Source of the DNA: Acidobacteriota bacterium
GTDB taxonomy: Bacteria; Acidobacteriota; Terriglobia; 20CM-2-55-15
Assembly (NCBI GenBank): GCA_022821145.1
Contig: JAJEEE010000085.1
Location: 1 to 56,795 of the forward strand
Direction: 5' to 3'
DNA length: 56,795 nucleotides
Position 1 is the stretch's first letter, and the number at the start of each line of letters is the position of its first letter. Positions 1 to 56,795 of the stretch are shown here, piece after piece. The position numbers and the translations under genes were made by a program. The notes beneath the pieces were generated by a model. The model did not search any database. It had not been told where the DNA came from and saw only the letters and a program-made list of their open reading frames with translations.

Positions 1-117
1 CGGAACACACCACCAGTAGGCGCGGCGGTCCGCGCCGCTACTGAACAACGCGGAATTTGCGATGGCAATTGCCGCGGCGGTAGCCGAGGCGTTAGTCCAA
101 GAAAATAATCTCTTCAG
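1..117 (-). repeat. Dispersed intergenic element C, copy 1
   Basis: This is one of four clear copies of an element of about 80-120 bp (others at 6895-7005, 8405-8512 and 15826-15905). Read on the minus strand it has a short frame ending EEIIFLD-stop, then GC-rich inverted repeats. This copy uses TAA where the others use TGA. It lies just 3' of the leftward gene ending at 158. The left part of the element may run off the window edge. Confidence 0.6.
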
Positions 118-157
118 TCGCCGCGGAACACCCCGACCACCTCTCCGCGAACGCACC

Positions 158-961
158 CTACTCGAAGTCGATGAAGCTCCGGAGGAACCGGTTGTTCTCC
201 TGGCACATGTGGTGCTCCAGCTCCTGGCCCTCGTTCCACCGCAGGTCCCACCCGATCGTCCACGGCCTGGTGTAGGCCGCGGGATCGTCGATCGTCGCTT
301 CATACCGCATCGTGTAGTAGTCGATGCGCGTGAACCGCTCGACCAGGTGATGCTGGCTGGTGCGAATGGCGCCGTAGCGCGACATCCAGTGTCCCTCGTT
401 GAAGCCCACGGTATCGACGACCAGCGTGTCTCCCTCCCAGTGGCCCACCGAATGCCCCAGCCACGTCGGAAGGTCGTAGGCTTCCCTTGGATGGTCCCGC
501 CCGTCCATGTGAATTTCCTGCCACGTCGCGACGGGCCGTTGGAAGACCCTGAAGATGCGTTCCTGGCCGGGCATCTGGAGGAACTCCCACGGAGCGTTGG
601 TCGACGTCGCCCGCGTGCCGCCCGGCGGCACGCACAGGCCTTCCGGATCGTCCTTGCTCTCCTCCGCGATCCGATACTCGTACAGCGCCCGGGCCCAGGG
701 CTTGAAGGGAATCCCCTCTTCGGGCCGGTCCACGAGATCGTCGGCGAGTTCCCAGTGCCCTCGCGTCACCTGCCAGGTGCCCTTGTGGGCGGGATCGTCC
801 CACCCCAGGTGCGGGGTGCCGTCCGGCAGCCGCGGGATCGGCAGGTCGGGCCGGCCCGCGTCTTCGCTGTCTTGCCGCGCTTCCAGGGGCGCCGGAAGCG
901 CCAGCACCGCCAGAACGGCTCCCATGGACAACAACGTTTTCGTGATCCCTCGATGGCGCAC
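158..961 (-). CDS. Secreted protein of unknown function
   Basis: A 267-residue protein of unknown function, probably exported. I chose the GTG start at 961 because a GGGAGGG ribosome-binding site lies a few bases upstream and the frame then opens with a signal peptide: basic MRHRGITK, a hydrophobic stretch, and a cleavage-like PLEARQ. The mature part is rich in Trp, Tyr and His (for example GHWEGDTLVVDTVGFNEG), a pattern I associate with uncharacterised proteins of Acidobacteriota that sit beside DUF6152 genes, as this one does (1142, divergent). No catalytic motif was recognised. The open frame extends further upstream, but that part has no convincing start. The gene is followed by a repeat element whose hairpin might end transcription. 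Confidence 0.75.
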   Translation of the reverse strand: MRHRGITKTLLSMGAVLAVLALPAPLEARQDSEDAGRPDLPIPRLPDGTPHLGWDDPAHKGTWQVTRGHWELADDLVDRPEEGIPFKPWARALYEYRIAEESKDDPEGLCVPPGGTRATSTNAPWEFLQMPGQERIFRVFQRPVATWQEIHMDGRDHPREAYDLPTWLGHSVGHWEGDTLVVDTVGFNEGHWMSRYGAIRTSQHHLVERFTRIDYYTMRYEATIDDPAAYTRPWTIGWDLRWNEGQELEHHMCQENNRFLRSFIDFE

Positions 962-1072
962 GCCTCGACCCTCCCTTGCGCCGTTCGGCGATCGAAACGC
1001 CGAAACGACTCGCCGGTTTTCCTTACGTCGCCGACAAGCGTACCCGAAGCGTTTTCCCGTGTCCAAGGCGGA

Positions 1073-1100
1073 TTGACACCGCCGGACGGCGTGCTATTCT
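1073..1100 (+). promoter_or_regulatory. Sigma-70-type promoter for the DUF6152 gene
   Basis: TTGACA at 1073-1078, a 16-bp spacer, then TATTCT at 1095-1100, giving a 5' leader of about 35 nt to the ATG at 1142. The same GTGCTATTC -10 context recurs at 56066-56095, which suggests a housekeeping consensus for this genome. Confidence 0.7.
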
Positions 1101-1141
1101 GCGGGCCATTGGCGAATTTCCAAGAGCGGGAGACGAAGACG

Positions 1142-1540
1142 ATGAGAGTCAAACCAGCGAGTCTCGCGGTTGCGGTCGGCGCGTTCGTCTGCGCGGCGCC
1201 GGCGTCCGCTCACCACTCGTTCACCGCGGAATTCGATGAAAACAGGCCCATCACCATCCAGGGCAGCATCACCAAGGTCGAGATGACGAATCCACACGGG
1301 TGGATCTACATCAACGTCCAGGAAGAGGACGGGACCGTCCGGAATTGGGCCGTCGAAACCGGCACTCCCAGAGCCCTGGTCCGGGCCGGCGGAAGCCGGG
1401 AAACCCTGGCCCCGGGCACGGTGATCATCGTCGAGGGTTGGCTGGCCCGCGACGGCACGCCGACGGTGAACGGCCGGAACATCATGTTCGAGGACGGGCG
1501 GTCGATCGCGGCCGGCACGTCGAATCCGAACGCGCAGTAA
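1142..1540 (+). CDS. DUF6152 family secreted protein
   Basis: A 132-residue protein with a clear signal peptide (MRVKPASLAVAVGAFVCAAP, cleaved after ASA) and a mature N-terminus of HHSFTAEFD, the hallmark of DUF6152. The body is predicted beta strands (ITIQGSITKVEMTNPHGWIY), resembling an OB-like periplasmic domain, and ends in GRNIMFEDGR. Function is unknown; in related genomes such genes are small exported proteins of acidobacterial type. The ATG at 1142 has a GGGAGA site upstream and a good promoter at 1073. The gene is divergent from the secreted protein at 158-961, so the 180-bp gap holds the regulatory region for both. The same open frame runs back to position 62, but that upstream part is antisense to the other gene and is not coding. 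Confidence 0.88.
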   Translation: MRVKPASLAVAVGAFVCAAPASAHHSFTAEFDENRPITIQGSITKVEMTNPHGWIYINVQEEDGTVRNWAVETGTPRALVRAGGSRETLAPGTVIIVEGWLARDGTPTVNGRNIMFEDGRSIAAGTSNPNAQ

Positions 1541-1575
1541 CCGGCGGCAACCGAAGGTTCGGATTCCGGAAGCCC

Positions 1576-2010
1576 GTGGCGGAACCCCAGAACTACGCCA
1601 ACCACGTCCGGCGCCCCCCGCTGCTGTTCCTCGCGGGGTGTTTCGGCTCCACGGCCGCGACGCTCATCGCAGGCTACCTGCTGGTCACCGACTTCGGCGC
1701 GGGCCACCTGGCCCTGTTCGTCGCGGCCGCCAGCGCGGCGACGGGCCTGCTCTTCGCGCGGCGGTTCACGACCGGCGTCCAGGACCGGGTGATCCGGCTG
1801 GAGGAACGCCTGCGCCTGGAGCGTGTCCTGCCCGCGGAACTGAAGGGGCGCGTCGGCGAATTGACGACGGATCACCTCATCGGCTTGCGCTTCGCCTCCG
1901 ATGAGGAGCTGGCCGGCCGGGCGCGGCGCGTTCTCGACGGCGACCTGACGGACCGGAAAGCGATCAAGCAGGCCGTCCGCGACTGGCGGGCCGACGACCA
2001 GCGCGTGTGA
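1576..2010 (+). CDS. DUF6526 family membrane protein
   Basis: A 144-residue inner-membrane protein. It starts at GTG 1576 (GGAAG upstream) with AEPQNYANH, the usual N-terminus of DUF6526. Two hydrophobic segments follow (about residues 15-37 and 40-55), then a cytosolic helical tail with the family signature LTTDHLIGLRFASDEEL and an end of KQAVRDWRADDQRV. Length and motifs match the family, whose function is unknown. It lies 35 bp after the DUF6152 gene and is probably co-transcribed. Its last codons overlap the start of the antitoxin remnant at 2007. Confidence 0.88.
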   Translation: MAEPQNYANHVRRPPLLFLAGCFGSTAATLIAGYLLVTDFGAGHLALFVAAASAATGLLFARRFTTGVQDRVIRLEERLRLERVLPAELKGRVGELTTDHLIGLRFASDEELAGRARRVLDGDLTDRKAIKQAVRDWRADDQRV

Positions 2011-2261
2011 GTCCACGGCTGTCTCGATCACTCTGTATTGAACGCCTGGATCTACAGGAGACCGACGCCGGCGCCAACGCGGTGCTTCTCGAGCCCCTCG
2101 ATCCGGTTGTCTTCGATCGGACAATCGAGCGCGACGGTGTTCGGTCGGTCGCTCCCAGCCACATCGCGGTGGATCTGCTGACCGGACCGGGCCGGGAGCC
2201 GTCACAGGGTGAACGGATGCTGACGTGGATGGAGACGCACGAGGATGTCTGGCGATCCTGA
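2007..2261 (+). pseudogene. AbiEi-like antitoxin remnant, C-terminal part
   Basis: An 84-codon frame that looks like only the C-terminal third of a type IV (AbiEi-like) antitoxin partner protein. Recognisable elements are GANAVLLEPLDPVVFDR and APSHIAVDLLTGPGREP followed by a TWME helix; the usual N-terminal winged-helix portion is missing. The frame opens at GTG inside the stop region of the DUF6526 gene, as expected for a truncated gene rather than an operon member. It overlaps the next remnant by 17 nt, the arrangement normal for antitoxin followed by nucleotidyltransferase toxin. Family assignment rests on remembered motifs only. Confidence 0.5.
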
Positions 2262-2409
2262 CCCCGTGTACGTCCGGGCCCGCGCCGCGCTGCTGAATGC
2301 GGCCGACGCGCTGGCGGAACATCTCGACGCCGTCGTACTTGTCGGCGCCCAGGCCATCCATCTCCACACCGGCGGCTCCGTCTTCGCCGTCGCGGGTCGG
2401 GGAGCGTGA
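2245..2409 (+). pseudogene. AbiEii-like nucleotidyltransferase remnant, N-terminal part
   Basis: A 54-residue frame starting at ATG 2245 with GAGG directly upstream. It matches the beginning of nucleotidyltransferase (AbiEii-type toxin) proteins: DPVYVRARAALLNAADAL, then AVVLVGAQAIHLHTGG. The frame stops at 2409, before the catalytic Asp motif, and nothing in the other frames continues the domain. The toxin is therefore certainly inactive here. Together with 2007-2261 it marks a dead toxin-antitoxin pair that has lost the 5' end of one gene and the 3' end of the other. The convergent DUF2272 gene ends 32 bp further on. Confidence 0.6.
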
Positions 2410-2440
2410 CTGGGCGTCGGATCGGGCCCGAGGTCGATGG

Positions 2441-3487
2441 TCAGCAGGATCGCGGTACCAGCCGGAGAACTTCCAGTTGGGCCGGGGACTCGCCGCCGGG
2501 CGCGCAACCGGCGGCGCGGATCGTCGGGCTGCTGTTCATGGCGTCGGCCGCGATAGGATCGGCCCGCAGTTTCAGGTGCGCGAACGTCGACCGGTCCGGG
2601 CGCAGGACGGCGCCGGCTCCGACGATCGCCGGGAGCCGTTTCAGGCTGACCGTTCCACGCACGTTGCCGCCGATCGCCAGGATCTCTCCGGCCCGCGCGT
2701 CGACCCGGGTCACGATGTCGCAATGGGTTCGGGCGACCGGATCCGGATTCTCGCGCCGGTCGGCGATGGTCCGATATCGAGGACGGCGGGCCGTGCACAG
2801 CAGGTCGCCGGGGACTATTTCGGTTTCGCCGGCGTCGTAGGCCACGAAGGCCGATCCGGAAGCGACGCCGTCGCGCGCGCGAATCGCCTGGTCGATGTAG
2901 GTGCGGTGGGCCACGGCCCGCTCGAACAGGTCCGTATCTCCCAGGCCGCCTTCGCACATGACCCAGGAAACGAACGCGGCCGACCAGGGGGAGCGCCACC
3001 GGGAAGCGACGCCCCGCCGCCCGTTCCATGCGTCGTTCTGATTCTCGAGGATCCAGCCGCCCTCGGGAGTCACCGCCCAGTACCCGCCGATCGACGACGC
3101 GACCCGGAGGGCCTGCTCGGGGCCGGGGCGGAAGCGGCGCCGGCGCGCGCGGGGTTCGTCGACGGTCTCGTCCACGACGCGGAATCCGAAGAAACCCCAC
3201 TCCTGCACCGCGACGTCGACGATCCGCCGGCGCGCGGTCTCCAGCCCCAGCGTGACGCAACCGGCGGGCTCGATCCTCATCTCTCCGGGTTCGCCCGTCA
3301 CCCGCGCCGACGGCGGACGGATGTCGAGCACGTCCGCCGGCAACCGGTCGAACCCGCTCTCCTGGGCGTCGGCGGGAACCGGGACCAGGAACAGGGCAAG
3401 CACGGCGAGCCGGACAACGACACGGACGCCGTCGTTCGACCGATGCGAGTCGTCTTCCGCTGGCGCGACTTGAGTAACGGATTTCAC
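2441..3487 (-). CDS. DUF2272 domain secreted protein
   Basis: About 348 residues, exported, with a DUF2272 domain: WSAAFVSWVMCEGGL, HRTYIDQAI, AYDAGETEIVPGDLLC and HCDIVTRVDA are its conserved blocks. The domain is papain/CHAP-like in architecture (Cys and His motifs, WSAAFVSW resembling the CHAP pocket), which suggests a cell-wall or peptide hydrolase; that activity is an inference. The start is uncertain. I chose GTG 3487 because a promoter (TTGCAC, 16 bp, TAGTCT) ends 11 nt upstream. This gives an N-region of about 27 residues before the hydrophobic VLALFLVPVPADAQ, longer than usual. The frame stays open into repeat A, which is not part of the gene. It converges on the toxin remnant. Confidence 0.75.
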   Translation of the reverse strand: MKSVTQVAPAEDDSHRSNDGVRVVVRLAVLALFLVPVPADAQESGFDRLPADVLDIRPPSARVTGEPGEMRIEPAGCVTLGLETARRRIVDVAVQEWGFFGFRVVDETVDEPRARRRRFRPGPEQALRVASSIGGYWAVTPEGGWILENQNDAWNGRRGVASRWRSPWSAAFVSWVMCEGGLGDTDLFERAVAHRTYIDQAIRARDGVASGSAFVAYDAGETEIVPGDLLCTARRPRYRTIADRRENPDPVARTHCDIVTRVDARAGEILAIGGNVRGTVSLKRLPAIVGAGAVLRPDRSTFAHLKLRADPIAADAMNSSPTIRAAGCAPGGESPAQLEVLRLVPRSC

Positions 3488-3498
3488 GGAGTCCAATA

Positions 3499-3526
3499 AG
3501 ACTACGGAAAAAGGGGCCGGGTGCAA
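3499..3526 (-). promoter_or_regulatory. Promoter for the DUF2272 gene
   Basis: On the minus strand, TTGCAC (3521-3526), a 16-bp spacer and TAGTCT (3499-3504). The proposed GTG start lies 11 nt downstream, so the transcript would be leaderless or nearly so. Confidence 0.5.
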
Positions 3527-3632
3527 GCGGGAACGGCCAAAAAAACCGGATCGGGACAATGGGGGGTGCGCGATCCGTTGCGTTCGAGCCGTGCGGACGG
3601 ATTGTCCCGTTGGACTGACGCCGCGGCGACCA

Positions 3633-3792
3633 GGAGCCCGTGGTGAAACCCCGCGTCGCGCCGAGACCGGTGAGGCGCCCGTCCGGCAAGGCGCGAGGAG
3701 GGAGCATTTTCCAGATATGCGACCGACGAGCAACGCAGTCCGGACGGGATGCGCCGCCGGTCGAATGCAGCAGGGGTTTCACCACGGGCTCC
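3633..3792. repeat. Dispersed element A, copy 1, with perfect 20-bp terminal inverted repeats
   Basis: A 160-bp intergenic element bounded by perfect inverted repeats: GGAGCCCGTGGTGAAACCCC at 3633-3652 and its exact reverse complement at 3773-3792. A diverged copy with degraded ends is at 7557-7712. The interior is highly similar between copies (ACCGACGAGCAACGCAGTCC is shared exactly). It has no transposase and looks like a MITE- or REP-like element. Confidence 0.8.
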
Positions 3793-3842
3793 CAGGGAAG
3801 ACGGGTGAGATGTCTTGCCCGGCCTGGGAGGGTCGACCCGCG

Positions 3843-4493
3843 CTACCCCCGGCTCTGCAGCTTGTGGTAGCCGAGCTTCTTGCGGGCTTCGTCCAGGCGC
3901 AGGCCCTCCTGAACGAGCCGGCGGATGTCGTCCTCCTTGCGGTCGATCTCTTCGGCGGCCGCCAGGACGGCGTCCTCGTGCGCCCGCGGGATGGCCACGA
4001 CGCCGTCGGCGTCGCCGCGCAGCAGGTCGCCGTCCTCCACGCGCGCGTGTCCGACGTTGACCGGGCCGTTCATGGCCTCGACCTGGACGCGGTCCTTGCC
4101 CGTGCGCATCGAGTAGCTGCGGCTGTAGATCGCGTAGCCCAGCGTGCGCGCCAGGTGGGTGTCGCGGCAGGCGCCGTCGATGACGGTCCCCCCCAGGCCC
4201 CGCCGGTGGGCCACCATGGTCAGGATGTCGCCCCACACCGTCGCGTCCTCGCGGCCGCCGTTGTCCAGCACCACGACGCCGCCTTCCGGCACGTCGTCGA
4301 TGTAGTCGCCGACCGTGCCGGACGGCGTGCCCGCCGGGCCGTACAGGATCGTGAACGCCCGGCCGGCGAGCCGGAAGCCGGGATCCAGCGGCTTGATTCC
4401 CAGGCATTGGCCGGCGATCCCCAACCGGTCCAGCGCGTCGCTCAGCGCGGTGGTGTCCAGCCGGGACGCCCGTTCGACGTTGGGATCGGCCAT
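3843..4493 (-). CDS. RraA family protein, putative 4-carboxy-4-hydroxy-2-oxoadipate/HMG aldolase-like
   Basis: A 216-residue RraA-fold protein. It carries the family's core (TTALSDALDRLGI at the N-terminus, GGTVIDGACRDTHLA with the Arg-Asp pair that in HMG/CHA aldolases binds pyruvate and the metal, and DGDLLRGDADGVVAIP). Members either inhibit RNase E or act as class II pyruvate aldolases; the preserved RD motif and the metabolic neighbours favour the aldolase role, but the substrate is unknown. It is the last gene of a leftward operon and starts 2 bp after the preceding RraA paralogue's stop. The C-terminal tail is helical and charged (EEIDRKEDDIRRLVQEG), common in oxidoreductase-linked RraA proteins. 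Confidence 0.87.
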   Translation of the reverse strand: MADPNVERASRLDTTALSDALDRLGIAGQCLGIKPLDPGFRLAGRAFTILYGPAGTPSGTVGDYIDDVPEGGVVVLDNGGREDATVWGDILTMVAHRRGLGGTVIDGACRDTHLARTLGYAIYSRSYSMRTGKDRVQVEAMNGPVNVGHARVEDGDLLRGDADGVVAIPRAHEDAVLAAAEEIDRKEDDIRRLVQEGLRLDEARKKLGYHKLQSRG

Positions 4494-4495
4494 CG

Positions 4496-5152
4496 TCAGT
4501 CCTTCTCCAGCATCTGCTCGTAACGGGCGCCCATGACATCGCTCATGGGCCGGCCCGCCCGCAGCGCTTCGCCCATGGCCCGCTCCCGGGCGGCGACGCC
4601 CTCGGCGGCCTCGACGACGCGGTCGATGTCGGCGGCGGCCACGAAGACCACGGCCGTGCCGTCGGCGACGACGTAGTCGCCCGGCGCCACCCGGACGTCG
4701 CCCACCTGGATGGGCTCGTCCGTGGCGACCTCGACGACGCGGCCGCGGGCCGTGCGCGCCGTGTGGCTGCGCGCGAAGACCGGGAAACCCAATTCGCGGC
4801 TCTCGTCGATGTCACGCGCGGGCCCCTCGACGACGACGCCGGCCACGCCCTTCAGTTGCGCGCCCAGCGACAACGTGCCGCCCCAGGACGCGGCGTCCAG
4901 GCCCGTGCGCTGCTCCACGACGATGACGTCGCCTTCCGCGGCCGCCTCGACCGCCGCCGTGCACAGGTGGCGCGTGGACGGCCCCCGGCCCTCGGCCCGG
5001 TCGAGCTTCACCGTCCGGACCGGCCCGGCGATGCGCGCCTCGGTGGACATCCGTTCGATACCGGTCACCGCGCCCCGCAGCCCGAGCTTGTCCAGGGCGT
5101 CGGAAACGGCGCAGGTGTCGAGCCGGCGGAGTCGGGATACGGGGTCGGACAT
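4496..5152 (-). CDS. RraA family protein (second paralogue)
   Basis: A 218-residue RraA-family protein, clearly paralogous to its downstream neighbour but strongly diverged. Conserved parts are TCAVSDALDKLGLRG, GVAGVVVEGPARDIDESRE (with the catalytic-type Arg-Asp) and VRVAPGDYVVADGTAVVFV. It probably shares the trimeric RraA fold, and the tandem pair may form a hetero-oligomer or act on consecutive substrates. It lies 22 bp downstream of the ABC permease, so it should be co-transcribed with the transporter. The combination of transporter and pyruvate aldolase-like enzymes suggests import and cleavage of a hydroxylated oxo-acid; this is an inference. Confidence 0.87.
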   Translation of the reverse strand: MSDPVSRLRRLDTCAVSDALDKLGLRGAVTGIERMSTEARIAGPVRTVKLDRAEGRGPSTRHLCTAAVEAAAEGDVIVVEQRTGLDAASWGGTLSLGAQLKGVAGVVVEGPARDIDESRELGFPVFARSHTARTARGRVVEVATDEPIQVGDVRVAPGDYVVADGTAVVFVAAADIDRVVEAAEGVAARERAMGEALRAGRPMSDVMGARYEQMLEKD

Positions 5153-5174
5153 CGCGGGTGGACGGATACCTCGA

Positions 5175-6023
5175 TCAGCGTTCGGGCCGCCAGCGCGAGA
5201 AGTGCGCCTGGAGCCGCTCGGCGGCCGACGTCAGCAGGATGCCCGCGCCGGCCATGATGGCGACGCCCAGGAAGATGCGCTCGGTGGCGAAGGTCTGGCC
5301 GCTGTAGGCGATCATGAAGCCGATGCCCTCCCCGCCCACGAACATCTCGCTGACGACGACGCCGATCAGCCCGTGCGCCACGCCCTGGCGGACGCCGGTC
5401 AGGATGAACGGCACCGACCCGGGCAGCGCCACCGTGGTGAAGATCTGCATGTGCGACGCGCAGAAGGAACGGGCCGCCTTCAGCAGGTCGTCGTCGATGG
5501 TCTTCACGCCGACGATCGTGTTGATCAGGATCGGGAAGAACGCGCTGAGGAAGACGATGACGATGGCCGGCAGCCGCCCGATGCCGAACATGATGATGAT
5601 CAGCGGCACCAGCGCGATGCGCGGCGTCGCGTAGAACGCGTTCAGGAACGGGTCCAGCAGCAGGCGGACGGTGCGGAACCAGCCGATGACGATGCCCAGC
5701 ACGACGCCGGCCGCCAGCGCGGCGGTGAAACCCACGACGAAGTTGCCGCCGCTGTGGATCAGGTCGGAGGGCAACTGCCCGCTGGCCCAGGTCTCCCGCA
5801 ACGCCCCCAGCACGGCCGAAGGCCCGGTGAAGAACAGCGCCGAGATCATCGGCTCGGCGTCGAGGCTGTAGGCGCGCCCGTGCTGCCACGCCGCCTCCCA
5901 GGCCGCCAGGACCAGGACGACGGCGCCGCCGCCCAGGATCATCCCCTCGTGGTCCTTGTAGAAGTTCGTGCGCCGCGCGGGCGCTTCCTTGACGGGCGTC
6001 GTGGCCAGGGTCTCGGTCTTCAT
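5175..6023 (-). CDS. ABC transporter permease, SsuC/TauC type
   Basis: A 282-residue inner-membrane permease of the nitrate/sulfonate/taurine class. The N-terminus is cytosolic, followed by about six hydrophobic helices beginning near residue 29. The cytoplasmic EAA loop is clear: LLKAARSFCASHMQIFTTVA then LPGSVPFILTGVRQG, which docks on the ATPase. The ATG at 6023 follows the ATPase stop by 13 bp. A substrate-binding protein is missing from this operon, but two of the matching NMT1/THI5 class are at 12.6-15.7 kb. The substrate cannot be read from the sequence; sulfonates, pyrimidine precursors and aromatic acids are all known for this class. Confidence 0.92.
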   Translation of the reverse strand: MKTETLATTPVKEAPARRTNFYKDHEGMILGGGAVVLVLAAWEAAWQHGRAYSLDAEPMISALFFTGPSAVLGALRETWASGQLPSDLIHSGGNFVVGFTAALAAGVVLGIVIGWFRTVRLLLDPFLNAFYATPRIALVPLIIIMFGIGRLPAIVIVFLSAFFPILINTIVGVKTIDDDLLKAARSFCASHMQIFTTVALPGSVPFILTGVRQGVAHGLIGVVVSEMFVGGEGIGFMIAYSGQTFATERIFLGVAIMAGAGILLTSAAERLQAHFSRWRPER

Positions 6024-6036
6024 GTCGGCCGTTTCG

Positions 6037-6852
6037 TCAGGCTCCGGGGGCCGCGGGTTCGGACGCGCCGCCCGCCAGGATGGACTCCGACTCCTCTTCG
6101 ATCAGTTTCCAGATCCGGTCCTCGATCGCCAGGAAACGCGGGTCGCGCTTGAGCTCCAGCGCGCGGGGGCGGGCGAACGGGATGTCGAACACGTCCTTGA
6201 TCCGCCCCGGGCGCGAGCTCATCACGACCACGCGGTCGGCCAAGTATACCGCCTCGTTGATCTGGTGCGTGATGAACAGGACGGTCTTGCGGGCCTGCCG
6301 CCAGATCTTGAGCAGCTCGGCCTGCATGAACTCGCGCGTCTGCGCGTCCAGGGCCGCGAACGGCTCATCCATCAGCAGGACTTTGGGGTCGGAGGCCAGC
6401 GCGCGGGCCAGGTTCACGCGCTGCTGCATCCCGCCGGAGATCTCCGACGGATACGCGCGCTCGAAGCCCTGCAGCCCGACCATGCGGATGAAGCGCTCGG
6501 TCCGCCGCTCGATCTCGGGTTTCGCGAACCGCCCGTGCAGCTCCATCCCGTACCGGACGTTCCCGGTGATGGTGCGCCACGGAAGCAGGCTCGCGTGCTG
6601 GAACACGACCGCCCGGTCCACGCCCGGCCCTTCGACGCGCTCCCCGTCGATCCGGACGTGGCCTTCTTCATAGGGCAGCAACCCCGCCACGATGTTCAGC
6701 AGCGTGGTCTTACCGCAGCCGCTGGGCCCGACGATGGCGACGAACTCGCCGTCGGCGACGGACAGGGTCACCCCCTCGCACGCCGGGACTTCGCGCGACT
6801 CGCGCTCCAGCCAGTAGCGCTTCGATACGTTCTGGATGTCGAGCTTGTTCAC
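6037..6852 (-). CDS. ABC transporter ATP-binding protein, SsuB/TauB type
   Basis: The ATPase of the transporter, about 271 residues. Visible motifs are Walker A GPSGCGKTT, Q-loop in VVFQHASLLPWRT, signature ISGGMQQRVNLARAL, Walker B VLLMDEPFAALD and the switch His in FITHQINEAVYLADRV. I chose GTG 6852 as start because GGAGGG lies just upstream and the protein then begins NKLDIQNVSKRYW, as relatives do; a TTG at 6867 would add five residues. It is the first gene of the four-gene leftward operon. The promoter should lie in 6853-6894, where ATATAAGAAC (minus strand) is a weak -10 candidate next to repeat element C. Confidence 0.92.
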   Translation of the reverse strand: MNKLDIQNVSKRYWLERESREVPACEGVTLSVADGEFVAIVGPSGCGKTTLLNIVAGLLPYEEGHVRIDGERVEGPGVDRAVVFQHASLLPWRTITGNVRYGMELHGRFAKPEIERRTERFIRMVGLQGFERAYPSEISGGMQQRVNLARALASDPKVLLMDEPFAALDAQTREFMQAELLKIWRQARKTVLFITHQINEAVYLADRVVVMSSRPGRIKDVFDIPFARPRALELKRDPRFLAIEDRIWKLIEEESESILAGGASEPAAPGA

Positions 6853-6894
6853 GGCCCTCCGAACCAAGCAGAACGTTCGCGATCTGTTCTTATA

Positions 6895-7005
6895 TGGTAG
6901 CCGCGGTGTTCCTCACCGCGGCTGGACAACGCGTCCATTGCATACGCAATGGACGAGGCGGACGCCGCCGCGTCAGTCCAGGAACACGATCTCTTCAACC
7001 CGGAC
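6895..7005 (-). repeat. Dispersed intergenic element C, copy 2
   Basis: Minus-strand reading: a micro-ORF whose codons give VVRVEEIVFLD-stop (GTG start possible), then a long hairpin-forming region containing GTCCATTGC...GCAATGGAC and an AGCCGCGGTG...CACCGCGGCT pair. It sits between the stop of the small coiled-coil gene (7017) and the start of the ABC ATPase. Confidence 0.7.
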
Positions 7006-7016
7006 CACTCATCGGG

Positions 7017-7270
7017 TCAGCCCAGCAACCTGAGGACACCGACCACGATGCCGGCGATGCCGACCAGAGCGCCCACGATCGCGCCCGCCTGAACGAGCAT
7101 CGCCCGGTAGAGCCTGGATTCCAGGCTGGCCAATTCGGCGCGGAGCGTCTCCGGCGTCACGTGCTCGCCGTGCTCGGCGCCTGTCGAATGGCGTCGGCCA
7201 GCACGTCGGCCTGGGCGCGTTCGATTCCGGCCGCGGTCAACTGTCGGGCGACGGTGAGTGAATCGAACAT
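7017..7270 (-). pseudogene. Short coiled-coil membrane protein (DUF1640/CCDC90-like), frameshifted
   Basis: A small protein read in two frames. From ATG 7270 the sequence begins MFDSLTVARQLTAAGIERAQ and continues to ADAIRQA, then loses frame near 7173-7183. A second frame picks up with EHGEHVTPETLRAELASLES and ends in a transmembrane helix (VGALVGIAGIVVGVLRLLG). One extra base at the break would give a continuous protein of about 84 residues of the kind found in many bacteria as a coiled coil with a C-terminal membrane anchor. The break may be a sequencing error. It is preceded by the element B promoter/leader and followed by element C. Confidence 0.65.
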
Positions 7271-7298
7271 GGAGGTCTACCTGTGTGGCCGTTGGCCG

Positions 7299-7497
7299 CG
7301 GACCAGCGCCGACGGGCCCTGGCGATACGGCCAAGCGGCAGCACGAAGACGATCAGCCGCGCTGGAACGCGACGACGCGATCGTGCAAAGTATACCACTC
7401 GGGGAACGGTCTCCGGCGCGCACGGTGAAGAGGGCGGTGTCGTAATCGATGCCGGTTTCGTTGACGAGACGGCCGCGTGCGACCGTTGATAACCGCG
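7299..7497 (-). promoter_or_regulatory. Element B, copy 1: shared promoter and 5' leader
   Basis: A 200-bp sequence that is nearly repeated at 10543-10738. On the minus strand it holds an extended -10 (TGGTATACT, about 7390-7398) followed by the shared TTTGCACGATCG and about 100 nt of leader reaching towards the ATG at 7270. Upstream of the -10 the shared block also reads as GIDYDTALFTVRAGDR in one minus frame, so it could instead derive from an old gene. Both copies lie directly 5' of an unrelated leftward gene. Confidence 0.55.
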
Positions 7498-7556
7498 TTG
7501 TCTGCAACGGTGTCCGGTGAGTCACTGGAACGACCGTGGCGGAGCGGGGAACACTA

Positions 7557-7712
7557 GGAGCGGTGCAACCCCGCGTCGCACCGAGACCGCTGAGGCGCCC
7601 GTCTGGCAGGGCGCGAGAAGGGAGCATACTCCCGAGACGTGACCGACGAGCAACGCAGTCCGGACGGGATCGATCGTCGGTCGAATGCAGCGGGGGTCTC
7701 ACCGCAGGCTCC
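7557..7712. repeat. Dispersed element A, copy 2
   Basis: A diverged copy of the 160-bp element at 3633-3792. The ends retain only part of the inverted repeat (GGAG...GGTGCAACCCC against GGGGTCTCACCGCAGGCTCC). The right end touches the stop codon of the YfiT/DinB gene at 7712, so the element inserted, or was kept, exactly at a gene end. Confidence 0.75.
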
Positions 7713-8233
7713 TACCAATCCATCCGTTGGCGCAGGGCGGTGATCTGAGCGACATGGTGCCGTCCGTGCCACGCAACTCTGGCGGAGCACTCGTCCAGCG
7801 TGACCGCGCCATACTCGGGATGGCGGAATGTGCGTCGCCAATCGTCAGCGGTCAGGCGGCGCAGGAGCGTTGACCATCGGCGATGCAACGCGTCGAGCAG
7901 TGCGATTGACACTTCGACGGGACCCGTTCGCGCGTCGGGAAGCTCGGCCCAGGCCGTCTCGTCGAACGATCGGATCGTCGGATCGTCCTCGGTCAACGCG
8001 AGCCGGAATCGCGTGTAACTGTTCAAGTGACTGTCCGGAAGATGGTGCACGACCTGGCGCACGGTCCACCCGTCGGGCCGGTACGACGTATCGAGCTGTT
8101 CCCCGGACAAACCTTCGACGGCCGCCTGCAGGCGCACCGACGCCGACTCGATTTGGCGGACGCATTCCAGCCGCCCGTCCTCGGACAGCGTTCGGGTGAA
8201 TTCGAATCGGCCGAGCGGATAGCGGAGATCCAT
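7712..8233 (-). CDS. YfiT/DinB family putative metal-dependent hydrolase (bacillithiol transferase-like)
   Basis: A 173-residue four-helix-bundle enzyme of the DinB superfamily, YfiT/BstA branch. Motifs are the N-terminal LRYPLGRFEF, GEQLDTSYRPDGWTVRQVVHHL (first His ligand), DSHLNSYTRFRLALTEDDPT, and WHGRHHVAQITALRQ (the other His ligands). The three histidines in the expected positions imply a bound divalent metal. Relatives transfer thiol cofactors to electrophiles or hydrolyse amides; the exact substrate is unknown. Length fits the family. It is a single gene with repeat A at its 3' end. The ATG start at 8233 gives the canonical N-terminus. Confidence 0.9.
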   Translation of the reverse strand: MDLRYPLGRFEFTRTLSEDGRLECVRQIESASVRLQAAVEGLSGEQLDTSYRPDGWTVRQVVHHLPDSHLNSYTRFRLALTEDDPTIRSFDETAWAELPDARTGPVEVSIALLDALHRRWSTLLRRLTADDWRRTFRHPEYGAVTLDECSARVAWHGRHHVAQITALRQRMDW

Positions 8234-8404
8234 TTTGTCGATCCCATGGTGAATGCGCGACGTAAGTGATCGCGGCGGAGGTCATCGGTTCGGATGTGAC
8301 CGCGTATCGATCCCGCCAGATCCTGCCAAGACGGTGCGCGCCGATACCGGGGGGAGCAGCGCAAACGAACAACCCGACCGGACAGCCCCAACGTACAACC
8401 CACG

Positions 8405-8512
8405 GTCCATGGCAGCCGTGGTGTTCCCCACCGCGGCTGCACAACGCGTCCATGGCTCCGCCATGGCCGCGGCGGCAGCCGCCGCCTCAGTCCAGGAAAA
8501 CAACCTCCTCAA
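8405..8512 (-). repeat. Dispersed intergenic element C, copy 3
   Basis: On the minus strand the element contains RSVRVEEVVFLD-stop (an ATG 15 codons before the stop is in frame), followed by GC-rich inverted repeats including CCATGGC...GCCATGG and a CAGCCGCGGTG...CACCACGGCTG pair. It lies in the 384-bp gap between 8233 and 8618, downstream of the small membrane protein gene; I see no protein gene in the rest of this gap. Confidence 0.7.
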
Positions 8513-8617
8513 CCCGGACCGACCGAACCAACATCACAATGGTATCGGCGGTGTTGCCCGCCCAGGACCGACCCGCGCCCACCCATGGCAAATCCGGTCA
8601 CGGCGCGTCACCCCCGG

Positions 8618-8962
8618 TCAATCATCCCCGGCCTCGCTCGAGCGTATCGCGCGCCGAACCCTGTCGATCAGCCCCCCGGATTCGTCGAACCGCTTGCGAA
8701 CGTCCTGGGCGGTCATCGGTGGATCCTGCCCCGCATCGACGATCCTGGACTTCCGCTCACGGTCGATCAACCAGCCGACCATCCCAGCCGCGAAAACTAT
8801 CGCAGTCTGTACGCCGATCCCGAGCTCGTCCAGACCCAGGTACTCGCCGAGCCACATCCACGCCAGCCCCACCCCCATACCGGAAACGGCCCCCGTCAGC
8901 CACGCGCCGCCCGGCTTGGAGGCGCCCTCGCGTTCGTCCCGATCCACTCCTGGATGTTTCAT
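8618..8962 (-). CDS. Small membrane protein of unknown function
   Basis: A 114-residue protein not assigned to a family. A charged N-terminus (MKHPGVDRDEREGASKP) is followed by two hydrophobic segments (about residues 20-40 and 50-66, ending GMVGWLIDRERK) and a charged soluble tail. The layout resembles small two-helix proteins such as AtpZ, but no diagnostic motif is present and there is no ATP synthase gene nearby. The ATG at 8962 is the only plausible start. The gene stands alone among repeats, and its product is likely in the inner membrane. Confidence 0.6.
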   Translation of the reverse strand: MKHPGVDRDEREGASKPGGAWLTGAVSGMGVGLAWMWLGEYLGLDELGIGVQTAIVFAAGMVGWLIDRERKSRIVDAGQDPPMTAQDVRKRFDESGGLIDRVRRAIRSSEAGDD

Positions 8963-9341
8963 GACCGTGATACGGCTTCTGCGCGGCCCTCACGGGCTGT
9001 TCGCAGAAACCCGCCCAGCCTGTCTCGATCTCATGATATGGAATCCGGTCGACCGGCGGCAACCAGAGCGGCCGCCGTCGAGGTTGTCGAGGCGGCGCCG
9101 GCGCACGCGGTCCGGAACCTGCATCCCGGCGGGCCACGCGGCCCGGCGCATGCGGACGACACGGTCCGCTCTGAGACCTGCGGTCTGACGATACGAGGGA
9201 ACAAGCCGCGTTAGCGAAGCCCGCGACGGGCGCCGCGAGCATGTGGTGGAGCAGCGTCCCAGCCGATGGTGTACGAAGCGCCGGGGACGAGCGCGAAGGC
9301 GTAGCCCGATCCGTCTTCGTCCGGTTACACCCGGCGATCGA
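8963..9341. other. Gap with no supported gene
   Basis: Open frames here are short, Arg/Pro-rich and not conserved in character. One minus frame reads GYAFALVPGASYTIGWDAAP, which might be a decayed coding remnant, but nothing supports a gene. Confidence 0.4.
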
Positions 9342-9755
9342 TCAGCGGGCGAGCCAACCCACAAGCGCCCCGATGGCCGCTCCCGGAAAAGCAGCCCTCG
9401 CGCCTGTAGGAGCACACCTCGTATCTATAGCCGCTCCGATGACGCAGCCGGTGGAAAACCCGGCGACCGCTCCGATAAACACTCCCTTGGTCACCGGACC
9501 CATTCCAGCATTCGTCGGTGGGGGCGGGGACTGACGCTGGCCATCCGCGGTTTCCCGGTTCCGGCCGTCTACTTGCTCGGCCTGTTCCTCCTGGTCGTGG
9601 AAACGGGCCGACGACGGCCGCAGGTGTTCATAGGCGAACGCCATCTCGGCCGCCGTGGGTAGTTCGTCGAAGGTCGGGGGCTCAGCCGCGGCCGCCGTTG
9701 CGGCCGCCACCGTGCAGCCGAGCGTGACCGCGGCACACGATCTCGTCCAGTGCAT
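9342..9755 (-). CDS. Exported protein with glycine-rich hydrophobic tail
   Basis: A 137-residue protein starting at ATG 9755. The N-terminus is a signal peptide (MHWTRSCAAVTLGCTVAAAT, cleaved near AAAAEPP). A central stretch is polar and charged, and the C-terminal 50 residues are Gly/Ala-rich with GVFIGAVAGFSTGCVIGAAI and GAAIGALVGWLAR, resembling glycine-zipper segments that insert in membranes. A role in the envelope is likely; no enzymatic motif is seen. The preceding in-frame GTG is also possible but leaves no better signal. Confidence 0.6.
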   Translation of the reverse strand: MHWTRSCAAVTLGCTVAAATAAAAEPPTFDELPTAAEMAFAYEHLRPSSARFHDQEEQAEQVDGRNRETADGQRQSPPPPTNAGMGPVTKGVFIGAVAGFSTGCVIGAAIDTRCAPTGARAAFPGAAIGALVGWLAR

Positions 9756-9964
9756 CACGGCGCCTCCACACGCGATCGTATCGCAATCGCCTCAGTCGAT
9801 CCCAGGCTCCACGATGCGCAGTCGCGTGTGCCGGACAACGGCCGTCCCCGATAATGACCCGTTCGTTCCGGCCCTGACCCACGATTGACGAGCGACTGTC
9901 CGACCCGTGACGCCACCGGCAAGCAAGTCGACGCCCGATCCGTTTCCCTGGCCAGGCTCCACGA

Positions 9965-10510
9965 TCAGTTCGTCGCGCCGGCCACCTCCGCCTCGTAGAT
10001 CAACTCGCGATTTTCGTTCAGAGCACCGACCCCGGCGCCGATACCGGCCCAGAATCCCCAGTACGTCAGTACATTGCCCGGGGTAGCCTCCAACTGCGGA
10101 TCGCTTCCCCTGAATTGAAAGGACCCGAGGAGCAAGGCGATAGCCGATCCGATCCAGAAGCCTCTCCAGATGTGGCTGCCGCGAACCACGGAAACGCGCA
10201 GGATGTCCGCTCGGGAAACGCCGTGATCGTCTCCGTCCCGTTCAAGAATCAGTGTTCGCGCATCAGCGAAACGGAACCGGCCACGCATCTCATCCCCGCT
10301 CAACAATTCCACGCGGACGGCCGAGTCCACGGGGACGGCCAAGACCACGTCCCACGACGGAACGACTTCCTCATCCGACGGGGTTGTCTGGAAGCGCGCG
10401 TGGTACGGGCTCCGCAACCCGGCGCAGCCGGTGAGGAACGTGTTGCCGATCAGCGTCGTCAGGACCAGCAGGCAACCGAGTCGGACCGAAGGCCCGCTAC
10501 AACCCGACAT
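9965..10510 (-). CDS. Putative lipoprotein of unknown function
   Basis: A 181-residue protein with a lipoprotein signal peptide: basic N-terminus, hydrophobic core and lipobox LTGC (Cys about residue 29). Residues 60-100 form a predicted small beta domain (VRVELLSGDEMRGRFRF, then LILERDGD), reminiscent of an SH3-like or LSm-like barrel. Two hydrophobic segments follow (HIWRGFWIGSAIALLLGSF and NVLTYWGFWAGIGAGVGAL). Function unknown. The ATG at 10510 has AGGAGG just upstream, and element B (promoter and leader) lies directly 5', shared with the gene at 7270. Confidence 0.7.
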   Translation of the reverse strand: MSGCSGPSVRLGCLLVLTTLIGNTFLTGCAGLRSPYHARFQTTPSDEEVVPSWDVVLAVPVDSAVRVELLSGDEMRGRFRFADARTLILERDGDDHGVSRADILRVSVVRGSHIWRGFWIGSAIALLLGSFQFRGSDPQLEATPGNVLTYWGFWAGIGAGVGALNENRELIYEAEVAGATN

Positions 10511-10542
10511 AGCGATTCCTCCTCGTCACGTCAGCGCCACCG

Positions 10543-10738
10543 GCCAGCGCCGACGGGTTCCGGCCGCACGATCCGGCGGCGGCACGAAGACGATCGGCCG
10601 CGCTGCAACGCGGCGACACGATCGTGCAAAGTATACCAACTGGGGGCCGGTCTCCGGCGCGCACGGTGAAGAGGGCGGTGTCGTAGTCGATACCCCTTTC
10701 GTCCAGAAGACGGACGCCTACGCCGGTTGACAACCGCG
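10543..10738 (-). promoter_or_regulatory. Element B, copy 2: shared promoter and 5' leader
   Basis: Near-identical to 7299-7497. Minus-strand TTGGTATACTTTGCACGATC is shared almost exactly, followed by a conserved leader segment (GATCGTCTTCGTGC) and then the lipoprotein ATG at 10510. Conservation is stronger around the -10 and leader than in the flanks. Confidence 0.55.
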
Positions 10739-11380
10739 TAGTCCCGAGCGGGGGACGACGGTGCGGAGCCGTGAATTTCCGACGCGCCCACCGGTCCGAC
10801 GGTCACCATACAAGCCAAGACCGGGTTCACGTTCTCGATCCGGCATCTTGAACGGACGGTCGTACGGGGCAACGGCGCAACACTGGGAACGTCGCCCAGA
10901 GGCGCGGACGGATTTCCACCGCGGCAGGCGGAATGACGGCATGAAGCGGCTCAACTACGACGAGCCCTCGCGCGATCGTGGACAGCAAGAAAACGTTCGG
11001 CGACCATACTGGGGGACATCGGGGCGCCCGAATCTCGGAAGGCGACTCCGAACGCGTTCCCGGAGATGACGATGGGCCACGCCGGGCGCCCCGGTCAGGC
11101 CCACGTGCGAACGCGCCTGACAGCGATTCTGGTGTATGCGGACGAAGCGGACAAGCCATGTGTCGACGAGGCGGCCGCCACGCGCGTTGGCCGCGGGCGG
11201 GACACCGTCCGCACGGGACGCCCCGGCATGTTAAGGTTGTCGCCGGCATCGGTCGCGATACCGGGAACCTCGTCTTCGCGGGAGACGACTTGCGCACACC
11301 CTCGGTAAACGGCGGCGCCGCCGCGGCCGAAGCAGCGGCCGGCCGGCCGGCTGTCACGGGCTCCGAGATTCGACGTCCGA
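10739..11380. other. 640-bp gap with no supported gene
   Basis: Only short or Arg-rich open frames are present on both strands. No RNA gene, repeat or promoter could be supported, apart from the undefined upstream region of the oxygenase gene at 11381. Confidence 0.4.
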
Positions 11381-12557
11381 ATGAAGATTCCGTCCAGCTT
11401 CATCCCCGGGTATGAGGCGGCGCGTTCCGTCGATGCCCGGTTTGCGGACGAATACATCCGCCATACCGCGCTCGGAGATCCCTTGGCGGATCGGGTGGTC
11501 GAGGACCTGGCGGCGAACCATGCTCCGGACGAAGTCCATTCGCTCATAGCCGCCGCGCTGGGTGACCCTTCCCGGTTGCCCGACCATCTTCCCGACTCGA
11601 TCAAGACTCTCGTGAAGGAAGTGTCCGTCGTTCCGGACTGGTTCGATCCGGAACTCGCCCAGGCGGCCACGCGCGCCTTCATCCGTAATTCCAACATCAT
11701 TCCGGCCGCGCTGGCCGGCGCCGCGATCGTGGAGGGCTTCTCGACGCTGATCAGCAAGTCCTTCCGGATTCGGGGCCGCATCACCGACAACGGCGTTCGC
11801 CGCCTCCGTCAGAACCTGCTGCACCTGACCGAGCAGTTCCTTCCCGGAGGGATGGTCCCCCCCCGGCGACGGATGGAGATTGACTCTTCGAATCCGGCTG
11901 GTGCACGCCCAGTCCCGAATGTTGATCAAGGCTTCGGACGAATGGGACATGGCGGAGCACGGCATGCCGATCAGCGCCGCCCACGTCATGCTCGCTTCCA
12001 CGACGTTCTCGGCCCGCCTTCTCCGCCATGCCACGCGCCTCGGCGCCAGGTTCAACGACCGGGAGCGGGAGGGCTACGTCCATGTGTGGAGGTACACGGC
12101 CTGGGTCATGGGCGTCCCGCAGGCGATTCTCTTCGAGGACCACGAGGCGGCGCGCCGCAGTTTCGAGATCGGAATGTTGTGCGAGCCCGCGCCGGACGAC
12201 GACGCGATCATCATGGCCAACAGCGTCGTCAACAGTGCTCCGCTACTGCTGGGTGTCAAGACTATGAAGGAGCGCCGGGCGTTCGCCACCTTCATATACC
12301 AGGTGTGCCGGGAACTGATCGGCGACGACTTGGCGGATCGATTACGGTTCCCCCCGTCCCGGAGGTTCCCACAGGTTCCGCTGCTGTGGTTGAAGCATCG
12401 GACGAGAAGCACGGCCTTGAAGTGGATTCCCGGTTTCCACAGATTCAATCGCGGATACGACTACATCGAGATGCTCAACATCTCGAACGTGGGTGACTTC
12501 GAGCAATCCTACCGTCTGCCCACCACACTCCACGACGAATCATCGCGGGAATGGTAG
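11381..12557 (+). CDS. MpaB-type oxygenase (DUF2236), broken by a frameshift in a C8 tract
   Basis: About 391 residues when reconstructed. The first frame (from ATG 11381) runs to LTEQFLPGGMVPP and the second continues GDGWRLTLRIRLVHAQSR to the stop at 12557. The break is an eight-cytosine run at 11857-11864; seven Cs would restore one frame. Oxygenase-type elements are EGFSTLISKSFRIRG, DEWDMAEHGMPISAAH, YVHVWRYTAWVMGVP and the helical C-terminus. MpaB/latex-clearing relatives bind heme b through conserved histidines; candidates here are the His in EHGMP and VHVW. The substrate is unknown. The homopolymer could be a sequencing error, a recent null mutation or a phase-variation tract. There is no clear ribosome-binding site at 11381. 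Confidence 0.75.
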
Positions 12558-12637
12558 ACGCCCCGGGACGGGTCGCGACCACGGACATGGGCGGATCGGG
12601 TATGCGCGGTGGACGCCGGGACGACGAACGGCGCCCC

Positions 12638-13723
12638 CTACCGAAACGCCGCCGCCGCCTTCCGCTCCTGCTCCTCGACGATCTCCGGCCCGAACAGATC
12701 CTCGAAGAAACCTTCCTCCACCAGCCGGTCGATCGTCGAGTTGTCGATCACCGTCGAGAAGTCGAACGTCTCGAGTTGCGGATTGCCGTCGCGGTCGGCC
12801 TGCGCCAGGATCGCCGTGACGGCGCTCTCCATGACGTAGGGGACCCGTTCCCACAGGTTCGACGCGTAGTAGTTGTCGTAGATGCGCTCGATGTCGGCCC
12901 GGCTTTGCTCCGGGTCGTAGGCCAGGTACGCGTCGACGGCGAAATCCTTGTCGGCGTAGAAACGCTGGATGGCCTCGGCGTGCGCCTTGATCAGTTGTTC
13001 GGAAAGCTCCGGGTTCGCGTCGATCTCGCGCCCCGCCACCAGGTACACCTTCGACGCGTAGATGTCGTCGTACTCGGCCAGGTCCGCGAGCTTCACGAAA
13101 CCCTGGTCCTCGAGCGTGAAGTAGGTGGGCGCCGTCAGCAGCGTGACGTCGACGCGCCCCCCGGCCAGCGCGGCCGCGCGGCCCGCCGCGCCCGTCCCGA
13201 CCGGCGTCCACTCCACGTCGCGCGCCGTCACCCCGAACCGGGAGAGCAGCGCGACCGAGTAGTTGTAGGGCGCGTCGCCGATGGTGCTGATGGCGAAGCG
13301 CCGCCCGGCCACGTCCTCCACCCGCGTCAGCTCGGGCGAGGCCATCAGCGCGAACGTGCCCTTGTTCAACGCGCCGCCGATCATCCGCATCGACCCGTCG
13401 CGCGAGCTGGCGATCAGCGCCTGCTCCAGCGAGTAGTCGGCCATGTGACCGTCGCCGCTGGTGAGCATGGCGATGCCGGTGGGATGCGTGCCGAAGCGCA
13501 GGTCCACGTCCAGGCCGTACTTCTCGTAGAAGCCGCCTTCCTTGGCCATGAACAGGTGCCACGACCCGCCGCTGAGCGTCGGGTAGTTGACGACGATCGG
13601 ACGGAGGCCGGATTCACCGGCGCCTTCGGGGGCGTCGGACGCCCCGCAGGCGGCCAGGGCCGCGGCGAGCCCGAAGCCAAGGAGGGCGCGGCCGCGCGGG
13701 AAACGACGGATTGCGTGTCTCAT
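12638..13723 (-). CDS. ABC substrate-binding lipoprotein, NMT1/THI5-like
   Basis: A 361-residue periplasmic binding protein anchored as a lipoprotein: a signal with lipobox ALAAC, then the mature IVVNYPTLSGGSWHLFMAKE, which is the opening of SsuA/THI5-type proteins (lobe 1: EGGFYEKYGLDVDLRFG). EDVAGRRFAISTIGD and GRVDVTLLTAP mark the hinge and second lobe. It should deliver ligand to an SsuC-type permease; the only one in the window is at 5175-6023, whose operon lacks a binding protein. It is the last gene of a leftward three-gene operon, 19 bp after the amidohydrolase. The ATG at 13723 has GGGGAGAG upstream. Confidence 0.88.
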   Translation of the reverse strand: MRHAIRRFPRGRALLGFGLAAALAACGASDAPEGAGESGLRPIVVNYPTLSGGSWHLFMAKEGGFYEKYGLDVDLRFGTHPTGIAMLTSGDGHMADYSLEQALIASSRDGSMRMIGGALNKGTFALMASPELTRVEDVAGRRFAISTIGDAPYNYSVALLSRFGVTARDVEWTPVGTGAAGRAAALAGGRVDVTLLTAPTYFTLEDQGFVKLADLAEYDDIYASKVYLVAGREIDANPELSEQLIKAHAEAIQRFYADKDFAVDAYLAYDPEQSRADIERIYDNYYASNLWERVPYVMESAVTAILAQADRDGNPQLETFDFSTVIDNSTIDRLVEEGFFEDLFGPEIVEEQERKAAAAFR

Positions 13724-13742
13724 GGGTCTCTCCCCACGACGA

Positions 13743-14750
13743 TCAGACGTCGTGCAGCTTGAACACCTTCCGGGCGTTGTCCTCGAAGATCATTTTCTTG
13801 TCGTCGGCCGTCAGCCAGTCGAAGCCCTCGATGATCGGGCGGGTGTCGTCGAGCCAGCGCCCGGTGGCCGGGTTCCGGACCGTGCCCACGCCGGGACGCT
13901 CGGTGCCGAACAGGCAGCGGTCCGCGCCCACGGTCTTGAACAGCAGCTCGAGCGCGTCGGCCGAGTAGAGCACCGTGTCGAACCAGAGCCTCCGCATCTT
14001 CTCGAGGAACGACATGCCCCCGCGCCGGAACGCGCCGGCGTCGAAGCGGCCGACGTGGTACGGGATGGCGCCGCCGCCGTGCGAGACGATGATCTTCAGT
14101 GTCGGAAAGTCCTCGAACACCTGCGAGTTGAGCAGCGAGACGACGGCGATGCTCTCCTCGTTGATGAAGTGCAGCGAGTAGCTCAACCGGGAGGAGCGGC
14201 ACCCGGACGAGTGGATCTGGCCCGGCACGTCCAGCTCGACCAGCTTCTCGTACAGCGGATACCAGAACCGGTCGCCCATCGGCGGCGTCTCGTGGCCCCC
14301 GCACTCGCCCGGATCGGGGTTGATCAGGCAACCCACCATCCCCAGGTCCCTGACGCACCGCTCCAGCTCGGGAACGCACGCCACCGGGCTGACGCCCGGG
14401 CTCTGCGGCAGGCCGCAGACGCCGCGGAAGACGTCGGGCATCATCCGGGCCTCGCGCGCGATGACGTTGTTGTTCTCCTCGATCCACCACCGCACGAGCT
14501 TGGGATCCTCGCTGTGCATCATCTGGTAGGGCCGCGGCGAGATCAACTGCATGTCCGTGCCGGCGTCCTTCAACTGCGCCAGGTGGGACCCCGAGTTGAA
14601 GACGGGCTTGTTGAGCGAGGCCCGGACCTCGTCGTCGGACATGCCGGGCGGGCTCCCGCGGCCGTGGCCCCCGCGGTGCGAGAGCAGGCCGGACTTGTAG
14701 ACGTACAACCCGTCGGGCGCGGTCACGTGTGCGTGCGAATCGATTACCAT
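13743..14750 (-). CDS. Amidohydrolase family protein, 4-oxalomesaconate hydratase/ACMSD-like
   Basis: 335 residues, amidohydrolase-2 (ACMSD) superfamily. The first metal-binding motif is at the N-terminus (MVIDSHAHVT, the HxH pair). A long early insertion with YKSGLLSHRGGHGRG resembles 4-oxalomesaconate hydratases (LigJ/GalB). Later blocks are VGCLINPDPGECG, HSSGC, LKIIVSHGGGAIPYHVGR (metal His) and CLFGTERPG (catalytic-type Asp replaced in this block by Glu-Arg). Start ATG 14750 overlaps the preceding stop (ATGGTAA), implying translational coupling; a further in-frame ATG at 14777 is less likely. If it is a hydratase of the gallate/protocatechuate route, its product would be the substrate of RraA-type aldolases like those at 3843-5152. 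That link is an inference. Confidence 0.82.
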   Translation of the reverse strand: MVIDSHAHVTAPDGLYVYKSGLLSHRGGHGRGSPPGMSDDEVRASLNKPVFNSGSHLAQLKDAGTDMQLISPRPYQMMHSEDPKLVRWWIEENNNVIAREARMMPDVFRGVCGLPQSPGVSPVACVPELERCVRDLGMVGCLINPDPGECGGHETPPMGDRFWYPLYEKLVELDVPGQIHSSGCRSSRLSYSLHFINEESIAVVSLLNSQVFEDFPTLKIIVSHGGGAIPYHVGRFDAGAFRRGGMSFLEKMRRLWFDTVLYSADALELLFKTVGADRCLFGTERPGVGTVRNPATGRWLDDTRPIIEGFDWLTADDKKMIFEDNARKVFKLHDV

Positions 14751-15694
14751 GCGCGGTCGGTCTCCGTTGGTTTCCATGCGCCGGACGCGTCCGCCGCGGC
14801 GGACGGCGATGCGTCCGCGTGCACGACGGACTCCTCGTAACACCCCCGGCCGGCGAGTCCGTCCTCGAAGATGTTCCAGGACTCGATCCACCGCTGGGCC
14901 TCGTCGTACATCGCCTTCGTGTAGGGCGAGAAGACGATGCGCTCGCCCGGACCGAACGTCCGGGTGTCCATCGTGTCCCGGAACCGCTTGGGGAACTCGT
15001 TCCGGTAGTAGTGCGTGTATCTCTGGTGATTCAGGTCGATGTCGGCCTGCGCGCGGCCGAGCGCTTGCGAGAACCGGTCCAGGTCCTCCGGTTCCGTGTC
15101 CGCCCGCACCGTGGCCGTGATCATGAAGCTGCAGTCCAGCACCTTGCGGAAGCCGAGCTGCTCGGCCAGGTAGAGCGGCCCGCCGAACAGCGTGGCCACC
15201 TCGACCTCGCCGTCGACGAGCAGCTCGAGGCGCTGGAAGAGCATGCCGCCGAAATGCAGCTTGATCGCGTCGCGGTCCAGGATGGACTCCAACGCCTGGA
15301 TCGTCGCGTAGTGGCTGCCGGACTGGTAGCCGACCGTGATCGGGACGCCGGCCAGGTCTTCCGGCCGGCGAATGCCCGACGCGGGCGCGACGAAGACGCC
15401 GCCCGGCGTGACCGAGTAGCAGTCGGCCCAGAGCCGGCCGTGCCCGGCCGCCGCCGCCATGTTGACCGTCCAGTGACAGGCCGAGCTCACCATCGACGCC
15501 CGCCCGGCCTCGATGGTCTGGTACGCCCCGCGCACCTGGTCGCGGGGCAGCTCCGCCGCCGACTTGACGCTGAGCCGCGACCCGCCCGTCGTGTCGGTGA
15601 ACTCGTAGTCGAGCCCCGCCTCCCGGAAGTAGCCCTTTTCCTCGGCCACCCATTCGTGGAGCCGCATGTGCGGACCGATGATCAGTTTGCCCAT
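14744..15694 (-). CDS. Substrate-binding-protein-like protein without signal peptide
   Basis: 316 residues with the fold signature of NMT1/THI5-type binding proteins (KGYFREAGLDYEFTDTTGG, then IRRPEDLAGVPITVGYQSG, and a hinge at ELLVDGEVEVATLFGGPLY). Unlike the neighbour at 12638 it begins MGKLIIGPHMRLHEW with no signal peptide or lipobox. It may therefore act in the cytosol as an enzyme or sensor; a known precedent is the 4,5-dihydroxyphthalate decarboxylase type, which uses this fold. It is the first gene of the operon and overlaps the amidohydrolase start by 7 nt. An upstream signal could not be found by moving the start. Confidence 0.78.
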   Translation of the reverse strand: MGKLIIGPHMRLHEWVAEEKGYFREAGLDYEFTDTTGGSRLSVKSAAELPRDQVRGAYQTIEAGRASMVSSACHWTVNMAAAAGHGRLWADCYSVTPGGVFVAPASGIRRPEDLAGVPITVGYQSGSHYATIQALESILDRDAIKLHFGGMLFQRLELLVDGEVEVATLFGGPLYLAEQLGFRKVLDCSFMITATVRADTEPEDLDRFSQALGRAQADIDLNHQRYTHYYRNEFPKRFRDTMDTRTFGPGERIVFSPYTKAMYDEAQRWIESWNIFEDGLAGRGCYEESVVHADASPSAAADASGAWKPTETDRAW

Positions 15695-15825
15695 GACCTG
15701 GAACGTCTGGTCGACGTAACGGCGGAATGTTAGCAGTCTGCGAGGGAAGTGTATATGGGGGGAAGCGGTGAGGGTGTTTCCACGCTTTGGGGCGTGGGGT
15801 GAAGAAGTTCTTGAAGAGACGATTT

Positions 15826-15905
15826 ATTGAACGGACGCCTCGGCAATTGCCTTCTCAAGTGCCGAGGCGTCAGTCCAAGAAAATGATCTCTTCGTTCACG
15901 GTGTC
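15826..15905 (-). repeat. Dispersed intergenic element C, copy 4, with terminator-like hairpin
   Basis: Minus-strand reading: TVNEEIIFLD-stop, directly followed by a perfect hairpin CGCCTCGGCA...TGCCGAGGCG (10-bp arms) and then TCCGTTCAATAAATC. This is the cleanest copy: micro-ORF, stop and stem-loop in 80 bp. It lies in the 370-bp divergent gap between the genes starting at 15694 and 16065, not after a gene. Confidence 0.75.
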
Positions 15906-16064
15906 AGCCCCTGGCACGATCTCGGCTTGCTGACGCGGCGGCCGGGAGGCCGCCTTGTCCATCCGCGGCGGGGGACGCCGCGGATACCATGGGGAATGCG
16001 GCGACATTATGCGTATCCCCCGCATCACTCCGCCACTCCGCCACCCTGTGATATGTTCTCGCCC

Positions 16065-16931
16065 ATGACCACACGCCAACCCGTCTCCCGCCGCGCGTTC
16101 CTGGCCATGGCGGCCGCGGCGCCCCTCGCGCGGACGGCCTTCGGAAACGCCAAGCAGAACGCCGGCCCGGTCCCCGTCGGCATCGAGCTGTACTCGGTCC
16201 GCGGCGAGCTGGCCGCCGACCTGGAGGCGACCGTCACGGCCGTGGCCCGCATGGGCTACGAGGTCGTCGAGTTCTACGCGCCCTACTACCGTTGGACGCC
16301 CGAGTACGCCCGCACGGTCCGCGTGCTGATGGACGACCTGGGCATCCGCTGCCCCTCCACGCACAACAGCGCCGGCGCGTTCACCGAGGAGGGCCTGGGC
16401 AACGCCATCGAGCTGAACCGCATCATCGGATCCGACTCGATCGTCATGGCCAGCCCGCCGCGGGTCAGCGGCCTGGACGGCTGGCTTTCGGTGGCCGAGA
16501 TGCTGAACGCGGCGGCCGAGCGGCTGCGGCCGATGGGCATGCGCGCGGGCTTTCACAACCACGCCGCGGAGTGGGCGGCGGTGGACGGCGAGCGGCGGGC
16601 CATGGACATCCTGGCCGCGAACACCGAGCCCGACGTCACGCTCCAGCTCGACGTCGGCACGGCCGTGGCCGCCGGCGCCGATCCGGTGGCGTGGATCCGC
16701 CGGAACCCGGGCCGCATCGCCAGTATCCACTGCAAGGACTGGGGTCCGGGCGAGGACGCCGGCTACCGCGTGCTGTTCGGCGACGGCGCCTCGCCGTGGC
16801 TGGACATCTTCGAGGCCGCCGAGGACGTGGGCGGCGTCGAATACTACCTGATCGAGCAGGAAGACAGCCCGCTGCCCGAGCTGGAGGCGGCCGAGCGCTG
16901 CCTCGCCGCCTACAACGCGCTGCGCGGCTGA
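16065..16931 (+). CDS. Tat-exported sugar phosphate isomerase/epimerase-like protein
   Basis: 288 residues. The N-terminus carries a twin-arginine signal (TTRQPVSRRAFLAMAAAAPL), so the folded protein would be exported. The body is a xylose isomerase-like TIM barrel: GIELYSVRGELAADLEATVT, GYEVVEFY, CPSTHNSAGAF, GMRAGFHNHAAEW, LQLDVGTAVAAG, IHCKDWGPGED and a final EYYLIEQEDSP. The His, Asp and Glu residues in these blocks are the usual metal ligands. Such exported family members are abundant in Acidobacteriota; their substrates are unknown. I prefer ATG 16065 over 16053, because TATGTT at 16052-16057 looks like a -10 box 7 nt before the ATG, which would make the transcript leaderless. Confidence 0.87.
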   Translation: MTTRQPVSRRAFLAMAAAAPLARTAFGNAKQNAGPVPVGIELYSVRGELAADLEATVTAVARMGYEVVEFYAPYYRWTPEYARTVRVLMDDLGIRCPSTHNSAGAFTEEGLGNAIELNRIIGSDSIVMASPPRVSGLDGWLSVAEMLNAAAERLRPMGMRAGFHNHAAEWAAVDGERRAMDILAANTEPDVTLQLDVGTAVAAGADPVAWIRRNPGRIASIHCKDWGPGEDAGYRVLFGDGASPWLDIFEAAEDVGGVEYYLIEQEDSPLPELEAAERCLAAYNALRG

Positions 16932-16959
16932 AGGTCCGGCCCGAACGGCCGCGCCGGGC

Positions 16960-17442
16960 TCAACCCCGGGAGAACGCGACGACGATGGCGACCAGAACCG
17001 TGACCTGGATGCTGACAATCCAGCGGAACTGACTGGTCATCTTCTGGTCCAGCTTCTGGTCCAGCGCATCAATCCGCGAACTCAAACCGTTGTGAACGGC
17101 GTCGATCCGCGCGCTCAACTCATCCCGGAACCGGTCGACCTTCTGGTCCAGCGCGTCGAGCCGCGAACTCAAACCGTTGTGAACAGCATCGATCCGCGCA
17201 CTCAACTCCTCCCGGAACTGGTCGACCTTCTGGTCCAGCGCGTCGAGCCGCGAACTCAAACCGTTGTGAACAGCATCGATCCGCGCGCTCAGCTCGCCCC
17301 GGAACCGGTCGACTTTCTGGTCCAGGTCGCGGACCTGACCGTCCACGTGGACCCACATCTCCCGGGCCTCGCCGAATCCGCGAGAATGCTCTTCCACCTT
17401 GCCTTCCACGAACGCCACGCGTTCTTCTATGGACGGGGGCAT
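16960..17442 (-). CDS. Coiled-coil protein with C-terminal membrane anchor and tandem repeats
   Basis: 160 residues. From ATG 17442 (GGGAGG 6 nt upstream) the protein is almost entirely heptad-patterned: SIEERVAFVEGKVEEHSRG, then three near-identical 29-residue units (core LDQKVDRFRDELSARIDAV). It ends in one transmembrane helix, WIVSIQVTVLVAIVVAF. The design, a long cytosolic or periplasmic coiled coil with a membrane tail, matches DUF1640/CCDC90-type proteins and three other loci in this window (7017, 48308, 51477). Function is unknown; oligomeric scaffolding is plausible. The gene ends 28 bp from the convergent isomerase-like gene. Confidence 0.75.
   Translation of the reverse strand: MPPSIEERVAFVEGKVEEHSRGFGEAREMWVHVDGQVRDLDQKVDRFRGELSARIDAVHNGLSSRLDALDQKVDQFREELSARIDAVHNGLSSRLDALDQKVDRFRDELSARIDAVHNGLSSRIDALDQKLDQKMTSQFRWIVSIQVTVLVAIVVAFSRG
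17053..17313 (-). repeat. Three tandem 87-bp coding repeats
   Basis: Three in-frame 87-bp units, nearly identical at the DNA level (shared block GAACTCAAACCGTTGTGAAC on the plus strand), each encoding a 29-residue coiled-coil segment. Unit number is likely to vary between strains through slippage or recombination. Confidence 0.8.
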
Positions 17443-17475
17443 CGAACGCCTCCCGTGTACGGAACATGGTACGTC

Positions 17476-18042
17476 GTGGCCTATGCGCATGCACGCGGCC
17501 TTCCCGATACGGAAACCCGCGTCCCCCGCGGCCTGCATCCGTACGCGCTTCACGGCGCCTGGAACCAGCGCCGCGTGGACGCGTTCACCAACATCGTGCG
17601 CGACCCGCGCATCACGCGCCACGTCGCCGACGGCATGGTCGACAACCTGCGCGGCTTCGGGCGGACGGCCGGCATCGAGGACAACCGGCTGAACAACGCC
17701 AGCTCGTGCTTCGGCTGCCACGCCGACGGGATGAACCGCGCCAACAACGACCTGCGCGACTGGCTGGACGCCGGCAGCGCGCGCCTGCCCCGGGGCGAGT
17801 TCGGCGTGGATCCCTGGATCGACGACCCCGCCACGGTCGACCGCGTGCGGGAGCTGTATCCGACGTCGGCGGAAATGCGGCCCAAGATCGAGGACGACCG
17901 CCGGATGTTCCTGGACGCGATGGCCGAGATCAAGGAGGAGAGGGTGCTGGGCGTGGACAAGAACGTCTACGTCGAGCCCACGATCTGGACCATCGAGTGG
18001 GCCCAGAACCACTACGACGACGCGACCACCCGTTCGAACTGA
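17476..18042 (+). pseudogene. 5'-truncated c-type cytochrome-like protein
   Basis: A frame of about 188 codons that can open at GTG 17476. It contains a single heme-binding motif (SSCFGCHADGMNR, CxxCH) embedded in blocks that in my recollection belong to a larger secreted protein: NQRRVDAFTNIVRDP before it, and VDRVRELYPTSAEMRPKIE and LGVDKNVYVEP after it. No signal peptide is present, so heme could not be attached in the periplasm as it stands, and the region 5' of it is the divergent coiled-coil gene. It is best read as the internal part of a gene that lost its 5' end, and probably its 3' end too, since the tail is short. A strong terminator follows. Confidence 0.55.
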
Positions 18043-18056
18043 GCGGTCCCAGCGTC

Positions 18057-18099
18057 AAGCAACGGCCGGGGGCGGCGGACGCCTCCGGCCGTTGCTTTT
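18057..18099 (+). terminator. Rho-independent terminator
   Basis: Stem AAGCAACGGCCGG (18057-18069) pairs with CCGGCCGTTGCTT (18085-18097), with a 15-nt loop, then T-rich sequence. It ends transcription from the cytochrome-like fragment. Confidence 0.85.
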
Positions 18100-18151
18100 C
18101 TGGCGGCGGAATGGCGTTGAACGCATGTCTTGCAGGTAATGGCCGCTCCCG

Positions 18152-19423
18152 TCACGGGTCGACGATCGTCGCGATGCCGTGGTTCTCGATCTGGCGTCGA
18201 ACCAATTCGCTGGACACGCCGAATTCAGTGGCCAGTTCGTCCGTGTCTTCAACGGAAACGGCGTCGCCTTGAATCCGCTTGCGCAGCGCGCGCGCCGGCG
18301 ACAGGAATTCCGCCGCGAACGCCCGCGACTGCGCTTGACCATCCGTGGCCAGCGAGCTCAGAAGCCCGTGCCCCGGGACGCGCCGGCTCAGGTATTCACC
18401 CAGAGCGCGCGCCACGAGGAATCGGACGCCGACCGGACCCCGCGGCGCCGTCACACAAGCCGGACTGTCCGTTCCGACCAGTCCGTGAATACGCCCGGAC
18501 GGCGGCTCCGTATCCCACCGCGGGATCGCCAGGCCATCGAGTTTCGAGGGATCGATCGGCCGGTCGTCGAGTCCGAGCGTGTCGCGCACACTGCGGGCGA
18601 GATCGTAACCCCGCAGCCACGGTTCGGCCGCGGTGGGAAGTGACAACGTCGAGCGAACTTCCGCCCACGCGCTGTCCTGCGGTTCTCGCGCGAGCGCGTC
18701 CGCCGCGTGGCCCAACCATCGCGAGACCCCGGCCAACAGCCCGTCGCTCGCCAATGCCAAGGCGTCGTCGCGAATGGACGGATCGACGCGTTCGCAGAAA
18801 GCCACGATGGCGTCTGCAACTTGATCCGGCGCGTCGAAGGGATCGACACCCACCAACGCGGCCGCGCGGCTGAACTCGAGTTCCTCGTCATCCAGGTCGT
18901 CGATCGCTGTCCACGCGCGTCCCAGGCTGCCCGCGGCGGCGGCACATTCAGGCTGGCCGTGCAGGCGATCCAACACCGCGTCGATGAGACGACGGAACTC
19001 GAGTTCCAGTTCCGCCCGTTCGACGTCGTGCTGACCCTCGTCGACAAACTCGATGCGGGCGTACTTCGGCTTGTAGCGATTCCACGCCAGGCGCGTCCGG
19101 CCCGAGGACGGCGTCATGCGCAAGTTCGGCAGTACGAACCCGTCACCCGCAAACGCCAAGTTATGACGAGACTCGAAATCGGGCGTCGACACAGCAGCAT
19201 CGCCGACCTCGTACCAGATGTGCCACCAGTTCGTCACCAACCACTCGGCCACGTTGAACAGCGGCACCACGACCTCCTCGCGGTAGATGCGCCGTTCTCT
19301 GTCCAGAACGGATGTGACAACGGCGTCGCCGACGCACACGGAGAACGTGGCCATCGTGAATTGCGCCAGCTTGTCGGGAGGCGGCCCCGCATCGACCCAG
19401 TCGAATTGAAATCGTACGCTCAT
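18152..19423 (-). CDS. ImmA/IrrE-like protein with degenerate metal site
   Basis: 423 residues. The C-terminal third is an ImmA/IrrE (DUF955) domain by pattern: VGVRFLVARALGEYLSRR occupies the place of the zinc-binding helix, and SRAFAAEFLSPARALRKRI, DELATEFGVSSELVRRQI is the conserved end. The usual HExxH is replaced by R-A-L-G-E, so zinc and protease activity should be absent. The N-terminal 300 residues are family-specific (EWLVTNWWHIWYEVGD, NLRMTPSSGRTRLAW). Such two-part proteins may act as regulators or in conflict systems together with the small gene just upstream, whose stop overlaps this ATG (ATGA). Function is unknown. Confidence 0.75.
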   Translation of the reverse strand: MSVRFQFDWVDAGPPPDKLAQFTMATFSVCVGDAVVTSVLDRERRIYREEVVVPLFNVAEWLVTNWWHIWYEVGDAAVSTPDFESRHNLAFAGDGFVLPNLRMTPSSGRTRLAWNRYKPKYARIEFVDEGQHDVERAELELEFRRLIDAVLDRLHGQPECAAAAGSLGRAWTAIDDLDDEELEFSRAAALVGVDPFDAPDQVADAIVAFCERVDPSIRDDALALASDGLLAGVSRWLGHAADALAREPQDSAWAEVRSTLSLPTAAEPWLRGYDLARSVRDTLGLDDRPIDPSKLDGLAIPRWDTEPPSGRIHGLVGTDSPACVTAPRGPVGVRFLVARALGEYLSRRVPGHGLLSSLATDGQAQSRAFAAEFLSPARALRKRIQGDAVSVEDTDELATEFGVSSELVRRQIENHGIATIVDP

Positions 19424-19816
19424 TCGAGTCCCTGGACGTGTTGACTGGGCTCGAGCGGATACCCGTGGTACTCGCCGGAACCGGGAGAGCCCTGCCGCGC
19501 CTCGAACACGATCTCACCTTCGCGATGCCAAACGTAGCGGGGAAAACCGCCGTCCCAACCTCCGACGTTGCCTGCACGCACGGCGTCCCGGAGCCACGTC
19601 TCCACGAGTTCGCGGCGATTGACCAAGTCTTCGGGACACAGGCTGGCGTTCGGCCTGCGGGCGCGGCATTCCGGCAAAGCCCAAGACGTGCTTGTGGTAC
19701 GGACTCCCGACGTATCGGCAGCCCGCGGCCACCAGTGCCAACTCGATACCGGACAGCGGCGCCTGGATCCGGCGCGCTCTCGGGTTGCCCCGCTGGAATC
19801 TCGGTCGTTTCACCAC
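19420..19816 (-). pseudogene. Small partner protein of the ImmA/IrrE gene, frameshifted
   Basis: About 131 residues when reconstructed. The first frame gives RIQAPLSGIELALVAAGCRY, GSPYHKHVLGF and MPRP. The frame breaks at about 19652-19666, and the second frame gives RPNASLCPEDLVNRRELVET and WDGGFPRYVWHREGEIVFEA, ending GYPLEPSQHVQGLE. Removing one base joins them into MPRPRPNASLCPEDL, the expected sequence of a small family I recognise beside ImmA/IrrE-like genes; I know no function for it. Start GTG 19816 or 19813 is tentative. The stop overlaps the next gene's ATG, so the pair is a translationally coupled operon. Confidence 0.6.
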
Positions 19817-19884
19817 ACCCAACGCGGCGGACGCGTTCCGCCGATCCGTGGCCGGCAGGCCGGTCGAACCCGCGCGCGTACGCT

Positions 19885-20043
19885 TCAGTCCTCGTCCAGG
19901 AACACCAGGTTGTCGGCGGCGATCGCCATCCATCCCTCGGCGTCCCCGGCGTTGATCATGCCGGCCACCCGCTCGGCCAGCTCCCGCATGATGGGCGACA
20001 CGCTCAGGTCGGCGCCCCGGCCGCGCGGCGGCCGCGCTCGCAT
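19885..20043 (-). CDS. Possible 52-residue small protein
   Basis: A short frame from ATG 20043. After a basic start it reads RELAERVAGMINAGDAEGWM and ends AADNLVFLDED-stop, a normal amphipathic composition unlike the Arg/Pro-rich noise frames around it. It might be a small antitoxin or a 3' remnant. Its end (LVFLD) is reminiscent of the IVFLD-stop micro-ORF of element C. No family was recognised and no ribosome-binding site is clear. Confidence 0.4.
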   Translation of the reverse strand: MRARPPRGRGADLSVSPIMRELAERVAGMINAGDAEGWMAIAADNLVFLDED

Positions 20044-20135
20044 AATCTCACCACAGGCGCACGGCGTCAGGCAACAACGCGCCGCGTTCCAGCGACGACG
20101 AGGCCAGGCGATTCCGCGTGTGTACGATGCGTATA

Positions 20136-20330
20136 ATGAGACGCGCGGAAGTCGTTCGGCGATCGAAGGGGGATGGTTGGGTGCTCAGAAACGTGCGCGG
20201 AAGCCACCACCAGTACATCCACCCCGAAAAGCCCGGGCGGGTCACCGTGAAGCACCCGAGCAAGGAAATCCCGATCGGCACGCTACGCAATATCTACCGG
20301 CAAGCCGACTGGGAATGGGAGAACCGCTGA
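20136..20330 (+). CDS. hicA: HicA-type mRNA interferase toxin
   Basis: 64 residues, full-length HicA: MRRAEVVRRSKGDGWVLRNV, the catalytic GSHHQY with the conserved His, a VTVKHPSKEIPIGTLRNI block and a short tail. It folds as a dsRBD-like domain and cleaves mRNA when free of HicB. Start ATG 20136 gives the family N-terminus; the ATG at 20124 would add four residues. TACGAT at 20123-20128 sits 7 nt before the ATG and could be a leaderless -10 box. hicB follows after one base, in the usual toxin-first order, so the module looks intact. Confidence 0.93.
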   Translation: MRRAEVVRRSKGDGWVLRNVRGSHHQYIHPEKPGRVTVKHPSKEIPIGTLRNIYRQADWEWENR

Positions 20331-20331
20331 C

Positions 20332-20742
20332 GTGCGATACCCTGTCGTGATCCACAAGGACGCCGACAGCGTTTACGGCGTGACCGTACCGGACCTGCCG
20401 GGCTGCTTCTCGGCGGGCGAGACACTCGAGGAGGCCGTCGAGTCCGCGCACGAGGCCATCGCCTGCCACCTGGAAGGGCTCCTCACGGACGGGGAGCCCG
20501 TTCCTTCAGCGGAATCGTTGGAAACGCACCAGTCCAGCGACGATTTCAAAGGCGGAATATGGGCGCTCGTCCACGTCGACGTCACGAGGCTGTCGGGCAA
20601 GACGAAACGGATCAACATAACGGTGCCCGCACGTGTTCTGGCAATCGTGGACGAGGCCGCGGCGCGGGAAGGCGAAACACGGTCCGGGTTGCTCGCCAGA
20701 GCGGCCCTCGACTACGTCGAACGTCAATCCGCCAAGCACTAG
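20332..20742 (+). CDS. hicB: HicB-type antitoxin with ribbon-helix-helix domain
   Basis: 136 residues starting at GTG 20332. The N-terminal half is the partially degraded RNase H fold of HicB (YPVVIHKDADSVYGVTVPDL, PGCFSAGETLEEAVESAHEA) that wraps the toxin. The C-terminal 50 residues (INITVPARVLAIVDEAAARE, then GLLARAALDYVER) form a ribbon-helix-helix DNA-binding domain, so HicB can repress its own operon. The stop of hicA is one base upstream. Length is typical for the RHH type of HicB. Confidence 0.93.
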   Translation: MRYPVVIHKDADSVYGVTVPDLPGCFSAGETLEEAVESAHEAIACHLEGLLTDGEPVPSAESLETHQSSDDFKGGIWALVHVDVTRLSGKTKRINITVPARVLAIVDEAAAREGETRSGLLARAALDYVERQSAKH

Positions 20743-20806
20743 GCCGCATCGTGTCCGACCGCCCGCGCGCCGTTACAACTTGAAGTCCCGGACACCTTCC
20801 ACCGCC

Positions 20807-21622
20807 ATGGAATACGCGAACCCGCACCTGCTGATCGGCGCCGGCGAGCTGGCCGGCCGCCTGGACGACCCGGACCTGGTCCTGCTGGACCTGCGCCAGC
20901 CCGAACTGTACGCCAACGGCCACATCCCGGGCGCGCGCGGCCTGGACATCTTCGGCGTCAGCCTCGTCGACACGCGCCCCGCCCCGCTGGCCGCGTTCCT
21001 GTGGATCGTCGAGCACCTGATCGCGGCCAAGGGCGTCGACCCGGACAGCCGCGTCGTGGTGTACGACGCCATCAGCGGCGAGCGGGCGGCGAGGCTGTTC
21101 TGGTTCCTGGAGTTCTTCGGACACGCCTCGGTCCGGATGCTCGACGGCGGCTTCGGCGCCTGGGAGCGCGCCGGAGGCGAGGTGACCCACCGGGCCCGGG
21201 TCCCGCGCCGCGGCAACTTCCGGGCCCGTCGCGACAACAAGCGCCTGGCCACGGCCGACGACGTGCTGTCGCGCCTGGGCCGTGACGACGCCGTCATCGT
21301 CGACACGCGGTCGGAGGCCGAGCACACGGGAGCGCTGGTGCGCTCCGCCCGCGGCGGCCGCATCCCGGGCGCCGTCCACCTGGAATGGAAGAACAACCTC
21401 GACGCGGACGGCCGCTTCAAGCCGGCCGCCGCGCTCCTGGCCCAGTACGAGGCCCTGGGCGTGACGCACGAGGCGGAGGTCATCCCCTACTGCCAGGGCG
21501 GCTACCGGTCGGCGAACACGTACACGGCGCTCCGGCTGCTAGGATATCCTCGCGTGCGAAACTACCTGGGCTCGTGGGGCGAGTGGGGCAACCGCGAGGA
21601 GCTGCCCATCGAGACGGCCTGA
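20807..21622 (+). CDS. Two-domain rhodanese-type sulfurtransferase
   Basis: 271 residues, thiosulfate/3-mercaptopyruvate sulfurtransferase type. Domain 1 (residues 5-125) is the inactive rhodanese fold (VLLDLRQPELYANGHIPGAR, FGHASVRMLDGGFGAWERAG). Domain 2 (residues 150-265) has VIVDTRSEAEHTG, RIPGAVHLEW and the active loop YCQGGYRSA with the persulfide-forming Cys, then GSWGEWGNREELPIE. The CQGGYRS loop favours thiosulfate over mercaptopyruvate, by analogy with known loops. It is cytosolic with no signal peptide. Start ATG 20807 opens EYANPHLLIGAGELA; upstream codons in the same frame overlap hicB antisense and are not coding. Confidence 0.9.
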   Translation: MEYANPHLLIGAGELAGRLDDPDLVLLDLRQPELYANGHIPGARGLDIFGVSLVDTRPAPLAAFLWIVEHLIAAKGVDPDSRVVVYDAISGERAARLFWFLEFFGHASVRMLDGGFGAWERAGGEVTHRARVPRRGNFRARRDNKRLATADDVLSRLGRDDAVIVDTRSEAEHTGALVRSARGGRIPGAVHLEWKNNLDADGRFKPAAALLAQYEALGVTHEAEVIPYCQGGYRSANTYTALRLLGYPRVRNYLGSWGEWGNREELPIETA

Positions 21623-21705
21623 GCCGGCCTCGCGAGACGCCATCGATCATCGAAACCATTTATACCGGTTCACAACCGTCAACAATCCCGAGGAACTCAG
21701 ACGCC

Positions 21706-22818
21706 ATGAAACGAACTCCGATACTCGCGACACTCGTGCTGACGATCGCGCCGTCGCTGCCGGCCCTGGCCCAGTCCGACCCTACGGCGGGACGGTCCCA
21801 CTTCCTGCCCCATATCGCCGACGGGGGCGGCTGGCAATCCACGCTGATCGTGACCAATGTCTCCGATGCCGCCGGCATGTGCACGCTCGAAGTGAATGGC
21901 GGCCTGACGCTGGACCGGTTCCAGGACCCGGGCGACGACGTGACCGTGACCGGTTCGACGGCAACGTTCGATCTGTCCGCGACGGGAGGTTACCTGGTGT
22001 GGTCAACCCGGAACGTATCGGCAACGGTCAACAGTTACGCCATCCTCGACTGCGAGGCCGACGTCACGGCGCAGATCACTTTCGCATTCTTCAGCGGTTC
22101 GGACAGGCCGGAGGGAATCGCCACCGTGTTCAGTTCGACGCCCGGCAGGGAATTCCAAGTTCCGGTCCTGAATGCAACGGGCACCGTCGGGTTCGCCATC
22201 GCCAACGATTCGGACGCCGACGCAAACTGCAACATCGTCCTCGAGGACCCACAACGGAACGAAGTGGCCAGACTCATAGAGATGGAGATGGTGGAGTCGA
22301 AGACCAACAAGGCGGTGTTGCTCAACGACGAAAAGACAACTGAGATTCCGGGAACGTTCGAGATGGGCTCAGCAACAGTGTCCTGCGATCAGCAGGTGGC
22401 CGTCATCGGACTGCATTTCGAGCTGGGGGGGGAAACCGGGATCCTCACCTTCAACACGCTGCCGCCGGCCGTGCTCTCCGCCGGGGAAGCGACGGGCCCC
22501 GCCGACATGTACACGCCGCTGGAAGGACTGACCGTGGCGCACGGACAGGTGTCGCTCGGCGACTTCGCGCTGACGTTCTGCCTCGATGTCCTGGCCCCGG
22601 GGCTTTCCCCTCCCGGCAGCGGCGTTACCTACACGGTCCACACCTCCAAGTGGCAACGGCGCGACGACGCGAACGCTCCGTGGACTGACGTCGAAGGTCA
22701 AACGTATGAAGGCCGGGTATGCCCCTACTCGCCGACCGAGCCCGGGCAGTATCGCCTGGTCGGGGACCTGACCGTCCGCCGCATGAACTCCAGCGAGAAC
22801 TGGTTCACCGTGGAGTGA
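21706..22818 (+). CDS. Secreted protein with one HIADG module
   Basis: 370 residues, exported (signal MKRTPILATLVLTIAPSLPA, cleaved after LAQ). It holds a single copy of a 220-residue module found in five proteins of this window: FLPHIADGGGWQSTLIVTNV, GYLVWSTRN, GIATVFSS, FQVPVLNATGTVGFAIAND, AVIGLHFEL, TFNTLPPAV. A C-terminal domain of about 110 residues (HTSKWQRRDD, GQYRLVGDLTVRRMNSSENW) is homologous to the C-terminus of the protease at 25832-31005. Conserved Cys pairs suggest disulfides. The role is unknown; a surface or adhesive function is possible. GAGGAA lies before ATG 21706. The regulator gene 22865 follows 46 bp downstream and may be co-transcribed. Confidence 0.82.
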   Translation: MKRTPILATLVLTIAPSLPALAQSDPTAGRSHFLPHIADGGGWQSTLIVTNVSDAAGMCTLEVNGGLTLDRFQDPGDDVTVTGSTATFDLSATGGYLVWSTRNVSATVNSYAILDCEADVTAQITFAFFSGSDRPEGIATVFSSTPGREFQVPVLNATGTVGFAIANDSDADANCNIVLEDPQRNEVARLIEMEMVESKTNKAVLLNDEKTTEIPGTFEMGSATVSCDQQVAVIGLHFELGGETGILTFNTLPPAVLSAGEATGPADMYTPLEGLTVAHGQVSLGDFALTFCLDVLAPGLSPPGSGVTYTVHTSKWQRRDDANAPWTDVEGQTYEGRVCPYSPTEPGQYRLVGDLTVRRMNSSENWFTVE

Positions 22819-22864
22819 CGGGGGCCCGCGGCCGACCCGCTCGTATCCGCGTGACCGACAGATT

Positions 22865-25594
22865 GTGAACTCCGGACGAGAACGCGGCAGCGAGGCCGTC
22901 CGGTCCGATCCGGGGCCGGACGACCATGGCGCCGCCCCGCAAGCGTTCGCCTGGTTGCTCGGCCAGAAGATCGCCGTGCCGGAGCGGGTGGCGGGGTATG
23001 TCCATCGCGCCGAGCTCGTGAACGCCGCGATGCCGACGCGCCGCAGGCTGACCGTGCTGAAGGCGTCCGGCGGTTTCGGCAAGACCACGCTGCTCGCGGA
23101 ATGCTGCCGCGCGCTCCGCGAGCGAGGCGTGCCCACGGCCTGGGTCTCGTTGGACGAGCGGGACGAGCCGGCCGTCCTGGACGCCTACATCGCCTTTGCC
23201 TGCCAAAGCGCCGGTCTGGATCTGCACGACGTCACGGACTCCGACGTGGCCGGCGACGGGCCGGAGAGGCGCATCGGGGTGGTCGTGCGCCGGATCCAGG
23301 CGTCCGGGAAGCCGTTCGTGATCGCCTTCGACGAGTTGGAGCGGCTGGAGAATCCCGACTCGACGTCGCTGCTGGAGTTCCTGCTCGAGCGCGGCCCGTC
23401 CAACCTGCACCTGGCGGTGGCGTGCCGCCGAATCCCCGACGGGCTGAACGTCGCCGGCGCCGTGCTCGACGGCCGTGCGCGGGTCGTGACGACGGAGGAA
23501 CTGAGGTTCTCGACGTTCCACGTCGCGGAGTTTTTCGACCGGAAACTGTCGCGCGACGCGCTGGCCGCGGAGATGGAGAGCTCGCTCGGATGGCCGTTCG
23601 CCTTGCGCATCTCCAGGAACCGAACCGGGCGCGGCGGCGCCGGTTCCGACCGCGCCGCTCCGGACATCGTCGAGAACTGGATCGAGTCGCGTTTGTTCGC
23701 CAACCTCGACGGCGAAGACCGGGACTTCCTCCTCGACATCGCGTTGCTCGACTGGATGGACGCGCCGCTGCTGGACGCGGTGTTCGAACGCCGCGACTCG
23801 TTGCGCCGGCTGCGTTCGATGCGCGTGCTCGTCGGGCTGCTGGAGCCTGTCCCCGGCGGCTTGGACGATCGGTGGCGGCTCCATCCGCTGTTGCGCGAGC
23901 ACTGCGTCGAGCGGCGTTTTCGCGAGAACCCGCGGCGGTTCCGCGCCATCCACCGCCGGATCGCGGGCGCGCTGGACGGACGCGGCGAGCCGGCGCCGGC
24001 CATGCGTCACGCCGTCGAGGGCGGCGACGGTTCGCTGGCCGGCGACATCCTGGAACGGGCCGGCGGCGCGCTCCTGTGGATACTCCAGGGGATGGTGCAG
24101 CTCCAGGCCGCCGACCGGCATCTGAGCGAGGACGTCGTGTCGACGCGTCCCCGGCTGGCGCTGGCGCGGTGCGTGGTGCGGGTCATGTCGGGCCGCGTGG
24201 AGGAAGCTCGACGGCGCTACCGCGAAGTGCGCGCGCGGTACTCGATCCAGCCGGAAGAGGCCTCCGACTTGTTCGTGGACGACTGCATCGCGCGCGGCGC
24301 CCTGACGCTCTACGGGGCCGAACCGCTCGGTTCGATCTGGGCGCGAACGCTCGACCGGGACTTGACGCGGCTGGCGGAATCGAAGCCGGACGGTTCCCTG
24401 GCGCGAGGATTCGCCGCACACGGACTGTGCGTCCTCTACCAGTTGCGGGCCGAGTTCGACGCCGCGCTCCGTATTGTCGAGGCATCGCAACGCCTGCAGT
24501 CGCAGAGCCGGTACATCGTCATGCAACAGGCCATGATCCTGGGTCAGGTGAGCATGGCCCGCGGCCGCGTCGAGGACGCCGAGTCGCACTATGGCAAGGC
24601 CCAGCGAATCGCGCGCCGGAGCTTCGTGCTCGATCCCGTGCCCACGGCCGGCGCCGAACTCATGCTGCGGGAGCTTCGCCTGGAGTGCGACCGCGTGTCG
24701 CCGCAGGCCGGGTTCCAGCGTGTTCCGGTCGCGCTGATGAAGCATGGCATGCCCTTCTCGGGCATCGCCGCCGCTTGCGCCGTGCTGATCGAGCACAGCC
24801 TGCGAGGCGGACGCATCGGCGAGGCGCTCGCCAAGTCGGAAGAATTGCGGGACTACACGCGCGGGGCCGGGTTGACCGCGCTCGCACGGTACGTGGCCGC
24901 GCTTCGCGTCTCCGTGCTGGTGATCGCCGGACGGACCCGGGACGCCGAACGCGTCTGGCGGATGGAAGAACTGCCCGAGGACGCCCAGGGCTGTGTCGAC
25001 CTCCACGGGCAAGGCTGGCGTGAAATGGAGGCCCTGTCGTGCGCGCGCCTGCGCTGGCTGGCCGCGACCGGGCGATTTCCGGAAGGCCGGGACCTGGCCC
25101 GCCGATTGCGCGAAGCGGCCGTCGACCGGGATCTCAAGCGGACGCTCATGCGCGCCACCGTGTTGTCGATCGTCCTGGAGCAACGCGCCGGGGAACCGGA
25201 AGCGGCCGCGGCGTACCTGGAGAGATTCCTGGAATCGTTCGCGGAGACTCCCTATGCCTGGCCTCTGGTCCAGGAGCGCGCGGACTGCCGGCCGACCCTC
25301 GAAGCGTTCATCGAGCAGCGCCCCGACTCGCCGCATCGCGAGAACGCGTTCCGGCTTCTGGCCGCGGCGCGCCGCATAGACGAGGTGCGCCCGGGTGTTC
25401 TGAGCCGGCGCGAGCGCACGGTCCTGAAGTTGTTGGACGGCCGGGGAGACAAGCAGCTCGCCGCCGAGCTCGGACTCACGACGCACGGCGTGCGCTATCA
25501 CCTGCGGAAGATCTTCAACAAGCTCGGCGTGAAATCCCGGGCTCACGCCGTGCGCCGCGCCCGCGAACTGGGCATGATCCCGGACGATTCCTGA
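22865..25594 (+). CDS. MalT-like STAND-ATPase LuxR-family regulator
   Basis: 909 residues. An N-terminal NTPase domain carries Walker A ASGGFGKTT (about residue 70) and Walker B PFVIAFDELE, with a following winged-helix-like region (RWRLHPLLREHC). A long helical, TPR-like sensor follows (about residues 400-830). The C-terminus is a LuxR HTH: LSRRERTVLKLLDGRGDKQL, AAELGLTTHGVRYHLRKIFN, then KLGVKSRAHAV. Such proteins bind ATP and an inducer, oligomerise and activate transcription. Size and order match the MalT/LAL class. GTG 22865 is the start. It lies between two genes of the secreted-module family, so it is a candidate regulator of that family; the inducer is unknown. Confidence 0.92.
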   Translation: MNSGRERGSEAVRSDPGPDDHGAAPQAFAWLLGQKIAVPERVAGYVHRAELVNAAMPTRRRLTVLKASGGFGKTTLLAECCRALRERGVPTAWVSLDERDEPAVLDAYIAFACQSAGLDLHDVTDSDVAGDGPERRIGVVVRRIQASGKPFVIAFDELERLENPDSTSLLEFLLERGPSNLHLAVACRRIPDGLNVAGAVLDGRARVVTTEELRFSTFHVAEFFDRKLSRDALAAEMESSLGWPFALRISRNRTGRGGAGSDRAAPDIVENWIESRLFANLDGEDRDFLLDIALLDWMDAPLLDAVFERRDSLRRLRSMRVLVGLLEPVPGGLDDRWRLHPLLREHCVERRFRENPRRFRAIHRRIAGALDGRGEPAPAMRHAVEGGDGSLAGDILERAGGALLWILQGMVQLQAADRHLSEDVVSTRPRLALARCVVRVMSGRVEEARRRYREVRARYSIQPEEASDLFVDDCIARGALTLYGAEPLGSIWARTLDRDLTRLAESKPDGSLARGFAAHGLCVLYQLRAEFDAALRIVEASQRLQSQSRYIVMQQAMILGQVSMARGRVEDAESHYGKAQRIARRSFVLDPVPTAGAELMLRELRLECDRVSPQAGFQRVPVALMKHGMPFSGIAAACAVLIEHSLRGGRIGEALAKSEELRDYTRGAGLTALARYVAALRVSVLVIAGRTRDAERVWRMEELPEDAQGCVDLHGQGWREMEALSCARLRWLAATGRFPEGRDLARRLREAAVDRDLKRTLMRATVLSIVLEQRAGEPEAAAAYLERFLESFAETPYAWPLVQERADCRPTLEAFIEQRPDSPHRENAFRLLAAARRIDEVRPGVLSRRERTVLKLLDGRGDKQLAAELGLTTHGVRYHLRKIFNKLGVKSRAHAVRRARELGMIPDDS

Positions 25595-25831
25595 GCCGCG
25601 CGCGCCGGCGAGCCCGCGCCCCGGAACGCGGTTCCCCGTGTCCCCGACGACGGCGGCCATCGCCGGAAACGGACTGCACGATTATCCGGCGACTACACAT
25701 CCGGACCCATGGTAGTAATTCCCTGAACCATGCGCCGCGTCCTCTCCCGTCCCGTCTCTCGTCCCGGCCGCCGCCCCGCGCTGCGCACACAACATGGCGG
25801 TTGCCCAACGGGCACAAGCGAGGATCACGTC

Positions 25832-28800
25832 ATGACGCGTCCCGTTCCGCATCCGTCACGATTGTCGATTGTCCCGCTTCTCCTGACGCTGGCCGCGCTC
25901 GCTCCGTCGGCCCCGGCGCAGAGGGTCGAGCGGCTGGAGCCGTCACCGGGCCCGGCGTCGCAAGCGCAGCCCGTGGAGGCGGCGGCCCGGCCGCCGAGCC
26001 TGGGACTGGGTCTGCCCGCGCCCCGCGTGGCCGCGTTGCCGCCGTTGGGGCCGGACGATGATCCGTTTCCCCCGGCGCGGGCGGGCGTCCCGCCCGTGAT
26101 CGGCGTCCACCGTTCGCTGCCGTCCGGATCCCTCGCCCTGGACTCGTCGGGCGCGCGCACGCGGGTCGACGGCGCGTGGGAGCCGATTCCCGGCGGGCGT
26201 CTCTGGCGCCTGGGGATCGCGTCTCCCGGCGCCCGCGCGATGCGAGTCCACTTCCGGGACTTCGCCGTCGGGGACGGCCAAGTCTGGCTGTACTCGGCCG
26301 ATGGGCAGGTCCTCGCGCCGTACACCGGCCGGGGCGTGTACGGCGACGGGGAATTCTGGAGCGACGTCGTTTTCGGCGACAGCGTCACGATCGAGTACCT
26401 GCCGGATCCGGCCGCGGCCGGCGACGCCGTGCCGTTCCGGATCGTCGAGATCAGTCACGTCCGGGACGATGCGTTCGGAGCCGTGGACAAGGCCGGCCTC
26501 GATCGGGCTTCGGTCGCCGCGGCGGAAGCTCGGGCGGGGGACGGCGCGGAGGTCAAGCCGCGCGCCGGGCCGATCGACGTCGTCGTGGAAACGCCGGCGG
26601 CGGCGGGGACGGACGCGAAGGCGGCCACGCCGCTCTCGCCCGGGAGCGCCGTCACCTTCAGCCTGGGACCGGTGGACAACCCGACGCTCTTCTCCGGGGA
26701 CTACTCCTATCGACTGGAGGTTCCCGACGGCGCCACCCGCGTCACCGTCACGCTGGAATCCGACGATCCCGGCGTCGATACGGATCTGCATGTCCGCCAC
26801 GGCGAGGACAACGCCGTGGAGGGCGGGAGGATCGTGTCGGACCATTCGTCCACCGGACTCACCGGCAACGAGGAGATCGTCATCACCGCGGAGTCCGATC
26901 CGCCGCTCCGCGCCGGGACGTATTTCATTTCGGTTTCCCTGTTCGATACGGGTGTCGAGGCCGAAGTCACGCTCTCGGCGACGGTGGAACGCGACGACAC
27001 GCCGGACGACTCGATCGGCGGCGGCCCGCTGACGTCCGGCCAGCCGGCCGCGTTCCGCCTGGGGCCGGTGGACGATCCGACGCTCTTCACCGGGGATCGC
27101 TCTTTCCGAATCGAGGTTCCGTCCGCCGCCGAGCGGGTCGTTTTCCGGCTCCGTTCCGTCGATCCCGACATCGACGTGGACCTGTACGTCCGATACGGCC
27201 AGGACAACGCGGAGCAGATCGGGAGACGGGTGTATGACCACGCGTCGCTGGGATTGACGGGAGACGAACGCATCGGCGTCACGCGGCGATCCGACCCGCC
27301 GCTTCGCGCCGGGACGTACTTCGTCTCGATCCGCCTCTACGACACGGACGTGGTGGCCGAGGGCAACCTCACGGCGACGGTGGAAACCGACGCCGAGGAC
27401 CCCCACCCCGACGCGGCCTGTTACCCGGAGTGGTCGAACTCGGCGGCCGGGGTCGCGCGCATCCTGTTCGAGAACGCCCAGGGCGGAACCAGCGTGTGCT
27501 CGGGTACGCTGCTCAACAACAGCCGGGAGGACCGTACTCCCTATTTCCTGACCGCCGCCCACTGCGTGGGCTCCGAGGCGGAGGCGCGGAGCGTCACGGC
27601 GTTCTGGAACTACCAGGCGCCCACGTGCAACGCCGATCCGCCGGCGCTGGACAGCGTCGAGCGGACCGTGGGGGCGAGTCTGCTGTCGACCCTGGGCGGC
27701 GGCGACTCGGATACGGACGGCGACATGACGCTGCTGCGCCTGGTGGGCGCCGTGCCGGACAACGTCGTTTTCCAGGGATGGGACGCCAATCCCCAACCCG
27801 CGGGCACGGAGGTCGCGGGCATACATCATCCCGACAACGACGAGTGGGGCAAATTCAAGCGAATCTCCTTCGGTCAACTCACCTCCGATGCGACTTTCCA
27901 CGGGATCTCCACCGATAACTACGCCATCGTCTCGTGGCATCCGGAACAGGGCTACACGGAGCCGGGCTCGTCCGGATCGGCCCTCTTCAGCAGTCCCGGA
28001 ACGGTCGTGGGGGCGTTGAGCTTCGGCGACATCGTCGACGAGGACACCCAAGGCCCGATTCGTGACGCCTACACGCACTTTTCCGTCTTCTATCCCCACA
28101 TCTCGGAGTTCATCGATCCGCAGGACGCCGCGCCCGGTTCGTTCTCGATCACGGACCTGGGAGGGTGGTCCGTCGCGAGCCGCGGGGATGCCGAGACGCT
28201 GAGAACGGGATACGGCCGCATCCGCGCGGGCGAGGATTCGACCACGCCGTCGGGGGTCGCGATCTTCCAGTACCGGAACGGAGAAGGGGTGCTGATTTCC
28301 GAAGCCGGAGTCCCGGCCGCCGAGCCGGTCTCCGACGGACGGATCTTCGCCGAGGTGAACGGGCCCCTCAACACGGGACTGGCCATGGCCAATCCCAACG
28401 ACGCGCCGGCGACCATCCACTTCTACTTCACCGACACGGAGGGCCGGCGTTTCGCCGAAGGCAGCTACGTTCTGGACGCTCATGCGCAGATTGCGAAACA
28501 CCTGAACGAGGCGCCGTTCAACAGTGGCGACGGGATATTGGGAACCTTCACGTTCACGGCGTCGGCGCCCATCGCCGTCATCGCCTTGCGGACGTCGACC
28601 GTCCAGGCCGGCGAGTTCGTGATGACCACGCTTCCGGTGGCGCGCCTGGCCGCCGCTTCGAACCCGTCCGTTCCCGGCGCGGCCGATCGAGGGACGGTCT
28701 ATTTCCCCCATTTCGCCGATGGCGCCGGATGGGCGACCGAGGTCGTCCTGGTGAACCCGACGGATCGGACGATCACGGGAACGGTCGAGTTCCTGGGGCC

Positions 28801-31005
28801 GGGCAGCCGTACGGCGGCCGGCGCGCCGGTCGTCCTGACGCTGGACGACGGGTCGGCGGGGTCGGAGTTCGACTACGCCGTCGCTCCCGGCAGCTTCCGG
28901 AGACTCACGACCGCGAACCGACTGGGCGACTTGAAGTCCGGCTCGGTCCGCCGACGCCCCGCGACGGAAGCGCGGCGCCCTCCGGTCTGGTGATCTTCTC
29001 CTACGCGCCGGCCGGGAAGACGCTGGCCGAGGCCGGCGTGCCCATCACGCCGCAAGGCCGGGCGTTTCGCGTCCCCGTCGACGCCCGCGGAACGCCGAAC
29101 GAGCCTGGTTCGATTCGCGCCGGTTTCGCCGTCACCAACACGGCGGACGACGTGTTCAACACGGTGACGCTGGAGGTGACGCACCATGACGGAACGCCGG
29201 CGGCGCCGCCGGCCGTCATCACGCTGCCGCCGTCGGGCCAGACCGCCCGGATGCTGGACGAACTGATGACGCTCCCGGCGGACTTCTCCGGCCTGCTCCG
29301 GGTGAGCGCCGCCTTCGACGTCTCGGTCATTGCCTTGAGGTTCCGCATCAACGCGCTCGGCGAGTTGAAGGCGACGACCACCACGCCGTCGAACGAGGCG
29401 GAGGATGCGATCTCCGAGGACCGCTTCTTCGCCCACCTGGCCGACTCCGAGGGCTGGACGACCGAGTTCATCCTCTACAGCGGGACCGCCGGCCAGGCCG
29501 CGTCGGGAACCCTGAGCTTCTTCGACACCGCCGGGCAGCCGCTGGATCTGGCCGGGCCGCCCGTGTCGATGCCGCCGCCCCCGGCCGGCTTCGCGCCGGC
29601 GGACCAGGCGGCGTTCGACAGCGTCTTCGTCGGCAAGCAGATCGTGCAGGACGCCTTCAACTACCGCCTGGTCTTCATCGGGCCGGGCCGCGTCCGTGAA
29701 ATCGATGGCGGCGAATCCTCGGAGGGAAACAGCGGGTACGTCCGCACGGGGCCCGATACCGGAACGCTGACGTACACCTACGACGCAACGGGAAACGACC
29801 CCGCTCTCGAGCGGTCGGAAATGCGGATGACGTTCACGTCCCCCACGACGGGCTCGTTCGTCTACACCTACACCGAGAGCGGGTCGGCGCCGCTGAGGCT
29901 CGACGGGAGCTTCGAGTTGGTGGACGCGGACTCCGCGGGGAGCTGCACGAACGATCTGGGAACGATCACCGGCACGGTGAGCCGCAGCGGTTCCTGGGAC
30001 GGCAGTTGCCCCTCGGCGCACTACCCGAACGGCGAGTATGCGCGGTACTACACCTTCACCCTGGGCCAGCAAGCCCGGGTGACGATCGATTTGACGTCAC
30101 CGTCGGTGGACACGTGGCTGGCTCTGCGGAACGGCGCGGGGATGGGCACGGGCCTCATCGAGTCCGACAACGACGGCGGGTCCGGCGCCAACGCCCGGAT
30201 CGCCCGCACGTTGGCGGCCGGCACGTACACGATCGAGGCCACAACGCTTCGCGGCGGCGTGACCGGGCCGTTCACGCTGACCGTGGACGTGTCCACCGGC
30301 GGGACGCAAGCCCCGGACCTGATCGTCGAGCGGGCATCCGTGGACGACGGTTCTCCCGACGCCGGCGCATCGTTCACCCTGTCGGCAACGGTGCGCAACC
30401 GCGGCGGCGGACAGTCTCCCGCAACGACGCTCGGCTACTACCGGTCGGCGAACGCCACGATTTCCTCAAGCGATACCCAGGTCGGGACAGACGGCGTGGC
30501 GGGGCTGGCCGCGGGCGCGTCCAGCGCCGAGTCCATCGACTTGACCGCTCCATCACAGGCCGGAACGTATTACTACGGCGCCTGCGTCGATTCCGTAACC
30601 GGCGAGTCCGATACCGGAAACAATTGTTCCTCCGGCGTTCGCGTCACGGTCTCCGACAGCGGAGGCGGGGGAAGCGACGACTTCACGCCGCTCACGAGTT
30701 TCACGATCGGCAACGACGGAACCGTGACGCTGCGGATGGGGATCCTCACCAACGTCGCAGGCCCGGGACGGTGCGTCACGGTGGGCGCCATCACCGTAAA
30801 CGGCCAGCGGTACGAAATTCACTGGACCGCGTGGCAACGGAACACGGGTTCGGGTTGGACCGAGATAGCGGGAACGCGGAAGACCGGCCAGGTTTGCGGT
30901 TACGATCTGTCCTCGGCCGGTTCGGGCCGGTACCGGGCGGTCGGCGACTTGACGATCGCCGGAACCCGCGGCCGCTACAGGAGCGCCAACGAAGTTTCGA
31001 AGTGA
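25832..31005 (+). CDS. Giant secreted serine protease (lysyl-endopeptidase-like) with PPC, HIADG-type and CARDB domains; frameshifted
   Basis: About 1,724 residues if one frame break is repaired. Start ATG 25832 (AGGA upstream) gives a signal peptide ending APAQR. An N-terminal prodomain of lysyl-endopeptidase type precedes two PPC domains (about 270-385 and 395-520). The trypsin-like domain has His577 (TAAHC), Asp631 (DTDGDMTLLRL) and Ser714 (PGSSGSALF). Beta modules follow, including YFPHFADGAGWATEVVLVN and FAHLADSEGWTTEF, then a CARDB domain (APDLIVERASVDDGSP) and a C-terminal domain shared with 21706-22818. The frame shifts at about 28949-28957, after DLKSGSV; the first frame ends at 28993 and the second continues TPRDGSAAPSGLVIFSY. 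If the break is real, the protease part could still be made alone. Confidence 0.85.
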
Positions 31006-31047
31006 GGCGAGCGGGCGCGCGAGCGGCCCGTAGGGAAACCGACGCCC

Positions 31048-31073
31048 GGCGGCGGGGGCTGTCCCCCGCCGCC
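31048..31073. terminator. Bidirectional hairpin between convergent genes
   Basis: An 11-bp perfect stem (GGCGGCGGGGG / CCCCCGCCGCC) with a 4-nt loop, midway between the protease stop (31005) and the TonB receptor stop (31100). It lacks a T run, so termination efficiency is uncertain. Confidence 0.6.
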
Positions 31074-31099
31074 GAGTGTCGATCGATCGCGGAACCCGA

Positions 31100-34000
31100 C
31101 TAGAAGTCGATGCCCCAGGTGTAGTTGAGGCGGGTGTAGTAGTACGCGCCGTTGAAGCCGAACGGCGAGAACTGGCCGTACCGGTTGCCGACCGTCAAGG
31201 CCCCGTAGCCGTTGACGTCCGGGTAGGTGTTGAACACGTTCTCGCCGCCGAGCGCCAGCGTGACGGTCTCGCTGAGCCGGAGGCCCAGCTCGACGTCGAC
31301 CAGCGCCTTGCCGCCGTAGGCCGGGTAGGCGGTCGAGGACGATATCACCGGCAGGCCCGTCCCGGCCAAGTCGGACGCGCTCAGGTCGGCGGCGTTGCGC
31401 CCGTCCTCGCTGTCCCAGAACTGGCCGTAGAAGCTCAGCCGGCCCATCAGGGTCCAGCGGCCGGCGTCGTGGTTGGCGGTGACGTTCCACCGCGTGTTGG
31501 GCAGTCCGCGTTCCAGCGTGTTGATGCGGAAGTCGTCGATCACCGACGTCTCGACGTCCTTCACCTGCGTGTCGGTGTAGTTGAACACCGCGCTCAGCGA
31601 CGTGGCGCCCAGGGCCAGCGTCGAGATCACGTCGACGCCCTGGCTGGTGGTCGAGAAGTCGTTCAGGAAGAACCGGAACACCGGGAAGTTGCGCGCCTCG
31701 GGGATGCCTTCCGCCAGCAGCGTCAGGATCTCGTCCTCGCTCAACTCGATCTCCTGCGACAGCGCCACCCGGTCCTTGATGTCGATCCGGAAGAAGTCGG
31801 CGGTGAAGGTGAACGGACCGTCCTCCACCACGAGGCCGCCGCTCCAGTTGATGGAGGTCTCGGGCTGGAGCTGCGCGCCGCCCCGCGCCACGGCCACGGC
31901 CGAGGTGGCCGGGACGACGCCGTTGTTGGTCAACTGCCCGCCGATGAAGGCGGTGGTCACGTTGAACGCGTTCTGCTGCCCCGGCGTCGGCGCCCGGAAA
32001 CCGCTGCTGACCGCGCCGCGCACGGACACCTGGTCGGAGATGATGCCGCGGAAGGTCACCTTGCCGTTGACCGTCGAGCCGAAGTCGTCGAAGCGCTCCA
32101 CGCGGACGGCCGTGCCGAGCGTCCAGTACCCCTGCGGGTTCTCGAACTCGAAGTCGGCGTACCAGGCGAAGTTCGAGCGGTCCCATTCCCCGGCGGTCGT
32201 GTCGGCGCGGTAGCCGTTGAAGCCGTTCGACCCCGAGCTGAAGCCCTGCGCGGCGTAGGGACCGATCTCCCACGACACCGGGTCGCCGGCGCCGATGGTG
32301 AACCGCTCCCGCCGCCACTCCACGCCGCTGGCGACGTGGACGAACTCGTTGACGCGGTAGGTGGTGTCGAAGTTGAAGTTGAGGTCCTGCTGCCGGTAGG
32401 TCCCGGGCTCGAACGACGTCGGCGTGTCGTAGCCGACCGAGGCGTTCACGGTGTCGAAGATGAACTGGTCGACCTCGCTGCTGCCGATGTTGATGCTGGC
32501 GTCCCAGGTGAAGCCGCCGGTCGTGAAGCCGCGCACGCCGCTGACCCACGAATAGTCCTTGTAGTCGCCGCCGAACTGCGGCGTGAACCCGCCGGGGAAC
32601 CGGCTGTAGAGCGTGAAGCAGTTGGGATCGGCCTCGACCGCCCGCAACGCCGCCGCGTCGGGCGCGTTGTCGACGACGGGGATGGTCGCGCAGCCGCCCG
32701 CGGACACGTCGCCGGTCCGGGCCCATACCCGGTCGCCGACCAGCAGCGACGCGACGCCCGCGGTGCCCGGCATGCTGACGTCCTGGCCGCTCAGATCGTA
32801 GACGACCCTGTCCCTGTCGTCGTCGTCCGTGGGATTCGGAAAGTTTGTGATCCCGCCGTCGGCGTTGTAGACGTTCAGGCCCGTTTCGGGATGGAGCCTG
32901 TAGCCCCGGAAGACCCCGCCCCGCGTGTGCGGGTTGCGGAAGTAGAACCCGCCGGTCACCGTGCGCTTGGCCAGGTTGCTGTGGCCGTAGAACTGCAGGT
33001 TCTCGTTGATCTGGTAGCCGAAGTTGGCGAACAGCTTCACGTCGTCGTCCAACCGGGCCGAGCCCCACACCTGCGCGGGGTTGCGCAGGTTGCTGTTGCC
33101 GGCGCCGATGATGCCGATCGCGTCGTTGCGCTGAATCGAGCGGTTGGTCGGGTTGGAGTCGCCGTACTCGGCGCTGAGGTTGACGAACCCGTTCTCGCCC
33201 CAGGGAAGCCCGACGTTGCCGGCGACCGTGACGGACCGGCCGCGGCCGGAGATGCCGTTGCACGAGTGCTGGATGTCGCCGATGACGCCGGCGCCGCAGG
33301 TGGACGCATCGCCGATGTTCTCGTTCAGATGGGCGCCCGAGCGGAACTCGACGCTGCCGCCCGACCGCGCGTTCTTCAACTCGAAGTTCATGACGCCGGC
33401 GATGGCGTCGGACCCGTACTGCGCCGCGGCGCCGTCGCGCAGCACCTCGGCCTGGCGGATGGCGATGGAGGGGATGACCGAGATGTCGGGCCCCTGCGAG
33501 CCGTCGGCGATGCCGTTGCCCAGCCAGGTGATGACCGCCGCCCGGTGCCGGCGCTTCCCGTTCACGAGGACCAGGGTGTGGTCGGGCGCCAGGTTGCGCA
33601 GGTTGGCCGGACGGACGATGGTGGCCGCGTCGCTGATCGGCTGGATGTTGATGTTGAACGAGGGCACCACGGTCCGGAGCTGGTTGGCCAGGTCGGTCGT
33701 CCCCTGGGCGACGAAGTCCTGGGTGGGGATCACGTCGACCGGGACCGGCGACTCGGTCACCGACCGGGGCTCGGCGCGGGTGCCGACCACGATGTTGGTG
33801 GTCAGCGCGCCCAGCTCGAGCGCGAAGTCCTGGGTGGCCACGCCGCCCGCGGCCAGGGCCACGCCCGGCGCGACGCCGGTCTCGAATCCGGGCATCGTCA
33901 CCGACAGCGTGTAGTTGCCGGCCGGCAGCGTCAGGGTGTAATCGCCGACGCCGCCGGTCAGCGCCGTCGTGTCCTCACCGGTGACGTCGTTGGTGGCCGT

Positions 34001-34138
34001 GACCTCGGCGCCCGGAATGACGGCGCCGGTGCCGTCGGCCACCGTTCCCGATATCGTGCCGGTGTCCTGGGCGAGGACCGGGGATGTAAGAGCCAGAAGC
34101 CATAGAGAGCATGCCGTGATGGCGAGTTTATGGCGCAT
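31100..34138 (-). CDS. TonB-dependent outer-membrane receptor
   Basis: 1,012 residues. Signal peptide (MRHKLAITACSLWLLALTSP, cleaved after LAQ), then a carboxypeptidase-regulatory-like Ig domain (TGTISGTVADGTGAVIPGAE, residues 25-105), a plug (QLRTVVPSFNINIQPISDAA, then LVNGKRRHRAA and VLRDGAAAQYGSDAIAGVMN) and a large beta-barrel ending NYTWGIDF with the terminal Phe needed for Bam insertion. Large loops have Cys pairs. It resembles receptors of the SusC-like/TonB class without a SusD partner nearby, so the substrate (siderophore, peptide or glycan) is open. ATG 34138 has GGAG 8 nt upstream; an in-frame upstream extension has no signal. The adjacent proteases and LRR proteins suggest extracellular peptide use. 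Confidence 0.93.
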   Translation of the reverse strand: MRHKLAITACSLWLLALTSPVLAQDTGTISGTVADGTGAVIPGAEVTATNDVTGEDTTALTGGVGDYTLTLPAGNYTLSVTMPGFETGVAPGVALAAGGVATQDFALELGALTTNIVVGTRAEPRSVTESPVPVDVIPTQDFVAQGTTDLANQLRTVVPSFNINIQPISDAATIVRPANLRNLAPDHTLVLVNGKRRHRAAVITWLGNGIADGSQGPDISVIPSIAIRQAEVLRDGAAAQYGSDAIAGVMNFELKNARSGGSVEFRSGAHLNENIGDASTCGAGVIGDIQHSCNGISGRGRSVTVAGNVGLPWGENGFVNLSAEYGDSNPTNRSIQRNDAIGIIGAGNSNLRNPAQVWGSARLDDDVKLFANFGYQINENLQFYGHSNLAKRTVTGGFYFRNPHTRGGVFRGYRLHPETGLNVYNADGGITNFPNPTDDDDRDRVVYDLSGQDVSMPGTAGVASLLVGDRVWARTGDVSAGGCATIPVVDNAPDAAALRAVEADPNCFTLYSRFPGGFTPQFGGDYKDYSWVSGVRGFTTGGFTWDASINIGSSEVDQFIFDTVNASVGYDTPTSFEPGTYRQQDLNFNFDTTYRVNEFVHVASGVEWRRERFTIGAGDPVSWEIGPYAAQGFSSGSNGFNGYRADTTAGEWDRSNFAWYADFEFENPQGYWTLGTAVRVERFDDFGSTVNGKVTFRGIISDQVSVRGAVSSGFRAPTPGQQNAFNVTTAFIGGQLTNNGVVPATSAVAVARGGAQLQPETSINWSGGLVVEDGPFTFTADFFRIDIKDRVALSQEIELSEDEILTLLAEGIPEARNFPVFRFFLNDFSTTSQGVDVISTLALGATSLSAVFNYTDTQVKDVETSVIDDFRINTLERGLPNTRWNVTANHDAGRWTLMGRLSFYGQFWDSEDGRNAADLSASDLAGTGLPVISSSTAYPAYGGKALVDVELGLRLSETVTLALGGENVFNTYPDVNGYGALTVGNRYGQFSPFGFNGAYYYTRLNYTWGIDF

Positions 34139-34325
34139 GCGAACTTCTCCGTAGTTGTGCGCGGCAGCAAGCGCTTGTTTTGAATCGGTTATGTGCGAGA
34201 GTGAGAATGACCCATCCATAGGAATCACCCAACATCATAAGCCAACGCCGATAGGCCATCAAGGAACAATCGCGGCGCGGCGGGCCGACGGGGGCGGCCG
34301 GCTCGTGGGCAGGCGCCGGCGCCGC

Positions 34326-37001
34326 TCAGCCGGGATCGTTGCAGAACACGACGTCGATGGCGCGTTCGATCCCGTCGATCCAGCTCCTGAACTCGGCCGT
34401 TTCCGGCACGCACAACCCATCGTTCGGGCCGAGGACCAAAAGGTCCAGCCTGGTAAGCGTCAGGAATTCCCGGGGCAGCGAGCCGGTCAGCCGGTTGGCG
34501 CCGAGGTTCACGTGGATCAACTCGGCGAGCGCTCCCAGCTCCGCCGGGACCGCTCCGGTCAGCCCGTTGTAGTTCAGCCACAACGACGACAGGCGGGTGA
34601 GCGCTCCCAGTTCCGGCGGGATGGCTCCCGTCAGTCCGTTTCCCGCGAGGTGAATATAGGTCAGATTCTCGAGGTTCCCCAACCACGCCGGAATCGATCC
34701 GGTGAGGCGGTTGTCGCTGAGACCGAGGTGCTGCAAGTTCGCCAGTGACGCGAGTTCCCGCGGAATCGTTCCCGTCAATCGATTACTGCCGAGAATCAAC
34801 GTGCGGAGGCTATCGAGACCGCCGAGTTCCGGCGGGATCGCGCCGGTCAGATCGTTGTGGTTCAGACTCAGCGTCGAAAGGCTGGAAAGGGAACCCAGTT
34901 CCGGCGGGATCGCGCCGTCAATCGCGTTGCCATCGAGCGCGAGGTCGCGGAGAAGGGGCAACGCGCCCAGTTCCGGCGGAATCGGACCGGTCAGATCGTT
35001 ACCCGCGAGTACGAGGTTCGTCAGGCCGGTCAGCGCGCCCAGTTCCGGCGGAATCGAACCGGTCAGATTGTTACTCATGAGTAGGAGGGTCGTCAGGCCG
35101 GTCAGCGCGCCCAGTTCCGGCGGAATCGAACCGGTCAGATCGTTCGCGGGGAGCCAGATCGAACTCACGCGTCCGTCGCCATCCACCCGGATCCCGTGCC
35201 ACTCCGAAAGGGGACGGTCGCTGAGCCAGTTCTCGTCGTTGACCCAGTCCTCGCCGCCGGTGGACTCATAGAGCGCCTCCAGCGCGGACCGGTCCGCCAA
35301 TGTCGCCGTCACCGTCACGGTGACCGACGCCTCCGCCGTGCGCCCATCGAAACCGACCACCGTGATCCGATACGTGGTCGTTTCTTCCGGGGACACAATC
35401 CTCGATCCGGACACGGGCACGGCGCCGACGTCCGGCGTGATCGTCGCGCGGATAGCGTCCGTCGCCGACCACGTCAACGTCGCCGCCCGGCCCGGCGCGA
35501 TCGAGTCGCGCGACGTCGTCAGCGTGACGGTCGGCGCGACCGGTCCGACCAGGACCGGCGGCAGCGTATTGAACGTGGCGATGGCGCCGTCCGCGTCGAG
35601 CTCGAAGTGCAACCCGATGGCGGCCACGGTCTGATCGCACCCCGCGCGCGCCGTTCCGCCCCGGAAGCCTTCCGGAATCTCGACAACCCCGTTCAGCAAT
35701 TGCGCCACGTTGGTCCTGGCCGGCGCCGCGATTGGGGCCTCGCCCACGCGAACCCCTGCGTGATCGTCCAACACGATACGGCAGACAGCGTCCACGTCCG
35801 TGTCGTTGGCGATCGCCAACCCCACCGTGCCGGCGGGAGTGAGGACCGGAAGCTGGAAAAACCGATCGGCCTGCGCGCTGAAAACCGTCGCCATTCCCGT
35901 GGGCCGCCCGGCGGCCCCGTTCCGCGCGAAGACGACCTGCGCCACGACCGGCGCCGTGCAATCCAGCGTTGCGTAGCCGGAGGCCAACGCCTGTTCGTTC
36001 CGCGTGCCCCACACCAGGTAGCCGCCCGCGCGGCCCAACTCGAAAGCCGCCGCCTTGCCCGCCGCCTCGATCCCCTCCGCCGCCTGGAAACGATCCGTCG
36101 TCAAGCCTACGAGCTCCAGCGTGCACCGGCTGGCGATGTCCGCCACGTTCGTCACCAGCAGGGAGGACCGCCAGCCGTCCCCGTCCGCGATATGCGGCAG
36201 GACATGGACGCGCTTCGCCTGCCGGTCGGGGTCGCGGGGAAACGTATCGAGAAGCGCCGGCGGCAGCGTGTTGAACGTGACGATGCTTCCGTCGGGCTCC
36301 AGCTCGAAGTGCAGCCCGACCATCGCGACCCGCCGGCTGCAGGACACCGCCGCCGATCCGCCGGCGAACCCCTCCGGCACGGCAACGGCCTCATGGAGCA
36401 TGTGCGCCCGGCTGGTCTTCGGGGGCACCGCGATCGACGCCTTGCCCAGTTGCGTCCGTTGCGGATCCTCGTGGACGATCCCGCACTCCGACTCGACTTC
36501 GTTGTCGTTGGCGATCGCGAAACCGAGCGTTCCCGCCGCCGTCGTGACGGGAAACTGGAAGTCCCAACCCACCTGCGTGCTGAACACCGTGGCGATCCCC
36601 GTCGGCCGCTCCCCGTCCCCGTGCCATGCGAACACGACCTGCGCCGTCACCGCGCCGTTGCAATCGACGGTGGCGTATCCGGACCCCAACGCCCGTTCGT
36701 TCCGGGTGTGCCAGACCAGGCTCCCCCCGGAGGCGGCCAGCTCGAAGGTCGCCGCGGCGCCCGACGCCGTCACGCCCGCGGTGTCCTCGAACCGGCCCAC
36801 GTCCAGCCCGTACAACTCGAGCGTGCAGAAGCTTGCCGATTGCGCCGCGTTGGTCATCAGCACGGACGACCGCCACCCGTCCCCGTCGGCGATGTGCGGC
36901 AGAATATGCAGTCGTCGGGCCTGCGCGTCGGACTGCGCCGCCGCGGGCGACGCCGACGCGAGCGCCGCCCAGGCGGCCGCCAGCAGCGTGGCGTGCTTCA
37001 T
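34326..37001 (-). CDS. Secreted leucine-rich-repeat protein with two HIADG modules
   Basis: 891 residues. Signal peptide (MKHATLLAAAWAALASASPA), then two HIADG modules (about 28-250 and 260-490; ILPHIADGDGWRSSVLMTN and VLPHIADGDGWRSSLLVTN). An Ig-like domain follows (about 495-570), then some ten plant-type LRRs of 24 residues (LTGSIPPELGALTGL and variants; about 620-840) and a Cys-containing cap. LRR surfaces of this type bind proteins or glycans, so a recognition role outside the cell is likely. It lies 52 bp downstream of the paralogous metalloprotease gene and shares its N-terminal 570 residues in architecture, which points to tandem duplication. ATG 37001 is preceded by GAGGA. Confidence 0.88.
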   Translation of the reverse strand: MKHATLLAAAWAALASASPAAAQSDAQARRLHILPHIADGDGWRSSVLMTNAAQSASFCTLELYGLDVGRFEDTAGVTASGAAATFELAASGGSLVWHTRNERALGSGYATVDCNGAVTAQVVFAWHGDGERPTGIATVFSTQVGWDFQFPVTTAAGTLGFAIANDNEVESECGIVHEDPQRTQLGKASIAVPPKTSRAHMLHEAVAVPEGFAGGSAAVSCSRRVAMVGLHFELEPDGSIVTFNTLPPALLDTFPRDPDRQAKRVHVLPHIADGDGWRSSLLVTNVADIASRCTLELVGLTTDRFQAAEGIEAAGKAAAFELGRAGGYLVWGTRNEQALASGYATLDCTAPVVAQVVFARNGAAGRPTGMATVFSAQADRFFQLPVLTPAGTVGLAIANDTDVDAVCRIVLDDHAGVRVGEAPIAAPARTNVAQLLNGVVEIPEGFRGGTARAGCDQTVAAIGLHFELDADGAIATFNTLPPVLVGPVAPTVTLTTSRDSIAPGRAATLTWSATDAIRATITPDVGAVPVSGSRIVSPEETTTYRITVVGFDGRTAEASVTVTVTATLADRSALEALYESTGGEDWVNDENWLSDRPLSEWHGIRVDGDGRVSSIWLPANDLTGSIPPELGALTGLTTLLLMSNNLTGSIPPELGALTGLTNLVLAGNDLTGPIPPELGALPLLRDLALDGNAIDGAIPPELGSLSSLSTLSLNHNDLTGAIPPELGGLDSLRTLILGSNRLTGTIPRELASLANLQHLGLSDNRLTGSIPAWLGNLENLTYIHLAGNGLTGAIPPELGALTRLSSLWLNYNGLTGAVPAELGALAELIHVNLGANRLTGSLPREFLTLTRLDLLVLGPNDGLCVPETAEFRSWIDGIERAIDVVFCNDPG

Positions 37002-37053
37002 CGGACAGTTCCTCATCACCACCACCGATCCGAACGCCGAGCGCCCTGTGCGC

Positions 37054-40000
37054 CTACCGGCTCCAATCCGCGGGGTCGGGGAGCCCGCGGCTGGTCGTCG
37101 CTTCCATGCCCGGTTCCAGGGGCAACGCGAACGCCGCCGTGCCCGGGGCCGCCCGGGACGGGCGGTCGCGCAGGATGCCGCGCACCTGTCCCGTCGCCGA
37201 ATTGCGCAGGATCGTCACGGGCCGGTCGGTGTTCCCGTCCAGCGTCGCGAAGCCGCCGGGTCCCATGAGCGTGACGCCGGCCAGATCGTCGGCCCAACCC
37301 GGGTCGACGGGAACCGCGAAGGCGAACGACGACTGCCCGTCGCCGTCGTCCACCTTCGGCATCTCGAACGCCAGCGAGAAGAGATCCGCGCCGTCGGCCG
37401 TCCGGCCGACGAGTCTGTAATCGCCCGTGGATGTCGGCAACGACGCCGGCGCGTCGACCACGAAGGCGGGCTCCAGGAACGGCGCCCCGCCCGCGTCCAC
37501 GCCGCCCCACAACAGCAGCGAGCGCCCCGGGGCGACGGATCGCGACGCTCCGGCGTCGACGGATCGCGACGCTCCGGCGTCGACGGATTCCGACGCTCCA
37601 GCGTCGACGGATTCCGACGCTCCGGCGTCGACGGCCCGCGACTCCTCGGCGGCAAAGGTAAACAATATCCCGCGCCAGCCGATGGTCGCGTCGTAGATCC
37701 GGAAACCCAGCGCATTCGAAAAATGGTAATCGCTGATCCAGTGGGGGCGGCGGCAGAAGGACATCAAGTCCGGCGTCGCCGGCGAGACCAGGCGGCCGCC
37801 GTCGCGGAAATCGTACCCCCAGACGCCGGTGGAGCCGTCGTCGTTGGGGAACATGCGGTCCAGACTCACATCGGCGCGGCACGGCGCGTGCTGGAGACTG
37901 AAGTTGTGGCCCAGCTCGTGCGCGATCACGAACGGATTCGGCGTCACGAAACTCGTCTTGAAGCGCTGGTAGGCCACGCCCGCGGCGCCGCCGGTGACCG
38001 CGCCCGCGATCGTCCCCATGTAATGCGTGTCCGCGCCCTCCATCGCGTGAATCATCGTCGTCTCTCTCAGGAGCGTATGGGCGTTGGCGGTGTCCACCGT
38101 CACCGGTTCGTGCGCCTTCACTTCGAGTTCCCCGATCGGCAGCAATGCGCGCGCGTCCTCGAGGAGCTCGTGGCCCTCTGGATCGGCGGCCATGGCCTCG
38201 ACCAGCTCCACGATCGACCTGTCCGGAGCGGATCTCCGGACGAACGGAATCATCGTCAGATCGAAGCCGGGGGCCGTCCGGACGTGGACGGGCAATCGGC
38301 CGCTCTCCGGGATCCGCCGCGTCAGCTCCAGTTCCGGGTCCAAAGTCTGATCGGGATCGACAATGGCCACCAGCTCCAGGCCCGGCTGCACGACGTCCGC
38401 CGGCACGCGGGCGTTCACGGACCCTTCCAGCGATCCCTCGTCCACCTCGGCCGGGATCGGCGCGGAACCGGCCGGGATGTCCATGGAATGCACCTCGAGG
38501 CCGTCGAGGTAGAACCGGACCCATACCGGCGGAAGCGTCGCGCCGCCAGCGTCCGGCGCCGTCACGAACACCCGCAGCAGAGCTTCCTCGCCCGCTATGA
38601 GCGACACCGGGAACCGGCGCGACTGCGCGGCCTGTGTCAGGTACACCGGCGGCGGGTCGCCGCAGGCCGGGAGCCTTTGTTTCTGGATTCCGGAAAGCCA
38701 ATTCCGAAAGCCGGCGTCCGAAGGCGCGCACAAGCCGGTATCCGTGGTCAGAAGCTCCTGAATTCGAATCGCGCCGGCCAACTCGACGGGCAACGCGCCA
38801 GACATGCGCGCGTTGCCGCTGACCTTCAGAATCTCAAGGTTCTCCAGACCGCCGAGTTCCGGCGGCACATTCCCGGTCAGGTCATTGTCGTCGAGGTAAA
38901 TCCACCGCAGGTTGGGCGCGCTTCCCAGCTCCTGCGGAATCGGCCCCGTCAGATCGTTGCCGGTGAGGTACAGGTAGTGCAAGAGCGGCAACGGTCCCAG
39001 TTCCGGCGGAATCGGCCCCGTCAGACGGTTCCCGCGCAGGTCGAGGTCGACAACGCGTGAGAGCCCACCCAGTTCCGGCGGGATGCGTCCGGTCAACCGA
39101 TTGAAGGGCAGGTACAGGGACTTCAATACACTCAGGCGCCCCAGCTCGGCCGGAATCGGCCCCGTCAGATCGTTGTTTCCGAGCTCCACAGTCCTCAGAT
39201 TGGTGAGCGCGCCCAACTCCGGCGGAATCGGCCCCGTCAAACCGTTGTGTTGCAGGAACAGGAGCTCGACGTCGGTCAGCGCACCCAGCTCCGGCGGAAT
39301 CGGTCCGGTCAGCTTGTTGAAGCGGAGGGACAGTTTCTTCAACCGGGTGAGCGCACCCAGCTCCGGCGGAATCGGTCCCGTCATTTGGCCCGGGATTCCC
39401 AAAAATCCACCCGGGCCGCCGGAAAGGTCCAGAAGCGTCAAGCGTGTCAGGTTTCCCAGCTCGGGCGGGATGGAACCGGACAGGTAATTGTTGAACAGAT
39501 CCAGCTCCGTCAAGTGGATCAGCCCGGCCAGCTCACGCGGAACGGGCACTCTCAAGTTGTTGTTGTCGAGTTTCAGCCCCGTCACGCGACCCTCGTCGTC
39601 GACCCTCACTCCGTGCCACGTCGAGAGGGGGCGGTCCGTCAACCAGTTCTGGTTTATGCGCCAGTTCTCGCCGTCGGTCGCTTCGTACAACACCCTCAGC
39701 ACGTCCCGGGCCGACGCCTCCACGGCTACCGTGACCGTCGTCGTGGCGGTGCGGCCATCCGCCCCGACGACGGTGATCCGGTACGTGGTCGTGACCCCCG
39801 GAGAGACCTCCCGCGTTCCGGACGTGGACACGGACCCGATGTCCGGCGTGATCGTGGCGCTGACCGCGTCCGTCGAAGACCAGTCCAGCGTCGCGGCCCC
39901 TCCCGCCTCGATCGCGTCGCGCGACACGGTCAGCGTCACCGTCGGTGGTGGAAGATCGCCGCCCGAGATGGAATCGACCACGGCCGGCGGCAGGGTGTTG

Positions 40001-41436
40001 AACGTGGCGATCTGCCCGTCCGGCGCCAGCTCGAAGTGCAAGCCGATGGCGGCCACCGTCCGGTCGCAGCCCACGCGCGCCTTTCCGCCCACGAAATCTT
40101 CCGGAATCTCGACGACCGCGTTGAGCAACCGCGACACATTCGTCTTCGCCGGTACGGCGATGGCGACGTTGCCCACGCGAACCCTCGCCTGATCGTCCAG
40201 CACGATGCGGCACGTGGCGTCGTCCGGGGTGTCGTTGGCGATCGCGAAACCCACCGTGGCGGCCGGCGTCAGGACCGGAAGCTGAAAGAACCGATCGGCC
40301 TGGGAACTGAAGACCGTCGCCATGCCCGTGGGCCTCTCCCCCTCCCCGGCCCATGCGAAAACGACCTGCGCCACGACCGGCGCCGAACAATCCAGCGTCG
40401 CGTAGCCGGAAGCCGGCGCTCCCTCGGCCCGCGTGCCCCACACGAGGTAACCGCCCGTACGCCCCAGCTCGAACGCGGCCGTCGACCTCGACGCCTCGAT
40501 CCCCTCCGCCGCCTGGAACCGGTCCGCCGTCAGCCCCCGCAGCTCCAGCGCGCACCGGCTGTCGGACCCCTCCACGTTCGTCACGATCAGGGACGATCGC
40601 CATCCCCCGCCGTCGGCGATGTGCGGCAGGATGTGCTGACGCTTCGCCTGTTCGTTGGAACCGAACAGAAACGTATCCAGGAGCGCCGGCGGCAGCGTGT
40701 TGAACGTGACGATCGCCCCGTCCGGCTCCAGCTCGAAATGAAGCCCCATCATCGCGACCTGACGGTTGCACGACACCGTCGCCGATCCGCCGACGAAGCC
40801 TTCCGGGATCGGGATGGCCATGTGCAGCATCCGCGCCCGGTTGGTCTTCGACGGCGCCGCAACCGACGCCTCGCCCAGGTTCGTCCGAAGCGGGTCCTCG
40901 AGGACGATGTCGCACTCCGCCTCGAAGTCGCTGTCGTTCGCAATGGCGAACCCCAGAGTCCCCGCCGCCGTCAACACCGGGAACTGGAACTCCCGCCCCT
41001 TCTGCGCGCTGAACACCGTGGCGCTCCCCGACGGACGCTCCCCGTCCCCGAGCCACGCGAACACCACCTGCGCAACCACGGCCGCGTTGCAATCGACGGT
41101 CGCGTATCCCGACGCCAACGCCGCGGCGTTCCGGCTGTCCCAGACCAGGCTGCCGCCGCGGCCCGCCAGCTCGAACGTCGCCATGGACCCGGACGCCGTC
41201 ACGCCGTCGATGGCCTCGAACCGGTCCACGCCCAGCCCGTGCAGTCGCAGCGTGCAGAAAGCGGCCGATTCGGCGACGTTGGTCACCAGCACGGACGAGC
41301 GCCACCCGTCCCCGTCGGCGACGTGCGGCAGGATGTGCGAATGCTTCGCCTGATCGTCGGACTGCGCCGACACCGGCAGGGCCCACAGGAGGGCCGCAAG
41401 AACAACGGAGACTCTTCGGAGGAGTTCCACCACCAC
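37054..41436 (-). CDS. Secreted LRR zinc metalloprotease with two HIADG modules
   Basis: 1,460 residues. GTG start (three consecutive GTGs from 41436, AAAGGACC upstream) and signal peptide ending PVSAQ. Two HIADG modules (about 30-255 and 265-495), an Ig-like domain (505-575) and plant-type LRRs (about 620-880) precede a beta-rich region and a metalloprotease domain with HELGHNFSLQH (zinc ligands His1173, His1177, His1183; Glu1174 catalytic) and a downstream DLMSFCRRP that may serve as the Met-turn of metzincins. After four 8-residue VDAGAS(R/E)S repeats comes a C-terminal beta domain. The fusion of LRR recognition and a metzincin suggests a targeted extracellular protease. It is probably co-transcribed with the LRR protein downstream. 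Confidence 0.9.
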   Translation of the reverse strand: MVVELLRRVSVVLAALLWALPVSAQSDDQAKHSHILPHVADGDGWRSSVLVTNVAESAAFCTLRLHGLGVDRFEAIDGVTASGSMATFELAGRGGSLVWDSRNAAALASGYATVDCNAAVVAQVVFAWLGDGERPSGSATVFSAQKGREFQFPVLTAAGTLGFAIANDSDFEAECDIVLEDPLRTNLGEASVAAPSKTNRARMLHMAIPIPEGFVGGSATVSCNRQVAMMGLHFELEPDGAIVTFNTLPPALLDTFLFGSNEQAKRQHILPHIADGGGWRSSLIVTNVEGSDSRCALELRGLTADRFQAAEGIEASRSTAAFELGRTGGYLVWGTRAEGAPASGYATLDCSAPVVAQVVFAWAGEGERPTGMATVFSSQADRFFQLPVLTPAATVGFAIANDTPDDATCRIVLDDQARVRVGNVAIAVPAKTNVSRLLNAVVEIPEDFVGGKARVGCDRTVAAIGLHFELAPDGQIATFNTLPPAVVDSISGGDLPPPTVTLTVSRDAIEAGGAATLDWSSTDAVSATITPDIGSVSTSGTREVSPGVTTTYRITVVGADGRTATTTVTVAVEASARDVLRVLYEATDGENWRINQNWLTDRPLSTWHGVRVDDEGRVTGLKLDNNNLRVPVPRELAGLIHLTELDLFNNYLSGSIPPELGNLTRLTLLDLSGGPGGFLGIPGQMTGPIPPELGALTRLKKLSLRFNKLTGPIPPELGALTDVELLFLQHNGLTGPIPPELGALTNLRTVELGNNDLTGPIPAELGRLSVLKSLYLPFNRLTGRIPPELGGLSRVVDLDLRGNRLTGPIPPELGPLPLLHYLYLTGNDLTGPIPQELGSAPNLRWIYLDDNDLTGNVPPELGGLENLEILKVSGNARMSGALPVELAGAIRIQELLTTDTGLCAPSDAGFRNWLSGIQKQRLPACGDPPPVYLTQAAQSRRFPVSLIAGEEALLRVFVTAPDAGGATLPPVWVRFYLDGLEVHSMDIPAGSAPIPAEVDEGSLEGSVNARVPADVVQPGLELVAIVDPDQTLDPELELTRRIPESGRLPVHVRTAPGFDLTMIPFVRRSAPDRSIVELVEAMAADPEGHELLEDARALLPIGELEVKAHEPVTVDTANAHTLLRETTMIHAMEGADTHYMGTIAGAVTGGAAGVAYQRFKTSFVTPNPFVIAHELGHNFSLQHAPCRADVSLDRMFPNDDGSTGVWGYDFRDGGRLVSPATPDLMSFCRRPHWISDYHFSNALGFRIYDATIGWRGILFTFAAEESRAVDAGASESVDAGASESVDAGASRSVDAGASRSVAPGRSLLLWGGVDAGGAPFLEPAFVVDAPASLPTSTGDYRLVGRTADGADLFSLAFEMPKVDDGDGQSSFAFAVPVDPGWADDLAGVTLMGPGGFATLDGNTDRPVTILRNSATGQVRGILRDRPSRAAPGTAAFALPLEPGMEATTSRGLPDPADWSR
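37534..37629 (-). repeat. Four tandem 24-bp coding repeats in the metalloprotease
   Basis: Four units of GACGGATCGCGACGCTCCGG plus CGTC (plus strand; units 3-4 have ATTCC for ATCGC), followed by a partial unit. They encode VDAGAS(R/E)S on the minus strand. As a whole-codon repeat, unit loss or gain keeps the frame, so length polymorphism in a linker is expected. Confidence 0.85.
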
Positions 41437-41524
41437 CGGTCCTTTCTATATTCGCTACCCCCAGATTACCCGCATCGGGGACGGCGAAACGAAAATTCCA
41501 GGTAAGAACGCGGCCGGCCGGTCT

Positions 41525-42274
41525 TCAAACGGACGCGCGCCCCGCCTTTGCCTCGACCACCGCGAACACGGTGCGGTTCCGCCAGTAGTTGTCGAAGTAC
41601 AGCGCCTCGATCGCGCCGTCCCGCTCCCGGCGGAAGTCGCCGCCGAACTCCCAGACGACCGGAAACTCCCCCGCGCCGTGGTGGCTCGGCGGCAGGCACG
41701 GCTCCAGCCGCCCCGAGGCGCCGGGCCGCATGCGCCGCCGGGTCTTCCTGGAGAACAGCAGCGGGACCGTGTACACCTGCAATCCGCCCGGCTTCAGGAC
41801 GCGGCCCACCTCGGCCAGGGCCCGCTCGTAGTCGGCCAGGTGCTCCAGGGTCTCGGAGTGCACGGCCAGGTCGAACCGGCCGTCGCCGAAGCTCAGCCGC
41901 AACATGTCCTCGTTGTGGAACGCGCCGATCCGCGTTCCCAGCGGCCGGTCCGGCCGATAGACGGTCGGGGTGACGCGGCCCATGCGCTCCAGGGCCGGCG
42001 CCAGCGCGTTGGTCTCGTTCAGGTGCAGGATCTCCAGGTCCGCGCCCGAGCGCACCCTCCGGATGGTCCACAGCAGCATCCGGACGCGCCTGGACATGCG
42101 GCAGTCCCGGCAGAAATGCCCCTCGCGCCGGTCGAACCACCGCCGCTCCCTGGGCGACAGCTCCCAGGCCGCGGCCAGGCGGTCGTCGATCACCGCCTCC
42201 TGCTCGAAGCGCCGGCATCCGCAGTGGACGCATCCCTCGCGGTCGATGCGGCAGTAACGGTAGGACCTGGACAT
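41525..42274 (-). CDS. Class I SAM-dependent methyltransferase with N-terminal Cys cluster
   Basis: 249 residues. An N-terminal zinc-ribbon-like Cys cluster (REGCVHCGCRRF and HFCRDCRMS) is followed by a Methyltransf_11-type domain: LEILHLNE in place of the usual glycine-rich SAM loop, FHNEDMLRLSFGDGRFDLAV, HSETLEHLADYERALAEVGR and VLKPGGLQVYTVPL. It is related to methyltransferases in polysaccharide or glycolipid loci, but no glycosyltransferase lies nearby. The motif I loop (normally ExGxGxG) is poorly conserved, so activity is less certain. ATG 42274. It sits 88 bp upstream of the metalloprotease GTG and could be in the same transcript. Confidence 0.8.
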   Translation of the reverse strand: MSRSYRYCRIDREGCVHCGCRRFEQEAVIDDRLAAAWELSPRERRWFDRREGHFCRDCRMSRRVRMLLWTIRRVRSGADLEILHLNETNALAPALERMGRVTPTVYRPDRPLGTRIGAFHNEDMLRLSFGDGRFDLAVHSETLEHLADYERALAEVGRVLKPGGLQVYTVPLLFSRKTRRRMRPGASGRLEPCLPPSHHGAGEFPVVWEFGGDFRRERDGAIEALYFDNYWRNRTVFAVVEAKAGRASV

Positions 42275-42472
42275 GGAATGCGCGACGCGAGGCGGAAGCG
42301 GGTGTCGCCCCCGACGCGGCTCTCGAGGCGGGTGCAGTATACACCGCCCCTCACGGCGCGGCGCGCGCCAATCGACGCCGGCGGGCGGCCCGACCGCGCA
42401 ATGGTCCGATCGGCCGCGACAACGCGGGTCGCCGTTTTGCCGGAATACTTCGCCTCCCGCCCCGCGCCGCCC

Positions 42473-44437
42473 TCAACAGTACGCGGCGCACACCACGCGC
42501 TTGCCGCGCGCGTGCTGCTCGTAGGCGCCGTCGGGCGCATCGACGAACTCGACGCGCGCGAACCCGGCCTGCCGCAGCATGAACTCGAGCGCCCTGGGCG
42601 ACGGGCACATGGCGATGGGGCTGTGGCCCACCTCGTTGTTGTCCGCGTCGAACTCGGCGGAGTCGTCGATCCAGGCGACCACGCCGCGATAGGGCTGCTT
42701 CGAATCGCGCTGGCCCCACTCGGTCTCGCCGTCGACCTCGTCGATCACCTGCGACTCGACGACGCACATCTCCGAGGTGACGGCCCGCACGTTGCGCAGC
42801 GCCCGCATGGGGTTCTCCAGGTGGTAGACGAGGCCCAGCAGCAGCGTCAGGTCGAATCGGCCGAACGACTCGGCGTCGAGCGTCTCGACGTTGCGCCGCC
42901 GGAACTCGATGCCGACGTGCCCCAACCGCCGGGCGGCGAAGCGGGCCCGCGCCAGGTTCGCCTCGCGGACGTCGACGCCGGTGACGCGGCCCACGCCCAG
43001 CCGGGCCATCGCGAAGCTGTAGAAGCCCTCGTGACAGCCGACGTCCAGGCACCGGACGCCGGGGATGCGTTCTCCGAAGTGCGCGGAGACGATGCCCTCC
43101 ACCATCCGCCGGCGCGTTTCGAAGATCTCCACCATGTGGGGCGGCAGGTAGGACCGGGTGCGGACGCCGTCGAACTCGAACGGGTAGAACCACGGGCCGA
43201 GGGCCTCCACGTGGCGGCGGATCGCGTCGCCGGAGGCGCCAACGGGCGGCGGCGGGCCGACGGGTGGTCGAGTCATCGGATTGACATTATAGGGCCACTC
43301 CACGGCAGTGGACGATCGGCGCCGATGCGCCTGGAGTACGTCGCGGCGACTGCGGGGCCTGCGACCGGGGTCTCTCACGCAGAACTCCGGGGTCCAGTGC
43401 CGGTAGCAGCGGACCTGGGCCGAAGGACGTCCGCGCAACGCGGCCACCATCTGGGTGGGCTTCAGGACGCCCGCGTCGATCAGGCGGTCGTTCTCCGCGC
43501 CGATGCGATCGATGAACGCCGTGTCCTGGGCGTTGTCGACGGCGAAGTTGCGCCCGAAGTTCCGGTCGACGAAGACGTCGGGCAGGTTGCCGTAGGCGAT
43601 GAAGCTCTCGAAGTGGAATTCGCGAACCAGCAGCGGCAGGATGTCCTGGGCGCGGATCCCCTCGAACCCCTCCGTCGAGCAGTCCCAGTTCTCGTACATC
43701 GCCTCGAAGCGCTCGAGCAGGTGGTTGTACTTGTAGCGGTCCGGCATGGTCCGCCAGATCGCGTGCACGCGCTCGAGCGCCTCGGGCCACCGCATGTGCC
43801 CGTTGCGGCCGATCATGTCGCAGGTGAGCAGGTAGCCGTCGCCGCCGATGGCCTTTCGGATGTTGGCGAACACGCCTTCCAGACCCACGATGTGGTGCAG
43901 GCTGTGGTGCGCCAACACGGCGGCCCGCGGCCCGTCGGCCCGCCACGCCCCGACGTCGGTCTCCAGGAACTCGAAATGGGACGCCAGCCCGCCGGCGGCG
44001 GCCTGCTCCCGCCCCCGGGTCAGCATGTAGGGATTGATGTCCACGCACGAGAAGCGGAAATCCGTCAACCCGCCCTGGCGCAGCCGCCCCGCGATGCGGA
44101 CCTCCATGTCGCCGTTGCCCGCCCCGATGCTGGTGACCTCGAGGGTGCGGTGCGGGTTCTCCTCCCGGTACCGGAACAGGTGGTTCAGGTAGAAGTCGTC
44201 GAGGGTCGACACGCCGTACACGGCTTCGAGCTTGGGCCGGACGTACCGCAGCGACCAGAAGTGAAAGATCTCGGGCAAGTCGTGGACGTTCTCCTGCGAC
44301 CCGAAGTTCTCGATCTCCTGCCGCGTCCGGTCGGCGTGCGCGCCCGAGGCGGCGCCCTCGTTCCCGTTCCGGACCGGCCGCGCCCCCAACGCCCGCGCCG
44401 CGCGCCGCAACACCCCGGCCAGCATCCCCTTTCCCAT
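42473..44437 (-). CDS. Tandem methyltransferases in one open frame
   Basis: 654 residues with two class I methyltransferase domains. Domain 1 (about 70-380): VTSIGAGNGDMEVRIAG is the SAM loop, then DINPYMLTRGREQA and HHSLHHIVGLEGV. Domain 2 (about 400-650): RCLDVGCHEGFYSFAMARLG, VTGVDVREANLARAR, LLLGLVYHLENPMRALR, close to the CmoB/DUF1698 type. The linker is Arg/Pro-rich and includes an internal ATG (43276), where typical domain 2 proteins would start, preceded by TATAAT 9 nt upstream. So these may be two genes with no stop between them, or a true fusion. Substrates are unknown. ATG 44437. Confidence 0.75.
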   Translation of the reverse strand: MGKGMLAGVLRRAARALGARPVRNGNEGAASGAHADRTRQEIENFGSQENVHDLPEIFHFWSLRYVRPKLEAVYGVSTLDDFYLNHLFRYREENPHRTLEVTSIGAGNGDMEVRIAGRLRQGGLTDFRFSCVDINPYMLTRGREQAAAGGLASHFEFLETDVGAWRADGPRAAVLAHHSLHHIVGLEGVFANIRKAIGGDGYLLTCDMIGRNGHMRWPEALERVHAIWRTMPDRYKYNHLLERFEAMYENWDCSTEGFEGIRAQDILPLLVREFHFESFIAYGNLPDVFVDRNFGRNFAVDNAQDTAFIDRIGAENDRLIDAGVLKPTQMVAALRGRPSAQVRCYRHWTPEFCVRDPGRRPRSRRDVLQAHRRRSSTAVEWPYNVNPMTRPPVGPPPPVGASGDAIRRHVEALGPWFYPFEFDGVRTRSYLPPHMVEIFETRRRMVEGIVSAHFGERIPGVRCLDVGCHEGFYSFAMARLGVGRVTGVDVREANLARARFAARRLGHVGIEFRRRNVETLDAESFGRFDLTLLLGLVYHLENPMRALRNVRAVTSEMCVVESQVIDEVDGETEWGQRDSKQPYRGVVAWIDDSAEFDADNNEVGHSPIAMCPSPRALEFMLRQAGFARVEFVDAPDGAYEQHARGKRVVCAAYC

Positions 44438-44447
44438 GTCCTAATAG

Positions 44448-44540
44448 TAGCCGCAGCGCGCCTCGCCGCAATCGGACAACGCGGCGATTGCCTCCGCCGT
44501 GATTCCCGCGGCGGCGCCAGGCGTCGGTCCGAGGCGCCGG
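44448..44540. repeat. Degenerate copy of element C
   Basis: Plus-strand GTAGCCGCAGCGCGCCTCGC, GGACAACGCGGCGATTGC and GGCGTCGGTCCGAGGCG follow the order of element C, but the EEIVFLD micro-ORF is gone. It lies 5' of the methyltransferase gene. Confidence 0.4.
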
Positions 44541-44689
44541 TGGGGACCGCCGGCCACGGGAGTCGCTTGAATCTTGTGTCCGGGCCGGGTGTCCGGGATC
44601 GGATGTCGAAGCCCGGAGCGGGGTCGCCGGGAGACGCCGCGGGCGGCGCACCGTGATCCCGCTCGACCGATGCCGCCGATCGCGCCACC

Positions 44690-44719
44690 TTGTCCGTACC
44701 GCGAACCGAGGGCTATCAT
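44690..44719 (+). promoter_or_regulatory. Promoter of the subtilase gene
   Basis: TTGTCC (44690-44695), an 18-bp spacer and TATCAT (44714-44719). The ATG at 44730 follows 10 nt later, implying a very short or absent leader and no Shine-Dalgarno. Confidence 0.5.
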
Positions 44720-44729
44720 CCCCAAACCC

Positions 44730-47700
44730 ATGCCCGAACATCGCCGCCTCCCCCGGCCCCTGCTCCTGCTTTCCCTCGTCCCCCTCTCCGCCTGGGCCCA
44801 GCAACCCCCCTTACCCGAATCCACCCTCCTCCAGATCCAAACCCACCTGGCCGCCAAGTCCTCCCGAACCGCAACCCAACGCAAGGTCAGCTCCCAACTC
44901 CTGGAACCCCCGGACGCCGCCTCCCCGGACTCCTCCATCGCCCGGGCCGTCGAACCCGTCCGGGTCGACATCCGCGCCACCGTCACCGCAACCCTCCTCG
45001 ACCGCATCGTCGAGCTGGGCGGGGAGGTCGTCAACAGCGTCCCCGAGTACGACGCCGTCCGCGCGCGCCTGCCCGCCGCCGCCGTGGAGCCGCTGGCCGC
45101 GCTCGAGGAGGTCCGCTTCATCCGCCCGGCCGAGCAGGCCGTCACGCGCCAGGCGCTCCGGACCGCGGCTTTCGTCGACGACATCGCGAGACGCGCGGTG
45201 GACGCCACCGAGGGCGACGCGGCGCACCGGGCCGACGCGGCGCGCCGGACCCACGGCGTGGACGGCACGGGCATCGGCATCGGCGTCGTCTCCGACGGCG
45301 TCGCGACGCTCGCGGCCCGGCAGGCGACCGGCGACGTCGCCTACCGCGTCACCGTCCTTCCCGGACAGGCGGGCGGCGCGTTCGACTTGCGCTGCGGCGG
45401 CCGGAGCTCGGGCGACGAGGGGACGGCCATGCTGGAGATCGTCCACGACCTGGCGCCGGGCGCCGAGCTCTACTTCGCCGACGGCGGCGGCGGGCGCGCG
45501 CAGATGGCCCGGAACATCGAGGACCTGTGCCGGGCCGGCGCCGACGTCATCGTCGACGACATCGGGTACCTTGGGGCGTCGGCCTTCCAGGACGACGTCA
45601 TCGCGCGCGCCATCGGCGCGGCCACCGCCGAGGGCTGCTTCCACTTCACGTCGGCCGGCAACGGCGGGAACCTGAACGACGGCACGTCCAGCGTCTGGGA
45701 AGGCGACTTCGACGCGGGCGGGTCGATCGCCGTGAACGGCGAAGTGGTCGGCAGGATCCACGATTTTGGCGGCGGGGCGGTCCGGAACGGGATCGAGGCG
45801 GAGACGACGAGCCCGTTCTTCCTGCAATGGTCCGACGCCGACGGGGCGTCGGCCAACGACTACGACCTGTTCATCGTGGACGCGGACGACAACGTGCTCG
45901 CCGCCTCGACCAACACGCAGGACGGCACGCAGGACCCGATCGAGTACGTCCCCGGCGCCTGCTCGGGCGAGTACGCCGACGCCCGCGTGCTCGTCGTCCA
46001 GACCTCGGGCGCCGCGGACCGCTACCTGCGCCTCGACTACGGGCGCGGGGCGCTGGAGCACGCGACGGCGGGCAAGATCTTCGGACACGCGGCGGCGGCC
46101 GACGCGGTGTCCGTGGCCGCCGTGAGGGCGCCCTCGACCGGCGCCTTCCAGGGCACGGAGTCCGTCGAGCGGTTCAGCTCGGACGGGCCGCGCCGGGTCT
46201 TCTACGAGGCCGACGGCGCGGCCGTCACGGCGGGGAACGTCTCGTCCACGGGCGGCGCGGTGCGGCACAAGCCGGACCTGGCCGCCGCCGACGGCGTCGC
46301 GACCTCCACGCCCGGGTTCTCGACGTTCTACGGCACGTCGGCGGCGGCGCCGCACGCGGCGGCCATCGCGGCGTTGATGCTGGAAGCGGCCGGCGGCCCG
46401 GGGAACGTCACGCTCTCGGCGCTGCGCGCGGGGATGACGGGCGGCGCCCTGGACATCGAAGCCTCCGGCGTGGACCGCGATTCCGGGGCCGGCATCGCGA
46501 TGGCGCCCGGCGCGGTGGACGCGGTGGACGTCCCCGCGGCGAATCGCAACCGGGCGCCCACGGCCGCCGGGACGCTGACGGCGCCGGAGATGACCGCCGG
46601 CGGCGCGCCGGCGACGATCGAACTGTCGGGCGCTTTCGACGATCCGGACAACGACACGCTGAGCTACACGGCGTTGTCGACGAATCCCGGCGTGGCGGAG
46701 GCCGTCGCGACGGGGTCGAAGCTGCGGCTGACGCCCAGGGCGGGCGGCGTCGTGGACGTGACGGTGCGCGCCGTCGACGGCGACGGCCTGGGCGTGACGC
46801 GCTCCCTGTCGGTCACCGTGGCGGGGACGCCGCCGAATACCGGAGGCGGGGGCGGGCCCGCGGCGCCGCGGGCCGGCGCGATCCTGGACTTCGCGCACTT
46901 CGCCGACGGGGACGGCTACACGTCGGAGATCGTGCTGGTGAACGTGGGCGACGAACCCATCGAGCCCGTCGTGTATTTCCACGATACGGACGGGGCGCCG
47001 GCGGCGGTCGTGGACGTCGACGACACCCTGGCCCGGCGGGACGACGGCGGCCTCGAGCGCGCCGCCGCCCTCGCGCCGCTCCGGGAGTGGCGCATCGCCA
47101 CCCGCGGCGGGGACGCCCTCACCGCCGGGTCGGTCCAGGTGGTTTCCGACGGCCCCGTCGGCGGGATGCTGCGCATCGCGCATCCCGACTTCGGCCAGGC
47201 CGTCGTGGGACCCGGCCCCGCGCTCTCCGACGCCGTCTTCCCGGCCCGGCGCCGCGAAGGCGGCGTCACGACGGGCGTCGCGCTCCGCAACCTGGAATCG
47301 GCGGCCGGGACCATCGGATGCGAGCTGCTCGCGGCCGGCGAGACGCTGGCGTCCGCGGACTTCGAGCTGGCCGCGAACGGTCAGACGTCGTGGACCCTGG
47401 ACGGCGCGTTCCCGGCGGCCGACACCGCGGTCTTCGACGGGACGGTGCGCTGCCGGTTCTCCGGGCGCCGGCGGTTCACGGCCATGGCCCTGGAGCTGGA
47501 CCCCGGCGCGCGGGTCTTCACCGCCGTGCCCGTCTCGCCGGTCGACCGCGGCGGCGGGGCCGCGGAGATGGGCTTCGCGCACTTCGCCAACGGCGACGCG
47601 ATGATGTCCGAGCTGGCGTTCGTCAACCTGGAAACCCGCCCCGGCGGGCGGTCGCACAGCCCCTTCGAGCGGCCCGCGCCGCCCAGCCGGCCCCGGATCC

Positions 47701-48299
47701 GGTTCCTCGATCCCGACGGCGCGCCTATCGCCGCGGAGTCGCTCGTGGACGTCGAGGGCGCGCTGCAGGTCGCCGGCGACGGCGCGCTGACGACGCGGGA
47801 CCCGATGGCGCCGCTGGACGTCGTCAGGGTCCCGACCCACCGCCGGGGCGCGCTGGCGACCGGGTCGGTCAGCGTGGTCGCGGACGGCCCCGTCGGCGGG
47901 ATGCTGCGCTTCGACCTGCCCGGCGTGGGCCAGGCCGTAACCGCGCCGGCGTCCCCCCTCAGCGGCGCCATCATGCCGGCGCGGCGGCGGGAAGGCGGCG
48001 TCACCACCGGCATCGCCATCCACAACCCGGAGCCCGCCGCCGGCCTGGTGCGCTGCGAGCTGATGCGCGACGGGATCCTCCAGGACACCGCCAGCACGCC
48101 GCTCGCCGCCGGCGGGCAGACGTCGTGGACGATCGATCGGGCGTTCGCCGGGGCCGACACGTCCGACTTCGACGGGTGGGTGCGTTGCACGGCGGCCGAA
48201 GGCGGCCGGTTCACGGCCGTCGCCCTGGAGATGGATCCCGGCAACCGCGTCTTCACCGCGCTGCCGGTGATGCCGGTGGGCGCGGCGACGCGGGATTAG
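44730..48299 (+). CDS. Secreted S8-like serine peptidase with two HIADG-type modules
   Basis: 1,189 residues. Signal peptide (PRPLLLLSLVPLSAWAQQ), a propeptide-like segment to about 170, then a subtilase-fold domain: Asp189 (GVVSDGV) and Ser537 (FYGTSAAAPHAAAIA). The usual HGT motif is replaced by DEGT (Asp229-Glu230), so the canonical His is missing; EIVHD (Glu236, Asp240) lies just after it. A cadherin-like Ig domain (about 610-700) and two HIADG-type modules follow (FAHFADGDGYTSEIVLVN about 720, FAHFANGDAMMSELAFVN about 950), each with RREGGVTTG(V/I)A. A partial copy lies at 49387-49488. The first 60 codons are unusually C-rich. Confidence 0.85.
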   Translation: MPEHRRLPRPLLLLSLVPLSAWAQQPPLPESTLLQIQTHLAAKSSRTATQRKVSSQLLEPPDAASPDSSIARAVEPVRVDIRATVTATLLDRIVELGGEVVNSVPEYDAVRARLPAAAVEPLAALEEVRFIRPAEQAVTRQALRTAAFVDDIARRAVDATEGDAAHRADAARRTHGVDGTGIGIGVVSDGVATLAARQATGDVAYRVTVLPGQAGGAFDLRCGGRSSGDEGTAMLEIVHDLAPGAELYFADGGGGRAQMARNIEDLCRAGADVIVDDIGYLGASAFQDDVIARAIGAATAEGCFHFTSAGNGGNLNDGTSSVWEGDFDAGGSIAVNGEVVGRIHDFGGGAVRNGIEAETTSPFFLQWSDADGASANDYDLFIVDADDNVLAASTNTQDGTQDPIEYVPGACSGEYADARVLVVQTSGAADRYLRLDYGRGALEHATAGKIFGHAAAADAVSVAAVRAPSTGAFQGTESVERFSSDGPRRVFYEADGAAVTAGNVSSTGGAVRHKPDLAAADGVATSTPGFSTFYGTSAAAPHAAAIAALMLEAAGGPGNVTLSALRAGMTGGALDIEASGVDRDSGAGIAMAPGAVDAVDVPAANRNRAPTAAGTLTAPEMTAGGAPATIELSGAFDDPDNDTLSYTALSTNPGVAEAVATGSKLRLTPRAGGVVDVTVRAVDGDGLGVTRSLSVTVAGTPPNTGGGGGPAAPRAGAILDFAHFADGDGYTSEIVLVNVGDEPIEPVVYFHDTDGAPAAVVDVDDTLARRDDGGLERAAALAPLREWRIATRGGDALTAGSVQVVSDGPVGGMLRIAHPDFGQAVVGPGPALSDAVFPARRREGGVTTGVALRNLESAAGTIGCELLAAGETLASADFELAANGQTSWTLDGAFPAADTAVFDGTVRCRFSGRRRFTAMALELDPGARVFTAVPVSPVDRGGGAAEMGFAHFANGDAMMSELAFVNLETRPGGRSHSPFERPAPPSRPRIRFLDPDGAPIAAESLVDVEGALQVAGDGALTTRDPMAPLDVVRVPTHRRGALATGSVSVVADGPVGGMLRFDLPGVGQAVTAPASPLSGAIMPARRREGGVTTGIAIHNPEPAAGLVRCELMRDGILQDTASTPLAAGGQTSWTIDRAFAGADTSDFDGWVRCTAAEGGRFTAVALEMDPGNRVFTALPVMPVGAATRD

Positions 48300-48307
48300 G
48301 CCGGCGT

Positions 48308-48736
48308 TCAGGCGACGGCCACGGCGATCAGCGCGGCGGCGACGATGCCCAGCAGCCACCGCATCGTCGAGACCTGCTTGTCCACGATCCGCGTTTCCAA
48401 GACGGCCATGCGCTTCTCGAAACTCAGGTCGAACGCGTCGAACCGGGCGTCCACCCTCGACTCGAGCGCGGCAAGCTTCCCGTCCATACTCGATTCGAAC
48501 GCGGCAAGCTTCCCGTCAATCCTCGACTCGAGCGAGGCAAGCTTCCCATCCACCCTCGACTCGAGCGAGGCAAGCTTCCCGTCCACCCCGGACTCGAGCT
48601 GGCCGATTTCGGCGCGCAACCGGGGGAACTCCTAATCCAGCGTCGCCTGGATCCGTACAACGGCCTGTTCGACGGCCCGCAGGCGCGCGTCCATTCCTTC
48701 CGGCGCGGAATCGAGCGCCGGTGCTCCGTCGGTCAT
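48308..48736 (-). pseudogene. Coiled-coil membrane protein with an in-frame stop
   Basis: Would encode about 142 residues like the protein at 51477-51845: MTDGAPALDSAPEGMDARLR, VVRIQATLD, then a TAG codon (near 48632) where the paralogue has Ser, then EFPRLRAEIGQLE, repeats of DGKLASLESRV and a C-terminal membrane helix (LLGIVAAALIAVAVA). The change TCG to TAG is a substitution, so it is not a typical sequencing indel. Translation could restart at an internal codon (AEIGQLESGV onward). A TATAAT on the minus strand at 48773-48778 marks the promoter. It converges on the subtilase gene with an 8-bp gap. Confidence 0.7.
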
Positions 48737-48952
48737 GTCGTGGAACTCCGCTATTCTCGGAAGGGCGCGCCCATTATAGCGGAACGGCGGATGGAAACGC
48801 GCGGCCGTGCCGAAAAACGGCGTCCACGGCCGTCCCCGCTCCACGCCCCGGGGGAGCGTCGCCGCCGCGACTTCCCGGCCCCGGCCCGGCCGCCGCGGTC
48901 CCGTTTCCCGCGCCGCGCGTCCCGCCGTCCGTGAGCCGGGCGGCGATCGCGC

Positions 48953-49147
48953 TTACGGGGCCGGCTCCCGCTCCCAGCCGGCGACGTACTGCTTGTAGTA
49001 CTTGGCGACGACCTGTCCGTTGGACGTCAGGACGAAGCAGGGACTCTTGGCCGTCGGTTCCTGGAGCGTGTCGGCAAGTATGCGCCGGGCCTCGCCGTCG
49101 GCGAAACGGATGATGTAGGTCGTTTGCTCGGGTTGCTCGGTTTCCAT
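48953..49147 (-). CDS. Small conserved-looking protein of unknown function
   Basis: 64 residues from ATG 49147 with GAGGGG upstream. Sequence TYIIRFADGEARRILAD, CFVLTSNGQVVAKYYKQYVAG and a Trp-containing end suggest a compact beta-rich fold, of the type that decorates short soluble proteins in many bacteria. No function is known to me. It lies between the broken coiled-coil gene and the mosaic of gene fragments, transcribed leftward. Confidence 0.65.
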   Translation of the reverse strand: METEQPEQTTYIIRFADGEARRILADTLQEPTAKSPCFVLTSNGQVVAKYYKQYVAGWEREPAP

Positions 49148-49281
49148 GGTCCCCTCAAGGCGTTCCAGTGTAACAGCGTCCGCCAACGGGCGTGTCGCGT
49201 CCCAGCAGATTCGGAACAGTCGGTGAGTAAGACCTGAGCTGGGGTGGAGCAGGCGAACGATGGACTTGGAATTGAGGCAAG

Positions 49282-49342
49282 ACGAGGTGGATGGCGCGGG
49301 GAGCCGAGCGTTGAGCGAGGCGGACCGCGCCATCCACCTCGT
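49282..49342. repeat. Inverted repeat with perfect 18-bp arms
   Basis: ACGAGGTGGATGGCGCGG at 49282-49299 and its exact reverse complement at 49325-49342, with a 25-nt spacer. It lies at the left edge of the fragment mosaic and could be a REP-like unit or the end of a lost mobile element. No T tract follows on either strand. Confidence 0.8.
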
Positions 49343-49386
49343 GCGGCTGCCGTGGATGGGGTCCATCACCGCCGGACGAGGGACAC

Positions 49387-49488
49387 GTCCACGACCTGGC
49401 GCCGGGCGCCGAGCTGTACTTCGCCGACGGCGGCGGCGGGCGGGCGCAGATGGCCCGGAACATCCGGAACCTGTGCCGGGCCGGCGCC
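49387..49488 (+). pseudogene. Fragment of a subtilase paralogue
   Basis: 102 bp almost identical to 45440-45541 of the intact subtilase gene: it encodes VHDLAPGAELYFADGGGG then RAQMARNIRNLCRAGA. Both ends stop abruptly: the left joins unrelated sequence, and the right joins a piece of the coiled-coil gene in reverse orientation. Confidence 0.8.
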
Positions 49489-49616
49489 TCGGCGCGTAAC
49501 CGGGGGAACTCCGAATCCAGCGTCGCCTGGATGCGGACAACGGCCTGCTCGACGGCCCGGAGGCGCGCGTCCACGCCTTCCGGCGCGGCATCGAGTTCCG
49601 CTGCTCCGTTCGTCAT
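49489..49616 (-). pseudogene. Fragment of the coiled-coil membrane protein gene
   Basis: N-terminal 43 codons only: MTNGAAELDAAPEGVDARLR, VVRIQATLDSEFPRLRAE, then the frame runs into the antisense of the subtilase fragment. It is nearly identical to the first part of the gene at 51477-51845, including an upstream minus-strand AATAAT. The following 340 bp (49617-49963) hold no supported gene. Confidence 0.75.
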
Positions 49617-49963
49617 GGGTTGGGACTCCGCTATTCCGGGAAGGGCTTGCCGATTATTCCGGAACGGGGGACGGACAGGGTTCGCGATCGCAGGGCGTAG
49701 GACGGCTGGCCCCTCCCGCGCGCCGGCCTGGCGTGCCCGGCGCTCGGCCTGTACGCGCACGGACTCCCGATGCGAGGGCCGTTCGGAAACGACTCGAGAT
49801 CGATCCGTCGAGAAGCCGACCGACGGTCCCGAACGCGAACGGTCCGTATCGTCCGATGACCGGCTCGGAATCCGAAGCCGCCGCGCGAGGCGGGGGATCA
49901 CCGTTATCGCCGACGCGGGCGATCGGAAAACACGTGAGGGCGGCCGATGTCTGGAAAGGCCGG

Positions 49964-50167
49964 CTATCGGTCGACGCGCGCGCTCCTCGACAGCGACTGC
50001 TCGGGGTTCTTGATGCTCGGGCCGCCGAGCGCGGGTTCCAGCCGATAGCCGCCGACCGTGATCCCGACATCGGCGAGTTGCTTCACGGCTTTCCTGCAAC
50101 GTTCCACCGCGGTTCGATCGATGGCGGGGTTCTTCTTGAGAATGTCGTCCGGATAATCGTGATCCAT
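49964..50167 (-). CDS. Small protein of unknown function
   Basis: 67 residues from ATG 50167 (AGGTAG upstream). The sequence begins MDHDYPDDILKKNPAIDRTA and continues through VERCRKAVKQLADVGI to GGYRLEPALGG, ending with a short charged tail. This is a soluble helical domain with a YxLxPALGG end that I have seen in small hypothetical proteins; no function can be given. It lies downstream of the DUF488 gene in the same direction and might share its transcript (155 bp gap). Confidence 0.6.
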   Translation of the reverse strand: MDHDYPDDILKKNPAIDRTAVERCRKAVKQLADVGITVGGYRLEPALGGPSIKNPEQSLSRSARVDR

Positions 50168-50322
50168 TGGCTACCTGCCGTTCACGACGTCAAAAAAAGA
50201 GGACGGTATGGACAAACGACTGAGTGCCAGTCTGCACCATATGGTCCTTCAAGAACCAGAAATAGTCCCAAACAGCCTTTTTCAGCTCGGGTTGACGGCC
50301 GAAATCATCGATCTTGACGCCC

Positions 50323-51372
50323 CTAAAGGTGGGCAATGTTCACGGCGCCCCATCTCCGGTCCAGGTACTCCGCCACAAGCCGCCTGTGGCAATGGTCCGG
50401 CTCATGCTCGCTGCAGAGGAGGCACACGCCCTCCATCGCTGAACGATCGACCGTTTCCGCGATCGCACGTTGTTCCATCAACTCGAGAAAGCGTTCCTCG
50501 AAAGTCGCCCAGTCACCGCCGCGTTTCTTGTAGCCGTCGAGGATTTCCCGTGTGGGCGCCAGTTCCGGCCTGTGCTCGTAGCCGATGCCGCAAATCTCTC
50601 TCAGGAAGTACGGAAGATCCTGTTTCTTCGCGAATCCGGCAAGCTGCGACACGTTATTCAAACGCACATCCACGACCTTGCTTACGCCCGCCTTCGAGAG
50701 ACGGGAGAAGAACGAGTCGGCTGTCGTCTTGGTGAACCCGATCGTGCAGATTTTCGCCGCGACGCTTCTCGATGTCGCAGGGTGTTCGTCGGTATTCGAC
50801 TTCGAATATGCAATCTGCCGTCCACGCTCGGCATAGGCCCGTTCGATCATTTCGGCTCGGCTGCTGAAAAGATCCGTCTCCGAAAGGCCGTGCTCCTTCA
50901 ACAGACGGGAAAGGGCTTCGTCGTGATGCTCCAGTGCCCCATCCTCCAGGATATGCTCGATGTCGAGTCCGCGAGTGACGAGATGACGACAGATCAAGAT
51001 GGCGCGATGGCAAGTCAACGGGTCCTTCTCGGCGCACATCAGCGCCACGCGATGCGCCGCCATCCCTTGGATGACGCGTTCCAGACCGGACTGAAAGAGG
51101 TGCGTACGGGCGAGCAGGTCGTACTGGACCTTGCCCTGACCGTAGCAACTCGGGTCCTCGGATCGCGCACCCAGTTCGCGCCCGAGAAACACGTACGCGA
51201 TTCCATGGGATTTCAGCCGGTCGCAAATCGACTCGCGGTTGAACTGCGGGTTCATGCGGCTGTAGGGACGCGAGCGAACGTCGGCAACCGCGGTGACGCC
51301 GTGAAGACGCAACAGCTCGCTCGCCCTCTCCGCCGCGTGCGTGGAGTGCCCTATCGTGTAAAGCGAATCCAT
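50323..51372 (-). CDS. Tandem DUF488 protein
   Basis: 349 residues with two DUF488 domains. Domain 1 (1-150): LYTIGHSTHAAERASELLRL, VADVRSRPYSRMNPQFN, YVFLGRELGAR, MCAEKDPLTCHRAIL. Domain 2 (205-345): ICTIGFTKTTADSFFSRLSK, VVDVRLNNVSQLAGFAKKQD, LCSEHEPDHCHRRLVAEYLD. The two CxExxPxxCHR-type motifs are conserved and typical of this family, which I remember as nucleic-acid- or nucleotide-linked and often found in defence islands; the biochemical activity is not established. ATG 51372 is the start. It lies inside the remnants of the duplicated subtilase locus, so it was probably inserted there. Confidence 0.87.
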   Translation of the reverse strand: MDSLYTIGHSTHAAERASELLRLHGVTAVADVRSRPYSRMNPQFNRESICDRLKSHGIAYVFLGRELGARSEDPSCYGQGKVQYDLLARTHLFQSGLERVIQGMAAHRVALMCAEKDPLTCHRAILICRHLVTRGLDIEHILEDGALEHHDEALSRLLKEHGLSETDLFSSRAEMIERAYAERGRQIAYSKSNTDEHPATSRSVAAKICTIGFTKTTADSFFSRLSKAGVSKVVDVRLNNVSQLAGFAKKQDLPYFLREICGIGYEHRPELAPTREILDGYKKRGGDWATFEERFLELMEQRAIAETVDRSAMEGVCLLCSEHEPDHCHRRLVAEYLDRRWGAVNIAHL

Positions 51373-51384
51373 CAGCGATCACTC

Positions 51385-51456
51385 GCCGCCGGCGTCTTCA
51401 CGTCGCTGCCGGTGATGCCTGTCCAACAGCCGGCCGGGGAACCGGCCGGGGAATAG
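51385..51456 (+). pseudogene. 3' remnant of a subtilase paralogue
   Basis: The frame ends AAGVFTSLPVMPV followed by a short tail and stop, matching the intact gene's end (RVFTALPVMPV). With 49387-49488 it shows that a second subtilase copy once ended next to the coiled-coil gene at 51477, the same arrangement as 48299/48308. Confidence 0.65.
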
Positions 51457-51476
51457 CCGGACCGCGGGCCCGGCGA

Positions 51477-51845
51477 TCAGACCAGGGCCATCGTGGCCAA
51501 CGCGGCGACGACGACGCTCACCAGCCACCGCGTCGTCGAGGTCTGCTTCTCCATGATCCGCGTCTCGAAGACGGCCATCCGCCTCTCGATCCTCTGGCCG
51601 AGAGCGTCGAACCGGGCATCCATCCTCGACTCGAACGAGGCGAACCTCTCGTCCATCCGGGTCCGCGTCTCGAGCGCGGCGATCTTCGCGTCCACTCCGG
51701 ACTCGAGCTGACCGATTTCGGCGCGTAAACGGGGGAACTCCGAATCCAGCGTCGCCTGGATGCGGACAACGGCCTGCTCGACGGCCCGGAGGCGCGCGTC
51801 CACGCCTTCCGGCGCGGCATCGAATTCCGATGCTCCGTTCGTCAT
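51477..51845 (-). CDS. Coiled-coil protein with C-terminal membrane anchor
   Basis: 122 residues, the intact member of the family. A short polar N-terminus (MTNGASEFDAAPEGVDARLR) leads to a continuous coiled coil (VEQAVVRIQATLDSEFPRL, AEIGQLESGVDAKIAALET, FASFESRMDARFDALGQRI) and one C-terminal transmembrane segment (WLVSVVVAALATMALV). DUF1640/CCDC90-type layout; likely an oligomer anchored in the inner membrane. A TATAAT at 51882-51887 (minus) gives a leader of about 30-35 nt. It converges on the subtilase 3' remnant 21 bp away. Confidence 0.75.
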   Translation of the reverse strand: MTNGASEFDAAPEGVDARLRAVEQAVVRIQATLDSEFPRLRAEIGQLESGVDAKIAALETRTRMDERFASFESRMDARFDALGQRIERRMAVFETRIMEKQTSTTRWLVSVVVAALATMALV

Positions 51846-51956
51846 GTGTCGGGACTCCGCTGTTCTCGGAAGGGCTGGCCCATTATACCGGAACGGGGGA
51901 CGGACAGGGTTCCCGATCGCAGGGCGCGACGCGCTGCGCGCCGCCGCCGCGGGCGG

Positions 51957-52928
51957 TCAGTCCGCGTAGTAGCCGGACGCCAGCAGGATCGGCAGCCCGT
52001 TGACGACGACCCTCTTGACGAACGTCGTCTTCCGCTGGAGCGTTCCGGTGGCCGGGTTGCGGGCCGTGTAGTAGAGGTACGTCTCGCCGAACGCGTCGCC
52101 GACGCCGATGACGTCGCGGCCCAGGAACGGCCCGTCCGCGTTCGTGTTCAGCTCCGAGACCGGCCCGCCGAACCATGGGCCGCCGGGGTCGCCGGTGAAG
52201 ACCGTGTTGCCGTAGGCGTCGATGCCTAACACGTAGGTCGACGGGCCCCGCCAGCGCGCGTCGCTGGCCAGGGACCGGCCGGCGAAGTAGCCCTTCGATT
52301 CCAGCTCCATGGCGGCGCAGCGGACGAACTCGGCCAGCCGCCGGGGGGAGGGGTGGGACTCCAGGCCCATGGCGTGCACCTCGCCGGGCGCGCAGGTTCC
52401 CGGCAGGTCCCGGCTGTAGATGCCCGCGCCGATCACGGCCGGCGTCCCGTCCCAGTCGATCGCCCGGAAGTAGGACGCCTTGGGCTCCGCGCGGCCGGTG
52501 GCCGGGTTCGTGAACGAATAGTACACCCATCCCTGGCCGAAGGCGGTCGCCACGCGGTCGAACTCCACGATCAGGTCGGTGCCGAAGTCGTCGACCAGGA
52601 CGCCCCACGGCGTCCCTTCCCTGGATGCGTCGGGCGGGAAGAGGATGGCGCGGGACTCCCCGGGCGTCGTCACGTCGACGAAGACGTAGGTCGGGCCGCT
52701 GCGCCAGCGCGCGTCCTCGTGAAACGCGCGCCGCGCCTCGTCGAAGCCCATTTCCTGGACGTACTCGTAGGCGCACTGGACGAACGCCTGAACGTCCTCG
52801 CGGTCGGAGACCGCGGCCGCGCTGACCGAACGGTCGACGCACGGCACGATGGCGCCGTCATCGGCGAACGCCCGTTCCACGACGCCCATCGAAAGAAAAA
52901 CCAACAGGGGAAGCGGAGTGGCTTTCAT
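51957..52928 (-). CDS. Secreted double Cache-like domain protein
   Basis: 323 residues. The signal peptide MKATPLPLLVFLSMGVVERA ends near AFADD. Two homologous halves follow, each about 140 residues, with paired blocks DARWRSGPTYVFVDV / DARWRGPSTYVLGID, GWVYYSFTNPATG / TYLYYTARNPATG and a final YSRDLPG / ASGYYAD. The pattern (small-molecule-binding PAS-like fold, GxGxYYxxxNPxTG) is that of sCache_2 domains, here without a transmembrane or signalling domain, so a free periplasmic ligand binder is likely. Four or more Cys residues may form disulfides. It is a single gene; ATG 52928. Confidence 0.8.
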   Translation of the reverse strand: MKATPLPLLVFLSMGVVERAFADDGAIVPCVDRSVSAAAVSDREDVQAFVQCAYEYVQEMGFDEARRAFHEDARWRSGPTYVFVDVTTPGESRAILFPPDASREGTPWGVLVDDFGTDLIVEFDRVATAFGQGWVYYSFTNPATGRAEPKASYFRAIDWDGTPAVIGAGIYSRDLPGTCAPGEVHAMGLESHPSPRRLAEFVRCAAMELESKGYFAGRSLASDARWRGPSTYVLGIDAYGNTVFTGDPGGPWFGGPVSELNTNADGPFLGRDVIGVGDAFGETYLYYTARNPATGTLQRKTTFVKRVVVNGLPILLASGYYAD

Positions 52929-53133
52929 GACGACCGGAGGCTAACAGACCCGGCGCCGTAGGAACAAGAACGGGGCCGGCCGACGGGCGGTTTCGAGTCC
53001 CGACCGCGATCGCGCCCCGGCGATCGGCCGGACATGGCCACCCGTACCGGGCAACGTCGAGAACCGCGCGCCCGCCGCCCGACTCGACACGAACGGTTCC
53101 GGTTGCTGGATCGCCCGCCGAAACCGAGGCGTC

Positions 53134-53781
53134 CTACCCGAAGGACTCGATCGCTTCAAGGAGGAGGTACATGCCCGACGATGGATTGTCCTTCGGGAAC
53201 TCGGTTCCGTCGCGCGTGTGCCTGGCCGCCAACGCCCGCGCGCGCTTCGCCGCCACGGCCCGCCGGGGCATGTACTCCGCCCCCACCAATCCCTTGCCCG
53301 AACTCCGGTCGTGGCGACGGCGCAACCTGCCCGCATAGGCGCTGTCGAGCCACGCCGTGTGTTCTTCGAAGTGGAGCACCAGCCACAGCTCGAAGCAGGG
53401 ATTGGAAATGCCAAGACGGACGTTGCTCGCCTTGGCCTTTTCTCTCGCTTCACGAAGCCTGGGATGGTTCCGCGGCCATTCGACGTCGAATAGACACCAC
53501 ACCTCATCGATCTCACCCTGCTCTTGAGAATCGCGATGCCGGGCTGCGGCCGCCGCGTTGACCAGGGTCAAAGGCACGGCGCCGCTCGCCGTCCGGTCGA
53601 TTCGAATCTCGACCGAGGCGGAGTCGCGGATCGCGGGCTCTCGCTTCAAGGCCTCGATGTAGTCGGGCTCGGTCCTGGCGCCCTCGCAGAACACCAGGAA
53701 GGTCCGTTTGGGCGCTCGAAACGCGACCCGGCGTCGTAGTGAACCGCCCTTGCGCGGCCTTCGTTCAGACCGTCGGGGCAT
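53134..53781 (-). CDS. RloB family protein, TOPRIM-like nuclease partner (AbiL-like)
   Basis: 215 residues. After a basic N-terminus comes TFLVFCEGARTEPDYIEALK, the hallmark of RloB with the TOPRIM-type Glu, then VWCLFDVEWPRNHPRLREA with the second acidic motif, and SNPCFELWLVLHFEEHTAW typical of the family C-terminal half. RloB/AbiLii proteins pair with an AAA15-type ATPase in abortive-infection systems; cleavage of nucleic acid is the predicted effector activity. The start overlaps the ATPase stop by 17 nt, so the two are translationally coupled. The C-terminus looks complete (EAIESFG-stop). Confidence 0.88.
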   Translation of the reverse strand: MPRRSERRPRKGGSLRRRVAFRAPKRTFLVFCEGARTEPDYIEALKREPAIRDSASVEIRIDRTASGAVPLTLVNAAAAARHRDSQEQGEIDEVWCLFDVEWPRNHPRLREAREKAKASNVRLGISNPCFELWLVLHFEEHTAWLDSAYAGRLRRRHDRSSGKGLVGAEYMPRRAVAAKRARALAARHTRDGTEFPKDNPSSGMYLLLEAIESFG

Positions 53782-55054
53782 CGTCAGGGGTTGAAACCAG
53801 ACCCACGGCTCGGCGGACGGCCGCCTGGTCGACTTCGGGCACGGCGCCGAACCGGCCTTGCAGGTAAGCTCTCTCCAGGTTCAGAGACTTCCTCACGCGT
53901 TCACCCCGGAACTCAGCCAAACCCACAAGGCGTGTGGCCGCGTTAGGCGCCCTCTCGGTAAGCCAGACCTCGTCGCGGTTCAAGTGGTTCAGCAGGGATG
54001 TGTCGTGGGAGGTGAAGACGAGTTGGGCGCCCCGGGTATTCGTCTCCGGATCCTGGAAGATCTCGATCAGCCGCGCCGAGAGACGAGGATGAAGGCTGGC
54101 GTCGATCTCATCGAGGAGAAGCACGCCACCGAATCGGAGCGCCGCGAACGCCGGTCCGATAAGACGGAACCACGTCCGGGTTCCGGCGGATTCGTCCTCC
54201 AGATCGAAAGTGACCGGTTCGCCGTCTCCTCGATGAATGAGACTCAGTTGACGACGACGTCGACCGAAGCGCTCGGACTCCTCTTCGGTCATGACAAATT
54301 CGTCGATTCCGGGATCCGCGAAGCGAAGCAATTCCATCGCGGCGCTACGATCCGAAACCGCGAATCGATCTTCGCCCGTGTCGAACAGTTGTCGCTGACC
54401 GGCCTCGACGTCGGCGAGGAACTCTACAGTGTTGTCCAGCCCGATGAAATGACGGGCCCAAGACACCCGCCTATTCCACGGCCCAAGAAAGCGCATGCTC
54501 GATAGCGCCTGTGCAACGCTTCGGAAGTCGGAATGGTCCACACGCCTGCCGGCAGAGAGCGCCAACGTCGTCGGAGTCATCAAGTCCCGTATTCCCCGGG
54601 TCCCGTCGAGGCCCCGGCGAAAGTCGATTTCGCCCTTCCGGCGCGTGAACAGGTTGCGCCGGCGTCCTTCCGGATAACTGTCCAGGCTCTCGAACAACAC
54701 GGCCGAGTCGTCCAACTCGAGCCGATACGCGTAGCGCACGCCATCGACTTCAAGATCCAGATCGAACTCCGTTGGAGAGTTTGGCCCCTTGCCAAACCTG
54801 TGAGCATCGCGTGCAATGTGGTCATCCCAGCGTCGAAGCGAGGTGGCAACCGCCATCGACAGCCAAGCCATGGCGTCGAGCACGTTGGACTTTCCCGACG
54901 CGTTGGGTCCGTAGATTCCGGCGACGGTCAGTACGTACTCAGACAGGCGATCGAAACTTCGCGTCGCCGCCCGCTCCTTGTCGACGGCAATCATCGACAG
55001 CTCCACCGGCTCGAGTATCGAACGGTGGTTGGCGATCTGCAATCGCAATAGCAT
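53765..55054 (-). CDS. RloA-type AAA15 ATPase (AbiL-like)
   Basis: 429 residues. Walker A YGPNASGKSNVLDAMAWLSM (about residue 50), signature region SAGRRVDHSDF, Walker B GVLLLDEIDASLHPRLSARL, and the His switch VFTSHDTSLLN place it in the AAA15/OLD-type SMC-like ATPases. Start ATG 55054 gives LLRLQIANHRSILEPVELSM, the normal N-terminus. It heads a two-gene operon with RloB, which by analogy with AbiL should form an anti-phage abortive-infection complex; that is known for the pair and inferred here. A TAGACT 6 nt before the ATG may be a leaderless -10. Confidence 0.9.
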   Translation of the reverse strand: MLLRLQIANHRSILEPVELSMIAVDKERAATRSFDRLSEYVLTVAGIYGPNASGKSNVLDAMAWLSMAVATSLRRWDDHIARDAHRFGKGPNSPTEFDLDLEVDGVRYAYRLELDDSAVLFESLDSYPEGRRRNLFTRRKGEIDFRRGLDGTRGIRDLMTPTTLALSAGRRVDHSDFRSVAQALSSMRFLGPWNRRVSWARHFIGLDNTVEFLADVEAGQRQLFDTGEDRFAVSDRSAAMELLRFADPGIDEFVMTEEESERFGRRRRQLSLIHRGDGEPVTFDLEDESAGTRTWFRLIGPAFAALRFGGVLLLDEIDASLHPRLSARLIEIFQDPETNTRGAQLVFTSHDTSLLNHLNRDEVWLTERAPNAATRLVGLAEFRGERVRKSLNLERAYLQGRFGAVPEVDQAAVRRAVGLVSTPDDAPTV

Positions 55055-55271
55055 GAATCTAGTCTAGCGCACGATTGACATTTTCACTGACGTTTTTGAA
55101 CGACACGTGCGAATTCCGCCATGGGATTGCAGGAAATGGCCTGTTGACACGTGAGTGGGCGTCTTCACGTTTTCCACCGCTGGGCGCGCAAGTAAATCGG
55201 CAACGGGCGACTTGTGACGACTCGATGCTGTGACGCCCAACGACAACGATTTCCCCCTCCGGTCGTCAGTG

Positions 55272-55364
55272 ATGAAAGACTTCCTGAAGAACTACGGGGT
55301 TGGCCTGCTCGCCGTGGCCGCCCTGTGCAACGCCGCCGTAGCAAGGTCTGCGTCCGCAACGTGA
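55272..55364 (+). pseudogene. Possible remnant of a small membrane protein gene
   Basis: 30 codons from ATG 55272: MKDFLKNYGVGLLAVAALCN and a short tail. It looks like the start of a short membrane peptide whose 3' end has been lost. Weak support. Confidence 0.3.
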
Positions 55365-55431
55365 ACATCCGGCGATCGGGAAGGCGACCGATCGGCGGCC
55401 ACCATGCGGAACCGAAGACGAAACACGCGCC

Positions 55432-55680
55432 CTAAGGCGCGGTCTGCGGGTGCAGGTAGGTCAGCCGACCGCGGTCCAGGCGCCCCAGGAAGCCGATGGC
55501 CATCATGCGCGTCGAGTCCGTGGACACGCGCACGTAGCCGCCGTCCTGGCCCATGTAGGACTCGTCCACGGCTTCCGGATCCGGCGTCGGGTCGGGCTCC
55601 TCGTCGGGGGCCAGCAGCGTGCGCAGCGCGGCGATGACGACGGCGTCGGCGGCAATCTCCTCTTCGGACGACGCCAACAT
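55432..55680 (-). CDS. Small acidic protein of unknown function
   Basis: 82 residues from ATG 55680 with a GGGGGGCGAG stretch upstream. The N-terminus is acidic and helical (MLASSEEEIAADAVVIAALR), with a Pro/Asp/Glu linker, and the C-terminal part reads GGYVRVSTDSTRMMAIGFLG and RGRLTYLHPQTAP, a plausible beta hairpin. No family was recognised. It begins 28 bp after the broken NYN gene's stop and may be its operon partner. Confidence 0.55.
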   Translation of the reverse strand: MLASSEEEIAADAVVIAALRTLLAPDEEPDPTPDPEAVDESYMGQDGGYVRVSTDSTRMMAIGFLGRLDRGRLTYLHPQTAP

Positions 55681-55708
55681 CTCGCCCCCCTTTCTCCCCT
55701 ACAGTCTC

Positions 55709-55949
55709 TCAAATCTCTGTCCAAAGAAATCGTGGGGCGGGGGACATGGCTCTGTACCTCTCGCTTTCGTCCGAGGTCGGTGGGGAACTCTGATAGGGGA
55801 GGCAGTGGTAATAATACGTGCGGAGTATCCGTCCCGGTCTCGCCATCTCCGTTACGAGCCGCCCGTAGTCGATCTTCCTTTCCTGGGTGGTCGCGCTCCA
55901 GAACTTTGTCGAGATAGCCGCCGTCGATAAACACCATCGTCGCGCTCAT
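55709..55949 (-). pseudogene. NYN-domain nuclease, frameshifted and truncated
   Basis: Frame 1 from ATG 55949 reads MVFIDGGYLDKVLERDH, the first catalytic Asp motif of NYN (LabA-like) RNases. One surplus base in the GGG at 55885-55887 shifts the frame; frame 2 continues RKIDYGRLVTEMARPGRIL, TYYYHCLPYQSSPPTSD and ESERYRAM before stopping at 55709. Without the extra base the sequence is a continuous NYN N-terminus of about 80 residues, but the C-terminal half with the other acidic residues is still missing. So it is broken twice. A promoter and a terminator-bearing leader lie upstream. Confidence 0.65.
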
Positions 55950-55966
55950 GCGGCACGTCCTCCAAT

Positions 55967-56012
55967 AAGAAAAAGGGCTGCCCCAAACCCGCGTGTGGCC
56001 GGAAGCAGCCCC
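55967..56012 (-). terminator. Terminator-like hairpin in the leader of the NYN gene
   Basis: On the minus strand GGGGCTGC...GGCAGCCC (7-bp perfect core) is followed by TTTTTCTT, ending about 20 nt before the NYN ATG. A second perfect hairpin (CCCATCGT...ACGATGGG, 56023-56048) precedes it. The pair sits between the promoter at 56066-56095 and the gene, as in an attenuator. Confidence 0.6.
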
Positions 56013-56065
56013 AAAATCCACTCCCATCGTGCCCGCAGGGACGATGGGGACCATACTTGTCCAAC

Positions 56066-56095
56066 TGAATAGCACCGAGATCGGCGGCTTGTCAA
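56066..56095 (-). promoter_or_regulatory. Promoter of the NYN gene
   Basis: Minus-strand TTGACA (56090-56095), 18-bp spacer, TATTCA (56066-56071) in the context GTGCTATTC, as in the promoter at 1073-1100. The leader to the ATG at 55949 is about 110 nt. Confidence 0.65.
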
Positions 56096-56427
56096 CGTCG
56101 ATAGCGTCAACCGCGCCGCCCCCGGGTGCGGGACTCGCCAACGCCTCCGCAGGCCCGTTCCGTTCACGCCGAAGAACCGTCGAAGCCCCCGTACGCAGCC
56201 GTCTTCCCGACAGGGCCGCATCCGCCATCGTCCGGCGTCTTGCCATTCCCACGCGCGCGCCGATCAACCCGCGACCTCAACGGTATACAATCTGCCGGTT
56301 GGAGGATCGGTCGGCCGTCGAGCCGCTGGCCGCGGCGTGGAATCCGTTCGATACCCGCGACCGTCCGCGCTTCGGAGTCGCCGCCCGCCATGCCGTTCGG
56401 CGCGGCTCCGCCACGCTAAAACCTGGA
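56096..56427. other. 330-bp gap with no supported gene
   Basis: No convincing reading frame. GGTATACAAT near 56281-56290 could be a -10 for the ATPase at 56428, though the leader would be long. Confidence 0.35.
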
Positions 56428-56795
56428 ATGCTGAAGAGGCTTCACGTCGACAATTTCCGATGTCTCGTCAACTTCGACTTGACGTTGGAAGAATTGACGC
56501 TGCTTGTCGGACCGAACGGTTCCGGCAGGTCTTCGGTTCTGGACGTTCTTTCCGCTTTGCGCCGGCTTCTCGGCGGAATGGCCAAAGTCACCGATCCCGG
56601 TGTCTTTCCGCCGCCGTCGCTCACGCGATGGCAGCAGCGCAACCTCCAAGCGTTCGAATTGGCCGTCGCGTTGGAGGGGGACGCGAATCTGACTTATCGT
56701 ATGGAAGTCGAGCACGATGTTCCGGGACGCCGTGCGCGCATCACGCTGGAAACCTTGGCGGCGGACCTGAAGCCCTTGTTCGAGTTTCGCCAGGG
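56428..56795 (+). CDS. AAA-family (SMC-like) ATPase, N-terminal part
   Basis: The first 122 residues of a protein that runs off the window. It begins MLKRLHVDNFRCLVNFDLTL, then Walker A LLVGPNGSGRSSVLDVLSAL, in which the usual Lys is Arg. This is the N-terminal layout of AAA15/AAA21 OLD-like ATPases, the same broad class as the RloA at 53765-55054 but not a close copy. Arg in place of Lys in the P-loop usually weakens nucleotide hydrolysis, though it occurs in natural members. The 3' neighbour, which would tell whether this is another defence pair, is outside the window. Confidence 0.8.
   Translation, partial: MLKRLHVDNFRCLVNFDLTLEELTLLVGPNGSGRSSVLDVLSALRRLLGGMAKVTDPGVFPPPSLTRWQQRNLQAFELAVALEGDANLTYRMEVEHDVPGRRARITLETLAADLKPLFEFRQ

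Follow-up and report, generated by a model that had tools for sequence, protein, structure and literature searches.

The window analysed here, a contig of 56,795 nucleotides from an Acidobacteriota bacterium, carries on its minus strand two copies of a 208-bp repeat, spaced about 3 kb apart, each preceding a different leftward gene. The two copies, which we call A and B, align without gaps at 82% identity (BLASTN, E 6e-53), leaving 24 bases between copy A and the start codon of gene A at 7270, and 25 bases between copy B and the start codon of gene B at 10510. A previous sequence-only reading of this DNA had described a match of about 200 bp upstream of two different leftward genes, and this match is real and slightly longer than claimed. 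The features of the locus are the following:

6894..7006, no strand: left copy of the direct repeat that bounds segment 1, 113 bp, 85% identical to 8409-8520
7007..8408, no strand: segment 1, missing at the syntenic place in the nearest genome; contains gene A with copy A before it, together with a DinB_2 gene
7017..7270, minus: frameshifted gene A, for a small membrane protein of CCDC90-like type; its paralog matches PF07798 below cut-off
7295..7502, minus: repeat copy A (upstream half, promoter-like core and leader)
7378..7397, minus: invariant core TGGTATACTTTGCACGATCG of copy A, a putative extended -10, identical run of 20
7407..7444, minus: 38-base identical run of copy A, upstream of the core
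8409..8520, no strand: right copy of the direct repeat that bounds segment 1, 85% identical to 6894-7006
9084..10977, no strand: segment 2, missing at the syntenic place in the nearest genome; contains gene B with copy B before it, together with a Gly-zipper-like gene
9965..10510, minus: gene B, open reading frame of 181 aa, lipoprotein-like (lipobox read by eye)
10536..10743, minus: repeat copy B
10619..10638, minus: invariant core of copy B, a putative extended -10, identical run of 20
10648..10685, minus: 38-base identical run of copy B, upstream of the core

Of the 38 differences between the copies, 20 fall within the 105 bases that precede the GGTATACT box, none within a 19-base core, and 18 within the 84 bases that follow it; the earlier description of the copies as near-identical is therefore accurate for the core and overstated for the rest of the 208 bp. 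The 19 difference-free bases start at TGGTATACT (TGG) in both copies, and the 20 bases TGGTATACTTTGCACGATCG are identical in A and B. The 38-base identical run has p 0.007 for such a length when the differences are placed at random. The motif TGGTATACTTTG has two exact matches in the window and three at up to two mismatches, against 0.37 expected, and at up to one mismatch it was no commoner than the control across 11 genomes.

The genes behind the two copies

Gene A is CCDC90-like as judged through its intact paralog on contig C59 of the same genome, the C59 paralog, which scores below the Pfam cut-off: the paralog resembles the CCDC90-like family PF07798 in aligning to the first 34 profile positions (E 9.5e-5), and differs from it in reaching 22.8 bits against the curated cut-off of 33.5 bits, gene A being in addition frameshifted, while its tail alone gave no family in Pfam. 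The start of gene A reads MFDSLTVARQLTAAGIERAQADVLADAIRQA, followed by a one-base departure from the frame of the C59 paralog, with one base fewer than the latter, and a stop is found after 37 codons in the ATG frame; this loss of frame may be genuine or may stem from an error in the sequence. The placement of a different gene behind each copy, as first read, is correct, but the gene at 7270 is not intact. Coding homology between gene A and the C59 paralog starts 12-13 nt upstream of the ATG, and the ortholog of this paralog in the nearest genome, G001, which belongs to a sister species, has one frameshift and one stop codon. The CCDC90-like matches used here were the C59 paralog, its sister ortholog, G000:C88 and G001:C261, with the others left out. 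The intact CCDC90-like paralog, at L060:7285-7536 (+), is followed by an open reading frame that resembles by eye a type I restriction subunit.

Gene B is lipoprotein-like according to its N-terminus, which was read by eye both in the sequence-only reading and here. It matched no Pfam family at cut-off, and the three weak relatives that were found for it were left out of the analysis.

The promoter-like core and its distance to the start codon

The start of the GGTATACT box lies 126 nt before the ATG at gene A, at the C59 paralog and at the sister ortholog of the latter, and 127 nt before the ATG at gene B. A leader of about 100 nt had been claimed, and a long putative leader before each gene is supported, with the box-to-ATG distance being 126/127 nt. 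In shuffle tests of the 52-base core (-150..-99), which take in the box itself, the score of gene A against C59, a likeness that was spotted first and tested afterwards, was reached in 0 of 2000 global and 1 of 2000 local shuffles, and that of gene B against C59 in 0 and 12 of 2000, respectively. Against the sister ortholog, which is not independent of C59, the corresponding counts were 0 and 3 of 2000 for A, and 4 and 35 for B. When the box is removed, the flanks of A and C59 are identical at 21 of 40 positions, a level reached at 198 of 145,942 random places, and the box-less flanks agree at 20-21 of 40 positions across the core comparisons. Past the core, the leaders of A and C59 show no detectable homology (21/83 identical ungapped; 813 of 2000 shuffles score as well), so that their equal length of 126 nt may be due to chance or to a constraint on length.

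A consensus scan gave no -35/-10 pair at the box, and the GGTATACT box is absent upstream of two more CCDC90-like genes (G000:C88 and G001:C261). A genome-wide promoter class was considered and rejected, given that GGTATACT occurs 16 times in the genome against 10 for the reversed control, and is thus only slightly commoner. With the sites of A, B and C59 set aside, 7 of the remaining 13 are followed, 27-58 nt downstream, by an ATG with an open frame of at least 278 codons, an uncontrolled count that includes some sites inside longer open frames.

Variable segments and the search for further copies

In the nearest genome, G001, the left flank of the locus is 96-98% identical and the sequence from 11313 on is 91% identical, and G001, whose assembly is 85% complete, is without window positions 7007-8408 and 9084-10977, the two segments bearing copies A and B, while the intervening sequence is found there at 76%. 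Neither gene A nor gene B is present at this sister locus. The 113-bp direct repeat that flanks segment 1 is found there as a single copy, which makes a gain or loss of segment 1 by recombination between the repeats plausible. Relatives of parts of segment 1 (the DinB_2 gene and a dispersed repeat) and of parts of segment 2 occur elsewhere in both genomes. The dispersed repeat, of about 160 bp, lies at 7554-7714 and 3642-3792, with many copies in this genome and in the sister genome among the matches listed, and the Gly-zipper-like gene (9342-9758) has two related stretches, at 70-71%, on contig C67 of the same genome.

Copies A and B are the only two copies of the 208-bp repeat in their own genome. 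A DNA search of 101 genomes, including this one, gave matches in two, namely this genome and G058 (29 bases, 90%), and a profile search of 250 genomes, again including this one, scored the two copies at 127 bits and everything else at no more than 21.7 bits, under stricter filters by which weak relatives could be missed. There was no convincing relative in the 100 relatives of the DNA search or in the 249 of the profile search. The profile built from both copies, R1, did yield hits with E values of up to 0.1 in 112 of the 250 genomes, all of them below 22 bits apart from the two copies themselves; the alignments at L081, L082, L062, L064 and L066, which were inspected as possible relatives, all lack the TATACT box and were taken as compositional, with the one at L081 sitting antisense to an open reading frame named by eye as FG-GAP-like. 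Plasmid and phage records had no match to copy A or copy B. Searched with an exact 17-mer taken from the core, genome_contigs gave 10 stretches and viral_contigs gave none, and R1 matched at 0 of these 10 places, where the likeness does not extend beyond the 17-mer. The presence of two copies in the genome, with no convincing relatives, argues against both a multi-copy mobile promoter and a widespread RNA family.

Probable origin of the shared promoter-like region

Judged from sequence, a promoter-like core and its leader were duplicated long ago and now stand in two copies before two unrelated small genes. The duplication is real and of a known kind, and it supports the shared core and long leader described in the first reading. 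We think it rather probable that an old local duplication placed a GGTATACT promoter with its long leader before the CCDC90-like and the lipoprotein-like genes. The GGTATACT-type promoter and an untranslated leader of about 115 nt would have been copied by recombination and not by transposition, and the two unrelated leftward genes, the CCDC90-like one now being frameshifted, would then be transcribed from sister promoters, with the box acting as the active -10 for both. In favour of this local duplication are the 38 differences over 208 bases, none of which touches the 19-base core, and the position of the box at the C59 paralog and its sister ortholog, again 126 nt ahead of the ATG, although there are only 16 such boxes genome-wide. 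If the rest of this explanation holds, the CCDC90-like gene would on balance have been the donor of the promoter, an assignment made uncertain by the lack of detectable A/C59 leader homology beyond the core; and given that gene A is broken, one promoter of the pair may have nothing to serve. The repeat founds no new class of system, but it offers a small, easily read example in which unrelated genes share a control region following duplication, set in a variable part of the DNA of a GC-rich bacterium, with conserved flanks on either side, and if the box is an active promoter, the locus would make it simple to test how new genes come to be expressed.

The descent of both copies from a duplicated gene, an alternative already named in the sequence-only reading, is unlikely, with weak support from the upstream half only. 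In this case, the upstream half would be a decayed coding sequence encoding the IDYDTALFTVRAGDR peptide, and the box would be incidental or inside the lost gene. The sole open frame before the box keeps the residue in 26 of 34 codons against 21.7 expected (p 0.011, as one of 18 tests), and 10 of its 20 changes fall at third positions, but third positions are also kept in the 38-base run, and the part after the box has no coding signal. A search with the IDYDTALFTVRAGDR peptide in 150 relatives gave one weak match only (residues 32-68, in G078, with internal stops), and none in genome_contigs. As residues are kept above chance in the upstream half, the local duplication of promoter and leader may have included part of a lost gene.

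It is doubtful that a leader hairpin works as a cis-regulatory RNA controlling the two envelope genes, as had been suggested. Both leaders are predicted to form a hairpin (CACGAUC...GAUCGU) at their 5' end, with all 18 pairs surviving 4 changes, and the leader of copy A folds better than its shuffles (z -3.86), but that of copy B is unremarkable (z -0.43), and for the 66-nt parts z is -1.28 and -1.51. When the same changes are placed at random, all the pairs survive in 2706 of 20,000 trials, and no pair is changed on both sides, so these two sequences provide no evidence of selection on the hairpin. Rfam had no match at gathering score in the window, and the leaders of the C59 paralog and its sister ortholog are unrelated to those bearing the hairpin. 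We give about as little credit to joint control of small envelope proteins of unrelated families by a lineage-specific core and a fixed 126-nt leader, conserved in length and not in sequence.

The least probable origin is a mobile promoter element spreading in multiple copies, a mobile module having also been proposed in the first reading: the same 208-bp unit does precede two unrelated genes within two segments missing from the sister genome, but more than two copies before different genes were found neither in this genome nor in the 100 (DNA) and 249 (profile) relatives, and the plasmid, phage and 17-mer searches above gave nothing that extends. Mobile promoters are promoter stretches repeated upstream of different genes, which the repeat resembles in recurring before different genes, and from which it differs in having two copies that are close together, 18% diverged, and show no sign of spreading. 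Regulatory switching, or horizontal regulatory transfer of intergenic regions (Oren et al. 2014), is defined, as presented in PMC5890482, so as to include regulatory regions originating elsewhere in the same genome, and here a regulatory region would likewise precede a gene to which it did not at first belong; the present locus differs in that no other, alternative region is seen before the same gene in another strain, both genes being absent from the sister locus. Further along the window, there is a separate 1.8-kb repeat (35165-36968 and 39582-41397, 77%), with more internal repeats nearby.

Follow-up and report, generated by a model that had tools for sequence, protein, structure and literature searches.

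The ASRAH superfamily was named by de Souza, Iyer and Aravind in 2009 (PMC2739507) and includes the Anabaena sensory rhodopsin transducer (ASRT) and TM1070 of T. maritima, both of which form tetramers. Its hallmark is an Asn at the end of strand 2, and a Trp in strand 1 is well conserved. Extracellular versions occur as dyads or tetrads. The binding of sugars by ASRAH domains is a prediction, and the extracellular domains were inferred to bind surface glycans (PMC2739507).

Here, we analyze a locus of an Acidobacteriota genome in which five genes for probable exported proteins, several of them peptidases, encode copies of one homologous module. The module is not a new fold: with high confidence, we assign it to the ASRAH superfamily. 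What is new is the expansion of this family across the Acidobacteriota, its fusion to proteases and LRR proteins, and a subfamily with paired cysteines. Pfam and NCBIfam mostly miss this domain, which part of the phylum has in tens of copies per genome; our analysis names it, assigns it a fold and proposes a role that can be tested. As a small superfamily of predicted sugar sensors is thereby extended to secreted proteases, the question of what extracellular ASRAH domains bind becomes directly testable.

The module and its five genes

The window (the whole stretch of 56,795 nucleotides analyzed here, contig JAJEEE010000085.1, or C84) belongs to a 4.18-Mb genome that is 99.3% complete. The closest relatives of this genome are MAGs labelled 'Acidobacteria bacterium' (JAJEDW, of the same genus, and JAJDUG) and two 'Bryobacterales' MAGs; a literature search found no paper on these MAGs. 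The module genes, A to E, are listed with their domains in Table 1. On the plus strand, A is followed after 46 bp by a regulator gene and then by B, while D, C (28-bp gap) and a TonB receptor gene (97-bp gap) form a run on the minus strand, and E stands alone, with a methyltransferase gene in front of it. The interval from D to E contains two or three genes for methyltransferases (41525-42274 and 42473-44437), and in the sister genome G001, too, a methyltransferase copy adjoins a D-like gene. The translations of A-E each begin with a hydrophobic, signal-peptide-like stretch with A-x-A-Q-like end sites and without a lipobox cysteine, from which all five proteins are probably exported.

Table 1. 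Features of the module locus, in window coordinates
Feature	Positions	Strand	Evidence
Gene A: signal peptide, one module, ~90-residue tail domain	21706..22818	+	
Module A_1 (Cys-containing type)	21766..22485	+	HMM i-E 1e-64; 8.8e-38 with other-genera profile; AF2 model
Tail domain of A, homologous to tail of B	22507..22779	+	BLASTP E 2e-13; E 2e-8 in second search
MalT-type LuxR regulator (AAA/STAND, TPR, GerE)	22865..25594	+	sole full-length match in genome
Gene B: PPC x2, lysyl-endopeptidase-like S1, modules, PPC, CARDB, tail domain	~25832..31005	+	
S1 protease domain of B (Trypsin_2)	27497..28012	+	His, Asp, Ser motifs present
Module B_1 (start missing)	28115..28660	+	i-E 5.9e-42
Module B_2 (crosses frameshift)	28670..29394	+	i-E 4.3e-20 and 9e-31 for two pieces
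Third-module fragment in B (B_3)	29413..29553	+	E 7.1e-8
Tail domain of B	30676..31002	+	
TonB-dependent receptor with carboxypeptidase-regulatory-like domain	31100..34228	-	
Gene C: signal peptide, two modules, PKD-like domain, LRRs	34326..37025	-	
Module C_2	35538..36236	-	i-E 1.4e-69
Module C_1	36237..36941	-	i-E 4.8e-71
Gene D: signal peptide, two modules, LRRs, M66/reprolysin-like zinc peptidase domain	37054..41436	-	
Zinc-peptidase region of D, HELGHNFSLQH	37804..38055	-	weak Pfam M66/reprolysin matches, all below cut-off
Module D_2	39967..40659	-	i-E 9e-69
Module D_1	40672..41373	-	i-E 2.9e-71
Gene E: signal peptide, subtilase-like domain, Big_9, two modules	~44730..48299	+	
Peptidase_S8 domain of E	45426..46481	+	E 6.1e-13
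Module E_1 (diverged type, without Cys pair)	46860..47549	+	i-E 1e-48; AF2 pLDDT 84.9, pTM 0.81
Module E_2	47559..48290	+	i-E 1.5e-45

A deep module HMM, iterated over fetched loci and run on 350 ORFs of the window (E <= 0.01), matches A-E and none of the other ORFs. A control profile built from 59 sequences of other genera only finds the same five genes, with E-values of 1e-18 to 1e-41 for the modules except the B_3 fragment (7e-7). A carries one copy, C, D and E two each, and B two plus the start of a third, which makes nine copies and one fragment; among the nine, B_1 lacks its start and B_2 is split by the frameshift. An earlier note on this DNA, made without database searches, had counted about nine modules in five exported proteins and given them a common set of fixed landmarks. 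The count stands, but the strings PHIADGxGW, GYLVWxTRN, GFAIAND, GLHFEL and TFNTLPP are confined to A, C and D, whose five copies comprise that of A and four others 51-55% identical to it. The copies of B and E are distant homologues of this type (hhalign probability 98%, E 1.8e-13, 199 columns), and the claim of a single homologous module is supported. The two groups also differ in placement: in A, C and D the module comes immediately after the signal peptide, but in B and E it is C-terminal to the protease. The coordinates and domain list of the earlier note are correct as well: the module is joined to an S1 protease, to LRRs, to LRRs plus a (weakly assigned) metalloprotease and to an S8 protease, and domain matches agree with a LuxR/MalT-like regulator and a TonB receptor within the block.

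Several of these genes have peculiarities of their own. The reading frame of B shifts between 28946 and 28993; the G001 copy is uninterrupted here but contains an in-frame stop at another position, so each copy of B carries one lesion, which is either real decay or an assembly error. A two-module LRR gene on another contig (L018, G000:C11, 3279-7048) also has a frameshift, and its G001 copy (L024/L087) is intact, with 1259 aa. In place of the HGT motif that usually surrounds the catalytic His, the S8 domain of E seems to have EGTAML, and a solved structure was matched by its Ser region alone; the catalytic triad of E may therefore be altered or sedolisin-like. The zinc-peptidase region of D had no sequence match in the PDB. 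Finally, A and B have in common a second, unnamed C-terminal domain of ~100 residues (FTPL...WQR...GDLTI), which, in a search of 21 genomes, turned up in their own genus and otherwise in a single genome of the class.

Fold and relationship to the ASRAH superfamily

We obtained AlphaFold models for gene A (from 13 aligned sequences) and for module E_1, one of each module type. The module part of the gene A model has mostly pLDDT 75-93, its tail being unreliable; the scores for E_1 are given in Table 1. Both models consist of two beta-sandwiches. When compared with known structures, the C-half of the gene A model matched TM1070 (1NC7) with Z 12.8 (2.9 A over 105 residues) and the ASRT entries with Z ~10, against 5.9 for the best unrelated entry. 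The C-half of E_1 matched 1NC7 with Z 13.3 (2.0 A over 103 of 116 residues), against 6.9 for the next unrelated one. The eight-stranded beta-sandwich topology of TM1070 and ASRT is thus found in the C-half of two independent models, at least 6 Z units above unrelated folds. For the N-half, the fold matches were to pilins, collagen-binding domains, CBMs and DeCLIC; at Z ~5 these are at background level, and we discarded the pilin, CBM and DeCLIC matches as evidence. Nor is the absence of ASRT among the N-half matches evidence of any kind, because each chain is reported once.

Profile comparison relates the two halves to each other. Aligned with hhalign, the N-half and C-half are homologous with 97% probability (E 4.7e-11) in an alignment of 91 sequences, and the controls remained at or below 1.6% (100 column shuffles) and at 0.6% (reversed); with 14 sequences alone the value was 13%, and the relationship became clear once 91 were used. 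Both halves match an ASRT profile drawn from Acidobacteriota genomes, the C-half at 88.7% (E 2.6e-6) and the N-half at 68% (E 4.7e-5), with all shuffled and reversed controls below 1%. In the other direction, the module HMM matches genuine ASRT proteins (E 1.7e-5). The Pfam ASRT model (PF07100) matches one protein of the family, G003:C227, just below its cut-off (E 2e-4), and at this site the module HMM also scores a C-half (142 bits). The C-half is thus placed on ASRT by sequence and model, and the N-half by sequence comparison. Taken together, the C-half fold, the homology between the halves and the ASRT profile matches point to a module in which two ASRAH-related beta-sandwiches form a dyad. 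A pair of consecutive modules would then amount to four domains, as in extracellular ASRAH versions, and module proteins mostly have two modules.

The conserved residues place the module within the superfamily but apart from its described families. The Asn that ends strand 2 is present in 94% of N-halves and 95% of C-halves, lines up with that of ASRT in the profile alignments, and in the gene A model closes strands 21-29 and 138-145. The near-invariant G, N and G positions are kept at 91-98%. At the start of strand 1, the Trp of the superfamily is found in none of 87 N-halves, which have Pro or Ala instead, although the I-A-[DE]-G that follows this position is common to the module and ASRT. 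The ligand signature of ASRT, SHEshChhN, is not kept either: position N-7 is variable and N-3 is Ala in 88% of C-halves. With the His/Cys signature absent, no ligand can be named for the module, and with both the Trp and the signature missing, we regard the module as a separate, ASRAH-related branch and place it in none of the three families described.

Acidobacteriota repeat proteins of a WYFAEG type (L123, L125) keep the Trp and give weak matches to both Pfam ASRT and the module HMM; they may represent another branch of ASRAH. A match of the deep profile to isomaltodextranase (E 4.5e-4) concerned a single protein, had no fold support above background, and was set aside.

In A, C and D, each half of the module contains two cysteines, at equivalent places. 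Cysteines at alignment columns 40 and 94 co-occur in 35 of 36 sequences (p 2e-24), and those at columns 154 and 201 in 17 of 18 (p 4e-13), by a statistic that ignores relatedness. The simplest reading is that one disulfide probably staples each domain in this subfamily, which would suit extracellular life.

Distribution, partner domains and the regulator

A survey by module HMM, as the earlier note had proposed, found the wide module family in 81 of 297 sampled Acidobacteriota genomes (56 of 167 genera); since at most about nine candidates were scored per genome, copy numbers from this survey are lower bounds. The Cys-type module, which has no significant match in Pfam or NCBIfam, is narrowly distributed, in its own genus, in one further family of the class and in the two Bryobacterales MAGs. 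The genome analyzed here has 48 module matches in ~22 genes, five of which lie in one 27-kb stretch; the ~17 others are spread over contigs C45, C11, C42, C70, C60, C74, C19, C14, C31, C33, C34, C64, C71 and C77. Partners in the window are S1 and S8 proteases, LRRs and the weakly assigned M66/reprolysin-like peptidase; elsewhere they include LRR with fn3, matrixin-type (M10) peptidases, pro-kumamolisin, cohesin, FGE-sulfatase, and NHL and BNR propellers.

The regulator matches GerE, with AAA_16 and TPR_MalT matches below cut-off, and G001, like the present genome, has a single full-length match of this type. In G001, the tail of A, the regulator, B and the TonB gene follow in the same order, and then come a methyltransferase gene and one D-like gene. 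The regulator protein is 71% identical to its G001 counterpart, and at the DNA level its stretch is 76.7% identical compared with 91.6% for the stretch from B to TonB, so the regulator diverges faster than its neighbors. The conserved order supports a unit of A, regulator and B, within one genus only. The regulator, on the same strand as A and 46 bp from it, probably controls at least A and perhaps B. The view that the five genes cluster around a MalT-type regulator holds for its adjacency to A and B and for the order kept in G001. As an account of coordination across the system, it fits poorly with the ~17 module genes elsewhere and with C, D and the TonB gene forming a separate run; in addition, no upstream word shared by A, the regulator, B, D and E rose above shuffles, in what is a weak test. 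No promoter- or terminator-like site was seen in the intergenic region between B and TonB.

Possible roles and comparison with known systems

We lean, by a small margin over even, towards a glycan-binding role in which the module works like a carbohydrate-binding module, as an accessory domain of secreted proteins. Sec-exported peptidases and LRR proteins would carry one or two dyads, and these would anchor the catalytic or recognition part to a surface bearing glycans, where nearby protein is cut or bound. Each step (that the dyads bind a ligand, that the ligand is a sugar, and that binding serves targeting) is conjectural in its own right, and the predicted fold is compatible with the targeting or adhesion role suggested in the earlier note. 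A broader proposal, which we offer tentatively as a possibility somewhat short of even, is that this unannotated, Acidobacteriota-wide family of paired ASRAH-type domains is the phylum's own CBM and has been exchanged between secreted peptidases, LRR proteins and propellers, the Cys branch being limited to a few lineages.

The main rival is that the dyads are structural, serving as spacers or oligomerization units that join catalytic or LRR parts without a specific ligand. The occurrence of dyads mostly in twos, giving four domains per chain, the tetramers of ASRT and TM1070 (PMC2739507), and the loss of the known ligand residues all fit such a role; however, pure spacers seldom keep near-invariant positions across a phylum, and the partners are very varied, so we consider it rather unlikely. 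Less probable still is that the modules bind protein ligands, of a host such as an animal or sponge or of the bacterium itself, and that the cluster is a host-interaction system of adhesins. The LRR and peptidase partners would suit adhesins, and so would the N-half resemblance to pilins and collagen-binding domains were it not at background level. The module family also occurs in many Acidobacteriota families, and to our knowledge these are not known as host-bound. A function in sorting or as a secretion signal, comparable to T9SS or PEP-CTERM tails, seems very improbable. The module does recur near the ends of exported proteins, but it follows the signal peptide in three of them and the protease in the other two, is present twice per protein, and matches no sorting-domain model of Pfam or NCBIfam; we disfavor this reading on position and copy number.

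The protease domain of B resembles Achromobacter protease I, a lysyl endopeptidase (1ARB; E 3.5e-24), with its catalytic motifs kept, although B is much larger and has PPC, CARDB and ASRAH-like parts. By analogy of working, the module may be likened to the CBMs of secreted hydrolases, which are accessory beta-sandwiches, often doubled and exchanged among catalytic partners; unlike these, it has no CBM-family sequence match above cut-off, its partners are mostly peptidases and LRRs, and its binding is putative.

DUF5719 (PF18986) is close in sequence to part of the family: 16 of 62 sampled members match (best 9.5e-9), and matches above cut-off occur in 11 of 21 near genomes. The curated cut-off is passed by cousins such as G006:C325 and G000:C64 and by no window protein, B falling below it and the Cys-type modules of A, C and D having no match. 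A literature search found no mention of DUF5719; it may correspond to the actinobacterial lipoprotein family of the 2009 ASRAH paper.

The closest comparison is with ASRAH itself (ASRT, PF07100/DUF1362; TM1070, 1NC7), with which the module has in common the fold of the C-half, the ASRT-profile match of both halves, the strand-2 Asn, and the arrangement in dyads or tetrads. It differs in the missing strand-1 Trp and SHEshChhN signature, in proteins that appear exported without a lipobox and are fused to peptidases and LRRs, and in the Cys pairs of one subfamily. The earlier description of an undescribed module does not survive this relationship to a published superfamily (PMC2739507) and the DUF5719 matches, and it should be replaced by that of an Acidobacteriota branch of the ASRAH superfamily, mostly unrecognized by Pfam.
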